A stretch of DNA of 64,000 bases from contig JBAMJV010007708.1 in NCBI GenBank assembly GCA_037951105.1, forward strand, positions 1 through 64,000. The letters are read 5' to 3'. The notes beneath the pieces were generated by a model that worked only from the letters and a program-made list of their open reading frames with translations, was not told the DNA's origin and made no database searches. Each line of letters begins with the position of its first letter. The first letter of the stretch is position 1. This DNA comes from Echinarachnius parma. Lineage: Eukaryota > Echinodermata > Echinoidea > Clypeasteroida > Echinarachniidae. Positions 1 to 64,000 of the stretch are shown piece after piece. The translations under genes were made by a program, and so were the position numbers.

Positions 1-360
1 GTGTGATTCGCGCGCGCGGTGAAATCAAAGATGGAGGCGGAGTTCTGGAGTACAATCAATACCCCTCGGGCCTCGGGCCGACGCCGTGATCGGACACGAC
101 CGCTTCATTCAATCAATATCGCGCTCACATCGCTGGGGTACGTACGCGTTACGTAGGTAACCAGAGTTCGGCCAATCAGTGCAGGCCATGGGTCGATCAT
201 AATTCGCGTGCGGTGAAATCAAAGACTTATAGTAGACGGAGCTGGCCGGCCGGCGCCGGTACGACAACAATAGGATACTTATATCGCGCTAAACCACGCA
301 TTGTTTCGCCGGCGCGGCCCAGCCAGCTAGGCCCATGGCCCAGCGCTAGCGCGCGCACTA
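1..360. other. GC/CpG-rich flank upstream of gene A
   Basis: This stretch is much richer in CG dinucleotides than the AT-rich DNA around it and lies just upstream of the gene A promoter. A block ending in GGTGAAATCAAAG occurs twice (about 10-30 and 205-225), each time after a CGCG or GCGTGC run, as a direct repeat with about 190-base spacing. No open frame of note is present. It may be a promoter-proximal CpG-rich region, which is inferred from position only. Confidence 0.35.
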
Positions 361-458
361 TATGACAATAAACCACTTGACTTTGACACTTCTTCTGTTG
401 TCATTATAATATAATGGGCTATTGGGCTATAGCCTAGACCCGGGCCATGGCCAGACCC

Positions 459-493
459 TATATAACTTTGACTTGTATGTCCAAAGATCAGAT
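459..493 (+). promoter_or_regulatory. Putative core promoter of gene A (TATA + Inr)
   Basis: TATATAA lies at 459-465. An Inr-like TCAGATC begins at 488, which puts the predicted +1 A at 490, 31 bases downstream of the TATA start, the canonical spacing. The first coding exon starts at 655, giving a 5' UTR of about 165 bases. The call rests on these two short motifs and their spacing. Confidence 0.4.
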
Positions 494-654
494 CTGCTCT
501 CTGCTTCGTCAGTTACGCTACGCATCTACAATTTCCCCAGTTTCGACGTTTCTTATTTGTAGTCTACCGAGTACGCCGCGTGTTATTTAGTACCTAGACC
601 AATTTACGACTACGGTATAGAATTTCTCGCCGAAGAGTCGAGTCTTCAATCATC

Positions 655-792
655 ATGTGGTGGCTCCAACGCGAAGGACCAAGGGTTTTCCTGATGATTA
701 ACGACAGGAGGGCGTGCAGCAAGCACAGCAACACGGAGTTCAGCCATCTCTTTGCGATCGCCAAAGACCAGCAAGATAGTGACCAGATCACG
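655..792 (+). CDS. Gene A exon 1 (N-terminus)
   Basis: The ATG at 655 opens 46 codons that end exactly at a GT donor (793, GTAATC) in phase 0. Joined to the acceptor at 4110-4111, the frame runs straight into the internal Met at 4157 through FEFSDGISTSGRFSR. Composition is GC-rich compared with the intron that follows. The translation (Trp-Trp, then VFLMINDRRACSKHS and EFSHLFAIAKD) has the varied composition expected of coding DNA. Confidence 0.65.
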
Positions 793-3700
793 GTAATCAC
801 CATGTTATTACTTATTGTACCTTTCTTTTTCTAGACGTAAGACTAGTCTAGACCAAAGTTAAGTTTCCAGTACTGCAGTACTAAACTACTACTTTACTAA
901 TCAATCATATCCCATAATGCCATGTCATTTTCCAGGTGTTTGAATCAATACAATAAATACATTTTGTAGTTGTTAATTTGAAATAGCTTCACAAATTCAA
1001 GGAAATAGACTACACATTTGGTATCGAGGGGTAACTATACTATAGTTTTAATAATGACTGAACTTACAATATTCTAACCAGCACAATAAGAATTAAGATT
1101 ACAAACAAGTTAAAGCTTTATTAATAACTCCACCATTCTCAAAAGCCTGTTATAAATCATAATTAAAAGCCTTTAAAAGCACAGGAATCGAGGGCGCTCT
1201 CAAATAAACCATTGGTTTCAACAGTGGCATACCCTGGATTTTTTCGCCATCCTAAGTACTAGTGCAAGTCAAGTGAGCAGTTATGCCAGATGGGTTACAA
1301 CTATTTTTGTACAATACAAATTATGCATTATTTGATGACAATATTATTTGATCACAATTTCTTTGTGAGATAATGAAAAACTGAGTGTGGAATTTGAGAA
1401 AACATTAAATTTTAATGACAAAAATAAAACATCACAACAAATGGTTGAAACCAATTGCCTTTTTAGAGAGCACCATCTTGTGTTTTAATGGCTTTTAGTT
1501 ATTTGTAATTTTGTATACCTTTCAAGCATGGTGGAGTTACTGTCCAGGTATATGATTACTAATTGTTGAGTATTTCCCAAAGTGCCCCTCTGCCCCCCCC
1601 CCCCCCCCCCCCCGATATTTATTTCTGAGATTGTATCAAATTTGAAAATAACATATAATTTTAATGACAGAATTAACTTTATTTGATCAAAATCTGTTCA
1701 TAAACAGCTGAAATATCCATTTCACCACTGGACTTACAATCAGTTCATAAGCAGCTGTAATATAAATATATTTTTATTTAAATCACTTTGCAATATTTAT
1801 ACTTTTTAGAGAAAAAAAAATGCCGAAGACTTCATTGAAAAAAAGGGGAATAGGTTTTTTTAAAAGTTGTGGATTATATCTCATTTGAATCATTATTTGA
1901 ACAAACATTAAATGCACAAATTTGTATTAAAAAGGCTAAAACTAAGTAATAGTTGTTTTGAATTAGCGCCATCTTGAGTTGTAAGGGCTCTTTTTGAACG
2001 ATAACAGGGGTATTATTTAGTCATTTATAATTGTGTAAATACTTATCAAGCACCTTGTACCGTAATGGTGAGCCAGGTTTTTGTTACTAAAATTAAGTTT
2101 GACCAATACTCAACTATCCCTTTAAGTTGATATGATCGAATAGAGAGTTCATCAATAACTAGTACTACAAACCTCTTTAGACATGCATATTTGTAAGCAT
2201 TATTTTACATTTTTAGCTTTCTTATTTTATGCACAATAACAGCCCCCCTCCCCCTCTCCCCCTCTCCCCTGCAAGTCAAGGGGCTTACGCCTAATTAAAC
2301 CATTTTCGTACAGTTCATTAAAATATTTTTTTATTGAAAATGTTTTTCACCGGTAATCAGCGTGCGATATTTTAGACTTTTTAGAAAAATGTAAACAAAT
2401 GCCCGAAGACTACTTTGAAAACAATCTGAATATGTTTTTAAAAAGTCCTTGATGATATCTTTATTTAATCATTATTTCAACTAGTTTAATGCATGATTTT
2501 GTATGGAAAAGAAAGCCAAAACTTAAGATTTTTTCAATAGCGCCATCTTGAGTTGTAACGGCTCTTTTTGAATGATAGCAGGGGTTTTACTTAGTCGATT
2601 GTAATTATGTATACTTTTCGAGCATGGAAAATAACTATTACTTTGTTCCGTAATGGTGCACATTTTGGTTACAAAAGTTATTTATGCAGTTAAAAGTACT
2701 GTAAAATATTCAGATATTGTGTTAAGGCATATTTTTGACAATTTTTACCCCTTTTAAGCCAATTTTGAACCATGCCCGTAGATCCCTTAACCCCCAAAAC
2801 ATAGGGTTAGACACCAAAACCAAATAAAGAGACCCACCAATGACAAAGTTATGGCCAAAAATGTGATTTTTTAGGAAAAACGGTGGCCATCTTGGATTTT
2901 GGCCCTGCACACTTTTTTCTTAGACCCCAGGGAAAAAATATTTTCATTTCATGTTGAGATAGGGCAAATGGAATACAAAAAAACTGTCCCGAAAATAAAA
3001 TGACAAAAAAAGTATTTTTCACCACGTATTATAGCCCACTCCTATTATTATATGTGTTGGTACTGTTTTGTGATATCAAATAGAGACCCAACATTTTGCA
3101 AAGGGTTGTGTAATTCATAAACAAAACAATTAATTTCCACCACTTACGGAACCACTAGTATTTCCTGGTTCCTCGTTTGCGAGTGCGCCAATGCTATTCA
3201 CACGTACGTTTGTAAACAATAGAAACTGGGGCGATTTGCTTGCTCCGCACACGCAGTAGTCTACAAGTTCAGACCGCATGAACGCATGCTTAAGAATGGT
3301 GATGCGTTTTCCAATTAAATATTTTTTTCTGAAAACATATTTTTGTGAACTTGTTGATGGAATGGAATGCTCAAGATGTTACCTTTCTCGGAATATTAGT
3401 TTTGGGTGGTGGTACCCTTTCAGTTGAAAAGAGAAAATGCTCAACAGTTAAAAAAAAACCTCTTTAGAATTAGACATCTTTTTTACTTGTAAGCACTAAT
3501 ATTTTACATTTTTAGCTTTCTATTTATGCAAAATAAAATCAGTTGATGAAGTAGCCATGTTTATATTGAATCAACTATTATTGCTTCTCTGTGAATAATT
3601 ATGATTTTGTGTTATTCTCCCAATATGTAGTGCTCGATTTTATTTACTAGATCCTCGAAATAAGCACTATATTAAGAAAATATTGCAGTTTGATTTTGAA

Positions 3701-6700
3701 AGTAAATTAAAATTTAAAATTAGCCTCAATACGAAATGTAGTTGCCTCCTTTGGCGTTACATGCCATTTTGGGCTTCTGCGGGATATTGTCAATGTTACA
3801 GTTGAGAGCAAATATTTTCTAATATAAATAGACATTTCATGAGAGGAAATTACTTAAAGAAATCAAATGCAATATAACACTGGCTGTACAGTTAAGTGTT
3901 CGTGAATATTAACCAATATATATGAAGAAAAAATTAGAGGTAAAAAATGTCGTGATCCTTTTGTTCTGATTCGTGATTTCCTTTTTCCAAAGTAACTATA
4001 GACAAGAAATCATAATGTTTTCTTGCAAAGCAGATTGAGACCTTTACATCAATATAACATTGTGTTGATTCAATGATGTGACTAATTTTCCTTTCTTTAA
4101 ATGTAAAATAGTTTGAGTTCTCCGACGGAATTTCGACCTCTGGACGATTTAGCAGAATGGACAAGAGGAGATCAAGCCAAGGACTTTTCTGCCTGGAGGC
4201 AGAGCTAGAGGACGTCGATGAGGCCCTACAAGTCATCGATTCCCTCATCGATGCCTCATCAGAGGAAACCGGTGCACCCCCTGTTACCAACAAGAGGAAG
4301 AGGCAACCAGCCAACCGAAAAGGTATTATGTTACACAAATCTGCTATTAAATAGTGGTGTCGATTTCGGGATTATTTCCCTCCCGGGACTCGCGATAATT
4401 TTTTGGGCGAGTCACAGGTACCCGAAATTTACCCATTTGTGGATTTCGCTATCGGCATGTCACGCCGCTGGGAAAACATGGTTTAATACATTGCATCTCA
4501 TGAGTTTATAATGAACTGAATGATAACTAGCATATTATTACAGAGTGCATGAACACAAAAAGGACAGAAAAGAAAATGGGAGTGGGCAGATAACTCGGGC
4601 GTTCAAAGAGGGAAAAAGGAAAGAAAAGAAAATGAGAGTGGGCAGATAACACGGGCGTTCAAAAAGGGGACTTTTGCTTTTTTTTCGGGATATCGAGTAT
4701 CGATTTTTGCGCCCGGGACTCGACATTTTTCGGCGGGACCCGGGTACCCGTGACTCGTCAACAGCCTTACTATTAAACAATTCTTTCAAGCTTTCCAAAA
4801 TTTGACTGGTATTATTTATATTCCTAGTGTACGTTAATATATCTTTCCAGAAATAGGAAAAGTTAATAATATCCAGGAAATATTTTCACAAACTGTATAA
4901 TTTTCTATAAATGACAATTTCTTTAAAATTTCTTTATTTTAACTAATAACATAAGAGTAATAATAATGTGATATATTTTAAAATTTGATCACAATACACA
5001 TATTTATCTCCAAAATTTGTGGCTGTCATATGCAGCTACAGCCTTCGTCAGCGATGTGACAAATATGTGTATTGTCATCAAAAGTTTAAAATAGATATCA
5101 TGATTCAATACATATTAAAGGGATAGTTGAGTTTTGGTAGAGAGGGCGCTAGACTACTTATTTTTTGGGGGAGGTAATGAATAACTGAGTGTAAAATTTG
5201 AAAGAGCATAATATTTAAATAATAAAATCATCTTTGTTTGATCAAAATCGGTTCAGAGATGGCTGAAATATCCATAAATATAACAATTTGTAATAAACCT
5301 GGGGCCCCAGGTTTATTAGAGAATTTTGAACCAGCCGTTAAAAATTCAAAAAAATGCTTCCTCTTTTCATAAAGTTACAAATATGTATTTAAATAGTTGT
5401 TGGTTATTTCTCTATCTAATCACTATTTCAACAAAGCATCACATGCACAATATTTTATTCAAAATGGTTGAAACCGATGAGTGTTTAGAGAGCGCCCTCT
5501 TACGTTTTAACGGCTTTTTTTGAATGATAACATGATCTTTACTACGTCATTTATAATTTTGTGTTCCTTTCTAGTTATAACTATTAGTTTGTAATGTAAT
5601 GATGCAGGTTTTGGTTACTAAAATTCAGTTTCACCAAAACTGTACTGTCCTTACCAGAACTCAACTATCCCTTTAACTTTCATAGTAGTAATAATAATAT
5701 GTAATACTATAATTGATACTTGATGCATTTTGTAAAGACATTTCAGAGATGCCAAGTAGTTTGGATTTTCGTTATTAAACTTTTATTAAATATGAAGTAA
5801 ATACAACTCAGTATGATGTGTAAGATTTATATGCAGGGGAAAATTTAACTCCAAATTTATGAACAATGTAGTGTATTTCAATCTTCCAGATGGTGGTGTT
5901 TATTTCTTTTTTTACCATTCTTCCTAGGCACAGGTAAGCAGAGGCAAGCGCGTTTAGATGATAGTGGCAGCAGTTCATCTGACAGCACGCACTCTGATGG
6001 GAAAGGTATCATTTTACAAACAACTTATCATTTGTTAATATAAAGCAATGATAATCAGTCACAATTAAACAAACTAGATGCTGAATAGTGTGTGATTTTT
6101 TGAAATTTCTTGCCAATGTCACAGTTGCTGATTTAGATAAGATATTAGCATTATTTGGTTTCAATGGCCTATATCAGTTTACATTCTCTGAAAGTAAATC
6201 TTCAATGGAATATGGTATCTAGATAGAGAGCATTAATGCAAGATTTGAAGGAAAAAAAATATTTTCAAATTAAAGATAAAGACCAATTTTGGTCAAATTT
6301 AACTTTAGTAACCAAAACGGAACAAAGTAATAGTTATAACTTTACCATGCTCGAAAAGTATACATAATTACAAACGACTAAGTAATACCCTTGATATCAT
6401 TCAAAAAGAGCCATTACAATGCAAGAGGGCGCTACTTAAAAAAAAATCATTGGTTTTAGTCTTTGTTCATACAAAATTGTGCATTTGATGTTTTGATTCA
6501 ATAGAAATATCATCAACGACTTTTTAAAAAACGATTTAGATTGTTTTCACAGCAGTCTACAAGCATTTTTCAGAGCCTAACAAAATTCAATATCTAACCG
6601 TCGCAATATCTATTAAGGCCGGATTGATATGATAATTTACCAAATATATCACTTAGTAGCGCGGTTTCCAGGCAAAATCTCTTCCAGCTTATGAATTTTT

Positions 6701-9700
6701 TTATTTTTTTTATTTCCCATTCTTCATATAGGCACAGGTAGACAGAAGAGAGCCTGTTTAGATGCTAGTAGTTCTTCTGACAGCCAGGCCACTGATGGAA
6801 GAGCAGATCAGCCAGTTGAAATAGACACTGTTATCGCTTCCAAATGTAGAGGTAAGTTAAATTTTATGGTTAGTACATATAGTTACCATTCATGCTTTAC
6901 AGATACATGAGTTTAATTGTGTCACATTGGACCTATATGGATAGGTTGTTAAAAGTTACCCGGGGGGGGGGGGGGGGGGGGGGCTTGCTCTCAGGTAAAA
7001 TGATTTTCCATCAATTGATGATTTGACACAGTTTTGATTAATGACTCTAGATTTTGAATACTTTATGAACCTGAGCACTATAACACTGAATGCGTATAAC
7101 AAAACAAATTCATTTTGATGGGCATATCTCAGAACATTCTAGACATTTTTTTTACATCACACTCTCAGAGCCAAAATTACAGTCAATACATATTCAAGTG
7201 ATTTTAAGCATTTTGATATTATTTTGATATTCCCGAAACAAAGTATACACCAGACTAGACTTGTATGCAGACGCAAACACAAACAGTATCTGCAAGAATC
7301 TTCAGCCTTCAGGATTGAAGTCCTGAGGCAGATTAACCCGAAAAAGAAGACTTTGCACTTCCATCACTCTATTATAAAATCTTTGATTTTGTTAATAAAT
7401 AACTGATATAAGTTTATGAAGGAAATTCATACATGTAGCTTTTTTTCTCTATTTTAATTTCTGTTTGTACTTCAGGAATCCATGTTGTCCCTCTAAGGAA
7501 TCTGGTGGAGGCTGGTGCGGAGATCCAGAGGGAGAGGACACGAGGAGAAATCCTTGCGGGGAAGGACCTTTTCCTCGAGGCACTGGAGGATCCTCGATCC
7601 TCTGTCCTCATCCCAGCAATGGTCGAGGACCAAGTAGAGGATCTGCAGAAGGCAAAGCTGCAGGTGTTAGGAGGGCCATCATCCAGTTATGTACTTGGTG
7701 CACAAGAGCTTGTGGCAGATGAGCGGTAAGTCTTTATTCATGTAGCAAGATGAAATAATATAAATCTTAATATAAATTTAATTTATAACTATCTAAATAC
7801 CCTATTATTGATGCAAGTCTAAACAATATAATAGGGGACGGGTGGAATCCACCCCTTTGCTATAGCATAACCAAAATAATAGGGTCTGATTAGGGTTAAG
7901 ACCAAAAAATTGGAATCCTATACAGCATAATCGTAGTGGAGATTATTGAATTTTGTGATTATTTTTTCTGATAAGATATGAGAGAAAAAAAATCTCCCAC
8001 ACAGTAACCCCATATATTTAGATGTAGAGGTCTTTGTGAGTTCTGCATGGAAGTATCTGCAGAATCTGCAGTTGTCTATCTAATATGTACAAATATCAAT
8101 GGATGTTATTTACCTTTGAAACTGAGAATTTCAAATTTTGATTTTGGTACTTCTAGTATTTTTGCGGGAAGATATTTGGATTCCTTATGAAATTTCCTTT
8201 CAGGAAATGTATACTTTGATAAAATGGGGGCAAAAAGGAGACAACCTTATGATCGAGGCATGTACTTGTAAACATATATCACTACCATAATAAATAGTAA
8301 TTTGTTGCTGATTCAGAACTTTCCCTTTTAATGATATGTGTAATATGTGCCTTTTTGTAATTTAAGTGTCATCAGCTAATGCAATCTCTTACAAACTTAA
8401 TATGTTTGGTATGCAAGGTCCCCAGTATGATAATATAGAGATAATACAGAGAACTGCTAAAAATAGATATCATTATTGACATTGTGTGATGTTTTAATCC
8501 TATTTCAGTTTTAGGCACCTGAGTGATGGATGGAGGGTGCGGGTGTTTGTTGGCCTGACAGAAGTGGAGGCCATGAGGATCGGGCAGTTAGCGGCCAAGC
8601 AGAGGACAGCGGCAAAGACCTCATTCCAGGATGAGGCAGGGATATGCCGACGGATATTAGTAGGAGGGGACATCGCAGAGGAGGAGCCACCGAAGATGCT
8701 GGCGGGTACTAGAAGGAAGTGTGCCATGGCCCTTGGACGGAAGAGTGCGTTCAACGCCCCTGGACGGAAGAGTGCGTTCAACGTAAGAATATATACAGTA
8801 TACTATATTCATATACAATAACAAGTCAGTAAACATATAATGCTTGAGAATGTCATACTCATTTACCCATTTTTATCACATTGAAAATTTAATTTAATCA
8901 CATAGAAATTAAATTTGTAAATTGTGCTATTTCATCAATATTTAAGTTTGTTGAGAAAATGTGCTTATATTGAGAATGGCATATTATAAGGTCTTTATTG
9001 TGTGCAAAATCTATGTAATGTAACATTGTCATAAAATAGTGTTTAATTTTTTACATTCATTTCATGTGATACTGCTGCAAGTTTGACTTTATTCCATTAT
9101 TGCATACTTTTTTCGCTTTAAAGCTGTTGTGAATTATGATCCAGATCCTAACTATTCAGCACTTATTTTATTTCAGGCTCTTCGATCGCTGGAGCCTACA
9201 TTCCAGCTAGCCAGTTACAGCTGCAGGTGTTGGAGAAGGGCCCAGAGCCTGTTCAACAACTTCAAGGCCAAGCATGAGAAGGATTTGTCGCAGTTTGTAA
9301 GTATAAAATCTGATTACATTTTTCTTACGTTTTCTTTGACTGCAAGCAAATGGAAAGAAACATTACCTGAAACATATGGGTTAGCTTGCAGCTTCTAAAA
9401 TACTGGTGCATTTACGGGACAATGCCATTATGTTAGGCATGATATATTTCACTACCCTCCCTACACACACACACACACACACAGGAAGCACAAAAGGAAA
9501 GTGAAATTAAGAATTATTTGCAGCCAAAATACAGACACTTATGACTTTTTTGATGGGGTAGGGAAGGGGGGGGGGGGGGGGGCTGTCATGCAAAAGTTAT
9601 GGATATGTAAGGTCTCTTGGTGCTCCTACTGAAAATACAAAGCTATGCCAATGTTAACAATATGTTAGTAAATGTGAGTGATGACGTGTCTTCTTCTTGC

Positions 9701-12700
9701 CTCCTAAAAAGGATAGTCCCATATTTTATAGTTGTAATTTTTCTTGTGGTATTTCTAACCAATAAATCATTTCATCATAGTAATTAGCATACTTCAAAGA
9801 ATATTTATAAAGTTCCATTTAAATGTACAGATTTCAAATAGAATAACGTACACATTGGATAAAACTATTTCAACCAATGCAGTGCATTTCTGTACAATCT
9901 TGAATATGTCTGTAAAATGTACTTTTGGCAATCAGAATAGTTGCATAAGTTGTTGACAAAACATGAATGTATTTTAATTAGTTTAATTAATTGAGAATTT
10001 TAAATATATCATTTACAGTGGTTCATGAAGCTGCAAGGCCTGAGGGAAGAGGACCGCTTCACCCTTCTCACCCGAGCTGCAGAGGACCTGGATCTGAAGA
10101 AGATGGCAGCCTCTGCAGCACGGATGAAGAACCTAAAGACGGTCCAGGGGCACTTCCTGAAGGTGGTAGGCCTGTCGACGTGGGAGGAGGCAGAGGAAAG
10201 GTACCCTCATCACACAAGTGAGGCTTCACTCAAGCCCTACCTTGGTAAGATATGACCAGGTTTTGAAACCGTGATCCCAGTAGAAACTAAAAATGTGTTC
10301 CATTATATCGTCATTTGAATAAATTTTCAGATTTTTATAATCTGTGCTTTCTGACAATATTCAAGGCAAACAATTTTATGCTAGGTTAAAAGGATAGTTG
10401 AGTTTTGGTAGAGAGGGCGTACACAAAATATTTTTTTGTGAGATTAAAGAATGAGTGTCAAGTTTGAAAGAGCATACAATTTCAATGGCATGCATAATGA
10501 ACCTTATTTGTTCCAAATCAGTTCAGAAATGGCTGAAATATCCATGAATATATCAATTTATAATAGATGTGGGGCCCCACAAGTATTCAATCATTTTGAA
10601 CAATCTGTTTTAAAATGCTTCCTCTTGCAAAAAAACTTATAAAGTGACTTTTAGATATTTGTTTTTTCTCTACATATATATAATATTTGTCAACAAAACA
10701 TCACATGCACAATGTTTTATTTAAAATGGTTTAAACTAATGCTTTTTTTTAAAGCGCCCTCTTGAGTTTAAAAAGTTATTTTCGAAATGAAAACAGTTGT
10801 TTTGCTTAGGCATTTGTACTTGCAGGTGCAGGTTTTGTTTACTAAAATTCAGTTTGAATAAGACTGTACTCTCTCTACCAGAACTTCAATATTATACAAA
10901 CAACATTTAATGAAACTGTGCTGTAAACATGTGGACGTTTATTTCATTTGGAAATTAATAGTGCATACAAATGTTTACAAATATAGTAAGTGGCATTAAT
11001 TAAATGTTATTATTTCATATCAAGACTGATCAATTTTTATTTTCAGACCTGAAGTTCAAGAAGGGTGATGTTCCTGCCAGCCTTCTTCACTTTGCTTTGA
11101 ATGCAAAGCAGAGAATCACCAAACCGGACTCAGCAGGCCTGCTCATTTGCAAAGTCACTCAGGTAATGGATATTTGTTTGGTGCATGCATTTTTGTACAT
11201 GTGCTACATGTATACATTGTGCATGTAAAAGTTAAGCAATATATATATGATGGTCTGCTTTTTTCTCACAAAAAGCATGCACATATTTAGGATAATAATT
11301 CACATCACCAAGACATGTCGGTTATGTTGCTAAAAAAGCATGTCATTATTCAAGGCTCTTGTGGCCTGATTATCAAAAAAAAAATTGAGGCTAAAATGTT
11401 ATTTATATGATGAACAATAAAACACAGAATCGCATGCCAGGGAGTACAGTCTAACAGTACAATACAATTAGGCCGAAATATATAACAAAATGTTAAACAA
11501 ATGCAAAAATACAGGCCATGAACTGCTTAGGATTTAACTACCATACCCTGTTCCTGCATGGATGATGAGCAACACAATATTAGTAGTTCGAACTCATTTC
11601 TTATTATTGTTATTTATTTTTTATTTTTTAGAAACTATAATATTATATCTTTTTCAGATTGTCAACATTTTTCACAGGATACCAAGGCGATAATGACATC
11701 AGCTGCCAGGGTTCAAGTCTACCTCTGCCAGGATGTCTGCACTGCTGCAATGCAGTGTATTTCTGTACAAACTTGAATATGTCTGTAAAATGTACTTTTG
11801 GTACTCAGAATGACATGCATAAGTTGTTGACATGTATGTAGTTTTATTATTGTGAATTTCTAATATATCATTTACATTGGTTCATGCAGCTGCAAGGCCT
11901 GAGGGAAGTATGCCTGTTCCTGGATGATGAGCAACACACATTTAGCAGTTCGAAATCAGTTCTTATTATTGTTAGACACATTTTTTTTAATTTTAGAAAC
12001 TATTATATTATATCTTTTTCATATTGTCAATATTGTTCACAGGATAGCGAAGTGATAAGGACAGATGCCAGGGTTCAAGTGTACCTCTGCCAGGACGTCT
12101 GCACTGCTGCAAGGGCTATGACTCTGGCCAAGGGAAGCCAAACCATTTGCGTTGTTAACCAACCAGTGGATGAAATTGAAGGTATATCTACACAACTTAA
12201 TTTTTTACAAAGGCCGATGTAGGTCATTAGTTTCAATAAGTTTATGTCATTTTAGAGGTATCATAAGGAAAATTCCTTATAGAAATATAAAAGTTCAAAG
12301 TATGTGGCTGGAGGCTCACGAGCAGTGTATTATACAATGTTGAGTATATAGTACATTATACCTTCACAGTCTCCCCTTGGATTTCCTTTCTCCTAGCTGT
12401 TTTCCTAAATGTATTACGCATTTTCAACACTTGATCAGTCTTTCAACAATACCGATATCCATATGATCAAGATAGAAGAAACCTTTGCAATTTACAAAAT
12501 TGATCCATTTATGATCCATATATATGATTGTATACAAAAATACAAAACCCAATTTGAACTGAAAATAGCATTGGACATTTGTTGCACACTTTTGAACTTC
12601 TCACTGTATGCATTTGTACAATTTTATGCATACATCCATAATAACAATAATATATCAGACAAGTGAGCGAAGGAGCTCGAAATCTAAAATGTACCCATAT

Positions 12701-14768
12701 ATATAACTCATGATTGGCATCCTATCTTGCGGTTCCTACTATAATTGTTATACCTCTGCCAACAATGTTGATACCTAAATGTATTGCATATCTTATAATA
12801 AAAATTCAGGAACTAAATGTTAGATTCCAAGCAAACTTTGTACATGAAGTATCAGGTCATGACATGAAAGGTCAAGGTCACATGACTCATCAATATGCAA
12901 TACTATCAAGTTTATATGATCAATGCAGAAAACAATCTTGTGTCAATAATATATTTTAATTCAAACATATTGTAGAGAAACAGACCAGAAATATATTGTG
13001 ATTAAAAGAAGGCAAAGAAAATGGGATTCCAACGGGATTCGAACCCGAGACCTCCAGATTGCTAGACTGGTGCTCTTCCGACTGAGCTATAGAAAACCCT
13101 AGACGGTGCTCGTCCCAGAAACCCCTTAATTCTCTTTGCCAGAATGGTCAGAAGCTATTATAAACCAGACATAAACCCGAAGGATACAAATCAACTTGGG
13201 GATATATGCGAGGGATCACCGAAGCGATACAGCTTTTTGTAATAATTAATTCAAACATATAGAGGAACAGACCAGAAATATATTGTGATTAAAAGAAGGC
13301 AAAGAAAATGGGATTCCAACAAGATTCAAACCCGAGACCTCCAGATTGCTAGACTGGTGCTCTTCCGACTGAGCTATAGAAAACCCTAGACGGTGCTCGT
13401 CCCAGAAACCCCTTAATTCTCTTTGCCAGAATGGTCAGAAGCTATTATAAACCAGACATAAACCCGAAGGATACAAATCAACTTGGGGATATATGCGAGG
13501 GATCACTGAAGCGATACAACTTTTTGTAGTAATTAATTCAAACATATAGAGAAACTGACCAGAAATATATTGTGATTAAAAGAAGGCAAAGAAAATGGGA
13601 TTCCAACGGGATTCGAACCCGAGACCTCCAGATTGCTAGACCGGTGCTCTTACCGACTGAGCTATAGAAAACCCTTGTACGGTGCTCGTCCCAGAAACCC
13701 CTTAATTCTCATTGCCATATTGGTCAGAAGCTATTATAAACCTGACATAAACCCGAAGGATACAAATCAACTTGGAGTAAATGCGAGGGATCACCGAAGT
13801 GATACAGCTTTTTAAAATAATTAATTCAATAATAATATATTTTATTTGATTAACCTTGACCTAAACATTTTGTCCTTTGTGATCTTACAGGTCAGCAGTC
13901 TCGAGCTACAGTGAGCTACATGGTTGTAGCAGGGGACTGCCACGGCGAGGAGACGCTGCTCTTTATGGACAAGGAGCAGCAGATTAGATTTGTTATAGAG
14001 CAAATGACGGAGGAAAATGACCTCATCTTGGATGCTGCAGGAGATGAAGGTACGAATGGTTAAGTAATAAAAGGATACTCGTTGAGTGCTTATCATCAAT
14101 TTTGGTGAATTACAATACACACAACTGCTATAGAGCATAATTCATATTGGTTCGCTTTTTCAAATCTGCTACCCTGCTCCACCAATACAAATTGGTGACA
14201 TCTCTGTAAATCCTGATGAAAATGCTAGAAATCATGCAGGAATTTTCTTAAACATGACAAATGAAAGTGGATGCGCTGGAGTTGACAAATGTTGACATCT
14301 CCACAATGCCTTGCTTGATCTACAGCATTGACATCAGAAAAATAGTGCATGCATGCATTTTCACTTCACTCATAGCTATTGTAACTTAAACTTAATGGTC
14401 TATTAGACTTACAGGTTCAATCAAATTGATGACAAAGAATGCCCCATATTGAGGAGAATATGACTAGACTGATGAATACATTTTACTTTGTGTATGATAC
14501 AGCTGTGGAAAAGATGTGAGTCTAGAAATTGTTTCATTTTTTTCAAACAGGACTGGTTGCTAGAGTAGCGGTGCAGCTCTGCAGACAGGTGGAGGCATTT
14601 GATGCAGAGGACTCAGAGGACACAGCAGAGACAGAGGACACGGAGGTCACAGGCGGGCATTGGAACACAGAGGACCTCGAGAGTATGGAAATAACTTTTC
14701 CAAAGTTAAATAGTGGTTGTAAAATACCAAGATTGGTACCCCGCAGGCGTTCATATAGTTCTGAGTAG
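655..14768 (+). CDS. Gene A: uncharacterised 12-exon gene, 682-residue protein
   Basis: Exons as I read them: 655-792, 4112-4322, 5928-6005, 6732-6851, 7476-7725, 8509-8782, 9177-9296, 10019-10244, 11047-11162, 12043-12181, 13891-14049 and 14551-14768 (stop TAG). Every junction is AG/GT and the phases (0,1,1,1,2,0,0,1,0,1,1) join into one frame of 2049 nt, which is strong evidence for a real gene. I do not recognise a known domain. Residues 1-46 begin MWWLQREGPRVFLMINDRR and look like a small folded domain. Residues 60-115 are basic then acidic/helical (RRSSQGLFCLEAELEDVDEA). Residues 117-182 are Ser/Asp-rich linkers encoded by duplicated exons 3 and 4. Exon 5 is helical and acidic. Exon 8 (about 398-472) is the most conserved-looking block (KLQGLREEDRF, then KNLKTVQGHFLKVVGLSTW). 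The C-terminus has an acidic Glu/Asp/Thr stretch and a basic tail. The tryptophan-initiated N-terminus, linkers and charge pattern would suit a nuclear protein, but that is inference. The upstream start is preferred over the internal Met at 4157 because exons 1 and 2 join in phase. Confidence 0.72.
1360..1560 (+). mobile_element. MITE fragment, internally deleted
   Basis: It matches the right half of the 5118-5673 MITE: the block reading GAGAGCACCATCTTGTG, then TTTTAATGGCTTTT, then CAAGCATGGTGGAGTTA. The terminal repeats are not intact. It lies immediately before another copy in the same orientation. Confidence 0.45.
1575..2123 (+). mobile_element. TA-target MITE copy
   Basis: The left part resembles GTTGAGTATTTCCCAAAGTG (the AAGGCAATGGTGAG-type end). 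The right end reads CCAATACTCAACTATCCC then TTTAAG, matching the right TIR of the family. The middle carries the family core (CGCCATCTTGAGTTG, then GGCTCTTTTTGAACG). A poly-C run near 1595 has expanded inside it. The left TIR is eroded, so the exact start is approximate. Confidence 0.55.
2290..2700 (+). mobile_element. Degenerate MITE copy
   Basis: It carries the same core as the neighbouring copies: AGCGCCATCTTGAGTTGTAA near 2538, a GAATGATAGCAGGGGTTTTA block, then TACTTTTCGAGCATGG. No clear TIRs remain, so the ends are approximate. Confidence 0.4.
5118..5673 (+). mobile_element. Intact TA-target MITE (reference copy)
   Basis: The TIRs AAGGGATAGTTGAGTTTTGG (left) and CCAGAACTCAACTATCCCTT (right) are flanked by TA at 5116-5117 and 5674-5675. 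TA target duplication is typical of Tc1/mariner-like non-autonomous elements, though that assignment rests on the TSD only. It is 556 bp, without coding capacity. It sits in intron 2 of gene A. The same family recurs at about 1575, 10388, 41741, 43335, 54106 and 61454. Confidence 0.8.
5928..6005 (+). CDS. Gene A exon 3 (linker repeat 1)
   Basis: 26 codons, phase 1 to phase 1, encoding GTGKQRQARLDDSGSSSSDS and a short acidic tail. It is clearly related to exon 4, which has the same start (GCACAGGTA) and the same Gly-Thr-Gly-(Lys/Arg)-Gln pattern. The exon pair is symmetric in phase, so either copy could be gained or skipped without breaking the frame. Confidence 0.6.
6285..6600 (-). mobile_element. 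Degenerate MITE copy, reverse orientation
   Basis: It contains the reverse complement of the family core: TTTAGTAACCAAAACGGAAC, ACTTTACCATGCTCGAAAAG and a CATTCAAAAAGAGCCATTAC block. The TIRs are eroded. It lies in intron 3 of gene A. Confidence 0.45.
6732..6851 (+). CDS. Gene A exon 4 (linker repeat 2)
   Basis: 40 codons, phase 1 to phase 1, starting GTGRQKRACLDASSSSDSQA. It is a diverged tandem duplicate of exon 3 with an added C-terminal segment (DQPVEIDTVIASKCRG). The flanking splice sites are standard. Confidence 0.6.
7726..8508. other. Gene A intron 5, nothing recognised
   Basis: AT-rich, with one short inverted feature near 7840-7860 (GGTGGAATCCACCCC). I see no element or gene. Confidence 0.4.
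9565..9582. repeat. Microsatellite/homopolymer pair (AC and poly-G)
   Basis: A poly-G run sits here in intron 7, with an AC dinucleotide run about 100 bases upstream (about 9464-9482). Similar homopolymer runs occur at 1595 (C), 6961 (G), 49337 (C), 53519 (G), 54780 (G) and 59013 (G). These are likely assembly or length-polymorphism hot spots. Confidence 0.7.
10388..10892 (+). mobile_element. TA-target MITE copy
   Basis: The left end AAGGATAGTTGAGTTTTGGT matches the intact family member at 5118. The right end TACCAGAACTTCAATATTAT is a worn version of the right TIR. It lies in intron 8 of gene A, in the same orientation as the 5118 copy. Confidence 0.65.
11540..11745 (+). pseudogene. Truncated duplicate of gene A exon 10 and its acceptor
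   Basis: From about 11684 the sequence reads, in the same phase as exon 10, ARVQVYLCQDVCTAA, matching the true exon at 12043-12181. It then diverges at an ATGCAG junction with no donor. The intron sequence before it (GATGATGAGCAACACA near 11560) also matches 11925-11945. This is therefore a duplicated intron-plus-exon segment, not a separate gene. In this copy the exon is cut after about 30 codons. Confidence 0.6.
11746..11910 (+). pseudogene. Captured copy of intron 7/exon 8 start
   Basis: It matches 9875-10050: the AATATGTCTGTAAAATGTAC block, then TATATCATTTACA, then GGTTCATG and CTGCAAGGCCTGAGGGA. The acceptor AG of exon 8 is changed (ACATTGG instead of ACAGTGG), and the exon portion stops after about 10 codons. 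It is joined directly to the truncated exon 10 copy. Confidence 0.55.
13025..13096 (-). tRNA. tRNA-Ala(AGC)-like, unit 1 (likely pseudo or SINE-derived)
   Basis: Read on the minus strand: an 8-9 TA, a GCTC/GAGC D stem, an anticodon arm with loop CTAGCAA (anticodon AGC), a variable AGGTC, and a T arm with TTCGAAT. The D loop (AGTCGGAA) is short by one base. The acceptor stem pairs at only about five of seven positions, and positions 31-39 and 49-65 are T-T mismatches. This suggests a decayed tRNA gene or tRNA-derived repeat rather than a working tRNA. Confidence 0.5.
13312..13383 (-). tRNA. tRNA-Ala(AGC)-like, unit 2 (pseudo)
   Basis: Same layout as unit 1, but the T loop is changed (B box GGTTTGAAT instead of GGTTCGAAT, minus strand) and the T stem is further mismatched. 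It is the least intact of the three. Confidence 0.45.
13599..13671 (-). tRNA. tRNA-Ala(AGC)-like, unit 3 (best preserved D loop)
   Basis: Same layout, with a normal GGTAA D loop and an intact TTCGAAT T loop. Anticodon AGC. The acceptor stem remains poor (TTTTCTA against TGGAATC), so function is doubtful. Confidence 0.5.
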
Positions 14769-14782
14769 ATTGTGAAAAAAAA

Positions 14783-15800
14783 TGTGTCCGTTTTGTTGCC
14801 CAAATCGTCGCTGGGCAATTAAAAGGACAAATTGACGGTATCGATAGCAAAAAACGATACTTACTTTTTTGGAAGAAACAACATTTTGACATTTTTGGCA
14901 ATTATATTTTTCAAATGCCAAATCCAGTAATCTTGTTTAGTGAAACAGTAATGTAGGCTATAAAGCGATCAAGTCGTTTAATTTGGCCTACGCTCAGTTC
15001 TTTTTAACGGAGTTATTTACGCATTTCTGAATTTGCCCTTTTTACATGCACTATATCGCGTCGATATTGGGCATGAAAAAGGACAAAACGCGAATTGCCT
15101 TTTTACGCGCATTGATAATGCACAGGCAATGCGCGCGACTTGGCGCAATAATGGGCAGCTAAAAGGGCAAATCCATTTTTGTCCTTTTTATTGCCCATAT
15201 CATATGCGCGCTTAGTCGTGTATGCCAAACATGCAAGGGTTATTTCGTAGTCACTTGAATTAAAATTGGTTAAACTTGTGGCCGTACGCATGTGCGGATA
15301 TTGTGATCAATGCTAAATTCTTACGGAAGAGTAGTAAAATAACACATTTCATTCGTTATACATTGATTTTTAGCCAAAAAACACCTCTCGGCAGTTCGTG
15401 AAAACGATTTTGTCCTTTTTGTTGCCCAAATACGTGCAATTTTGTCATTTTGTCCTTTTGTTATTTTTAATTTTCTCAAAAAGTGGGGCACATATGGGAA
15501 TTCTAAACATATCATTGGTTAGGTTTTAAAGAACTCTATCTGAAAATGAAATAAAAACAAAATCGATATTTGACGATAATATCAGCCATTTTGCCCTTTT
15601 TATTGCCCAGCGACGAAATCATGCACATTTTTTCATTTTGTCCTTTTGATATTTTGGATTTCTCAAAAAGTAGGGCATATATGAGGATTCTGAATATATC
15701 TTCGGAAAGGTTTTAAAGTACTCTTTCTGAAAATAAAATAAAAACTAATTTGATATTATCAGCCATTTTGCCCTTTTTATGCCCAGCGATGAAATGTAAA
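14783..15800. repeat. P1: region with a recurring GTCC-TTTTT-TTGCCC phrase
   Basis: A phrase of the form TTTTGTCCTTTTTATTGCCC, or TTTTGCCCTTTTTATTGCCC, occurs about nine times in 1 kb on both strands. Examples are near 14783, 14813 (reverse), 15069 (reverse), 15150 (reverse), 15175, 15407, 15586 and 15763, with partial forms near 15028, 15447 and 15633. The last third is a diverged tandem pair of about 180 bp (15430-15612 and 15623-15795). In between, the sequence is not repetitive. It begins 15 bases after the gene A stop, so it may form that gene's 3' UTR. The reverse phrase starts GGGCAAT, like the TIRs of P3 and P4, but I found no convincing TIR or TSD pair. Confidence 0.6.
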
Positions 15801-15951
15801 AATTTCCTCAAATGGCTAATAAGCCACTGAAAAAAAAGGGGGGAAAGTAATTAATGATTCTGTCACCTACATTATACTGCCAATTGAATTTCATTACATT
15901 TATCCAATCTTAAAACGTTCCAGTATGCTTTGCAATCCAATCTTATATATC

Positions 15952-15978
15952 ACCATAATTAGGGGTTTTCCACATGGT
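15952..15978 (+). repeat. 27-bp target duplication, left of gypsy element
   Basis: This 27-bp flank, beginning ACCATAATTAGGGG, is repeated exactly at 20577-20603 on the other side of the element. The bases outside the two copies differ. The usual Ty3/gypsy duplication is 4-6 bp. Confidence 0.8.
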
Positions 15979-16137
15979 TATAGAATCAGGTCAAAGAGTG
16001 TAAAAGGAAACTATAATGATTGTTGTTTCGTTCAGATCTTTATTTCCGTGTCTCCCGTTATCCTAAGGTAGCGACTAGTCTTCATCCAAGTCTGTAGCGA
16101 CTAGTCTTAATTCAAGTCTGAGTTACATTATCCTACA
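15979..16137 (-). repeat. Ty3/gypsy 3' LTR (159 bp)
   Basis: On the minus strand it starts TGTAGGATAATG directly after a polypurine tract (GGGGGGAGA, 16138-16150) and ends GATTCTATA. It has a polyadenylation-type AATAAA and two tandem copies of GTAGCGACTAGTCTT. The copy at 20440-20576 is identical over the shared 137 bp but lacks the first 22 bp. Confidence 0.8.
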
Positions 16138-16404
16138 TCTCCCCCCAAGCTATTCATCCCACAGTCCAAAATCCATTTTCACTATATTCAAATTCCAGTG
16201 AATTCAAATTCGTTCAGACCACAATTCTTAATAAATTCTTTAAAAAACTCCTTTTTTAATTTCTATATTAAAAAGAGTGTTTTATAAATCTGTCCAAATA
16301 AATCTGTCCAAGCTTTCATTAAAATGTATGTCCAAAAGATCAAAAAGTTCAATGAGGCTTCTTAATTAGCTCATTAATTAGTTTTTTATTTTAGCTTTAA
16401 ATTC

Positions 16405-19400
16405 TTATAGCGAGAGCCTCGGTGGTGGTTTTACTAGACGACCAGATCGAGTCCTCATCTCAGGCGGCGACCCCGGCGTACTTGGTTGTGAGTCCCTCTG
16501 TCGGCCCCTGGCTACCTGCTGGTCTCCCAGTGGACTCGAAGACGCCCCCGGCTCCCAGACTTGGTTCTCCTGTGGCATCTCCGCGTAGACATCCTCTGGA
16601 GGATCCTGCAGCGGCGTTGTGGATGGCTGCTTCTGGAGAGCAACCAAGGCACTTCTGTTCCGTCGCACCATCCCCTGGTTTGTCTGGATGTGGTAGGACC
16701 TTGGCTGCTCTGCTTTTCCCACCACCTGTCCGAAGCGAGATTGATCTCGCACCCAGACAGCATCTCCTGGTTGAAGCTCTCGGAGAACTTGCGATGAATG
16801 GCGCCTGTCGTAGTTCGCTGTTTGATTGGTGCGATATCTGTCCTCCCTCTTTTTCACATTCTCCAAGTCCTGTGTTTGTACTCTGGGCATGAGTGTTTGA
16901 GGGAGAACAGGAAGTTGTGTCCTCAGTCGTCTTCCCATCAGGAGCTCGCATGGTGCCATACCATTCTGCAGTGGTGTCGACCGGTAGCTTAGGAGTGCAA
17001 GCTGGATGTCCTCGTTTTTCCTCAACAAGGCCTTCACTGTGCGCACTCCCCTCTCTGCTTCACCATTCGCTTGTGGATACCTAGGTGAACTGGTTGTATG
17101 GACAAATCCATACTCCTTGGTGAACTTTTTGAAGTTCTCATTTGCAAACTGTGGTCCATTGTCCGAGATCACCAAGTCCGGTATCCCATGGACTGCAAAA
17201 ATCTCCTTCAGCGATTGGATCACTGCTTCTGAAGATTGGCCACGTAGCACTTTGACCTCGATCCATCTTGAGTAGTAGTCCACTACTATCAAGAACAACT
17301 TTCCTTTGTGTTCAAACAGGTCCATGCCTAGTCGTTCCCATGGCCTTGTAGGAAACGATGATGTCATCAGTGGCTCTTTTGTCTCTTGGCGGTTGATGGC
17401 ACATGTGATGCATCTGGAAATCATTTCCTCCACATTTGCGGATAGACCAGGCCACCACACTGATTCTTTTGCTCTTGCTCTGCACTTGGTGATTCCCAAG
17501 TGTCCTTGGTGAAGTTTCTGGAGAATGTCCATTCTCAGAATTGTAGGTATCACCAATCGCTCATCGTAGATCAGCAGATCATCAACCACAGTCAAGTGTC
17601 CTCTTTGTTCATAGTACTGTTTCAGGACTGGATTGTGCGGCATGTAGTCTGGCCAACCTTCGATACAGTACTGTCTGATTTGAGCACAAATTTCATCCGA
17701 TTTTTGTGCTTCTCTGATTTGATCCAGTCTTTCTTTGGTTGCTGGAAGACTCGTGGTTGTGGCTGAAGCGAATGTTTCAACCTCGTCGACCAAGGCGATA
17801 TCACCCTCTCCCGGCATCGCAACCGGTGCACGTGATAGGGTATCCGCTGTCAACTGCTGCGTTCCTGGAACATAGACTGTCCTTGCGTCAAATCTCATCA
17901 TCCGCAATCTGAACCTTTGAAGCCTTGGGGGCATTTTTGCTAGCTCTTTGGAGTTCAAGAGTGTGACCAGAGGTTTGTGGTCAGTCTCTACCTGGAAGTG
18001 TAGACCAAGGACATAGTCTGTGAACTTCTCGCAGGCCCATGTTGTTGCTAGAGCTTCTTTTTCTATCACCGCATACCTCTGTTCTGTCCCTGTGAGTGAG
18101 CGTGATGCATAGCACACTGGCCTGCGCTTTCCATCTGACTGCACTTGATACAGGACTGCCCCCATTCCTGTATTGGATGCATCTGCGGCGATGATTGTAG
18201 GGAGTCCTGGGTCATAGTGGGCTAACCCCTCAGGGGATACTAGCTTGTCTTTGATTTGCTCAAAGGACCTCTGCTGTTCTCCTCCCCAATTCCATGTATT
18301 GTCCTTGCTTAGGAGCTGACGGAGGGGCTCATTCATGTCCGCAAGGCCAGGTATGAATTTCCCTACCTGGTTCACCATGCCCATGAAACGTTGGAGTTCT
18401 TTCACATTCCTTGGGGCAGGGAATTCTCTGATCGCTCTTGTTTTGTTTGGATCAACCTTGACACCAGTTTCGTCGATGATATGCCCCAGGAATTTCACCC
18501 GCTGTTGTGAGAACTCACATTTGTCATTCAGTGTGAGTCCTGCTTCATGTAGGCGTTGAAGGACAGCCCGCACTCTGGTGTCATGTTCCTCTTGATTTTG
18601 TCCATGTATCAGCACATCATCCATGTGACAAATCACCCCATCCAGTCCTTCCAAGATGGATGACATCGTCTTTTGGAACACCTCTGGTGCTGACGCTATG
18701 CCAAAGGGTAGTCTGTTGAAACAAAATCTCCCATATGGCGTGATGAACGTGGTCAGAAGCCTTGATTCCTCGTCTAGCGGTACCTGCCAAAACCCGCTGT
18801 TCGCATCTAGTTTGGAGAACATAGAGCTTTTTCCCAGCTTGGCGAGGCTTTCGTCTACAGACGACATTGGGTGGACTTCTCGTTCGACTGCTTTGTTGAG
18901 TTGGGTGAGATCCACACAAATTCGTATTGACCCGTTTGGCTTGGGCACTGGAACCATCCCTGAACACCATTTTGTAGGCTCTGACACCTGAGAAATCACT
19001 CCTAGTTTAAGCATTGAGTCCAGTTCCTTCTTCACTTTTGGAAGGAGGGGGTGGGGGACCTTCCTTGGTGTATACAAGCAATGCGGCTTGGCATCTGCTG
19101 ACAGTGTGATATGGTGTGCCCTTTTCAGATGTCCCAGTCCTCGAAACAACTCGGGGAATTCTGACCGGAAATTTGCATGTGAGTTCTCCTGCTTGTCAAG
19201 TTCACCAATAAGGACGATCAGTTTCAAATCTGTACATGCTTTTCTGCTGAGCAGTGAACATGGTTGATTTTCAATCACGTACATGGTCTCTGTGATTTGT
19301 TTGTCATGGTACTGCAGGTTTGCTTCCATTTGCCCAATGACTGTAAGAACTTTCCCTCCTGCACCATGTAGTTTCTTACTTGTTGGTTGAAGAATGCTTC

Positions 19401-20415
19401 TGTCCAGCCATGGCGTTGAATCTGAGAGCACCGAAACTGCAGCACCAGTGTCCAACTTGAAGTGTGTTTCATTTCCATTCACTTGAATATCAGCACTCCA
19501 ATACCGTTTGTCTGTTTCTCCGACTTCTCCGAGGAAGGGAATTTCATCAAGAAAGGAATCATCATATCCTCCCGCTCCATCTACTTCATGGACTTTCCCT
19601 TGTTTGCTCGGTGGAGGCTTTCCGCTGCGGCACACAGACTGAAAGTGACCAATCTTTCCACATTGATGGCACTTTGCGTCTTTTGCAGGGCAGTTTACAC
19701 GGCTATGTCTATCTCTTCCACACCATTGACAGTTACCTTGTGATAGCATGGACGGTTTGCCACTTCCCTGGCTGTGTGAAGTGAACGATGTGCCCCGCAT
19801 ATTCGAAGTCGTAGGCTTATGCTTGAAGCCAACATGTTCAACAGTCGGGTTTGAATTTGTACCCTCTGATTCCCCTCTGACAACGGGCTTATTTTGTTTC
19901 CTCGCTTCAGCTTGTCTGCTTAGTTGTACTGCTTTGGCGAGGTTTAAGTCCTCTCGTGATTGCAAGTGATCGGATAAGGCATCGTCGAGCACTCCAACCA
20001 CTATTCTGTCCCTTATCAGCTCTTCTTTCAGCGTTCCGTACTCGCAGTCTTCAGCTAATCTGTACAGGTCATTGATAAATGAGTCGACACTTTCACCAGG
20101 GCGCTGTGTACGTTTGTTGAACTTTGCTCTCTCAACAATAGTGTTTTTCCGTAGATTGAAATATTTGTTCAATGCTGTGATCACCTCATCATACTTCGCT
20201 GTTGATTCATCAACTCCGAGCGTTATTAGTATGTCATCAGCACAGTCACCCATTGCATACAGTAGCGTACTGACCTGTTCGCTGTCCGCCTGCTTTGCAA
20301 GTCCTGAGGCAGTGCGATAGCGGCTGAATCGACGAAGCCATTTCGGCCATTGTTCTGCTTGATTTAGTCCAGCGATTTTCTCAAAACTTTCTGGAATCGG
20401 CAGATTTCTCTCCAT
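16405..20415 (-). CDS. Ty3/gypsy Gag-Pol polyprotein (1336 aa)
   Basis: One frame encodes, in order: a Gag-like helical region (residues 1-190); two CCHC zinc knuckles (about 229-262; CQWCGRDRHSRVNC and CHQCGKIGHFQSVC); an aspartic protease (DTGAAVSVLS, about 320); reverse transcriptase (FSKLDANSGFWQVPL near 535, catalytic HMDD near 600); RNase H (ADASNTG near 742, EKEA near 789, TDHKPL near 811); and integrase with an HHCC zinc finger (HQGHLG to CITC, about 968-1005) and the DDE triad (MDLFEH near 1032, DNGPQF near 1086, NGEAERG near 1118). PR-RT-RH-IN order defines Ty3/gypsy. The usual Tyr of the RT YxDD box is His here, and the first Asp pair is intact. No frameshift or stop interrupts the frame. 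Confidence 0.93.
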   Translation of the reverse strand: MERNLPIPESFEKIAGLNQAEQWPKWLRRFSRYRTASGLAKQADSEQVSTLLYAMGDCADDILITLGVDESTAKYDEVITALNKYFNLRKNTIVERAKFNKRTQRPGESVDSFINDLYRLAEDCEYGTLKEELIRDRIVVGVLDDALSDHLQSREDLNLAKAVQLSRQAEARKQNKPVVRGESEGTNSNPTVEHVGFKHKPTTSNMRGTSFTSHSQGSGKPSMLSQGNCQWCGRDRHSRVNCPAKDAKCHQCGKIGHFQSVCRSGKPPPSKQGKVHEVDGAGGYDDSFLDEIPFLGEVGETDKRYWSADIQVNGNETHFKLDTGAAVSVLSDSTPWLDRSILQPTSKKLHGAGGKVLTVIGQMEANLQYHDKQITETMYVIENQPCSLLSRKACTDLKLIVLIGELDKQENSHANFRSEFPELFRGLGHLKRAHHITLSADAKPHCLYTPRKVPHPLLPKVKKELDSMLKLGVISQVSEPTKWCSGMVPVPKPNGSIRICVDLTQLNKAVEREVHPMSSVDESLAKLGKSSMFSKLDANSGFWQVPLDEESRLLTTFITPYGRFCFNRLPFGIASAPEVFQKTMSSILEGLDGVICHMDDVLIHGQNQEEHDTRVRAVLQRLHEAGLTLNDKCEFSQQRVKFLGHIIDETGVKVDPNKTRAIREFPAPRNVKELQRFMGMVNQVGKFIPGLADMNEPLRQLLSKDNTWNWGGEQQRSFEQIKDKLVSPEGLAHYDPGLPTIIAADASNTGMGAVLYQVQSDGKRRPVCYASRSLTGTEQRYAVIEKEALATTWACEKFTDYVLGLHFQVETDHKPLVTLLNSKELAKMPPRLQRFRLRMMRFDARTVYVPGTQQLTADTLSRAPVAMPGEGDIALVDEVETFASATTTSLPATKERLDQIREAQKSDEICAQIRQYCIEGWPDYMPHNPVLKQYYEQRGHLTVVDDLLIYDERLVIPTILRMDILQKLHQGHLGITKCRARAKESVWWPGLSANVEEMISRCITCAINRQETKEPLMTSSFPTRPWERLGMDLFEHKGKLFLIVVDYYSRWIEVKVLRGQSSEAVIQSLKEIFAVHGIPDLVISDNGPQFANENFKKFTKEYGFVHTTSSPRYPQANGEAERGVRTVKALLRKNEDIQLALLSYRSTPLQNGMAPCELLMGRRLRTQLPVLPQTLMPRVQTQDLENVKKREDRYRTNQTANYDRRHSSQVLRELQPGDAVWVRDQSRFGQVVGKAEQPRSYHIQTNQGMVRRNRSALVALQKQPSTTPLQDPPEDVYAEMPQENQVWEPGASSSPLGDQQVARGRQRDSQPSTPGSPPEMRTRSGRLVKPPPRLSL

Positions 20416-20439
20416 AGTTCGTTTTTTCCGCTGCCACCA

Positions 20440-20576
20440 TATAGAATCAGGTCAAAGAGTGTAAAAGGAAACTATAATGATTGTTGTTTCGTTCAGATCT
20501 TTATTTCCGTGTCTCCCGTTATCCTAAGGTAGCGACTAGTCTTCATCCAAGTCTGTAGCGACTAGTCTTAATTCAA
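20440..20576 (-). repeat. Ty3/gypsy 5' LTR, truncated to 137 bp
   Basis: Identical to positions 15979-16115 of the other LTR, but the first 22 bases (minus-strand TGTAGGATAATG onward) are absent. It is followed on its inner side by the primer binding site. Confidence 0.8.
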
Positions 20577-20603
20577 ACCATAATTAGGGGTTTTCCACAT
20601 GGT
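20577..20603 (+). repeat. 27-bp target duplication, right of gypsy element
   Basis: Exact copy of 15952-15978, directly abutting the truncated LTR. Confidence 0.8.
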
Positions 20604-20814
20604 CAGTGCTAAAAGCATATATATAATTTCTTTGTGCAGGGCGTCTTTGAGTACTGCTAGACCGATAGCTCACACAAATGATGACCCTCTGAAATGAGTA
20701 CAAGTCCATATATAGGAAAACTACAAAGTGACAGTACAGGTGTATTTTGTTTGGATTGTTTTGGCACTGAGAACTATACTTATTTGTGCTTCTTTTTCAC
20801 AGTATACAGCTGCT

Positions 20815-21428
20815 TACAGTGGAACCTCATTTTTTATAAGCATTGTTATTACAAGGTACCCTATAACATGATATTTCACATGTATCCAACTAGCTTAGGT
20901 ATCAAGTATGCATGTTTAAAGCAATGAACTCAATGTGCTCATTTAAATGAGGTTTCAGAGCGTAATATAACTAGTTAAGATGCCACGTTTGAACTGCAAA
21001 TTGTTGACAGGACCATCTAGAACAATATAAACAAATATTAGTTCATCATGAAAAATTGGGCCAGTGAGGTCGGGTTTGTTGGTTTGTTGGTACAGACATA
21101 CCTTTACTTTTAAAGGGCCTTTGATTTCTTCTACGCCTGAAACATTGGATGTTGCTAGAAATTAATGTTTTCCTTGTAGCCCAGTTAAACCGTTCAAATC
21201 AAAGCTACTAATATTTCAATAGCCAAAATTCTTAATTATTAAAAAGTTGGTTGTCCAAGTAAAATTATGCATTTAAAGGTTACGGTATTGATTACATTTG
21301 TGTGACTGGAAGCTTATTTGGCTGCCTATCCCTAAATGTTAATCTTGAACCCAGTAGACATGTGCAGGGAACCTCCGCGTTATAAATGGTACCTCGTTGC
21401 GAGCTCGTTATAATGGGGTTTCCCTGTA
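20815..21428. mobile_element. Tc1/pogo-like MITE
   Basis: It begins TACAGTGGAACCTC and ends with GGTTTCCCTGTA, an imperfect terminal inverted repeat with TA flanks. The CAGTGGAACC-type end is common in pogo/Tigger-like non-autonomous elements. It is about 610 bp with no transposase frame. Confidence 0.5.
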
Positions 21429-21714
21429 TGTACTTTTACTTAAGAGATGTTCTTCAAATAGTTGTTTTTAGTTTTGACGAGGAAGAAGAAAATACTTAGT
21501 AAGGATTGCAAAATACCACAATGTTTAAAGCGTAACAATGATTGTTTAATCAACATCTATTCTGAAACAGCTATTTATCTTAAAATATAAGATATCAAAA
21601 GTAAAGGTTGCGTTTGAATTTAGACTTTGCCAATATGAGATATTATCTGTAATTTGTATTTTCATTATTTCGTTCAAGGTTTAATATAATCATGAATATA
21701 TCGTATAGCAGTGG

Positions 21715-22492
21715 GGAGAGCTCGGTACATTGTATAACGTATTGTATATCGCATACCAATTATACGATCTACGACCTCTCTTCACCGTATAACGCTTATA
21801 CGGTGAGTAGAGCACATTATATGGTATAATGCTTATACCATGCAAAGTGCTCAATACCGTATAACAGTTATACGGTGAAGAGAGCACAGTATATTGTATA
21901 AGGCTTATACCATGCAAAGTGCTCAATACCGTATAACAGTTATACAGTGAGTAGAGCACATTATATGGTATAAGGCTTATACCATGCAAAGTGCTCAATA
22001 CCGTATAACGCTTATACGGTGAAGAGGACATTATATGGTATAACGCTTATACGATCTACTGGCCTCTCTTCACCGTATAACGCTTATACGGTGAGTAGAG
22101 GACATTATATGGTATAACGCTTATACGATCTACTGGCCTCTCTTCACCGTATAACGCTTATACGGTGAGTAGAGGACATTATATGGTATAACGCTTATAC
22201 AATCTACTGGCCTCTCTTCACCGTATAACGCTTATACGGTGAGTAGAGGACATTATATGGTATAACGCTTATACGATCTACTGGCCTCTCTTCACCGTAT
22301 AACGCTTATACGGTGAGTAGAGGACATTATATGGTATAACGCTTATACGATCTACTGGCCTCTCTTCACTGTATAACGCTTATACGGTGAGTAGAGGACA
22401 TTATATGGTATAACGCTTATACGATCCAAAGTGCTAAATATCATATAACAGTTATACGGTGAAGAGAGGTCAGTAGATCGTATAATGCTTAT
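21715..22492. repeat. P2: palindromic satellite, GTATAA-NNN-TTATAC
   Basis: About 20 copies of a near-perfect palindrome GTATAANNNTTATAC (centres CGC, CAG, GGC, TGC) are spaced 30-40 bases apart. They alternate between CCGTATAA...TTATACGG and GGTATAA...TTATACC/G forms. In the right part the array settles into a 74-bp unit (for example starting at 22072 and 22146) whose spacers read GTGAGTAGAGGACATTATAT and ATCTACTGGCCTCTCTTC. The left part is more irregular. Open frames across it are by-products of the repeat. Confidence 0.85.
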
Positions 22493-22780
22493 ACCATTTA
22501 GAGAATGATCTATAAAGCTATGTAATATTTCTTTGTATTAATTGTGCTAAATAAATTCTTATTTGATATGTATTAATTGCCTTTAAAAAGTATGGCTTCT
22601 TTTATTTCTTTTTTTGATGATTGAATGAATGCAAATTTGAAATGATATCATATCTTTGATTGACCGATTGCTTATATGAATGCTCACTTCTTTGATTGAT
22701 GTGTGTCTATATTAACAATTGTCAAACTAGCAAAATAAGTGACTGGAGATATGTGTTTTGTGAGATGAGCTTTGGATATA

Positions 22781-22920
22781 CAGTGTCAAACCTGTCTATA
22801 GCAGCCAACCTGTCTATAGTGGCCATAAAAATAAATCTTCTGTAGAGGAAAATAATGTTAGTGAACCTGTATGTAGTGGTTACCTGCCTGTAGTGGCCAA
22901 GTTGACTGTTTCCTTAGATG
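22781..22920. mobile_element. Fragment of a Tigger-like TIR element
   Basis: It starts TACAGTGTCAAACCTGTCTA with repeated CCTGTCTATAG(C/T)(A/G)GCC units, typical of the ends of pogo/Tigger-like elements. Only one end is present. Confidence 0.4.
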
Positions 22921-22941
22921 GTCAATGTACGCAGTTTACAT

Positions 22942-23440
22942 CTAATTGATATATTGTAATATCATTATAATGTAGCATATAATCAAATATTTGATAATAT
23001 TTACAATCCATAATATCTCATTTAGTCCATTTTGAAATAATTTGTTGTTATAATCAATATGTAACTTCCATGTAAGATTTTGATCAATTATCACCCCCAC
23101 ATATTTACACTGATTTACTTCATAAGGTTGCACCCGTTTAACTTTAATATTATTCCAGTATCATAAAAAGTCCTAATTCTTTTCCGAGAACCGATTAATA
23201 TATATTCTGTTTTGTGTTAGCATCAATAATAAGTCGGTTAGCATTACACTGGGCAACCCCTTCTAAATCTTCATTTATGGATGTCTGCATTTGACGTGGG
23301 TTATGCGATGAAAAGTACAAACAAGTGTCATCAGCGTAGAGGGATACTTTACAATGTTTAACGGCGTTTGAAATGTCGTTTATATATAACAAAAACAAAG
23401 TTGGGCACAAAAATGGAGCCCTGTGGGACTCCTTTTTTTC
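22942..23440 (-). pseudogene. LINE reverse transcriptase fragment, frameshifted
   Basis: On the minus strand GVPQGS (about 23410-23436) is followed in another frame by LFLLYINDISNAVKHC and YADDTCLYFSS, the RT palm motifs of a jockey/CR1-type LINE. After another shift comes YVGVIIDQNLTW, the thumb-region motif. At least two frameshifts break the frame and both ends are missing, so this is a dead remnant. Confidence 0.75.
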
Positions 23441-25316
23441 TTTCTTTTTTTTTACATATGCGAGTGAGGAGAGGCTTTCTACACAAACTGTCCTCTTATG
23501 TGCCCCTATGCCGCCCACACCCCCGTACTCCACTGTATTCCCAACTCCATATCGTTCATTCGAAAACTTAGATATCTGGCTTTTCTGTCGAGATATTCAC
23601 ATCGAGAGATCAGCATCGGTTCAATGAAACATGTAATTGAATTATGCTATTCAACTATAACCTAACTAAAATACGCCACACATTAAAATAAAATACAGAT
23701 TGTGAGAATGAAGTCAAAATATCCTGAATCAATTGTTGATACCACGAAAAAAGAGAAGCCGGGACTGTATTTTTTATATATTAAACGAATAAATTGACTA
23801 GCCTGAGAATGTCTGGAAATAAATCACTATCTAGACAAAATCTGTCATAATATTGCCTTTACATTGAGTAGCATCATTCTATTGCTACACCTGCAACAAT
23901 TGTGCACGGTCCATACTACATTATAAAGAGATTTTGTCCAAATCCACAAATTTACTTAGAACTCTAGTGGTTCTCTCATACCTTGACTGTTGCATGTGTA
24001 TTACCAATGGAATCATGAAACCGTTTTAGGTTTTCGAATTGCCATTTCGATAAACAAAATATATATATATATTATACGGCGAGTGGTTCGATTTATAACT
24101 ATATACTGGATAGTTATTACCATGTACACGCGTACATAGTCTGACGTGCGTTTTTAGAAATCGTTCCACAATATTATACTGTAATGGTCTGCAAGTCGTG
24201 TTTATTAGTGTTAGCATTAAACAAATTTTCAGATGTAGAATGCTTTCTGAAATATGTTGAACGATTGTATTGCTGAATGCTAACATGTTCTGCGTAAAAA
24301 CTGCATACCTCAAATTCCTTTCAAGTATCTAGAATATTACATCTTAAAATTGTAGATATGCTTTTTTTAAATAATATTATACACTATATTCAATCATAAA
24401 CAAATAGCATGTACACAAATCAATCTAGATTATCCCCTACCGAGCAGCTGGGGAAACAAGGAAAACAAAATAATACAATATTTGTATACATAACAGATGA
24501 TCAAATGTGCACTTCCATTAAACCTCATAAAATGATAACTTGATACCATTTTGAACATTAATGCATTCAGTACCATGGAACTTTCACGAATCATTCAGTG
24601 GACATACTAGATTACAGAAATACATTAGTTTTTACGAGCCCCTTGATCAGTCTTTGCACGTGTCAACAAAGATACTAGAGCGGAGCTCTTTAAGACTTAT
24701 TCGATGACCGATCGTATTGAAAAGTAGTTCCACATTAATAATAATAGTATGAATACATGACAGTCACTGTAACTCTCTATGCGCTTTACAAAAATACTAA
24801 ATCAAACAAACAAAATACATCATATATACATTCAGGTGCATCAGAAGAACAACTGCTTAAACGTTTATTACATATTGCTGTAAACTAGATGTTGAAATAA
24901 AGCTCTAAAACAAATCCTTGATCTAAACTGTTCTATAACGGTGGAAATTTATCACAAATTAGTTATGTATGTACATGTATTTTATGACTTTCTGTTGATC
25001 AAATGTTATCACTACTATGTATAATCTATACTGTAACTTTATTTTACAAAATTTGAATTAATATCTTAGTAAACCGAGGGAAAAAATAATCTATATGATA
25101 TATTTTCGATGTCTGTGACGTTGCGCTCTAAATCCCGATTACGGGGAAACTGTTCGATGAGTCAATCACACATATCGAAAAGCCCCAGAGCGCAGGCGAT
25201 AACTGTATACAGGACCCTATGCGCGCACACACGGCGTCGCACTTTGCCAATAGTCTTGCACACATCCTCAGTCAACGGCGTCAACCTACTTTTCGAACAC
25301 CAAATATTACACATGT
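23441..25316. other. Mostly unassigned AT-rich stretch with MITE-like ends
   Basis: About 23922-24060 and 24650-24690 resemble the two ends of the 30091-30470 MITE (CTAGTGGTTCTCTCATACCT; GTGTCAACAAAGATACTAGA), separated by unrelated sequence. A CG-richer patch at 25100-25310 has no supported frame. I see no gene. Confidence 0.35.
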
Positions 25317-28123
25317 GGGCAATTCCGTATGAGAGAAGGCAAAAACACCACATCTCAAAGTTGAGCAATCTTCCCTAAATCAAACTGTTATCGATAGAGG
25401 AAAACTTGAATTTTAGGAAACTGAAAACCATTTGTGTATAGCTCTATTGGTTTTGCAAATATTTCTGCTTGAATTGAACAGAAATTTATGACCTTTTATT
25501 CATAAATCAGCTTCATTTCATGAAAATAAAGTGAATCTTTTAATTCAATGATTGTTTCTGCTCTTTTTCTCATATTTTCCATACAATGTAGCAACAATCA
25601 CAAATTGTAAAGCATGGGCAGTAACTTCAGTGCATTTTTTTTTAAAGAAATTTTTGAAATCTATGCATATTTGATCGTAATTCCGTTACGATAAAACGTA
25701 ATAAGTTTTTCTCAATATCTTATTACTTGTTCTTTAGTCATGTCATTGTGAATTCTCTTCCTTCACCACAGTCCTAAGAACTTCCAACATAATTTTCTGA
25801 AATAATGTCACTACTTTTTCCAAAATTGGCGTAACGGTATTAGTAATTCCGTTACGTAACGGAATTACACGCACATGGTTTGTAAGGTATTGAATGATAT
25901 TGCTGTAAATAATTTTTTTTCTTGTTCTCAATGTAGAAATACCCTTTAAATAGCATGAACTGTAGCCATGTAGACAATAAGTCATTATACAAGTACTGTA
26001 CAATGTTACTTTATGTGACTCATTGTACCCACATGCTTCATATTGCATCAATGGTGATTTAACTAAATTGATACACGATAGATAATTTCTCTAATCTCTC
26101 CATGAACATAATAGAGATGATAATGTTCTATCATTAAATTAGTTTCCAGCAAGAACCACTTGACTGAAATTATGAAGATGCAGCAGATTCATGTTTGTAC
26201 TTTAGAAAGGGAAAAACAAAAACAATACAATTTTATTTTTAATATCCAGTGATTAGTATGACACTGGTGCTACATTTATTTTCTCACATTAATTTACATT
26301 CATGTATTTTAAGATATAAATCATACCTTCAACTTTCAAGGAGATTTAATATTAATAATTTTGTAATTGTATGTAGATTTGAATATCATTGATCAGTTAA
26401 AGGCTCATAACTCATCATTAATTATGTAAATTTGTATTAAACTGAAGCATATAAAATTAAACATAAATACAGAATAGGCTTCAAGATATTCAAAACTAAA
26501 CATAATACAGGCTAAGATACACATGTTTTATTCATTATCATAAAGTCAGAATACATTGAGTGTTCAGTGTGCTTCTGTATGCAGATCAAAGAAGAATGAT
26601 GTACAAAGTATTTGCATTTTCAAATGGGAATTCCTAAAGGTGTCTTTCATTTTTGGCAATTCCATATTTATATTTTATATGCCAACTTTTTGTTTGAGGA
26701 TCATACACGTTTATATCCGATATACATCTATACACGTATTTCATGGAATGGATGAAAATGCATTCCAAATTGATTTGAGAGTAAATTAAGATCAATTTAG
26801 GTTGAATTTATTAAAGAATAATTTTAGAATATAACAAGAGTTCATATAACAAATCTCGATTTTCTTGTAATTCTGTTACGCACACACATAACTTCAGGAT
26901 TTGTTCTGGTCCTTATGTAAGAGCTTGTGATGAACGATGCATACACATTCTTTACTAATGACTTTAAGCAGAAAAGCAGAAAAATGTAACCAAGAAATTG
27001 CATTTTCATGGGTGGATTTCACAGGCGTAATTCCGTTACAGTGACATTCGTTTGTCTTAAGGTAATTTCAGAGGTTAAAAAAGATCATTTCTGGAAAAAA
27101 AGATGTACCAAATTCAAGTTTGTAACTTAAATGATAAGTTTTTATTACCAATGAAGAATTTTTTGTGGTAGCTTTTGCAGAAAATCATTACATACATGTA
27201 GTTAGTGTTGAATGAAAGACCCCTTTCCGTTATGATTGTATTTTGGTCTCTGGACGCTACAGTGTTATAGATATGTAACAATCTTTGGTTCTGTTGTACA
27301 TGTACCTCTAGTACCCCTGCCAGTTATTAAAGTTTTAAAAACTGTGAAAGTGAAAGGAATTTTAAATATGATTAAGAAAACAGAGCTAAATATCACTTAT
27401 TTGTCATTCTGTAACAGTGGAATTACCCATTCACAATGCATTTCCATTCACACAGATTTCCAATATTCAGGAAGTTTACGAGGCTTTTAAGCATTGAAAG
27501 TTGAATGATTTGACCTGTTTGTGATTTGTAATTGTTTAAATGTTGCTTGATATTGATTATGTGCAGTTATTTAGCATGTCACATAATGTAGTACATTTTT
27601 TTTCACAATTTAACCATTTTTCTTGAAGTAAAGGAAAAATTCTAAAATGTTGCTTTTTTTTTCTTCAAATATGGTTATTTATTGTAACTTTCAGAGATGT
27701 AATTCCGTTACAAATTTGTGTAATTCCGTTACAGGTGGTCTTTTTTCAAAAAAGTGAATTTGTGAACTTATCATTGTGTTGTTTATGCACGTACTTGTTC
27801 CAAAATGAACTTGACATTATCAAGATAGAAAAAATACATAAAATCAGTTTCAAAGTGTCTTATATTTCAGAGAAACTCAACGCAAACTTGTAGCAACAAA
27901 AAAACTCCATTCTCCGGTAATTCCGTTACGGTCACACATATTGGTCTAGTGTGCAACAACACATGGAAGATATAAAACCATTTCCCTATCATGTTGTAGC
28001 CTGGTTACCCGTGCAACTTATATAAGTATCAAAATTTACTTAAGTCATGAGAATATTGCGCAGGGAATGAAATAATGAGCAAAAAACGTCTCTGAATGTA
28101 ATTCCGTTATGGTGGAATTGCCC
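25317..28123. mobile_element. P3: TIR element with dispersed GTAATTCCGTTAC motif
   Basis: 2.8 kb bounded by inverted GGGCAATTCC (25317-25326) and GGAATTGCCC (28114-28123). The motif GTAATTCCGTTAC or its reverse complement occurs near 25678, 25831 (degenerate), 25843, 25856 (reverse), 26867 (one change), 27027, 27411 (expanded), 27699, 27720, 27917 and 28098 (one change). The last copy lies three bases inside the right TIR. The first 360 bases from the left TIR contain none. No exact target duplication is visible (ATGT left, TGTT right, only TGT shared). There is no transposase frame, so it is non-autonomous. Boundaries are less certain than for P4 and P5. Confidence 0.65.
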
Positions 28124-28135
28124 TGTTACATGTAC

Positions 28136-29540
28136 CTTCAATCTCTCCTCCCCTCTCTCCTTTTATGATAATTTACATACTTTCAAAGGTATTCTTGTCA
28201 ATGGTTGATGTTCTAGCAATCTGTCACAGGTCATCTCCCCCTCCCTCTTTCCAGCTACCCTCTTCCTTCCTATCACTTTTCCATTTCTCATTTTCCCCCC
28301 ATAACTTGACACTGTTCCGGTCAATTTCTCCTCTCTCCTTTTATAATAATTTACATTCTTTTAAAGGTATCCTTGTCAATGTGTGATGTTCTCGCAATCT
28401 GTCACAGGTCATCTCACTCTCCCTCTCCTCCTCTGTCCTTTTATAATAATTAACATATTTTTAGCTCATCCGGCCCGAAGGGCATGATGAGCTTATGCCA
28501 TGCCGTGGCGTCCGGCGTCCGTCCGTCCTTCCTTCCGTCCGTCCGTCCGTCCGTCCGTCCGTCCGTCCGTCCACAGTTTTCAAAATGCTTCTTCTTCGTT
28601 ATTTTTCAACCGATTTTGATTCTGATTGTTTCATAAGATAGGGCTAGGAGGGGGATTTAAAACTTCTACACAGAATCGTGAAATTCATTATCTATGGTAA
28701 TTTATGCAAATTTATTCGAAATCACAAAAAATGCTTCTTCTCCTTCATTTCTCGACCGATTTTGATTTGGTTTGCTTTATCTGGTAGAGCTAACTTTGGT
28801 ACACTAAACTTCTACACAGAATTTTGAAATTTTTCTCCATTCATTAATTATGGTAATTTTTAATTTTTCAATTTTTTATTTTTTTATTTTTTTTATTTTA
28901 TTTTTATTTTTATTTTTTTTGTTTTGTTTTGTTTTATTTTTTTATTTTTTTAATTGTTTTTTTATTTTTTATTTTTTTATGAATTAATTAATTAATTTTT
29001 TTTTTTTTAAATTTTTTTATTAATTAATTAATTATTATTTTTTTTTTTTTTAAATTTATTTATTATTATTATTTTTTTTTTAAATTTATTTATTATTATT
29101 ATTTTTTTTCCCCATGTACCTTCCGGGGCGTCAAATTTATATTTTTTTCACTCTAATTTTTAATTTTTTTATTTTTATGTCCCTTCCAGGGCATCAAATT
29201 TTTATTTTTTGACCAGTTGAAAAGTGTACCACATGAAATTTGCGATATTTGATGTTGCGAGATGGCAGATGAGCGCTACGTCATTGACGTTCTGGTTAAA
29301 GGTATCCTTGTCAATGTTTGAAATAATAGCAGTCTGTCACAGGTCATCTCCCCCTCCCTCTTTCCAGCTACCTCTTCCTTCCTATCATTATAATGTCCTT
29401 TTCTCATTTTTTCCCCATAACTTGTCACTTGTCGATCTCCCCTCCTCTCTCCTTTTACAATACATGTTTTTAAAGACATCTTTAAGTTTAAAGACTTGTC
29501 ACTGTTTGATGTTCTAGCAATCAGTCAGGGTAATCAGCCG
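28136..29540. repeat. Minisatellite of about 175 bp, split by an insertion
   Basis: Units contain CCTCTCTCCTTTTATAATAA, AAAGGTATCCTTGTCAATG and CTGTCACAGGTCATCTC. Two and a half copies lie before 28461 and two after 29290. The unit is interrupted by the GTCC-rich element at 28461-29290. Confidence 0.7.
28461..29290 (+). mobile_element. GTCC-rich interspersed repeat (AGCTCATCCGG family)
   Basis: It begins TTAGCTCATCCGGCCCGAAG, has a short inverted GATGAGCTTATGCCATG, then a (GTCC)n tract at 28505-28572, and ends near GGCAGATGAGC then GCTACGTCATTGACGTTCTG. From memory, repeats with this start and a CGTCCGTCC tract are abundant in marine invertebrate genomes. I cannot assign it to a superfamily. 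Its 28860-29190 section is degenerate T-rich low-complexity DNA. Confidence 0.6.
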
Positions 29541-30088
29541 TGAACTGTTTGTCTTTTTGAGGAGTCGGAAATTGTTACGACTTGAGTCTTCCTCGTTTTT
29601 CAGCATTTCTTTCAGGCTTTTCCCTGAAGGCTTTTTTTCCTCCTTTTTTTTGGTTGATGGCACAAATTATTCATGCTCGAATCATTGGTTGTCACTCGTC
29701 ATTCCAGGCTGCCATGAATTATTAATACATGTATAAGCACACGACTGATTACATGATTAAATGCAATTCTCAGAGTGCAGTTCCATCGTGTGTATGTGTG
29801 TGTTTTCATTTCTAAAATATTCCTTTTTTAATTAGTTGATTGAAAATCTATCAAACTCGTCAAAGTGCCTACATAATTTGTTTTTTATTAATATTTCTCT
29901 TGAGCTTGAATACTACTAATTTATGTTTTTTGTAGGTCTACAGCATGTCACATTAGAGAAGATTGAATATATATAATTAATACGTTTTGGTTTTTACTAG
30001 AGCATCATGACTCTTTTAGTCATCAAAAGATAATTGGCTATATACTTGTCTGCAAGGAGTCGACTTACTCGGTCGTAATTCAATATCT
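29541..30088. other. No feature seen
   Basis: AT-rich unique-looking sequence without a supported frame or repeat. Confidence 0.4.
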
Positions 30089-30090
30089 TA

Positions 30091-30470
30091 AAGGGACTTA
30101 GTAACATTGTCCAAATCCTCAAAATAAATTTTTCATTCTAGTGGTTCCCTCATACCTTGTTGTATTCGTATTAACAATAAAATCATGGGACAGGTTTCGG
30201 TTTTTCAAATTTGCCTTTCGTTACAAAGATATGTACGATCGAAGTATTCAGATAAGAAAAACTCCGGGCAAGTTTTTCTTCTGTGTACAAAGTGAGTAGA
30301 GTGAGTTATTGAATATCACTTTGCATTTTCGCTCATTACTTGGCCATGCAATGTCCATTTGACTTGATATTTTCACACAATACCCTGTGGACATATGAGA
30401 TAACAATAATATACATTGCATCAACCATTCATCACTTTTTGCACATGTCAACAAAGTTACTAGATCCCTT
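30091..30470. mobile_element. TA-target MITE, second family
   Basis: The ends AAGGGACTTAGTAACATTGT and ACAAAGTTACTAGATCCCTT form an imperfect TIR flanked by TA on both sides. It is 380 bp and non-coding. Related copies are at 61236-61451 (left part) and 41323-41572 (worn), and possibly around 23922-24690. Confidence 0.7.
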
Positions 30471-30539
30471 TAATTAGATCACGCATCTGTCCTGTTGTCA
30501 TGGACTGGCAAGTTGCTATGTGTATGAATTAAAGATTGT

Positions 30540-30736
30540 CATGCGTGGGAATGTAGAGGGCACTGTTCGAAATGCTCCGCTGCGGATCACCATTTGTGAC
30601 TACATGTAGGCTAGTTTGTGCGCACTACCTGTACATAACACTGAGCCAATGTGTATTTCGCACGGTGCGCAAGGCGTTCGCAAGATGGCACACCACATCC
30701 GATTTACGAATGATACAAATCTAAACCATGCACCTT
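30540..30736. mobile_element. Short CG-rich MITE copy
   Basis: It shares GCGCACTACCTGTACATAAC, CACGGTGCGCAA and GCAAGATGGC blocks with the element inserted in the copia LTR at 41132-41291. It is likely the same family; the left end is unclear. Confidence 0.45.
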
Positions 30737-30737
30737 T

Positions 30738-31173
30738 AAAGGACAATGTATGGCTTTCGGCTACTATGATCATTTAGAGGATGAACAGACATTTAATTTG
30801 ATACATGACTTGGCAATTTTGGCCTACTGGATCCCATGAAATCCTGTGAACATATCCAAATTTTACAAATTTTTACGGCAGCAAAAGATGATGAGAGCGG
30901 CCATGTTCGTGTAACTACCTGACATGCTTCGCAAATTATGACATGTGCGGACTGTCCAAACTGATTTGCAGACTCATCAAAGCGTCTACAAGTATTCAAA
31001 CAATGGTTTAGTGCGATGAATGCAATGGCGGCCTCCAGCGTTCGCGTGGATGTGTACCCGATTATGTTTGCACATATTTCTTCCAAAGCAGAAATCTGAG
31101 TCGGGGTAATGTTATGCGAAATGAACAAGCATATTACGATGTATAAAGTAGGATAAACTGCATTGGCCTTTAA
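30738..31173. mobile_element. Possible MITE with AAAGGACAATG-type ends
   Basis: The ends AAAGGACAATGTATGG and CTGCATTGGCCTTT pair as a 14-base imperfect TIR. The minus-strand frame inside (111 codons) has no recognisable domain. It is tandem to the preceding MITE. Confidence 0.4.
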
Positions 31174-31470
31174 AGGAAAGCTATATGATGCTGGCTCTTT
31201 GGATTCATGGAACTAATGAAAGCATACAATCTAATGTCCTTTCTAGGGTTCTCTATTATATTTCCTCTTGGGTATCACTAATAATAAAAATACTCATGCT
31301 TGTTAAAATCTAGACCACTGTTCTCTATTTACTTAATGTACTGCCCACTGGATGCTGCCATGTTCAAAACAGTACATCAAATTGTCTAAACTGTTTATCT
31401 TTTGTTGTTTTTTCATGAGCTTGAATAGTTTGAGGGTATTAGTTTTTTCTTTATAATTGGGAGTATCAAT

Positions 31471-32872
31471 TTTTCAATTCAATTTTGGTTTATTAAAATA
31501 CTGAGTAAAAAGTCCGAAGACTAAACATGTCAGTTTACAACATTTGGAAATATAACAAAGTAAACACATTTAGTATGTACTGTACAAAATAAATAATGAG
31601 TTATCACCTCGCCAAAAATGTACTAAAAAATTAAACAAATAAAACATTCATTTAGAGATATTCAATATATTACTGTATAATCATAAAAAACCATCATAAT
31701 AAAACAAAGTACTGAGTGAGATAATGCAAGGTCCTACCAAATTAAAGGAGAAAATTATGAAAGTATGAATCTCTTTAAAGTTAAACAATCAATACCAACA
31801 ACTAAAATAATGAGTATTATAATTTTAAAATGTGATCTCTAAAATCTGAAAGGTGATATAGTTAAAACTTCCAAGCAATCAAATACATAAACTGACTTAA
31901 GTTTAAGTAAAAATACTAAAAACAAAATACATTAATGAATGAAGCAAATCATGTATTTAAAACAAAACATGATAAAAATCATTTTACAGATTGGCAAATT
32001 AAATTATTATATTGCTAATGAGGGCATTATAAATTCAAAATCAAATCGTAGATATAATATTGAAAGTAATTTTACCATGCAATAGTGAAATATTAAGAAA
32101 TTTTACTGTTAACTGAAACATTAACCAGAAATGAGCTAATATATAAATTAATCACATAAAATTGCAGACATCTATACATGTGAGGTATCAAGGATTAAGA
32201 AATAAAAAAGAAATCAAAATTAATACGGCCTTCTTTAATCAACATATAATATTTATCAATTAGTGAGATGTGAATGTTCACAATAATACAACAGGAGCAA
32301 CTTAAAGGGCCCATACTAACACATTGAATTCAAGAGTTTTATGAAGTAAGGAATGGGAGAGAGCATGCGTCTTTGGGTCCGTATACGAGGTAATGTTATA
32401 TGTTCAGAGTTCCGGAGATTGCGACCTATGATTATTTCTCTACTTTGCGGCAAGAGATGGCGATGGTCAGGAGAGGTAAGGACCGCTTTGGCAAATTTGG
32501 TTGCTAGTTGGAGACGCCTATTGCTAAGGGATTCAAGTTTTAAAGACTCTAGGAGTTCACTATATGGTAGTAAGTTGGGGTAAACGATAATCCTCAAAGC
32601 TCGCTTCTGGATACGTTCAATGTTTTCAGCCTGAGCTTTGGTGATACCAGAAGTCCAGACGGGAGCCGCAAATTCAATTTCAGTCGTCTGAGCAGCGTCG
32701 TTGGCTAATACCAGAAATAATATCGGCCCCAAACGTGTTCCCTGCGGCACTCCACAAGTGATGGAATTCTCCTGGGAGGTTGTTCCATGGTAGCAGACAG
32801 TTTGTGATCTCTGAGACAAGAAGCTACATAAGGTAGGGATGATAGAGCGATCTACTCCTAACCCATGGCACT
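31471..32872 (-). mobile_element. LINE remnant, 3' half with intact tail
   Basis: Minus strand: a partial RT frame (see 32316-32872), about 840 bp of 3' UTR, then AATAAA followed by a TTGAATTGAAAAA-type tail ending near 31471. The same tail type ends the LINE at 61562, so the two belong to related families. Upstream it is cut by the MITE at 32874-33323. Confidence 0.65.
32316..32872 (-). pseudogene. LINE RT with catalytic box deleted
   Basis: Reads GVDRSIIPTLCSFLSQ, then CGVPQGTRLGPILFLVLAND, then jumps directly to FAAPVWTSGITKAQ and ERIQKRALRII. The segment that should carry the FADD catalytic motif and the thumb is missing in frame, so no active polymerase can be made. The frame upstream of 32872 (to 32981) belongs to the inserted MITE. 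Confidence 0.75.
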
Positions 32873-32873
32873 T

Positions 32874-33323
32874 AAAGGACCTATAGCGTCTAGATGGCCT
32901 AATTTTCACAATTCGGCTCTCTATATGTAATTTTTCCTGAAGAAAAAGAATTTGGCAGTCATTTCTCATGAAATTGATCAATTTTGGGGTAATTAGTAAA
33001 TATCTAATTGTCCTGGGAACGCCCCTTTTAAATCGCCAAAATGTGACGTCATCTAAAGTACGGACTAATGAACTAAATTCTGTAGATGACGCGTCATGAC
33101 GTAAGCCAATGAATTGTCAATGACATGTCAATCACGCTGCCGATTCTGGACCCTAAATGTGGGTGGGGCGTAAACTGGCTGCTAAATGAGATTTGGCATC
33201 AGAAAATTAGTCTTAAATCATACTGTGTTTATTTTCATGGATTTTTTTTTCGGCAGACCTATTTTACAAGTCATCAACTATGAAATAAGTGCCAAAGTAT
33301 GTTGTATTCTTTAGGTCCTTTAA
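32874..33323. mobile_element. MITE inserted in LINE
   Basis: The ends TTAAAGGACCTATAGCG and TTTAGGTCCTTTAA form a TIR of about 12 bases around 450 bp of non-coding DNA. Insertion into the LINE coding strand truncates its frame. Confidence 0.6.
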
Positions 33324-34134
33324 AGTAATATAAAGACAATTGGCGTCTTACCTAGATCAAGGATCCTATATATTGTAATCTTATCTTAACCGGTTCCCTT
33401 TGAGATTCTGAAATCCCCATAGACTTTGTATACATAGCCCACTCGGTTCCCGTAAGCAACGGGTTAATTAAACCAGGCATCACTGCATAGCCTACCGTAT
33501 CTTCTGATTGATTATAAAGTAGATACATGTTTGTATCATGTATCTATAGATTGTAGAGTGTATTGACTTACATTCAAAACGGTGGCAAAGCCAGTGTTAG
33601 CCCTAGGTGGGGAGAGGGGGATTCAAGATGTTGTTCTTTGAATGGCTACCATATCTTTTGATTGATCGTAAATAAAGTAGTCTAGGCGTATAGTGATGGG
33701 CCACCACGAAGGGAGGGGGAGATGAGCCACCACTAAGGGAGGGTGTATCCCCACGTAGGTACACCATTGATCTATAAAGGTGGGTTAGCATATTTTAAAT
33801 ATCAGATTGATAGGGAGTGCATTACAACAACTTTAATTGAGCCGGATGCAAGGAGCATACCAGATAGTCGGTGTCTCACAGGGGCCAATTATGTAGATAA
33901 TTTAATTATCTAGTAAATACGTAGCATGTCTGTCACCTGTCTGTCTCATACGTAGGTGAGTTATCTAGATAACTATTATCTAGATAATTGTATGTGACAC
34001 CTGCTAGTTTGACATTTGTTCCTTTGACAAATTGTTCACATTTCTGACCCTCCCGTCATGGTTATGTATCCAGGGTGCAGTTACACAGGGGGGCAGAGAA
34101 TTACAGGGGAAGGGGTTGCACCTTGTATGGAGTG
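33324..34134. other. No gene seen; short inverted ATCTAGATAA motifs
   Basis: Unassigned. Around 33890-34000 there are nested inverted repeats (TTATCTAGATAACTATTATC, TCTAGATAATTG) without recognisable element ends. The rest is unique-looking. Confidence 0.35.
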
Positions 34135-34139
34135 CACTG
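34135..34139 (+). repeat. Copia target duplication CACTG (left)
   Basis: CACTG directly abuts the left LTR and recurs at 41297-41301 after the right LTR once the MITE inserted in that LTR is allowed for. Five bases is the Ty1/copia norm. Confidence 0.75.
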
Positions 34140-34237
34140 TGATAGACTAGGATTCATTGGCTAACATAAAGCCCCACCAGGTATCTGTATATAACAGAAA
34201 TACAAACATAACATAAATAATCTAATTGATATTAACA
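34140..34237 (-). repeat. Ty1/copia 3' LTR (98 bp)
   Basis: On the minus strand it starts TGTTAATATCAATTAG after a polypurine tract (ACGGGGGAG) and ends GTCTATCA, the canonical TG...CA. It is nearly identical to the LTR at 41037-41296 apart from that copy's insertion. At under 100 bp it is very short for copia. Confidence 0.82.
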
Positions 34238-34459
34238 AACTCCCCCGTATTTCTTTCTTAATTAACCTACTGAGCACAAATATATGGCAATAAAAGTTAA
34301 CAGAAACTTATAAAACAGGAGCATAAGAAAATGCTTAACAACAAATTTAACAAGAAAAATATCATCAACAACTCAAGCGGATTCTATGAACACTACTAAA
34401 AAGCTGTCCAACAAAAGTTTCGGAAATATAAATAAACAAAACAAACAAATATAACTTCT

Positions 34460-36271
34460 GGGCAATTCCAAGGTAACAGCGTGACGGTAGGAGGGTGTTT
34501 CTCACGATGAAAGTCTAAATAACTCACAAAATAAAAATGTCCAGAACCAAATTTTGATATGCATCTGTTCCCACTATCCTAACAATTATTTACAATAGGA
34601 AAGAAAATCAAAATTCCAACTAAATTATGAATTATGAATATCAATATCTGCGGTAACAGCGTGACGGCAAAAAGACATGGGTTTCTTACATGGTAAGAAA
34701 CTAAGCAAACTCTGTGAACTACAGGAACATTTTGCAATTTTGTCACATTGATTCTTTGTACTAGACATCAAGCAAGAACATCCAAATAAAAATGTAGAAA
34801 AAATCCAATGTTCATAGTAAATATGATATCATAAACGTATCTGTGCACGGTAACAGCGTGACGGTAACAGCGTGACCTCTGAATTGTACATGTTATATAT
34901 ATGGGAGATATTGATGAGATGAATAAGATTATATAATTTTGATGTAGTCATCCAGAATCTATACAGAACTAGATGAATGGGTAATATAACCCAGATGCTC
35001 TGAAATGATGGTTCGCATGACACAAATTTGCAGCCTAGCGCCCTCTATTGATCAAAAATGTTTTTGGACAAAACTGAAATTCTTATCTTTTTCAGAATTT
35101 AGTTTGAGGAACCATCAAATATCAAACCCCAAATACAAACTTAATTGCAACAATGAAATATTAGACCTTTGACATCTGACCTTTGACCTTATTTCTCAAA
35201 TTAGCATACAAATGTTTAATTTTTATGTCGGCACAGTGCATATCTACAAGTGATTTGTTACATGTAACATGATTTCAATGTCAGTAAGTTTTTGTGTTTG
35301 AATTGGTAATTATCCGACTGACCTTTGACCTGTGCTCCAAACATTTTCATAGAATTTTCTTTTATCTACAGTACTCTTTCTAACATTAATTCTGGCATTT
35401 TTTTGTGAGATAAAAAATAAACTACAATAATTTGACCTGTTGACCTTTGACCCCATGACCAAATTCTATAATCAGGTCATCTACTTCACTGAACGCATAC
35501 CAGTATTAATTATCATGTCATCCTTCAAGGATTCTTGAAATATCTTGAGAATAATATATTTTTTGCATATTAATTAGCTGTGACCTTTGACCTTTGACCT
35601 CATGGCCCCAAAATGTATCAGATAATCCATACCTCTGAATACATGTCTTGTACAAAGTTTGAACAGAATCCATCCAACGATTCTTCAGATATTGCACAAA
35701 AAAAGTAGGTTGCGTCACGCTGTTACCCAAAAAGTAACAGCGTGACCAAATTGATATTGCTTAGATTTATTAGTGGTAAAAGATAATGCTGCTATTTAGC
35801 ATCCATAATATAGCTATATGGGTGAATGAAGAAGAAACAAAAAATAATTTCATTCCCATTCATATTTTTCCAGAAATATTAAAAATACCTGTTTTTAGGG
35901 TAACAGCGTGACATATAGATGACTATAAATGAAACAGTCACTGAAGCAGAACAAAGAGCGAAAATGCTGAAATAGATATTTATCTGATAAATTGAAGTAA
36001 TGTTCTTACCAACACTGAAAGAAAATGTTATGAAAACCTATTTTTGCAGCTCTTTTAAGCTTAATATTTACAAGTATATTTTGTGAAAATAATTGAAAAT
36101 TAATTTATGCTAATTAATTCCTATGAAATAATAGTTTACGGCAAATTTTTTTTTGAACAAAATGCATTTCTGAATAGTTTGATCTTTAAGCTTTAATTTG
36201 ATACCAAATATGTTATGATTCGACGAAATTGAAAAATGGGTGCTTATGTCAATGTTTGCTTGGAATTGCCC
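34460..36271. mobile_element. P4: TIR element with dispersed GTAACAGCGTGAC motif
   Basis: 1812 bp, perfect 13-bp TIRs GGGCAATTCCAAG (34460-34472) and CTTGGAATTGCCC (36259-36271), exact 4-bp target duplication TTCT on both sides. GTAACAGCGTGAC occurs at 34473, 34653, 34850, 34864, 35734 and 35900, and in reverse at 35714. The first copy directly abuts the left TIR; the outer 359 bases at the right end have none. No open frame of note. It lies inside the copia 3' UTR, so its boundaries are supported by host element context. Superfamily unassigned: 4-bp TSD plus GGGC ends does not match a family I can name with confidence. Confidence 0.85.
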
Positions 36272-36552
36272 TTCTAACAATTACAATAATCACAAGACAT
36301 TAAATGTCCATGTTGGAAACTATGATTCATGGAGCTTATAATCCAGTTCCTTTCTAAATAAACTAAAATTCAGAAAGTAAATAGTCCTCTTTCAGTCTGT
36401 TTGTATCGCTAAGGTAATGGAGTCAATTTCTCTCATAATATTTAATGTATAGAGTCAATTTCTCTTGTAGTATTTAAAGTATAAAGTTTGTTTCAAAAGA
36501 GTCAATTTCTCTTGTAATATCCAAAGTATTGAGTCAGTTTCTCGTATGGTAT

Positions 36553-38556
36553 TCAAGAGTGAAAGTAGTCCTTTGGTAGTTGACCATTGTGCATCCACTC
36601 CAGAAGCTCTCCACTGTCCGCACCTCTCTTGGTCAGGCAGTTGGCAAGTTGCAGCGCGCTTGGAAGCCACTCAATGGCTTGTAGATCTCCAGCCGTGAGC
36701 ATCCTCTGTATCTCGGCGATGTTGATTCTCAGCCGCTTTTCATGGACTTGTTTGGTAGAGTGTAGACTCTGATGGAGAGATTTGTTGTCGGTGTACACGA
36801 TGATAGGGATGTTGTTCTCCATGAGTTTGTTGTTGTACACCTCTGTGATCAGGCTGCCCAGATACACAGCATCATCTAAGGCATCTTGCATCGCCAGGGT
36901 TTCTGCAGCCAGTGTGCTCGAAACTTTTCTCTTGATTTTGTTTGATGTCCAGCTGAGAGGGCAACTTCTGCCATTTTCTCCACACAGGAAGATCACGTGG
37001 CCTTGAGCACTTGACACACCATCAGGAAGATTGCCCCAGGATGCATCGCAGTACACTACTATCTTCCATCTCTCAGATGGTCCAAGACTGGGGAACAGTA
37101 ATCCTCCTGTACTGTTTTTTGCATGTCGTACAGCCTTGTTTGCTTTGAGTAGTTGATCAACCGTGGGATGGTTGCGGGACATGTTAAGTTCAAGTGCATC
37201 ATAGCTGAGATCGGGTCGTGTCTGGGTAGCTATCCAGTTCAGTTGACCAGCAGTAGCTCTGAGGCTCTCCATTTCCTTCTTGGTCAACGTGGAAGATTTT
37301 TCCGTTTTCCGTTTTTGACTGATTGGAATTTCTTTCAGCTCATCCTCATAGTCATTTTGCTTGATTCTGATTCCTGCATCATCCTGAGAGATTTCCAATC
37401 CAACATATTGGAAATTGCTGACCTGCCTTTTTCCAACCTTGTACTTCAGTGCCAGTGGGTCAATGACTTGTTTCATGAAGGCATCTGTTCCAGCAAACAG
37501 GAAGTCATCAACATGCATCACAAAGACACCTTGCATCTCTCCATCTTTGTACCATCTGAATAATGCTTTATCCAGCTGTGATTGTCTGCATCCTAGGTTC
37601 ACCAGTTCATCTCGTACGCTGAAATACCAGTTGCGAGATGCATCGTCCAGTCCATAGGCTGCTTTGTTCAATTTCCACAGAATGCCTTCTTGTCTGACGT
37701 CATCAGGCGGTATCAGGAAGATGTCTCTTTGGATCTTGTTACCCTGAAGGAAAGCAGCCTTGATGTCTATGCTCTCACAAATCCATCCTTCACTAGCAGC
37801 AATGGCTATTGCAGTTCTCAGGGTAGATTTTGAGGCTGTTGGGGAATCTGATGGCACCTTGTCCTGCTCCTCAAAGCCACGCACCACCAATCTAGCCTTC
37901 ACACGCTTTTGCCTATCAGGCATGGCTTTCTCAGATATCACCCATCTCGTAGATAATGTTGGCTGTCCATTGTCCGACGCTTCGTGGTAGACGTCAAAGT
38001 CATTCCAATTTTGAAGCTCTGTTTGTTTGGCCTCAATAACTTCAGGCATGTCATGATGAGTCACTGGAATAAAGACCACATTAGCTTCTTCTCCCTCATC
38101 TTTGTCACCGTTTTCTTCATTGACCTTTTTGTCTGGCTCTGGAAACCGTTCAAATTGAACTTGATCAAGATATACACCAATTTTCTTGTTGTCTGTCTCA
38201 TTGACCACATTGATGTAGTACTTGTTTCTACCTGAGGCTTTCCCACCTTTGCTAAGTACTCGAGCTGGTATCCAGCCTTCTGTCTCAGAAATTCTGTACT
38301 GGATCCTTGCATTCACTGGTGGCATTTCTATCTTCTTCCTTTCATCTCTTGAAGATTCATCACACTGAATGGAACCTGGATTATGCCCCTCATCAGCCAT
38401 ACCATGATCATCATTTTGGTCATCAAAGTCTGCATCTTGATTAGTGACCGTTTCATCCCTCTCCTCTGGAACTGTGATTCTGTCTGTTTCGTCTCCATCC
38501 ATTGGCTGAGGAGTTTCTTTTTGTTCATTGCTCTTTGGATTTGAGTCGCCCATCAT
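36553..38556 (-). CDS. Copia ORF2: reverse transcriptase and RNase H (667 aa)
   Basis: After an acidic N-terminal stretch (1-110) comes the copia-type RT: RWVISEK (about 205), ARLVVRGFEE (about 225), SIDIKAAFLQG (about 265), then the catalytic FVMHVDDFLFAG (about 349). RNase H follows with YCDASWG (about 500), LAAETLAM (about 556) and YTDNKSL (about 589), ending in the LTKRGADSGELL signature. It starts MMGDSNPK inside the end of ORF1 (32-base overlap, +1 frame relative to it). Expression may be by +1 frameshift or by reinitiation at the double ATG. No stops interrupt it. Confidence 0.9.
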   Translation of the reverse strand: MMGDSNPKSNEQKETPQPMDGDETDRITVPEERDETVTNQDADFDDQNDDHGMADEGHNPGSIQCDESSRDERKKIEMPPVNARIQYRISETEGWIPARVLSKGGKASGRNKYYINVVNETDNKKIGVYLDQVQFERFPEPDKKVNEENGDKDEGEEANVVFIPVTHHDMPEVIEAKQTELQNWNDFDVYHEASDNGQPTLSTRWVISEKAMPDRQKRVKARLVVRGFEEQDKVPSDSPTASKSTLRTAIAIAASEGWICESIDIKAAFLQGNKIQRDIFLIPPDDVRQEGILWKLNKAAYGLDDASRNWYFSVRDELVNLGCRQSQLDKALFRWYKDGEMQGVFVMHVDDFLFAGTDAFMKQVIDPLALKYKVGKRQVSNFQYVGLEISQDDAGIRIKQNDYEDELKEIPISQKRKTEKSSTLTKKEMESLRATAGQLNWIATQTRPDLSYDALELNMSRNHPTVDQLLKANKAVRHAKNSTGGLLFPSLGPSERWKIVVYCDASWGNLPDGVSSAQGHVIFLCGENGRSCPLSWTSNKIKRKVSSTLAAETLAMQDALDDAVYLGSLITEVYNNKLMENNIPIIVYTDNKSLHQSLHSTKQVHEKRLRINIAEIQRMLTAGDLQAIEWLPSALQLANCLTKRGADSGELLEWMHNGQLPKDYFHS

Positions 38557-40984
38557 GTGCTGTCCTTATCACCCTGCATGTTGCCACACGCACCACCTTA
38601 CTCCCATGTCTGATGAAGACAATCTTTCCATCTTGCCCGATCACTTTTCCTGGTCCCCTCCATCTATTGCTGTCGTCTCGTTTGTAGAACACAGATTCAC
38701 CAGACTGAAGGTGAATTTCTGGGACTCTAATGTTGTGACGTAGGGCCCTTCGAATTCGTTCTGATGCTTCAGCTTGGGCATATGCCCTTCTCGCAGCATG
38801 GAGGGCATTCAGATGTCTGGACACACTTTCACTTGCTTGCACATTCTCAAGAGCAGGGGGTACACTAGTCATGACAGACGGGAGATTTGGGTTGGTTCCA
38901 AGGACCAGCTGGATTGGACTGTATCCATTGTGATTCTGCATACTGTTCTTGGCATTCACAGCCCAGGCGAGAGCAACATCTACACTCATGTGAGGGTCAT
39001 CTTCCAGCATCTTCTGTACACACACATCAACAACATGATGATTCCTTTCACAGATGCCATTTGACCATGGGGAGTATGCAGCAGTGGAACATATTTCAAC
39101 ATTGAATTGCTCTGCCATTTCTCTATATTCCTCATTGTCAAACTCCCCTCCATTGTCGACAAGGAATCTTTTGGGGGCTCCAAATCCAGCACCAATCCAC
39201 TCTGTCGCTACATTGTCTATGATCATCTTTGGCATTTTCCGTCTGATCACCTTACTCTTGCAGAACCTTGTGAACAGATCGATGAAGTGCAGGAAGTATA
39301 CATCTCCAAACTTCGTCAGGTCCATTGCAACCACATCATTGAATTGCCTTGCCATGGGCATGGATACTGCAGGACGGGGCGGAGTCTTCTTGTACCTCAA
39401 ACAGACTTCACAGCTGCTGCTGATTTCATCAATCAAAGACGAAGTATCTTCATCCAAGGCATCTTTCATGAGAGCGTCCTTCATGATGGCCTTCAAATTT
39501 CTAGCTGCAGGGTGAGCAAACTGGCGATGAAGCTTCAGAACCATCTTTTTCTTTTCTTCGTGTGATTTGTGTTCCATGACAATATTCACCCTTTCAAGTG
39601 GCATCTCACATGCATTCATAGGCAGGTAATAGTGACCAGATGTCGTGGTGTCCAGTTCCAGCTTCTTTCCATGTACTTCCAGAGTATCATCTGCCATGTT
39701 CAGCTTGAAACCCAACCGCTTCATGTCTGGTTTGCTGAGGAGCAATGGAATGTCACTGTCAATCACATCTGTCACAACAACTGTCTCTTGTCCGGCTATC
39801 TTACACGGAAACTCCATGCGTTCATCCGATGTTACTGTCTTCTCTCCACCAAATTTGAACTTGGTATTACTTGGAGTGAGTTTCACCCTTTTCTTTTCAG
39901 CATATGTGAGGGATGCCAGATACATTTCTTTCCATGCCCTTCCAGTCACAGTCTTTGTGCAGGCACTGTCCAGTATGGCTGCATGAGCTGCCTCTGTCAT
40001 GAGAACTTGTTTGTCTTCATTCGAGTAGTCTTGTACCTTGAATGCCTCTTCTTTATCAGCCTTCAGTACCTGTTCTTTCCCATTGTCATGTGGACAATCT
40101 TGTCTGAAGTGCATGGTCGATTCGCACACATGGCATCTTAAGTACCGTCCTTCGCCATCACGGGGGTTCCTGTGGTCCGCAGGACTTCTACCTCCTCCAG
40201 GGGCACCACGATCTCTCCCATAGTCGTTCCTTTTCGTTCCTCTGTAACCCCTACCACTGCCTGTAGTATTTCTAGGGGCTTGTCCCCTCCTGCCACCTCG
40301 GAAGCGATATCCCCTACTGGAATAACCTCTGCTTCGTGCATAGTATGCTTCTTCAGATTCTGTTTGGAAAGGCACATCTGTCTCTGTATGAAATGCCTCT
40401 TCCTTGAAGTGACTCTTCTGCGACATGGCTTGCTCACCATAGAACTTTCTCATTGCCTGCTTCATCTGTTCATACATATCTTTCTTTGAGTAGTCAACTG
40501 CTGTCAAGACGATTTGCTTATCTTTCTTGTCGATTCCTGTACAGTCCAGTAGCTGCATGGCCAGTACAACGTCTGGAAGGTCTATCCGCTCTTTCTTTAG
40601 CTCCTTGACTTTCCTTTCATAGCTGTTCATGAAGTCTTCCATGCTTTCATCATCCTTTTTCTGCAGATTTTTGTATGAACACCAAGCATCACAGACAACA
40701 CTGAGGTCATCTTTCTTGAACCATCTGTCAAGTACTGAGAAGATCTGGCTTACTGCATCATCTTCATCTATCTTGATTTCACCATTTTGCATGGCCAGGC
40801 GAACCTTTTCATTCACTCCCTTCTCTGCAGGCAAGACACTGTACAACAGGAAGCCCTGTCTCTTCTTCTCTGCCTTGGTAAACTGAGTCCACAAGTTCAC
40901 ATCAAACTGCCAGTCCTCATAGGAAGTTGTGTTTATCTTCCACACCGGCGGGGCCATCACATTATGCTTGTCTTTGTCAGCCAT
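38525..40984 (-). CDS. Copia ORF1: Gag, protease, integrase (819 aa)
   Basis: Gag-like N-terminus (SYEDWQFDVNLW near 16, a common copia gag pattern), an RG-rich region, a CCHC knuckle (CHVCESTMHFRQDC, about 283), protease with active DSA (AILDSACTKTVTG, about 338), integrase zinc domain (HRQFAHPAARN to CEVCLRYKK, about 485-530) and a catalytic core with MDLTKFGD (about 553), DNGGEFDNEE (about 611) and NGICERNH (about 645). Integrase precedes RT, which defines Ty1/copia. Copia elements usually use one frame; here it ends before RT, with ORF2 in the +1 frame. The Met at 40984 lies 37 bases inside the primer binding site. Confidence 0.9.
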   Translation of the reverse strand: MADKDKHNVMAPPVWKINTTSYEDWQFDVNLWTQFTKAEKKRQGFLLYSVLPAEKGVNEKVRLAMQNGEIKIDEDDAVSQIFSVLDRWFKKDDLSVVCDAWCSYKNLQKKDDESMEDFMNSYERKVKELKKERIDLPDVVLAMQLLDCTGIDKKDKQIVLTAVDYSKKDMYEQMKQAMRKFYGEQAMSQKSHFKEEAFHTETDVPFQTESEEAYYARSRGYSSRGYRFRGGRRGQAPRNTTGSGRGYRGTKRNDYGRDRGAPGGGRSPADHRNPRDGEGRYLRCHVCESTMHFRQDCPHDNGKEQVLKADKEEAFKVQDYSNEDKQVLMTEAAHAAILDSACTKTVTGRAWKEMYLASLTYAEKKRVKLTPSNTKFKFGGEKTVTSDERMEFPCKIAGQETVVVTDVIDSDIPLLLSKPDMKRLGFKLNMADDTLEVHGKKLELDTTTSGHYYLPMNACEMPLERVNIVMEHKSHEEKKKMVLKLHRQFAHPAARNLKAIMKDALMKDALDEDTSSLIDEISSSCEVCLRYKKTPPRPAVSMPMARQFNDVVAMDLTKFGDVYFLHFIDLFTRFCKSKVIRRKMPKMIIDNVATEWIGAGFGAPKRFLVDNGGEFDNEEYREMAEQFNVEICSTAAYSPWSNGICERNHHVVDVCVQKMLEDDPHMSVDVALAWAVNAKNSMQNHNGYSPIQLVLGTNPNLPSVMTSVPPALENVQASESVSRHLNALHAARRAYAQAEASERIRRALRHNIRVPEIHLQSGESVFYKRDDSNRWRGPGKVIGQDGKIVFIRHGSKVVRVATCRVIRTAHDGRLKSKEQ

Positions 40985-41036
40985 TCTATCTGTGGATCTG
41001 TTCCCTTTCTTTGAGAAACTTCTCGCTCTGCTACCA

Positions 41037-41296
41037 TGATAGACTAGGAATCATTGGCTAACATAAAGCCCCACCAGGTATCTGTATATAACAGAAATAC
41101 AAACATAACATAAATAATCTAATTGATATTAAAGGGCATCAAGCGTGGGGATGCTACATAGCGGGTCGCCATTTTGAACTGGGTTAGTTTGCGCGCACCG
41201 CATGACACTGAGCTAACGTGCATTACGCACCGTGCGCAACGCGCATGCAAGATGGCGCCGCGCATCTCATTTGACGAATCTGAACTACCTTTAACA
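41037..41296 (-). repeat. Copia 5' LTR interrupted by a MITE
   Basis: 41037-41131 matches the 3' LTR; after a 160-bp MITE the final TAACA resumes at 41292-41296, followed by CACTG. Confidence 0.72.
41132..41291. mobile_element. 160-bp MITE in the copia LTR
   Basis: AAGGGCATCAAG to CTACCTT, inserted at a TA that is duplicated (41130-41131 and 41292-41293). Removing it restores the LTR end and reveals the copia target duplication. It is related to 30540-30736. Confidence 0.65.
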
Positions 41297-41322
41297 CACT
41301 GTGTATCTGTTGATCAGGCTAA

Positions 41323-41572
41323 ATAAAGCGCTATGATATTCACTAACTAATGTAATTGCACTGACTTAGTACACGGTTACGACTATCCAGTGGATAGTTT
41401 AACATCTGAACACTTCAATCGTAAGTATCTTTTTAACGAAAGGGAAATTTGAAAAACCAAAACCTGTCCCATGCTTCTATTGTTATTACGAATAAAACAA
41501 GGTATGAAGGGAACCGCTATAAATTCAATTGGATTTTGAGGATTTGAACAATGTCACTAGATCACTTTAATC
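41323..41572. mobile_element. Worn copy of the 30091-30470 MITE family
   Basis: Reverse-orientation match: GATATTCACTAACTAATGTA, then AAAACCAAAACCTGTCCCATG-like and GAACAATGTCACTAGATCAC blocks near the right end. TIRs are eroded. Confidence 0.45.
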
Positions 41573-41740
41573 AGGGAAAACAACACACGGGGGCTCAAAA
41601 GAGCCCCCCAAAATTTGCATAGAGTTCAATGCAAAACAAATTAAAGAGTGTTATTTTCATGCAAGCAAGCTTGAAAAGTAGCCCCCGAAAAATCAATATT
41701 CATTTTTCCCCTTCCTTTAATGCAATGCTATTAGCCCTTA

Positions 41741-42494
41741 AAGGCAATGGTGAGTGTTGGTAATTTCCAAAGTGCCCCCCCGACATAAATTGTAACGGAT
41801 TTGGCTGATTTCAATTCCATATGAAAGATCATCGAAAAAAACATGGGAAATAATAATAATTCCCATTCAAATGCTCTAATTGTTGTGGAATTGGCTTTCA
41901 AAATATCATATAAAAGTGGTTGACGCCCGGGTATCACTTTTTAGAGAACGCTAGTGCGAGGCACTAGCGTTCTAGGTCTTCATAATAAAGAACTGAAACC
42001 AAATATTTGTGTGCACGCTAATTGTGCTTAAAACTATACATATGATACGGTACTTACCAGCAATTCACTCTCCGATATGTGATCCAACTATCGGGTGGAT
42101 TAAGATTATGATTTTCCCCTCCATTCCGCACACAATCAGTGATATATGCGCCTCATGGACTTCTCTCCGTGTGTTAGCGCGACTCTGAACGAAAGGCGAA
42201 CGAATGGGGCTTGCGAGTTGCGATACATACTACACGTACTATTACCGCGCACTGCACTACAGTCCCGTATTATATAGGACCTAGAACGCTAGTGCTTCAC
42301 GCTGGCTAACTCTAGAGTTAATTTGACACTTCGAGTTGTAACGGCTCTTTTTGAATGATAACAGGGGTTTTACTTTTTCGTTTGTAATTGTGTATACTTT
42401 TCGAGCATGGTGAAGTTATAACTATTAGTTTGTACCGTAATCGTGCAGGTTTTGGTTACTAAAGTTAAGTTTGACCAACACTCACCATTGCCTT
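41741..42494. mobile_element. Intact TA-target MITE (long subtype)
   Basis: TIRs AAGGCAATGGTGAGTGTTGG and CCAACACTCACCATTGCCTT are perfect over 20 bases, with TA on both sides. The right third carries the same core as the 5118 family (CGAGTTGTAACGGCTC to GTGAAGTTATAACTAT). The middle holds an inverted block around AGAACGCTAGTGC. A second copy in reverse is at 54106-54825. Confidence 0.82.
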
Positions 42495-42496
42495 TA

Positions 42497-43334
42497 ATCA
42501 GAATGTTAATTACCATATTGCATAATAAACATTCTTATCAGATAATTTACCTCGGTTTAACTAAATAGTAAGCTGGCTTTGAGGATGCTGTTTTCGAAAC
42601 CTTTATGTAATGCACTTGTCTCCTAAGTTGAGATGTACGTCGCTTGGATAGTGCACTAAGTAAATTTAAATAGTGTGACATTTAAACAGAAGTGCAAAGT
42701 ACATATAAGCAGTTGATGAGCACCTTTGTACATTATCTAGATGGCTTTGCAGTGTGTGCTTGCTATGATAACTTGGTAGCCTTTTAGTTTTATAACTGCA
42801 CGACTGCAGCATATTTTTGTGAGGTGGAAGGTCTGTTTGCTGGATCTGTGGGCACACAATAGTTTCTTATATTTCTTTTTTGAAATATAAATGTTAAGAT
42901 TTTATTTGATGAACTTTGCTTGCCGTGACTTTGGATATTGACTCTTCAGTAGTAAAGAAGATCACACCCATGAGTCTTCTTGTGACTTTGTAATTTATTT
43001 ATTAAAGAAGATGTTAGCTTCCTCTTTATCATTTATACTTCTAATACGTTTTTAAGTACTTGGGTTGATCAGCTTTTTACCATCATGCATCAGGTCCAGA
43101 TTCACAGTGAGTATTATGAAATGAAGTACAATGCATGTACATTTCAAACCTTTCTAAATTACAGCCATGAAGCATTGAAAGGCATGGAAAAAAGGGAATG
43201 TTTTTTTTGTGTTAGTGTTGTATGGGATATTTGTTAGCAGACAGGTTAATTTACAAGCAAATTGCTTCCCTGGGAGTCGAAGATTGTAGAGAAGTGGTCT
43301 ATTTATATGAAGGTGTTCCCTGGAACAGGTTTAA
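42497..43334. other. No feature seen
   Basis: AT-rich DNA without supported frames or recognisable repeats. Confidence 0.35.
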
Positions 43335-43775
43335 ATGGCCAAGATGTATCCCAGATACATGATTTTAAAGATAAAACATTGTTTATTTGATAAAACTTGG
43401 TCCAGAAACAGCTAAAATATCAATAAATATATCTGATTGGAATAAATAAGGGGCCCACATTTATTTGATAATTAAAAAAAAATAATTATATAATGCCTAC
43501 ATTTGTTTTCGAAAATATACGAAAGATGTTTTTAAATGGTTGTTGATGTGATCTCTCTATTGTATCATTAATTCAACACATCACATTCACCATTTTGTAT
43601 ATGATATGGTAAGAAACCAATGTTTTTAGAGAGTGCCCTCTTGTGTTTTAACGGCTGCTTTTTGAATGATAACAGCTTTCTTACTTAGCCATTTGTAAGT
43701 TTGTCTAGTGTCTACCTTTCGGGCATGGTAGAGTTATACATTCTGTTTGACCAAAACTATACTATATATCCCTTT
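43335..43775 (+). mobile_element. Degenerate copy of the 5118-type MITE
   Basis: It contains GAGTGCCCTCTTGTGTTTTA and TGAATGATAACAGC, and ends TATATCCCTTTAAA like the right TIR. The left TIR is not recognisable. Confidence 0.5.
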
Positions 43776-44171
43776 AAATGAACATTACTCATCTGTCTGT
43801 CATCCTCATGATAGTTCATGCTTTATGCTCTCGTTTCTTTGCCAGCATTATCTCACAATGTTCTTTCTCATAATATCAAGTTCCAATTACTTGAGAAGGA
43901 ACTTCCAGACATCTCCTTTTTTTTTTTTGTACATGTTATGATAGTCCTTTTGACACAGTTCTGGTCTCATCTTTGTGGAAGCTGATCCCAGTGTGATTTC
44001 AAAAAAAGGTTCATAAAATACAGGATTATCCATCTTTTTCTTTGCCAGCCTGTGTTTGTGTCAGTGTGTTGTCCAACATCACAATCTTACCCAGTTTATC
44101 CTTTTATCTTAAATATGAGCTACTGTTCTCAACTTCTCAAGTTGTCATGCATTTAACAAATATACTCCTAG

Positions 44172-46104
44172 TAGTCCGGGAGCCAATTTTCAGAAGAGGC
44201 CTAGGTAAGGAGTTCGTGCAACACCCACCACAGATTTGGTTTGTCACTTCAGGGTGTCTGGGGCGTGTCTCTGGAACAATTCTAGCCCTGATGTACAGTT
44301 GATTTCTGGTAGCAACACTATTATTTCTATCAATTAAGTATGCAAATTTATGCAAAAAAAAATCCCCTTTTTGTCTGTAAATCACTAAATATGGCTCAGA
44401 ATATACTAATTTTGTGCATGAATATGACTCAATTAACAGGTTTGCAACATTAAAAATTGCGACAGCCAAATTTTCCTTATGTATTTCTTTGTTTTTGGAA
44501 TTTCTTATGTATTTCTTTGTTTTTTCCGACTTTTGTTTTTTATTGTTTTTTTCAATGGAATAAATCATTGACCATTATCCAACAATTTTCATCCCAAAAT
44601 ATAATAATTGCAGCTGGTTAGAATGAAAAATAATAAAGGTTTTGTGTATTCTAGGAAAAAAGCCATTTTCATAGGATTTGTACACAAATCACAAAATTGA
44701 GCAATTTTTGGGCCGACATTCAATTACAAAAGGTCATGTTTCTTCGGAACGGTATACCCGGTTGTCGCGAATTTGGTCTCAAAAGTTGTGCAATACTTCA
44801 ATAAAAACAACAAGTGTAGTCGCGCGGCGTTACCTGCGCGCATTGTGGAATTCTCACGCAAAACATCAAGTAGGTGGGGTGAGCAGTACTCTGCAGTACA
44901 TGATCACCAGTGGGGTGGAATCCACCCCACCCTCCTAGATGTTTCGCGTGATAATTCCGCAACGCGCGCAAGTATTTTCTGCACGACTACATGAGTTTTG
45001 TTTATTGAAGTCTTGGGCAACTTTTGAGACAAAATTTGCGACAACCGGGTATACGGTTCCGATGCCACATGACCTTTTTAAGTGAATGTCGACCCGAAAA
45101 TGTATCAATTTTGTGATTTGTGTACAAATCCTATGGAAATGGCTTTTTTCCTAAAATACACAAAACCTTTATTATTTGTCATTCTAACCACATTTTGGGA
45201 TAAGAATTGTTGGATAATGGTCAATGATTTATTCCATCGAAAAAAACAATAAAAAACAATACATAAGAAATTCCAAAAACAAAGAAATACATAAGGAAAA
45301 TTTAGCTGTCGCAATTTTTTGCAGTTGAAAACCTGTTAATTAAGCCATAGAAAATATTTATGCACAAAATCAGCATATTCTGAGCCATATTTAGTGATTT
45401 ACAGACAGAAAGGGGATTTTTTTTTTGCATAAATTTGCATACTTCAGGGCTGTGAGATCTCCGATTTTACACGGAATTCCGACTTTTTTCCTCAAACAGC
45501 AATCTTCATTTTCCGCTTTAAAAAATAAATAAATAAATAAATAAAAAATTATTTTCCCGATCCGATCCGATTTGATTTCACTTGACTTCAATACAAACTG
45601 TGATAGTTGTCTGGTGTTATTTCGACCTGTCACTAGCAAATACCAGGTTCCAGGCAGCAGATTATATTGAAAAGCACACTGGGTCCTAGATGTCAAGTTT
45701 CAAGCCTCAGGTATCAAGGTATGAAACAATTCTGTAAAAAAATTAAAAAAATTATCCCAAAACCAACCATTTTAAATTGAAAGAAATGGTTTCCAAAATA
45801 AGCCTAGATTGCACCAGAGAGCATCTAGAACCCCAGAGCTGGACCCCGGCCTAAGGGACTTCGCGATCGTAGTGTGCGCTTTGCGCACACTTTTCATTTA
45901 AGATTTTTTCTGATTTTTTTTCAATCTTGCTCTCACACCCCTGATACTTAATTGATAGAAATAATAGTGTTGCTACCAGAAATCAACTGTACATCAGGGC
46001 TAGAATTGTTCCAGAGACACCCCCAAAACACCCCAAAGTGACAAACCAAATCTGTGGTGGGTGTTGCACGAAAATTGTTTTTGCTGGTCCTGGCTCCCGG
46101 ACTA
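44172..46104. mobile_element. Foldback element with long inverted arms
   Basis: Arms of roughly 700 bp pair across a short centre near 44900: TAGTCCGGGAGCCA at 44172 mirrors TGGCTCCCGGACTA at 46091-46104, and a GCGCGCATTGTGGAATTC block mirrors AATTCCGCAACGCGCGC close to the centre. The flanks show a 3-bp TAG repeat (44169-44171, 46105-46107). The arms are about 85-90 percent alike by eye. The right arm is split by a 499-bp insertion. No transposase frame. Open frames here are by-products. Confidence 0.75.
45445..45943. mobile_element. CAGGG-end element nested in the foldback arm
   Basis: TIRs CAGGGCTGTGAGA and TCTCACACCCCTG with a 6-bp ATACTT duplication (45439-45444, 45944-45949). Comparison with the uninterrupted left arm (reverse of 44330-44345) shows the pre-insertion site held a single ATACTT. 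CAGGG ends recall hAT elements, but those make 8-bp duplications, so the superfamily is open. Confidence 0.75.
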
Positions 46105-46515
46105 TAGTATCTATTTACCAGGCTATGTAGTTCCACAGTCTTTCTTCCCTCGTCTAGCCAGGCTGTATTGGCCAGCAATGCAAGCTGTGATCACAAGGTG
46201 TACCCTCATAAAAACAAAATGCTACTCTCTCATGCATTGATCCATTTTCCATATTTTCTTTTCTCTATCCCATCTTTTTATCAGACTACATGTATGTAGT
46301 CCCACCAACACAGCCTTTCTCTCCTCGTCTGAGTGAAAGCCATTTCCGATGTGCGAGGTGAGCCAGAAGACCTGTGTTTCGTATCTTAAATCAGATCTTC
46401 TCTTTCATGTTTTGATGCATTTTTCCTATTTTCTCTTTTTCCTCGACCATGCAGGCTATGTAGTCCCACCAACACCACAGTCTTTCTCTCCTCGTCCGAG
46501 TGAAAGCCACTCCCG
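46105..46515. repeat. Tandem repeats upstream of gene B
   Basis: Three worn copies (about 46125-46190, 46290-46385, 46455-46540) of a unit with TATGTAGTCCCACCAACAC, TCTTTCTCTCCTCGTC and GAAAGCCA...CCGATGTGCGAGGTGAGC. The last copy runs into gene B's first coding exon. Confidence 0.55.
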
Positions 46516-49500
46516 ATGTGCGAGGTGAGCAAGAAGGCGCGCCAAGGCCTCATGGCTCTCTCCGTGGTCATCCTCATCGTTGCCCTGCTGGCCTGGTACT
46601 ACGTGACCCAGCATGGCCGCATGGCCGTCCACCACATGGGGCCTGTTAGCTTCCACCCTGAGAACCACCATCTGTACATCACTAATGCAAGTAAACAGGT
46701 AAGAAAAAATTACCCCCATATGCCTAAAATGAATCCCTAAATGTTGCAGATGTGTCCAATCAATTGTTGTCATCTTTGAACTCCTTGTATGATGCAATGA
46801 GACCCAACATGGCCGCATGGCCGTACACCACATGGGACCTGTAAGCTTCCATCCTGAGAACCACCCATCACATCACTAATGCAAGTAAACAGGTTAGAAA
46901 ATTACCCCCTAAAAATGAATCCCCAAATGTTGCAGATGTGTCCAATCAGTTGTTGTCATCTTTGTCGCGCTGGCTGGTACAGTGTACTACATGACCAAAC
47001 ATGGCCGTAGACCACTCAGTAACTGTTAGATTCTACCCGGAGAACCACCATCTGTACATCACCAACGCGAGTAAACAGGTTAGGAAATTACCCTTCCCTC
47101 ACCAAATGCCTAAAGTATGAAGATCTATAAGACACAAAAGTAGAAAATAACCCAGTGATTTAGCCTTTTCAAACATGGGATCATGATAATTTTAGGCTGT
47201 GAATGCAAGTTACTGTCTTGGTCATTCTAATAGGATTTATTGGTGCAAAGTATGTTAGTGCAAGTAAATCCAACATTATCACAATCAAGATTTTATGAGA
47301 AATGTAATCCACATTCCTCGAAATACTTTTAGATCACAGGTCGGCCATGTCTGCAATGGTTTCATGAATCAAACTAATTAATGAATGATTAATGAATGTA
47401 AAATTACAAACTTTTCCTCATCTATTTCCCCATGTCTGGTCCAGGTGGTGCTGAAGGCTCGGCTGGGTATCTCTCTCCCATACCCTATCTATCCTCTGGA
47501 CTGCACGGCCCAGTTCCAGCAGACCAACACCATATGCATCAAGTACATGGACCAGGAGACCCCGAGCAATGTGGACAAGGAGTATGCCAGAATGGAAATC
47601 AGGCTGAAGCCTCGGGAGGACAACCTGCAGTGCGTTGTGATAGAGTGGACGTCACTCCTAATGGACTACTCCCCACTTGACTGTCTATCATTGTCAGACA
47701 CGCACTGGTACGGTGGGGCGAGCCTTTACCGCCAGTTGTGGCCCGTGGACGGGATCTCCATACCCATGCAGCCATACACGGCACAGGACGTCCTGTTCAA
47801 ACCGGGGAAACAGGATGTCTGGGGTTCTGTCCTTGAGAACTATTGGTTGTCTTCCAGAGGTGTGGCAGTTCACGTTGACGAGGATGTGCCCCTCCATGTA
47901 GGCTTCAACGAGGACTCCTCCCGAGAGCTGTGCTTCAAGTCAGAGTACCTCAATTCGCCCTACCAGAATCCCAGTCTGAAGTACCCTAGCATGAGATACA
48001 CTGTCTGTGTCAGTGACAATATCAAGACGGTGCACCAGCATGCTCACCCCAAGTGGTTCTCCAAGCCATCTGGTGTACCTGATGAGAGGATGATCAAGTC
48101 ACCCATCTGGTCAACCTGGGCTCGCTTCAAGGCTACAGTTAACGAGACACAGGTGATGCGGTATGCTGATGATATCTTGCAGTTCAACCTCTCCAACAGC
48201 CAGATAGAAATAGATGACATTTACACCACCTCCTATGGAGCTTTCGATTTCAACAGCACAAAGTTTCCAGATGCTGCAGGCATGACACGTGAACTGAAAG
48301 CAAAAGGATTTAGAGTCACCTCATGGTTCCACCCTTTTGTAAATGTGGAATCGCCAAATTTCAAGAAAGGTATTGATGGGAGGTACTTTTTGAAAGATGT
48401 GAGTAACTCTGTGCCCGCTCTTGTGAAGTGGTGGCGGGGTGATGGAGGTATCTTGGATGTAACGGACAACACCTCGCGCCAGTGGTACATAAGCAACCTT
48501 GAGTCCATGCGGACAGAGTACGGCTTGGACTCCTTCAAGTTCGACGCGGGTGAGGCCACTTTCATTCCCATCACCTTCAATGCGACGTCCCAACAGTTCT
48601 GGAATCCCAACGACTACTGCACTGTGTACGCAGAGCTCGTCGCCAGGATGGGCAGCATGATTGAGGTCCGTTGTGGACACGCGACGCAGGCCCTCCCGAT
48701 CTTTGTCCGAATGTTCGACAAAGACTCCGTGTGGCACTACGACAATGGCCTCCAGACGATGATTCCCTCGGCCCTGACCCAGGGGCTTCTGGGGTACCCT
48801 TTCATCCTGCCGGATATGATCGGTGGCAACGCCTACGGAGGAGACGCTGGGTTCGAGAACCTTGAGTGGCTCCCCGATCGAGAGCTTTTCATCCGGTGGA
48901 TGCAGTTGACTGCTTATCTCCCAGCCATGCAGTTCTCGATCGCTCCTTGGCAGTATGACGATGGGGACGACCCAGAAGGCATCTCCACAGTGACGGTTGC
49001 CAAGGAGATGATTCGCATCCACGAGGAAGAAGTCACACCTCTGCTGCTGAAGTATGCCCAGGAAGCAGTAGCCAAAGGTAGGATATGTGTTTTGTTAATA
49101 TAATTTATAGCTGGTCCCAAAAATACTCAGGTTAGTGTTTGAAATGTGTATTATTTACAAAATCATATATCAAATCTTCATTGGGTTAACCAAGTCCTAT
49201 TTCATAAAAAGAGAACCAGTTTTACCAGAACTAAATCCTTAGAATCTTAAAGGTGGATCTGTATTTAAACATTACTTTCATGCTTAATCTATTCCATTTC
49301 CCCCCTCCCATGATAGGGAAATTCCTTCAAATCTACCCCCCCCCCCCCCCATTTTTCTGTTAAATTTAGATTACCAGAATTGAGATTTAATGATCAAGTG
49401 AAAGAACTGTCAAGCTAGCAAATTTTTGTAATTTACACACACCCGAAGTAGTGAGTCTTCATGTTCATTTCCCCCACTCCTTTATAACCTATCAAGTAGA

Positions 49501-52500
49501 CATTCTAGAGAATTCAATTTATTTTGTCCATAATGCGAATGAACATACAGTTGTCCCCCCCTTTATTCTCTACCCCGATGCTCAATTCTAGAGGGAAAGA
49601 TTTAAGCAACACAAGTTCAGAAAAGACTGAGATTCGTGAGATATGAGGATTGTACATCACATGTAAATTGACACCTTGCTGTGTCGGGATTGGTAAAGCT
49701 GGAATAAATCAAAATCAAGAGTCCTCTTCAGCTTTCTGAAATATGAAATCAGATACGGCCATCAGCATGAACCGTAACAAATGGGGACCGTTCATGAATT
49801 TATATGTGGATTCGAGTCGTGTTGTATGCCTCTCTGTACAGTGCTAAGCATTCACACAGTTGAATTCAGCAGGAATTTTTTTTGAAGCTACAAATCTAGG
49901 GGTAAAATGGGGAAAGCAGGCATCCCTTTAGGCCATGAAAAATAAATGGTTGGATTGGCGTATCCCGCCCGATCCTAAAAATACCACCCGACCCTAAAGG
50001 TTTTTTCAGATTTTTAATTTAATTTTTAATTTTTTTCAAAAAATGTTGCAATATGTGTTATTTGTGTGTTATATGTGTGTTTGTGTGTATTTGTGCGAAT
50101 CCTGAAAAAAAGAAGAAAAAAAAACAAAACCTACCTACCTACCCTAATGTTTGGTTGCCCGTTACTCCAATCCAACAATTTTGTTTGGGGGGCCTTAGCT
50201 TTTAAAAGATGAAAGCAGATAAGAAAATAAGAACAAATCACAAAAAAGGGGAACGTTTGTGAATATATGGATTCAAATCGCATGCCTCTGTACATTTGGG
50301 AGCATTCAAACAATTGGTGTTGGCAGGAATTTTTTTTTTAATTGTAGTAACTGCCAGAAAGTCTGCGTAGATCTTGTTTTTGGAGCTAGTGGGTAAAATG
50401 GGGGAAAGCAGGCATCGACTCTTTAGCTTTCAAAAAGATGAAATCAAATAAGCCTCAAAGCATGTATTGAATGGGGGATCGATATGGATTCAAGTCACGT
50501 TGCATGCCTCTGTACATTTGGGAACGTTCACACAGTTGGTATCTGCAGTTTTTTGTTGTTATGCTGTTACTGACAGAGAGATAAACATCCCTTATTTTGT
50601 TTGTCTGCATCTTGTTTTTGGAACTAGGGGTACCATGGGGATACCGATAGGCCATGAAAGATGAAATGTGATAAGGAAATCAGCATTATACATGTAATAC
50701 AAAAATGAGGATCGTTCAGGAGTGGATTCAAATCACGTTGCATGCCTCTGTACAGTGCTGAGAACATGTATGAAGGGATTTTTGTTTAATTATTGCTACT
50801 ACTGTCTGAAAGATGAAAGACTTTGTATGTCTGCATCCTTTGTAAATTTTTACCAAGTCAGTGCCTGATAAATCGCACTTACTGCCCCTCAGCATTGAAC
50901 AACGAGCAATACGCGCGCTATTGTTAGTGTGCATTCAGCTGTGTGCCGAGAGAATAGGCATGGTTGTTTGATGATAAGACGGGCAGTAAGTGCGATTTAT
51001 CAGGCACTGACTTGGTAAAAATTGACAAAAATGGGAATCTGACATGGTCTCACTCAGAGCGCCCTAAAACAAAAACTACACGACCAAAATTACTGTTCTT
51101 GGTATCGTTTTTCATTGGAAAAGATACCCTATCCGATGGACATAATCATTTTGTTACTTTATTTTGGGAAGTGCCCCGTTCCGTTTTTTGGGGGCCACCC
51201 TGTATATTTGAATTACACCAGTTTATATTGACTCTTTAAAAAAAGGTTTTCAATCCAATCATGTATTATATAATTTATGAATACACCGTTGAATGTATTG
51301 GTCATATAAATTCTTAATATAAATACTCCCTTTGTCTTTATGATATTGTACATGTATACCCTGAACATATACATTAGGGCTCGACACTAGCACTTGCCCG
51401 CTTGCCCAGGGCAAGTAAAAATTGGTGTCGGGCAAGTAAAATTTCATAAATTGTTTAGTTTGCTTGCCCGATCGGTCGACTAAATAATTGTTCAACTACA
51501 AGAGAACACATGTGTTAATCTCATCTAGGAGTAAGAGGGCAAGTTGATTTTATAATGGGGCAAGTAAAATGTCCACATGTATGATTTTACTTGCCCGAAT
51601 GGGCCAGTACAGACAAAAGTTAGTGTGGAGGCTTGTATACATGTAGCCAGTAACTGAAGAGTCTCCAAAGAGGAAACAGCTGGTTAAACAGATCTATCTA
51701 AACCTTATATATTTACTGATTTAGATTAATGGAAGATGCTGACAGGTCCTCTGAACTCTGAAATCTATTAATTAATTGTTATTCTAGCTATTAGTTTGAT
51801 GTCTCCATTGTTGCATTGTTGCTAGGCAATAGTAAACAATTTACTGAGAAAAGTGATGAACCAGGCGTGATGATTTTAGCTTTCAGTATATTACATTTAG
51901 TGAATTTGTTAAGTTGTTTTACGAAGCAGAGCATGATGAATTTGTCTTTAAGAGCATTCTGCTAATTAATGCAATTGGTTAAATTTGTTCTTTGTATCTG
52001 CTGAGCATCTGTAGCAAGCAAATTAAAACAATGAATTGGTTCATTATTAATTCAACGAGCAAAATGCAACCAAAACAAGTTCCACGAGCATGAGCATCGA
52101 AAAGTGTGTCATAAGTCGAAGTACTGCTATACAAGAACTTTGTGGCTCAATGGTTGGAGCACCTGTTTATCAATCTGGAGGTCTCGGGTTCAATTCCTGG
52201 ATGAAGCACATTTACATTAAATTGATATAATTCTGGTCAGTTTCCTGTTTATTTGAACTTTGTTGATTCTAAATGAGGACATAATCAGAGGAGACTTTAA
52301 CCACGCGACATATTCACCGTACCATTTGTTCTTTTCACAAACACTTTCTCTGATTACCATAGCCCTCAATTATTAATTGCATTAAGATTTGTATTAAAAA
52401 AATCATTTAGTAACTTTTCTACTTTTGTATTAAAGTGATACCTGTAAAGTGTCAGATATTGCACAAAATGACATTTGAGACTTCAATCCTATATCAATAT

Positions 52501-53309
52501 CATTGTAAAATACAATTGAAAGATTTGTGAAAGTTTGAAAGAAAACGAACACTGTTTACCTAGTGAAAAAAACGTATATTGAGTTCATATTTTATCATCG
52601 AATACTGATGGTCTGCCATACTTTTGTCGCAGTAATGAATGATCCGTTTGAGATATTCGCACCCGTGTATTTTTACACACGTAGTACATAATTCATGGAA
52701 TTTGAACTCGCTCGGCTCAAAGTTCAATCTCCGGAATGTTCTCACGGGTGCTGCATGCGGATGTTCTCACGGGTGCTGCATGCGGACGTTCTCAGCTAAG
52801 ACAATTGTACTTTTTTTCAATTGCGTTGATTAACGCTTTAGAAATAATGATTTTCAATGATAATTATCTTCATACTAAAGGGACATTTGAAAAAAATCAA
52901 ACCCTATTTTATTCTTCTCTTACCATAAGCTAAACAACACGGTAGAAGAGAAACGAGGAAGCTCCAAGTAATTTTCGTGGATTTGGACACTTTACAGGTA
53001 TGACTTTAACAAAGTTCTCTTCTTTTCTCTTTATTTTTTGTTCATCCAGGTTATCCAATCATCAGGCCCCTCTGGTGGATAGCCCCACACGACGAGACCG
53101 CTCTCACCATCGACTCCGAGTTCCTGATCGGAAACGACCTCTTGGTAGCACCGGTCGTGGAGCAGGGTGCAAGGTCACGTGACATCTATCTCCCCGAGGG
53201 GCAGTGGAAGGATGTCCTTAGGGGTGGGGACATTGTGGGAGGGGGTCAGTGGTTGAGGGGATATCCAGTCATGCTGGATCAGGTTGCAACCTTTGAACGG
53301 GTGGACTAA
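46516..53309 (+). CDS. Gene B: membrane-anchored GH31 glycosidase, MYORG-like (691 aa)
   Basis: Exons 46516-46698, 47445-49077 and 53050-53309 (stop TAA) join in frame with GT-AG introns. Glycoside hydrolase family 31 members cleave alpha-linked sugars; the MYORG branch is a type II membrane protein of the ER/secretory pathway with alpha-galactosidase activity reported. Features: short cytoplasmic tail, one membrane span at about residues 12-29 (LMALSVVILIVALLAWYY), then a luminal region. The catalytic nucleophile is Asp428 in KFDAGEATFIP and the acid/base is Asp518 in LPDMIGGNAYGG, both in typical GH31 contexts. YTTSYGAFDFN and GFRVTSWFHPFVN are further barrel-strand signatures. The end (GYPIIRPLWW to RGYPVMLDQVATFERVD) is the usual GH31 C-terminal beta domain. 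Human MYORG has 714 residues by memory, so length fits. The start at 46516 follows an in-frame stop, but a further upstream exon cannot be excluded. Confidence 0.88.
46788..47080 (+). pseudogene. Two decayed tandem copies of gene B exon 1 tail
   Basis: At 46788-46895 and 46965-47079 the exon 1 part from CAACATGGCCGCATGGCCGT to AGTAAACAG and the GT donor is repeated with about 200-base spacing, including the intron sequence that follows. Both copies have small deletions or a stop (TGTTAG near 47025), so they are not coding. The copies include splice donors, which could compete with the true one. Confidence 0.7.
49740..50830 (+). repeat. Four worn tandem units of about 200-250 bp
   Basis: Units near 49740, 50205, 50440 and 50655 share TGGATTC(A/G)A(A/G)TC(A/G), TTGCATGCCTCTGTACA, CATTCA(A/C)ACA and AAAGATGAAA blocks. 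They have diverged by point changes and small indels. No coding potential. Confidence 0.6.
50845..51023. repeat. 43-bp perfect inverted repeat, 93-bp loop
   Basis: 50845-50887 (AATTTTTACCAAGTCAGTGC onward, ending ACTTACTGCCC) is the exact reverse complement of 50981-51023. This could fold as a long hairpin in RNA from gene B intron 2. It may be the two ends of a young foldback MITE. Confidence 0.82.
51374..51634. mobile_element. hAT-like MITE with GGGCAAGTAAAA subterminal repeats
   Basis: Left end TAGGGCTCGACACTAGC; right end GTTAGTGTGGAGGCT is its worn inverse. Five copies of GGGCAAGTAAAA or its reverse (TTTTACTTGCCC) lie inside, as expected of transposase-binding subterminal repeats. TATACAT occurs on both sides. 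A repeat with GGGCTCGACACTA ends is, from memory, common in invertebrate genomes. Confidence 0.6.
52136..52208 (+). ncRNA. tRNA-like SINE head
   Basis: A box TGGCTCAATGGTTGG and B box GGTTCAATTCC at tRNA-like spacing, with an anticodon arm around TTTATCAA. The anticodon stem mispairs and there is no clear acceptor stem, so it is a tRNA-derived repeat rather than a tRNA gene. It shares ATCTGGAGGTCTCGGGTTC with the array at 12972. Confidence 0.55.
52738..52792 (+). repeat. 25-bp tandem duplication
   Basis: GTTCTCACGGGTGCTGCATG plus five bases occurs twice in direct succession, with a third partial start. Confidence 0.75.
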
Positions 53310-53326
53310 GGGTCCTTTAGTGAGAT

Positions 53327-54975
53327 GATAGATAAAGTTTGCGGTCAAATGACATCTATCTCCCCGTTGGGCTGTGGATGGATGTCCTTAGGGGTGGGGG
53401 CATTGTGGGAGGGGGGCAGTGGTTGAGTGGGTATCCAGTCATGCTTAATCAGGTTGCAACCTTTGAAAAAAGGGTCCTTGATGAAGGGGAATGAATAAGG
53501 CTGTGTGACATTTATCTGAGGGGGGGGGGGGGGGTGTTAAGGGATATTCTTAGGGTTGGGGACATTGTGGGAGGAGAGCAGTGGTTGAGGGGATATCCAG
53601 TCAAGCTAGATCAGGTAGCCACCTTTGAACGAGTGGAGTAACGGTCCTTCAGTGAGGAGAAAGAGGGGGCAATATGACAGGACATAAATTTCCCAGGGGG
53701 ACAGTGGAAGACTGTTATCAGGGGTGGCGACATTGTTGGAGGGGGTCAGTGGTTGAGGGGATATCCAGTCAAGCTGGATCTGGTAGCCACCTTCGAACGG
53801 AAGGATTAAGAATCCTTCTAAAAAATGGTGAAAAAATAAGGTCACCATGGATCATCAATAAGGGGTTCATCAATAAGGAAATCCTTAGGGGTTTGTAGTG
53901 TGGTCGCAGGGGGGGCAGTGTTGAGGGGATATCCAGTTAAACTGGATAAGGTAGCCACCTTTGAATGGGGGGAGGAAGGGGAATGAATAAGGTTGTGTGA
54001 CATCTATGACATCTACATGTATCTGGGGGGGGGGGGCGTAGAAGGATGTTCTTAGGGGCGGGGTCTTTGTGGGAGGGATGCAGGGGTTGAGGAAATATCC
54101 AGTTAAAGGTAACGTTGAGTATTGGTCAAACTTAACTTTAGTAACCAAAACCTGCACGATTACGGTACAAACTAATAGTTATAACTTCACCATGCTCGAA
54201 AAGTATACACAATTACAAACGACAAAGTAAAACCCCTGTTATCATTCAAAAAGAGCCGTTACAACTCAAGTGTCAAATTAACTCTAGAGAGAAGCGCTAG
54301 CGTTCTAGGTCCTCCTAATACGGGACTGTAATGCGCGGTAATAGTTACCACGCATATTCATGTGTATCACAAGCGCGGAGTCGCGCTAACACATGGAGAG
54401 AAGTCGAGGAGGCGCATATATCACTGATTTTTTGCGGAATGGAGGGAAAAATCATAATTTTAATCCACCCGATAGTTGGATCACATAATGGAGAGTGAAT
54501 TGGTGGTAAGTACCGTATCAAATGTACAGTTTTAAGCACAATTAGCGTGCTTACAAATATGAATTTTCAGTCCTGTATCAAGAGGACCTAGAACGCTTGC
54601 GCCTCGCGCTAGCGTTCTCTAAAAAGTGATGGCCGGACGTCAATCACTTTTATAAATATTTTGAAAGCAAATTTCACAACAATTAGAGCATTTGAATGGG
54701 AATTATTATTATTTCCCATGTTTTTTTTAATGATCTTTCATATGGATTTGAAATCAACCAAATCCGTTACAATTAATTTGGGGGGGGGGGGCACTTTGGA
54801 AATTACCAATACTCAACGTTACCTTTAAGCTAGACCAGGCTGCAACGTGTGAAGTCGGTACTTTTGGAGAAGGGATGAGATCTTAACTTAACATTGATAT
54901 TTGCAGGGGGCAAAGGGAGGATATCCTTTATCGAGGCGTTGCGGTAGGGGGCAGTGGTGGAGTTAGAGGTCTTCT
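53327..54975 (+). repeat. Tandem array of gene B last-exon tail (5-6 units)
   Basis: After the stop at 53309 the block GACATCTATCTCCCC, GATGTCCTTAGGGGTGGGG, GGGCAGTGGTTGAG, ATATCCAGT and ACCTTTGAACG recurs at about 53327, 53500, 53670, 53880, 53990-54105 (continued after a MITE at 54826) and in part at 54900. Period about 160. Each copy is the 3' part of exon 3 with its stop region; indels and stops show they are not coding. Poly-G runs have expanded in some units. Confidence 0.82.
54106..54825. mobile_element. TA-target MITE inserted in the exon-tail array
   Basis: TIRs AAGGTAACGTTGAGTATTGG and CCAATACTCAACGTTACCTT, TA on both sides (54104-54105, 54826-54827). It is a reverse-orientation relative of the 41741-42494 element. 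Removing it rejoins a last-exon repeat unit (CCAGTTA to AGCTAGACCAGGCTGCAAC). Confidence 0.85.
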
Positions 54976-56189
54976 CCACCTTGGCACATTCATTAATACG
55001 TTACAACTCAACATAATAATGTTCAATGGCTCAGTACTAAGTGAGATATAGAACAAAATTACTTGTCTTCTTCTTATCTTTGCTGGATTTATTGCTATCA
55101 TTTGTCTTGACATACATGTATATGGATGGAAAACAGAATACCGCTTGCTCATTTCTTTCAGAATCCAGCCTCAAGCACTCTGTTAAAGATATTGACAAAT
55201 TTATTTATTTATTTATGTGATTGTGTGACATATTATTTTGTATAGTATGGCCAAAATATCCCAAAGGCATTCCATGGGTTTCTTTCCACATGTACATCTA
55301 GATAGCAATATCCAAGAAAGGCAATATTTGTTTGTTAGGCCATAATTAGCACAACACTTCTGTTTATACAAAAACATGATTTAATGATTGAATATTAAGT
55401 TCACTGTGCTCCTGTAAAGTGTATACATTTCTGGCAAAAGCAAAATCATTAAAATTTACTTACTTATGACAACATTATGCCTTTGTTGTAAGTATTTTGA
55501 TGTGTTATATTTGTGAAGCAGCTGTTAATAATTCTCTTGAGATTTTCACATCGTCACAAAGATTTTATTTTTCAATCAATAAATATGATTGAATTTGTTT
55601 ATAATTTATGGATTTTATATTCTTTACTTGTGAATACTGTGTCAATGAACACATTAATGAAAATGTATTTTGCAATTATTTCTAGTAGCCATGTGGCCAA
55701 TTTCGTCATTTGTATTTCAAGGGAAAAAATAATGTTGTCTACGTAAGAGTAATGTATTCTGATAAATGTTGCCACTGTCATTTTAAATCTGTCAACCTTG
55801 TGTCAAATGTGAATTATGCACTGTATTTAATCATGCAGTTGATGTAAAAAAATACTCCCATGAATATGTAATCCCTTACAAAATGATAGAGATTATCCAA
55901 TGGATATTTATTATTGTATTTGTACCATTTTCTCCCAGGGAGATGAAAGGACAAATGTATCCACTTTACTATGAACTATATTAAATTTAAAACATTTTAT
56001 ATATGATGTACGTATGAGAAACCATGGGCATATGAACAATTTGTTCCCCTATTTTTCTTTTCACACAACAAATGTGAACAGTGAATCATGTAATGTACTC
56101 TAAATAAACATCCAATTTATATATCAAAATATAGCCATGAACATATAATCCCTTAGAAAAAATAAGGCAAATCCAATTGATATTTTAGT
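54976..56189. other. No feature seen
   Basis: AT-rich, unique-looking; it probably includes the 3' flank of gene B. Several AATAAA-like signals occur but none is decisive. Confidence 0.35.
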
Positions 56190-56193
56190 ATGT

Positions 56194-56960
56194 GGGCCAT
56201 TCTTTGAAAAGTGAAACTTTTTCGGAAAAATTGAAGTTTTATTTTTCTGTAGTTTTGTTCCATTTTTGGAATGATCCATGTGTAAAGTTTCATGAAATAC
56301 ATGATTTGAAGTTTAAAATGAAACTTTTTTACTCATTTGCATAAATTTACATATTTCAATATTTTTCTAATAATCTTAATTCAGAAAATAATCAAGATAT
56401 CAAAAGGAAATTAGCAAGCTCATTCTTCTCACTTTTCTGTACAGGTTGATACCAACTTTGTAAAAATTCAACCTTTCATTCTTTTCTAAACCCGATATTA
56501 TAAAATTACCATTTTTCCACTCATATTGTACATGTCACACACGTGACCACCCCAAAATGTCACACACGTGACCAGACGTTGCCACATAATTAAGTACTAT
56601 AAAAAACAACGGTTTGATATAATTCTCATTCATTGCTATTGTTGTACTTACAAATGTATAGTACTTCTCTGGTAATAAGATGAACATTATAGCTTTTCAT
56701 ATTTTAAAGAATTTTCCAAATGAAATTTAGTTATGAAAAAAGCGCTCCGTGCGAAGTCACACACGTGACCCATGCCATTTGACCTCTGACATTGAGTTAC
56801 GTAATCCTTATAAAATCTTTTGTGTTAAGTTTGAAAGACTACAACATATTCAAGTCACATATGAAGTAAAAATCATTATAGTCTCACACTTACTGAAATA
56901 TAAGCATCCCATTTCAAAATTTGTCATGTTTTGGGTCACACACGTGACCAAGAATGGCCC
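56194..56960. mobile_element. P5: TIR element with dispersed GTCACACACGTGAC motif
   Basis: 767 bp with 11-bp TIRs GGGCCATTCTT (56194-56204) and AAGAATGGCCC (56950-56960), and exact 4-bp ATGT duplications (56190-56193, 56961-56964). GTCACACACGTGAC occurs exactly at 56534, 56559, 56756 and 56935; the last lies one base inside the 11-bp TIR. The outer 340 bases on the left contain none. The motif contains an E-box core CACGTG. No coding frame. Same layout as P3 and P4 but different motif and interior. Confidence 0.85.
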
Positions 56961-56964
56961 ATGT

Positions 56965-59456
56965 GTACTATTTTGTTTGCAGGGAGATAAAGGGATGAAG
57001 TGTATTCACATTTCATATATGATACAGCATTGTATATGATGTATGTTACAACCATGGGCATAATGAACAATTCCCTCAGCAACATCTGTTTTTCTTTACC
57101 CCCAGCTGGCAAACAAATAGTGAGAACAAAATGTAAACTGTACGTCATGTAACACAAGAGGGCACTATTCAAGAATGCTCTACGAGTAAGATAGAGACAA
57201 ATGATCACTTTCACATTGACGATTGGAAACAGGACTGTAGTAACATGTATAACCCCTGGTCACTGCATGCATGGGTACCACTCAATCCAGTACATAATAG
57301 TGTGCAATTGTAACTCCCCAGGGAGCATTCATTTCATTCTGATCCAATTATAAAAATTTAAAAAAATATTTTTTATATTTTTTTTATATTTTAGTTTCAA
57401 ATAAAGTAAAACTATTACAATTGTGCACAAAAAGAACATTGGCTCACTCAGAATATCAATTTCTTAATTATTTGTCTAGAAGTACTTCTAGCTATAGCAA
57501 ATTAATGGAGTTGGTAAGTTATGTGCGTTTGCTTTATTTAACCCATAAAATTTGCTTCTTGAGTTTAAAACGATTCATTACATCAAGTGACATTATTTGT
57601 GTTTATTGTTGGAGTATGATTTTTGTTAGTTTGGAAAACAAACTTGAATGTGTTTTAATGTTCAATTTCAAACATGTAATTCTTTCTTTTTTAATCCTGT
57701 ATTGCCTTCAAAAGTATTATTGGTGCTTCATTTTTATAATGCTGCCTTCATTTTTGCACTTGTACACCAATATATTATATTTAGTTAATTGTTCATATTG
57801 CAGCATTTCTGTATGAATGAAGCGTGATATTATATTTTATATCAAAGCATTTAATCTGTATATTATTGAATTGTTCCATATTTTGTTACTTTGTTTAAAG
57901 TTTATATATATATTTTATATTCAAGAGAACTTGGTTCTTTGTCACAAATATTGTTGATGCTATTTTCTTGAAATTATGTTCTAAAATGCTAGCACTATAT
58001 TGGCCACTTCTTCTTGTGTTTATCTTTATGTACTTCAAAAAGCGTTAAGAGCATAACAAAATGAAATGGTCAATGAAAGTGTGCGTTGCAATATAAAGAG
58101 ATTACCACTTAAATTATATCAATTTTAATTTGAATATAAATCTCCATTTGTAAAATGGTAATGGTAAATGTCTAATTGCTAAAAAATAAATACATATTGA
58201 GAGATCAAGTACGAAGTTCAGTTTTAGTGTTTGTTTCAGTCATTCTACGACAAAGCAGGACTTCAAAATAACCAAGATCTGTGATGTTTATATTGAATTT
58301 TGAAGTGAGTTGGGAAATGATTTTGAGTTGATTGATGTATATGCATCCAGTCTAAATAAATTTAGAAAACACTCGGTCAAACTTACCAAAAGGGCGCCTT
58401 AATAAGACAAGAGATCTCCTTGATGATTAAAATTATCAACGATTTAAATACAAAATGTATGACTTCCAAAAGAATTTTTACAACAATTTAAAAAAGAAAC
58501 TAATGGCTTTCCATAATTTTTCAGTCCAACTTAAGAGTTAAGTTCAACTTAGGATCTTTGTGAAAAACCCCCCGGGGAGTAGTGCCACTGGGATGGGGAA
58601 ATAACAGTTTTTGGACGCAGTCCCAGCTGATATCGAGACTGCTCTTCCTGCATGGATACGTGGGCAGGCGTGCATGGCGGCGACCCACTTTGTTTTCTTC
58701 CCAAATGAACCCCGATTGAATTTGCTCGGTAATTTCCTGTGAATCTTGTGTGGCATGCATGGGTACGTGGCGGATTGATTGCCCTTCATTTCACTTCTAC
58801 GTTGGCATCAATACCATTTTGCTTTCCAGATTTGTTGATATTCCCCATAGAGTTAACCCCTTGCGTGCAGGAACCTGGTGGGATATAAGTACTGTACAAC
58901 GTCTATGGGATGCTACAATTTTAAAGGGAATGGGTGACGGCTACCATAGAGTATTCACAGTATAATTCAATTATTTATAGCACCTAACGCAAAAGAGGGG
59001 GACTAGTAAGATGGGGGGGGGGGGGGGCGGGGGTGAGGGGACAAGAATTTTCAATTAGTAGGCAGAAATTGCTGCCCTTAGCTATATAGAGTACCGAAAT
59101 GTGATATCACAGCTATTCATTGCCGTAGGCATAGCATAGGTAATGCCGTAATGGCTCTTAACAATGTCGGGCAAGCCAGAAATTTCTGACCCAGCAGTTG
59201 CTAAGAAGGCAATCGTCCAGCTCTAATCCATCACCATAAGCCTGTAATCAAAAGACAAGTTGTTAAAACCATTACTATGTTGTGACCTAGCTCACTGCTT
59301 CTGCACTCTGTTCTCAAGAGATATTCTGGACGATTTCAAATATGAATCGTTAATCAACCAGTGACACAAACATGTGCTCCCGAGACAATTTGGGTCCTCT
59401 TTGGGTTTATCAGTGCATTTATCTTTTTAAATAAATGAAAATGAGCAAAGATAAGA
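56965..59456. other. No supported gene or element
   Basis: AT-rich. The 131-codon plus frame at 57421-57816 is low-complexity. Around 58560-58760 is a CG-richer patch, and a poly-G run is at 59013. Nothing recognised. Confidence 0.35.
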
Positions 59457-59527
59457 GGGCTTCATCGGGAATTGAAAACAAGATATCCGGATGGCAAGAC
59501 CCGTGCTCTAACCACTGATCTACACCG
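59457..59527 (-). ncRNA. tRNA-like SINE head (minus strand)
   Basis: Read in reverse: GATCAGTGGTTAGAGCA (A box region), an anticodon arm around CTTGCCA, then TTTTCAATTCCCGATG (B box). It lies beside a LINE 3' fragment, a common SINE-LINE arrangement. Stems are mispaired, so not a working tRNA. Confidence 0.5.
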
Positions 59528-59528
59528 C

Positions 59529-60001
59529 TGATCAAGGAACTACACCGCACCTCCACCAACCCAGACCTACCTTTCCACGAAGACCTAGGAAACCTACCCA
59601 AAATGCGCCTCAAATCACGGACACCCTTTTGGACTTCTGCAAAGTCTCTAGAAGAGTTTGACCTGAAAGGAGAATGGCGCAAAACCTGGGCAGAGTCCGA
59701 CTTCCCTAACCATGACCTTGTACAGGACCCTACGTCAGAGCCAGCAGGGTTCAACCTCCCCAGAAAGCAATGGGTGACTCTGAACAGGATAAGAACACTC
59801 CATGCAAGGTCAGCCCATCATCTCAACCGATGATGGAAAATGAAAGACAGCCCTGCTTGTGACTGCGGGAACCCAGACCAGACAGTGAAGCATGTGGTAA
59901 ACAACTGCCCTCTCCGATGTTTCCCTGATAGTTTTGAGGGGATTCATCAGACAACAGATGCTGCTCTGACCTGGCTGAGAAACCTAGACTTGAATTTATA
60001 A
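59529..60001 (+). pseudogene. C-terminus of a LINE ORF2, one in-frame stop
   Basis: Reads IKELHRTSTNPDLPF and on through GFNLPRKQWVTLNRIRT, a TGA at 59831, then in the same frame CDCGNPDQTVKHVVNNC and ALTWLRNLDLNL to TAA. The CxC...H....C zinc-like knuckle and the LPRxxWVxLNRxRT phrase are typical of the C-terminal tail of many invertebrate LINEs. No RT domain is present, so it is a truncated, dead copy. Confidence 0.7.
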
Positions 60002-61235
60002 ATGTGCATATATGTCATACGAAACAAACAAACAAACCACTGATCTACAAAGTTCTTCTAAGGGCCGTACTTCACAGAAACCCTTTTCAATATCATTTTA
60101 GTCATGGTTAGGGTTAGGCCTTGGTTTGGGAGAAGGTTTAGGGTTTTGGTTAGGGTTAGATTTCTTAGAAATCAAATTTGTTGGTTTATGAAAAGTTGAA
60201 AGTGGACCAATTAAATGTCGCCGGAGTTAATGTCATGTAAACCGAAATGAACAGATCCAGACAAATATCATGATTTGAGAAAAATAAATATATACTGTAT
60301 TTCAATTTAGAAATGCCAAGAACAGTGGCACCGAAGTCTGCACCAAATAATTAATTGAGTTGTATGTTGGGGGCCACCTTTTCTAATGGTTGGAATAAGA
60401 AATACACGACTTATATATGCAATGGAGATTCTTATCACCGATACCACAGGGAAGATAAGAAAACCACATAATTCGTATGCCCAGCCACAAACATAATCAT
60501 GAGCATTCAGTATATATTTCCGCTGGACGTGTTCCAGTTTCAAATGTCAACCAATCCTGCAAACTAAGGAATTGTTTATCTTCACCAATTCAGTGCCCCT
60601 TTTTCATCAGAAACGTATAATTCTGCATATAAAGTAATAATTATATTGAAATTTGTATATATTAAAAAAAAAGACTATGATATGACTGAATGTAACAATT
60701 TTATTATCTTTATCGAATGCACCTATTTATGCATATAAGTAAACATAAGAATTTTTCATAAACGAATGAAAAGAATCTATGCAATTTAATTGAAATTGAA
60801 TTAAGGAAGGGATGGTAGGATGCAATAAGTTGCAATATATTCAATATATAAGCCAGTACTGGTTTATAAGGTATTTAATGAATGTGGACACTTTCTAGCA
60901 TGACTTTTGTTTACAACAGTTGTTGCTATGGTAACAGTATGGGATACGTGTGACATGTTTTTGAAGTCGTGCACGTTTCGCTCAGCTGAGAGCCAGAACT
61001 TGGCAACGGACATGGTTGTAGAGGAAATAATATCAAAATCCTGCGGTTTCATTCATAAAAATTCGCCCCCAGAAATTGGCATTCAGCCGGACCCTCGTTT
61101 CGCTTTGAGCCAATGAACACGCAGCGTCCCTAGCGAAGACGTTGATTCACAAACTCTGTGACCTTGCCCTGGATTAGATTTCTAACTGGATGATCATCTG
61201 GAAATGTCAAGTTTGACTATAAGTCATATTTCTTA
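60002..61235. other. No supported gene
   Basis: Unassigned. A short run of GGTTAGGGTTAG-like sequence at about 60105-60165 is too degenerate to call telomeric. A CG-richer patch lies at 60900-61140. Confidence 0.35.
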
Positions 61236-61451
61236 AAGGGATCTAGTAAACTTTGTTGGCATGTGCAAAAAGTGATGAATGGTTGAAACAATGTGTACTG
61301 TTGTTATCTGATATGTCCACTGGGTATTGTGTGAAATATGTTCAAGTTAAATGGACGTTATATGGCCGAGTAATGAGCAAAAATGCAAAGTGATATTCAC
61401 TAACTCATTGCACTGACTTTGTACACGGTTACAACTATCCAGTGTATAGTT
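61236..61451. mobile_element. Truncated 30091-type MITE
   Basis: It starts AAGGGATCTAGTAAACTTTG after TA and matches the reverse of 30091-30470 through the GCAAAGTGATATTCAC block. It is followed at once by another MITE at 61454. Confidence 0.55.
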
Positions 61452-61453
61452 TA

Positions 61454-61561
61454 AAGGGATAGTTGAGTTCTGGTAAGGAGAGTAGGCCTACAGTTTTAGT
61501 GAAAGTGAATTTTAGTAACCAAAACTTGCATCATTACATTACAAACTAATAGTTATAACTT
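61454..61561 (+). mobile_element. 5118-type MITE cut by a LINE insertion
   Basis: Left end AAGGGATAGTTGAGTTCTGG, then the internal TAGTAACCAAAACTTGCATC block; it stops at the LINE tail at 61562. Confidence 0.6.
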
Positions 61562-64000
61562 TTTTTCAATTCAATTCAAATTTTATTTAACACTTTAAAA
61601 AGCAAACATACAATGAAAATATAATTTACAAAGTAAAGTGTTTGGAATCAAAAGAAAGGCAAGGCCTTATGAAAGCGATTCCAAAGTATACAAAAAAAAA
61701 ACTAAAAAAAACAAAAAATACACAGATACAGATACATCATAATTACAAAACTACTCTACATTGCACACAAACACACACACACACACACACACACACAAAT
61801 GCCTGGCTAGGTGTACTTAGAGAGCAAATATTGTTTGAATCTTCTCTTAAATAAATTCAAAGTCTGACATACTTTTATTTCAGGGGGTATATTATTCCAC
61901 AATTTTGGACCCTGAAAAAATATAGATCTATGAAAGACTGATAATCGTATTTTGGGTATATTAAAATCATTCATACTTCTTGTAGAATATGTATGCACAT
62001 TATTATTAAATTTAAAATGATTGCTTAAGGATTTGGGCAATATTTGTTTAAAACAAAGATACATGAATATTGCAACGTGAAAAGTATATGTGTCATTTAC
62101 ATTTAAAACGTTAAGACTCTTCAAAATTGGTTCTGAATGGGCAAGATAAGTACTATGAGAAATAATTCTGACTGCTTTCTTTTGCAATTTTAATAACCTT
62201 AGACTATTTTTATTGCTGGAATTGCCCCATATTTGTATACAATAAATTAAGTGTGGCAAGAAGAATGCATAATATAACATCATTAGTATCTCTTTCGAAC
62301 ATGATTTTAACTTATAAAAAATACCAATAGTTTTAGAAAGTTTATTGCATATGGCACCAGTGTGTTCATTCCAAGTAAGCTTATCATCCAGTGTAACCCC
62401 TAAAAATTTAACCTGAGAGGTTCTTTTTATTACAATATCTTTAACTTTAATCACAACATTTTCATGTAGAATATTTTTATTTGAGAATAACATAAAATTA
62501 GTTTTATTAAGATTAAGCACAAGTTTATTATTATTCAACCAATCTACTATTTTTACAATTTCCAGATTAAAAGTCTGTAGGAGGATATCAATACTGCTAT
62601 GGGACATGAACACGCTGGTGTCATCCGCAAACAAAATCAAGTGTAATTTATCGGAAACATTGACAATATCATTAATGTATAATATAAACAATAACGGGCC
62701 AAGGATTGAGCCTTGTGGCACTCCACATTTTACGGTTAATAACTGAGATTCTGTATCACTAATTTTCACATACTGCTTACGATCAAATAAATAACTTTGA
62801 AACCAGTGTAAAAGAACTCCTCTAATTCCATAATGTTGAAGTTTATCTAGCAGTATAGTATGGTCCAAAGAATCAAATGCCTTACTTAAGTCTAAAAACA
62901 AGCCTACCGTTATTTCCTTATTTTCCATGGCTTTTAAAACTTTATATAAAAATTCTGTCAATGCAGATGACGTGGAGTGCCCAGGCCTAAATCCAAATTG
63001 ATTATTAGTAATAATATTGCACTTTTCCAAGAAATTATATAAGCGATTATATACACATCTTTCTAGTATTTTTGAAAAGAAGGGGAGTATCGAAATTGGC
63101 CTATAGTTTGCAATATCTTCTTTCAAACCGTTCTTAAAAATTGGAATAACTTTAGAAATTTTCATTTGATCAGGAAATATACCAGTTGAAAGAGATAAAT
63201 TGAATATTGCACTTAAAGGGAAGCATAAAACATGAATAACCTTCTTTACAATTGTACCATCTATTCCATCATGACCAGGACTTTTTGCAGACTTGAGTTT
63301 ACATACAATATCAATAATCTCCTTCGGTGTGCATGGTTTAAAAAAGGCACTTGAATCATTATTTTCAACATGTGACATATAATTACCATTCGGTTCACAA
63401 GTAGATGCAAGTGTTGGTCCAATATCAATAAAATAATTATTAAAAACATTACTAATTGCATCTTCCCCATTAAAAGTTTGATTATTGCACTTCATAGTGT
63501 GAGGTAATACATTTATATTTGTTTTGGAACCCAGTAAATCATTTATAACAGTCCAAACTTTTTTCATGTTTCCTGCTGCTTGAGTAAATTTATTTTTAAC
63601 AAACTTATGTTTCGCCTCTTTAATTTCTTCTGTCACTTTATTTCTAAATTTATTATATACCCTTTTTCTATAATCAGACTTATTCTTCAAATATTTTTTA
63701 TAAAGTTGACTTTTTTTAGAACATAGTTTATGCAAAGCACTTGTGAACCAAGGTTTATTCTTAGGTTTGCTTGAGACACATGTCTGTAAAGGAAAACATT
63801 CATTGTAGACTTGCATAAATTTATTAATGAATATAGTATAAGCAACATTTGCATCATTAACATTCACAGTCCAATTTGTGTTATTAATTTCAGTCATAAA
63901 GTGTGCAATATTCTCATTATTAATTATACGTCGTATTATAATTTTGGGTTGAGTAGAAACTTTAACCTGGGTACTAAAAATACTAAATACTGGTAAATGG
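61562..64000 (-). mobile_element. LINE retrotransposon, 5' end beyond the window
   Basis: Minus strand: open RT frame to the window edge, stop at 61807, a 245-base 3' UTR with a (CA)n run, AATAAA, and a tail TTGAATTGAATTGAAAAAA at 61562. Tail type matches the LINE remnant at 31471. The frame is intact, so insertion is recent. Confidence 0.85.
61807..63999 (-). CDS. LINE ORF2 (endonuclease end + reverse transcriptase), partial
   Basis: The frame is open from the window edge; the Met at 63897 is internal. The first visible residues, HLPVFSIF, look like the final SDHxP motif of an APE-type endonuclease. RT motifs follow: SPGHDGIDG, NYRPISILPFFSKILER, GFRPGHSTSSAL, GLFLDLSKAFDSLDH, CGVPQGSILGPLLFILYIND and the catalytic FADDTSVF (about residue 426 counting from 63897), then VKFLGVTLDDKLTW (thumb). 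The motif set fits the jockey/CR1/L2 group; the clade cannot be fixed by eye. No frameshift or stop. Confidence 0.9.
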   Translation of the reverse strand, partial: HLPVFSIFSTQVKVSTQPKIIIRRIINNENIAHFMTEINNTNWTVNVNDANVAYTIFINKFMQVYNECFPLQTCVSSKPKNKPWFTSALHKLCSKKSQLYKKYLKNKSDYRKRVYNKFRNKVTEEIKEAKHKFVKNKFTQAAGNMKKVWTVINDLLGSKTNINVLPHTMKCNNQTFNGEDAISNVFNNYFIDIGPTLASTCEPNGNYMSHVENNDSSAFFKPCTPKEIIDIVCKLKSAKSPGHDGIDGTIVKKVIHVLCFPLSAIFNLSLSTGIFPDQMKISKVIPIFKNGLKEDIANYRPISILPFFSKILERCVYNRLYNFLEKCNIITNNQFGFRPGHSTSSALTEFLYKVLKAMENKEITVGLFLDLSKAFDSLDHTILLDKLQHYGIRGVLLHWFQSYLFDRKQYVKISDTESQLLTVKCGVPQGSILGPLLFILYINDIVNVSDKLHLILFADDTSVFMSHSSIDILLQTFNLEIVKIVDWLNNNKLVLNLNKTNFMLFSNKNILHENVVIKVKDIVIKRTSQVKFLGVTLDDKLTWNEHTGAICNKLSKTIGIFYKLKSCSKEILMMLYYAFFLPHLIYCIQIWGNSSNKNSLRLLKLQKKAVRIISHSTYLAHSEPILKSLNVLNVNDTYTFHVAIFMYLCFKQILPKSLSNHFKFNNNVHTYSTRSMNDFNIPKIRLSVFHRSIFFQGPKLWNNIPPEIKVCQTLNLFKRRFKQYLLSKYT

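Follow-up and report, generated by a model that had tools for sequence, protein, structure and literature searches.

Family-specific motifs on a largely fixed map of sites in DNA transposons of the echinoid Echinarachnius parma

Plant transposons of the CACTA/Spm type combine conserved short terminal inverted repeats (TIRs) with subterminal motifs that vary from family to family and to which TNPA-like proteins bind (PMC2613891). For soybean Tgm1 and Tgmt* and maize En-1, the available portion of that report describes asymmetric ends on which a 12–20 bp motif recurs in direct and inverted copies. The motif differs among families of one genome while some common features are kept, and the binding protein was proposed to vary in parallel (PMC2613891). 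Its sites form stem-loop clusters; fixed steps across families with different motifs go unmentioned in the accessible text, from which the word "spacing" is absent (PMC2613891). The elements described here likewise possess short conserved TIRs, asymmetric ends, and an iterated family-specific subterminal motif. Unlike CACTA/EnSpm elements, however, they have GGGCNATTCY rather than CACTA tips, and their target-site duplications (TSDs) measure 4 bp (exact in 33 of 39 tip pairs) rather than the 3 bp of Tgmt*.

VANDAL elements are Mutator-like elements of Arabidopsis. According to the accessible sections of one study, VANC proteins and their target motifs change between related VANDAL elements, and these targets are often variable tandem repeats (PMC5735166). 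Short family-specific motifs in non-coding regions are common to VANDAL and to the present elements, in which, unlike in VANDAL, a largely fixed map is tied to the tips. In Sleeping Beauty, the outer and inner sites lie about 165 bp apart, and we know of no private-motif turnover at constant spacing in that element. Its IR/DR ends each bear outer and inner transposase sites whose spacing matters for transposition; several spaced sites per end are also found here, but Sleeping Beauty differs in its TA target and its inverted repeats of about 230 bp, as given in the part of the source available (PMC8151067). Ginger1 and Ginger2 have 4-bp TSDs, as here, and their described features include TGTNR termini and TIRs of approximately 40–270 and 50–180 bp, respectively (PMC2836005, as accessible), unlike the GGGC tips and the inverted similarity of approximately 10–20 bp in our elements P3, P4, and P5. 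The TTAA target of piggyBac was found in none of the 33 exact TSDs. Academ and Sola elements generate TSDs of 3–4 bp and 4 bp, respectively, a likeness to the 4-bp TSDs seen here. Two TSD lengths are mentioned in the available part of an Academ description. Since motif turnover is known in both CACTA/Spm (PMC2613891) and VANDAL/VANC (PMC5735166), an earlier note on this DNA, which knew of no described superfamily with such a pattern, went too far. Motif turnover is already known in plants; the unusual part is the fixed ruler of sites.

The window is a stretch of 64,000 nucleotides from E. parma (contig JBAMJV010007708.1). It contains three TIR elements, P3, P4, and P5, with the tips GGGCAATTCC or GGGCCATTCT, and their coordinates and tips proved correct on re-checking (Table 1). 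The exact 4-bp TSDs reported for P4 (TTCT) and P5 (ATGT) were verified. The flanks of P3 (ATGT/TGTT) match over 3 bp only, without an exact 4-bp TSD; TSDs exact at 4 bp were found for members of its family (L010–L012, L014, L018, L019, and L022). The elements had been described as sharing related ends and unlike interiors, and indeed their tips are shared while comparison of the three with one another gave no blastn match (word size 7, E ≤ 1). Each element carries a different motif of 13–14 bp. Exact copies number seven in P4 and four in P5, as originally counted; the eleven copies claimed for P3 are reached only at up to three mismatches, with seven exact and nine at up to one mismatch. Within the window, the motifs are private as claimed, every exact copy being confined to its own element, and 100 dinucleotide shuffles per element yielded zero exact copies of any of the three. 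The observation that one copy sits just inside one TIR also held, the gap being 3 bases in P3 and P4 and 2 in P5.

Table 1. Positions of elements, tips, and motif sites in the window (distances in bp)
Feature	Positions	Strand	Remarks
P3 element	25317..28123	-	2807 bp; A end right, B end left; GGGCAATTCC tips at both ends
P3 B-end TIR	25317..25326	+	tip sequence GGGCAATTCC
P3 site B1	25677..25689	-	361-373 from B tip; B1-B2 spacing 166
P3 site B2	25843..25855	-	527-539 from B tip
P3 inverted inner B site	25856..25868	+	540-552 from B tip
P3 inner site	26867..26879	-	one mismatch
P3 inner site	27027..27039	-	376 bp from degenerate inner site at 27403
P3 degenerate inner tip of duplicated A end	27419..27428	-	GGGTAATTCC; aligns to P3b A end
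P3 site A4	27699..27711	-	413-425 from A tip
P3 site A3	27720..27732	-	392-404 from A tip
P3 site A2	27917..27929	-	195-207 from A tip
P3 site A1	28098..28110	-	one mismatch; 14-26 from A tip
P3 A-end TIR	28114..28123	-	tip sequence GGGCAATTCC
P4 element	34460..36271	+	1812 bp; A end left; TSD TTCT
P4 A-end TIR	34460..34469	+	tip sequence
P4 site A1	34473..34485	+	14-26 from A tip
P4 site A2	34653..34665	+	194-206 from A tip
P4 site A3	34850..34862	+	391-403 from A tip
P4 site A4	34864..34876	+	405-417 from A tip
P4 inverted inner B site	35714..35726	-	546-558 from B tip
P4 site B2	35734..35746	+	526-538 from B tip
P4 site B1	35900..35912	+	360-372 from B tip; B1-B2 spacing 166
P4 B-end TIR	36262..36271	-	tip sequence
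P5 element	56194..56960	-	767 bp MITE; A end right; TSD ATGT
P5 B-end TIR	56194..56203	+	tip sequence GGGCCATTCT
P5 site A4	56534..56547	-	414-427 from A tip
P5 site A3	56559..56572	-	389-402 from A tip
P5 site A2	56756..56769	-	192-205 from A tip
P5 site A1	56935..56948	-	13-26 from A tip
P5 A-end TIR	56951..56960	-	tip sequence GGGCCATTCT

Two features had been overlooked in the earlier note: the site distances of P3, P4, and P5 are superimposable, and when each motif is read from the corresponding end, all three prove to be versions of a single GTNAC-N3/4-RTNAC layout. On the A end, sites lie approximately 14, 193, 390, and 405–415 bp from the tip, and on the B end approximately 360 and 527 bp from the opposite tip; P5 lacks its own B-map sites. 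The degenerate inner tip listed for P3 has relatives in L011, L018, and L022.

The pattern extends well past the window, a gene of which is nearest to those of sea urchins. In the organism's own genome (1.2 Gb), the GGGCAATTCC tip gave 11,910 matches vs. 565 for the reversed control, a generic A-end pattern 3,003 vs. 0, the P3 motif 6,800 vs. 19, and the F13 motif 8,935 vs. 44. The P5 motif was the commonest string among the 100 A ends listed in the generic search. Across the retrieved DNA, TSDs were exact at 4 bp in 33 of 39 tip pairs and at 5 bp in none; in four of the six failing pairs, one of the tips used lies inside a larger element. The TSDs of the group are AT-rich, and its conserved tips comprise the 10 bp given above. 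At least ten different motifs occur in the genome on this same element group, and the proposal that the architecture is kept while a family-specific motif changes was borne out for ten of them. In a matrix of 12 elements or part-elements and ten motifs, each carried only its own (108 of 108 off-diagonal cells zero). Among 31 paired GGGCAATTCC tips chosen motif-blind, 11 had no GTNAC at site 1 and no match to the motifs searched, so the wording "each element" is unsupported. GTNAC was likewise absent from site 1 in a class of 2,010–2,024 bp (C5:58369, C10:330973, C13:24772, and C65:11158 and 55998).

The A-end map is common to several families that are otherwise barely alignable (between-family A-end identity ≤0.57). 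Among 30 A ends retrieved by pattern, 26 have a second site of their own motif at 191–194 and three have the first site only. Across 11 A ends with nine motifs, d1 was 166–208, d2 189–201 (10 ends), and d3 14–25 (9 ends). B1 falls at 360–375 and B2 at 524–542 in six families that differ in motif (P3, P4, F5, F7, F8, and F13). F13, encountered without use of its own motif, has a matching map, present in eight of eight nine-site copies among the matches listed. When one chosen copy from each of eight motif families was considered, none of 200,000 random placements was as tight as the observed map; with the shuffles described above, this led us to reject a chance origin. The map is not absolute: the sites lie at 13/276/301 or 13/193/402 in P5-type variants, at 13/699/900 in one F7 copy, which carries an insertion, and at 13/221/412/432 in another F7 copy; the sites at about 224 and 397 in an F10 copy (L069) are inverted relative to A, an F13 copy (C78:89847-90435) has 179/158/14/14, and the second B site of P3b lies inverted at 515.

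Nine of the ten motifs share a GTNAC-N3/4-NTNAC layout, the exception being F13, which ends in AGGAC. The search pattern preset this layout for F4, F5, F7, F8, F10, and F12, and its use was not involved in finding the remaining four motifs, P3, P4, P5, and F13. The notion of wholly unrelated motifs was rejected given this sharing, part of which the search pattern imposed. Some motifs are two-base neighbours, namely P3 GTAACGGAATTAC and F13 GTAACGGAAGGAC, and F4 GTAACTCGCGTTAC and F8 GTAACTGACGTTAC.

In scans of P3 and P3b elements and further loci, with open reading frames (ORFs) of at least 60–100 aa (the cut-off varied between scans) judged by eye, neither an autonomous copy nor a transposase of this group nor a binding protein came to light. 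Long elements with these tips include C21:25419-30881 (5.5 kb) and C61:114291-118410 (4.1 kb). The P3b elements hold a remnant ORF that gave at least 157 matches at E ≤ 0.001 (150 of 1,422 candidates scored), and nearly all full-length matches among those listed contain TGA. This ORF, the sole candidate for VANC-like coding, had no Pfam family at cut-off, and none of 56 candidates proved homologous to it at E ≤ 0.001. A P5-type B end, defined by two P5 motifs 162–172 bp apart, gave 31 matches vs. 0 for the control; judged from 80 bases each, these look like shortened A ends and not parents. At L040, a gene for a C2H2 zinc-finger protein begins to look like a candidate autonomous gene by its position, 195 bp inward of an F7-like tip; no further motif copy and no B tip were found within 6.4 kb. 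Viral contigs gave 0 matches to the P4 A end, and a literature text search with exact motifs and tips returned, among the matches listed, only 10-base tips, in papers unrelated by title.

We consider it probable that P3, P4, and P5 all belong, as non-autonomous elements, to a single large group of DNA transposons, in which a protein supplied in trans binds the spaced sites and the code is replaced over time on a retained ruler. The members have conserved tips, 4-bp TSDs, a largely fixed asymmetric site map, and a private motif in each family examined, and the group presumably moves by cut and paste. The binder, probably a sequence-specific dimer from autonomous relatives, may be an accessory factor comparable to TNPA of CACTA elements or else the part of the transposase that itself binds DNA, while a conserved catalytic protein would read the tip; small RNAs might also act on the motifs. 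The spaced sites, with intervals of about 166, 180, and 197 bp on the scale of one nucleosome, would bring each end into a folded synaptic complex, serving as an end-assembly platform. If the protein's specificity shifted, families in which all sites had shifted together would escape cross-mobilization or titration by relatives, so that the code would turn over and the ruler be retained.

Other readings of the sites deserve consideration. An element-encoded protein might target the private motif to strip repressive chromatin from its own family, as VANC does, with one site per nucleosome or linker and no role in a transpososome. In the accessible text of PMC5735166, the short motif bound by VANC21 lies in non-coding regions, and the targets of VANC proteins differ among related VANDAL elements; the spacings of 166–197 bp are also nucleosome-like. 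We nevertheless judge this unlikely, as the variable tandem repeats often targeted by VANC contrast with the largely fixed tip distances found here, which, with one site abutting the TIR, point to a cutting complex. Dimeric factors prefer near-palindromic sites, and CACGTG is a common E-box core. The motifs are near-palindromic and that of P5 includes CACGTG, so each family might have captured a different host transcription factor (e.g., E-box or bZIP-like) for its expression. We give this very little credence: a promoter needs no such fixity as that of the P5-type MITE sites, nearly constant from the tip, one site lies 2–3 bp from the TIR, and in the window the three motifs lack exact copies outside the elements.

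It is also quite improbable that the pattern reflects mere inheritance, with passive repeats of one ancestor homogenized within each element by gene conversion and no protein code. Traces of kinship do exist: AAAAAGACATG directly follows site A2 in F4, F8, and P4, the A ends of the P3/P3b, P3b/F7, and F4/F8 pairs exceed the shuffled level, and duplicated inner A ends recur across elements. However, in most family pairs the stretches between the sites are about as similar as shuffled sequence, yet spacing agrees within a few bases, whereas passive repeats would be expected to lose sequence and spacing together.

Returning to the reading of trans-acting proteins on a retained ruler, we tentatively suggest that these elements may represent an undescribed lineage that conserves a rigid ruler on the nucleosome scale across its families and rewrites the whole site set of an element in concert, giving a naturally occurring set of orthogonal specificities, of transposases or accessory proteins, on one scaffold. 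A standing question for CACTA, VANDAL, and other elements is how a multi-site DNA recognition code can change in all its copies simultaneously. Here, at least ten codes occur on one scaffold in one genome, and since the near-neighbour motifs of P3/F13 and F4/F8 are only two bases apart, intermediates can be sought directly. The binding proteins, if found, would constitute a graded series for DNA recognition, and with the fixed spacing one can ask whether eukaryotic transpososomes measure nucleosomes.

Three TIR transposons of the window, P3, P4 and P5, were described in an earlier note as members of a class in which each element has a private dispersed motif. Their tips and motifs were found in the sequence as claimed; the interiors are indeed not shared (no blastn match between them at E<=1), and the exact 4-bp target-site duplications (TSDs) of P4 and P5 were confirmed, while the flanks of P3 match over 3 bp only. 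Exact motif copies number seven in P3, seven in P4 and four in P5, each confined to its own element within the window and absent from 100 dinucleotide shuffles per motif. The counts of the earlier note hold for P4 and P5, whereas the 11 copies given for P3 are reached only with up to three mismatches.

The A end was defined as the end whose motif adjoins the TIR, the opposite end being B (sites A1-A4 and B1, B2 are counted from the respective tips). P5 lacks B-map sites of its own motif. When the window was scanned, without reference to any motif, for 12-mers recurring at ~180 then ~197 bp, in either order and with low-complexity words excluded, the three A ends were the sole exact matches; one mismatch added a tandem repeat at 46.6 kb, and 20 control spacings gave no match in the window.

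Window elements with their site maps (bp from tip), and motifs of the ten families (F names are ours)
Element or family	Window coordinates	Motif, read from A end	A-end site starts	A-end spacings	B-end sites
P3	25317-28123	GTAACGGAATTAC	14/195/392/413	181/197/21	361, 527; inverted copy at 540
P4	34460-36271	GTAACAGCGTGAC	14/194/391/405	180/197/14	360, 526; inverted copy at 546
P5	56194-56960	GTCACGTGTGTGAC	13/192/389/414	179/197/25	
F4		GTAACTCGCGTTAC			
F5		GTCACTCACGTTAC			
F7		GTTACGGGTGTTAC			
F8		GTAACTGACGTTAC			
F10		GTCACGGACATTAC			
F12		GTTACTCACGTTAC			
F13		GTAACGGAAGGAC			

The window's own 1.2-Gb assembly was searched for further copies. The tip GGGCAATTCC occurs 11,910 times (reversed control, 565), the generic A-end pattern GGGCNATTCN-N2,3-GTNAC-N3,4-NTNAC 3,003 times and a narrower pattern 519 times (control, 0 for both); individual places were taken from the first 100 of each. 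The GTNAC-NTNAC layout of F4-F12 is imposed by these patterns, so that the bias-free motifs are those of P3, P4, P5 and F13 only. F13 was first met inside loci fetched for P3, and the right half of its motif departs from that layout.

Among 30 A ends fetched with the generic pattern, 26 carry a second own-motif site at 191-194 (<=1 mismatch) and one at 276 (locus L050), and three have the first site only (L024, L031, L040). Over 11 A ends of nine motifs, with positions entered by hand from earlier site listings, the three successive spacings range over 166-208, 189-201 (10 ends) and 14-25 (9 ends), respectively; this table omits L059 (an F7 copy with an insertion, sites 13/699/900), L069 (an F10 copy whose inner sites are inverted), the length variants of P5, and F13, whose spacings of 179/197/14 were found afterwards. 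Random placement was as tight in 0 of 200,000 trials over eight motif families, using one copy per motif and omitting the P3-related P3b, F12 (two sites) and, of two F7 copies, the looser one (13/221/412/432). At the B end, compared in P3, P4, P5, F5, F7, F8, F13 and P3b, sites B1 and B2 lie at 360-375 and 524-542 in P3, P4, F5, F7, F8 and F13; in P3b, B1 stays at 360 and the sites at 515, 531 and 548 are inverted. Eight nine-site copies of F13, taken from the first 100 places, show spacings of 179-180/197-198/14/211/179-181/198/625-972/164, and a partial copy left out of that set (C78:89847-90435) deviates, with 179/158/14/14. A tandem duplication of the A end recurs inside elements, in F13, P3 and one F7 copy (window 27419-27428; L010, 3457 onward; L060).

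In a comparison of 12 elements or part-elements (three bearing the P3 motif) with 10 motifs, exact matches in each were limited to its own motif (2-10 copies), all 108 foreign-motif cells being zero. Twelve A ends were compared pairwise (66 pairs) by global identity over their first 440-450 bp, with values output for 36 pairs (F4 pairs or >0.50). F4 against other families gave 0.41-0.50 (shuffled, 0.41-0.47), except F4/F8 at 0.51-0.55; the other pairs above 0.50 were P3/P3b (0.57), P3b/F7 (0.56), P5/F7 (0.52), P3/F10 and F7/F10 (0.51 each) and P4/F7 (just over 0.50). The remaining 30 pairs were <=0.50 and P3/F13 and P3b/F13 0.50, all given without a shuffled baseline. Some families also have short blocks next to sites in common, such as AAAAAGACATG after A2 in F4, F8 and P4. 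On account of these identities and blocks, the families look related, with spacing apparently better preserved than sequence.

Exact, AT-rich 4-bp TSDs flank 33 of 39 tip pairs examined, mostly in DNA fetched by motif, and 5-bp TSDs flank none. Of the six exceptions, four involve an internal tip, and the remaining two are L047 and P3 of the window. GTNAC follows at site 1 in 2,897 of the 11,910 GGGCAATTCC tips (24%; reversed control, 7/565), against the ~50% that one A and one B tip per element would give. Of 31 motif-blind inverted pairs, chosen by us from the listed GGGCAATTCC places, 16 have GTNAC at site 1, four are P3 copies with ATAAC, and 11 have neither, nor an exact P3 or F13 motif or generic A end. 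These 11 pairs may carry other motifs or none. A lone GGGCAATTCC tip at window 62218-62227 (reverse strand), whose pairings within 8 kb all lack TSDs, is either chance or a relic.

Other features of the window include a glycosidase gene (47385-49100) closest to Strongylocentrotus purpuratus (71%; Diadema setosum, 63%), which makes an echinoid other than S. purpuratus the likely host; a 287-bp unit in three tandem copies, each with a minus-strand tRNA-Ala (AGC) gene (12956-13829); a 74-bp tandem array made up of palindromes centred on GTATAACGCTTATAC (21760-22426); long ORFs that by eye resemble retrotransposon polyproteins of the Gypsy type (1348 aa) and the Copia type (841 and 670 aa) (16405-20451 and 36553-41050); and, outside the described elements, the word GGGCAAGTAAAA, which appears four times within 190 bp in direct or inverted orientation (51409-51595). 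A similar protein fragment (QFIGLRHDASSTEFSSLVR...) at 32316-33116 and in L057 (3443-3778) is part of another repeat.

The earlier note knew of no described superfamily with this pattern, a view that goes too far: motif turnover is already present in CACTA/Spm elements, with conserved TIRs, asymmetric subterminal motifs differing between families and TNPA-like binding proteins (PMC2613891), and in VANDAL/VANC, with target turnover through tandem repeats (PMC5735166). Of the known systems, CACTA/Spm comes closest, sharing conserved TIRs and asymmetric subterminal motifs that vary by family; the elements here differ from it in tips and TSDs. The listings of a literature search outside Repbase and most subscription papers showed no description of motifs that change on a fixed ruler.

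No transposase of this group was found in the genome loci examined. In L040 (G000:C48:137395, + strand), a C2H2 zinc-finger ORF (444 aa) has its 3' end 195 bp away from an F7-like A tip; this locus may be either a relative that carries a gene or a relic next to a gene of the host. P3b elements (L015-L017, L020, L056-L058) hold a remnant ORF of ~200 aa that runs antisense to the A orientation. Among the matches listed, nearly every full-length copy contains an in-frame TGA; a homologue search found none.

The near-fixed distances from both tips, the TIR-abutting site, the retention of sites in 0.77-kb MITEs and their near-palindromic form are consistent with a transposon-end complex that would be assembled by a putative sequence-specific, probably dimeric, protein, and spacings of 164-208 bp suggest looping on the scale of chromatin. 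All sites of an element would have to change in concert, and the motifs that differ by two bases (P3/F13 and F4/F8) are a place to look for how this step comes about.
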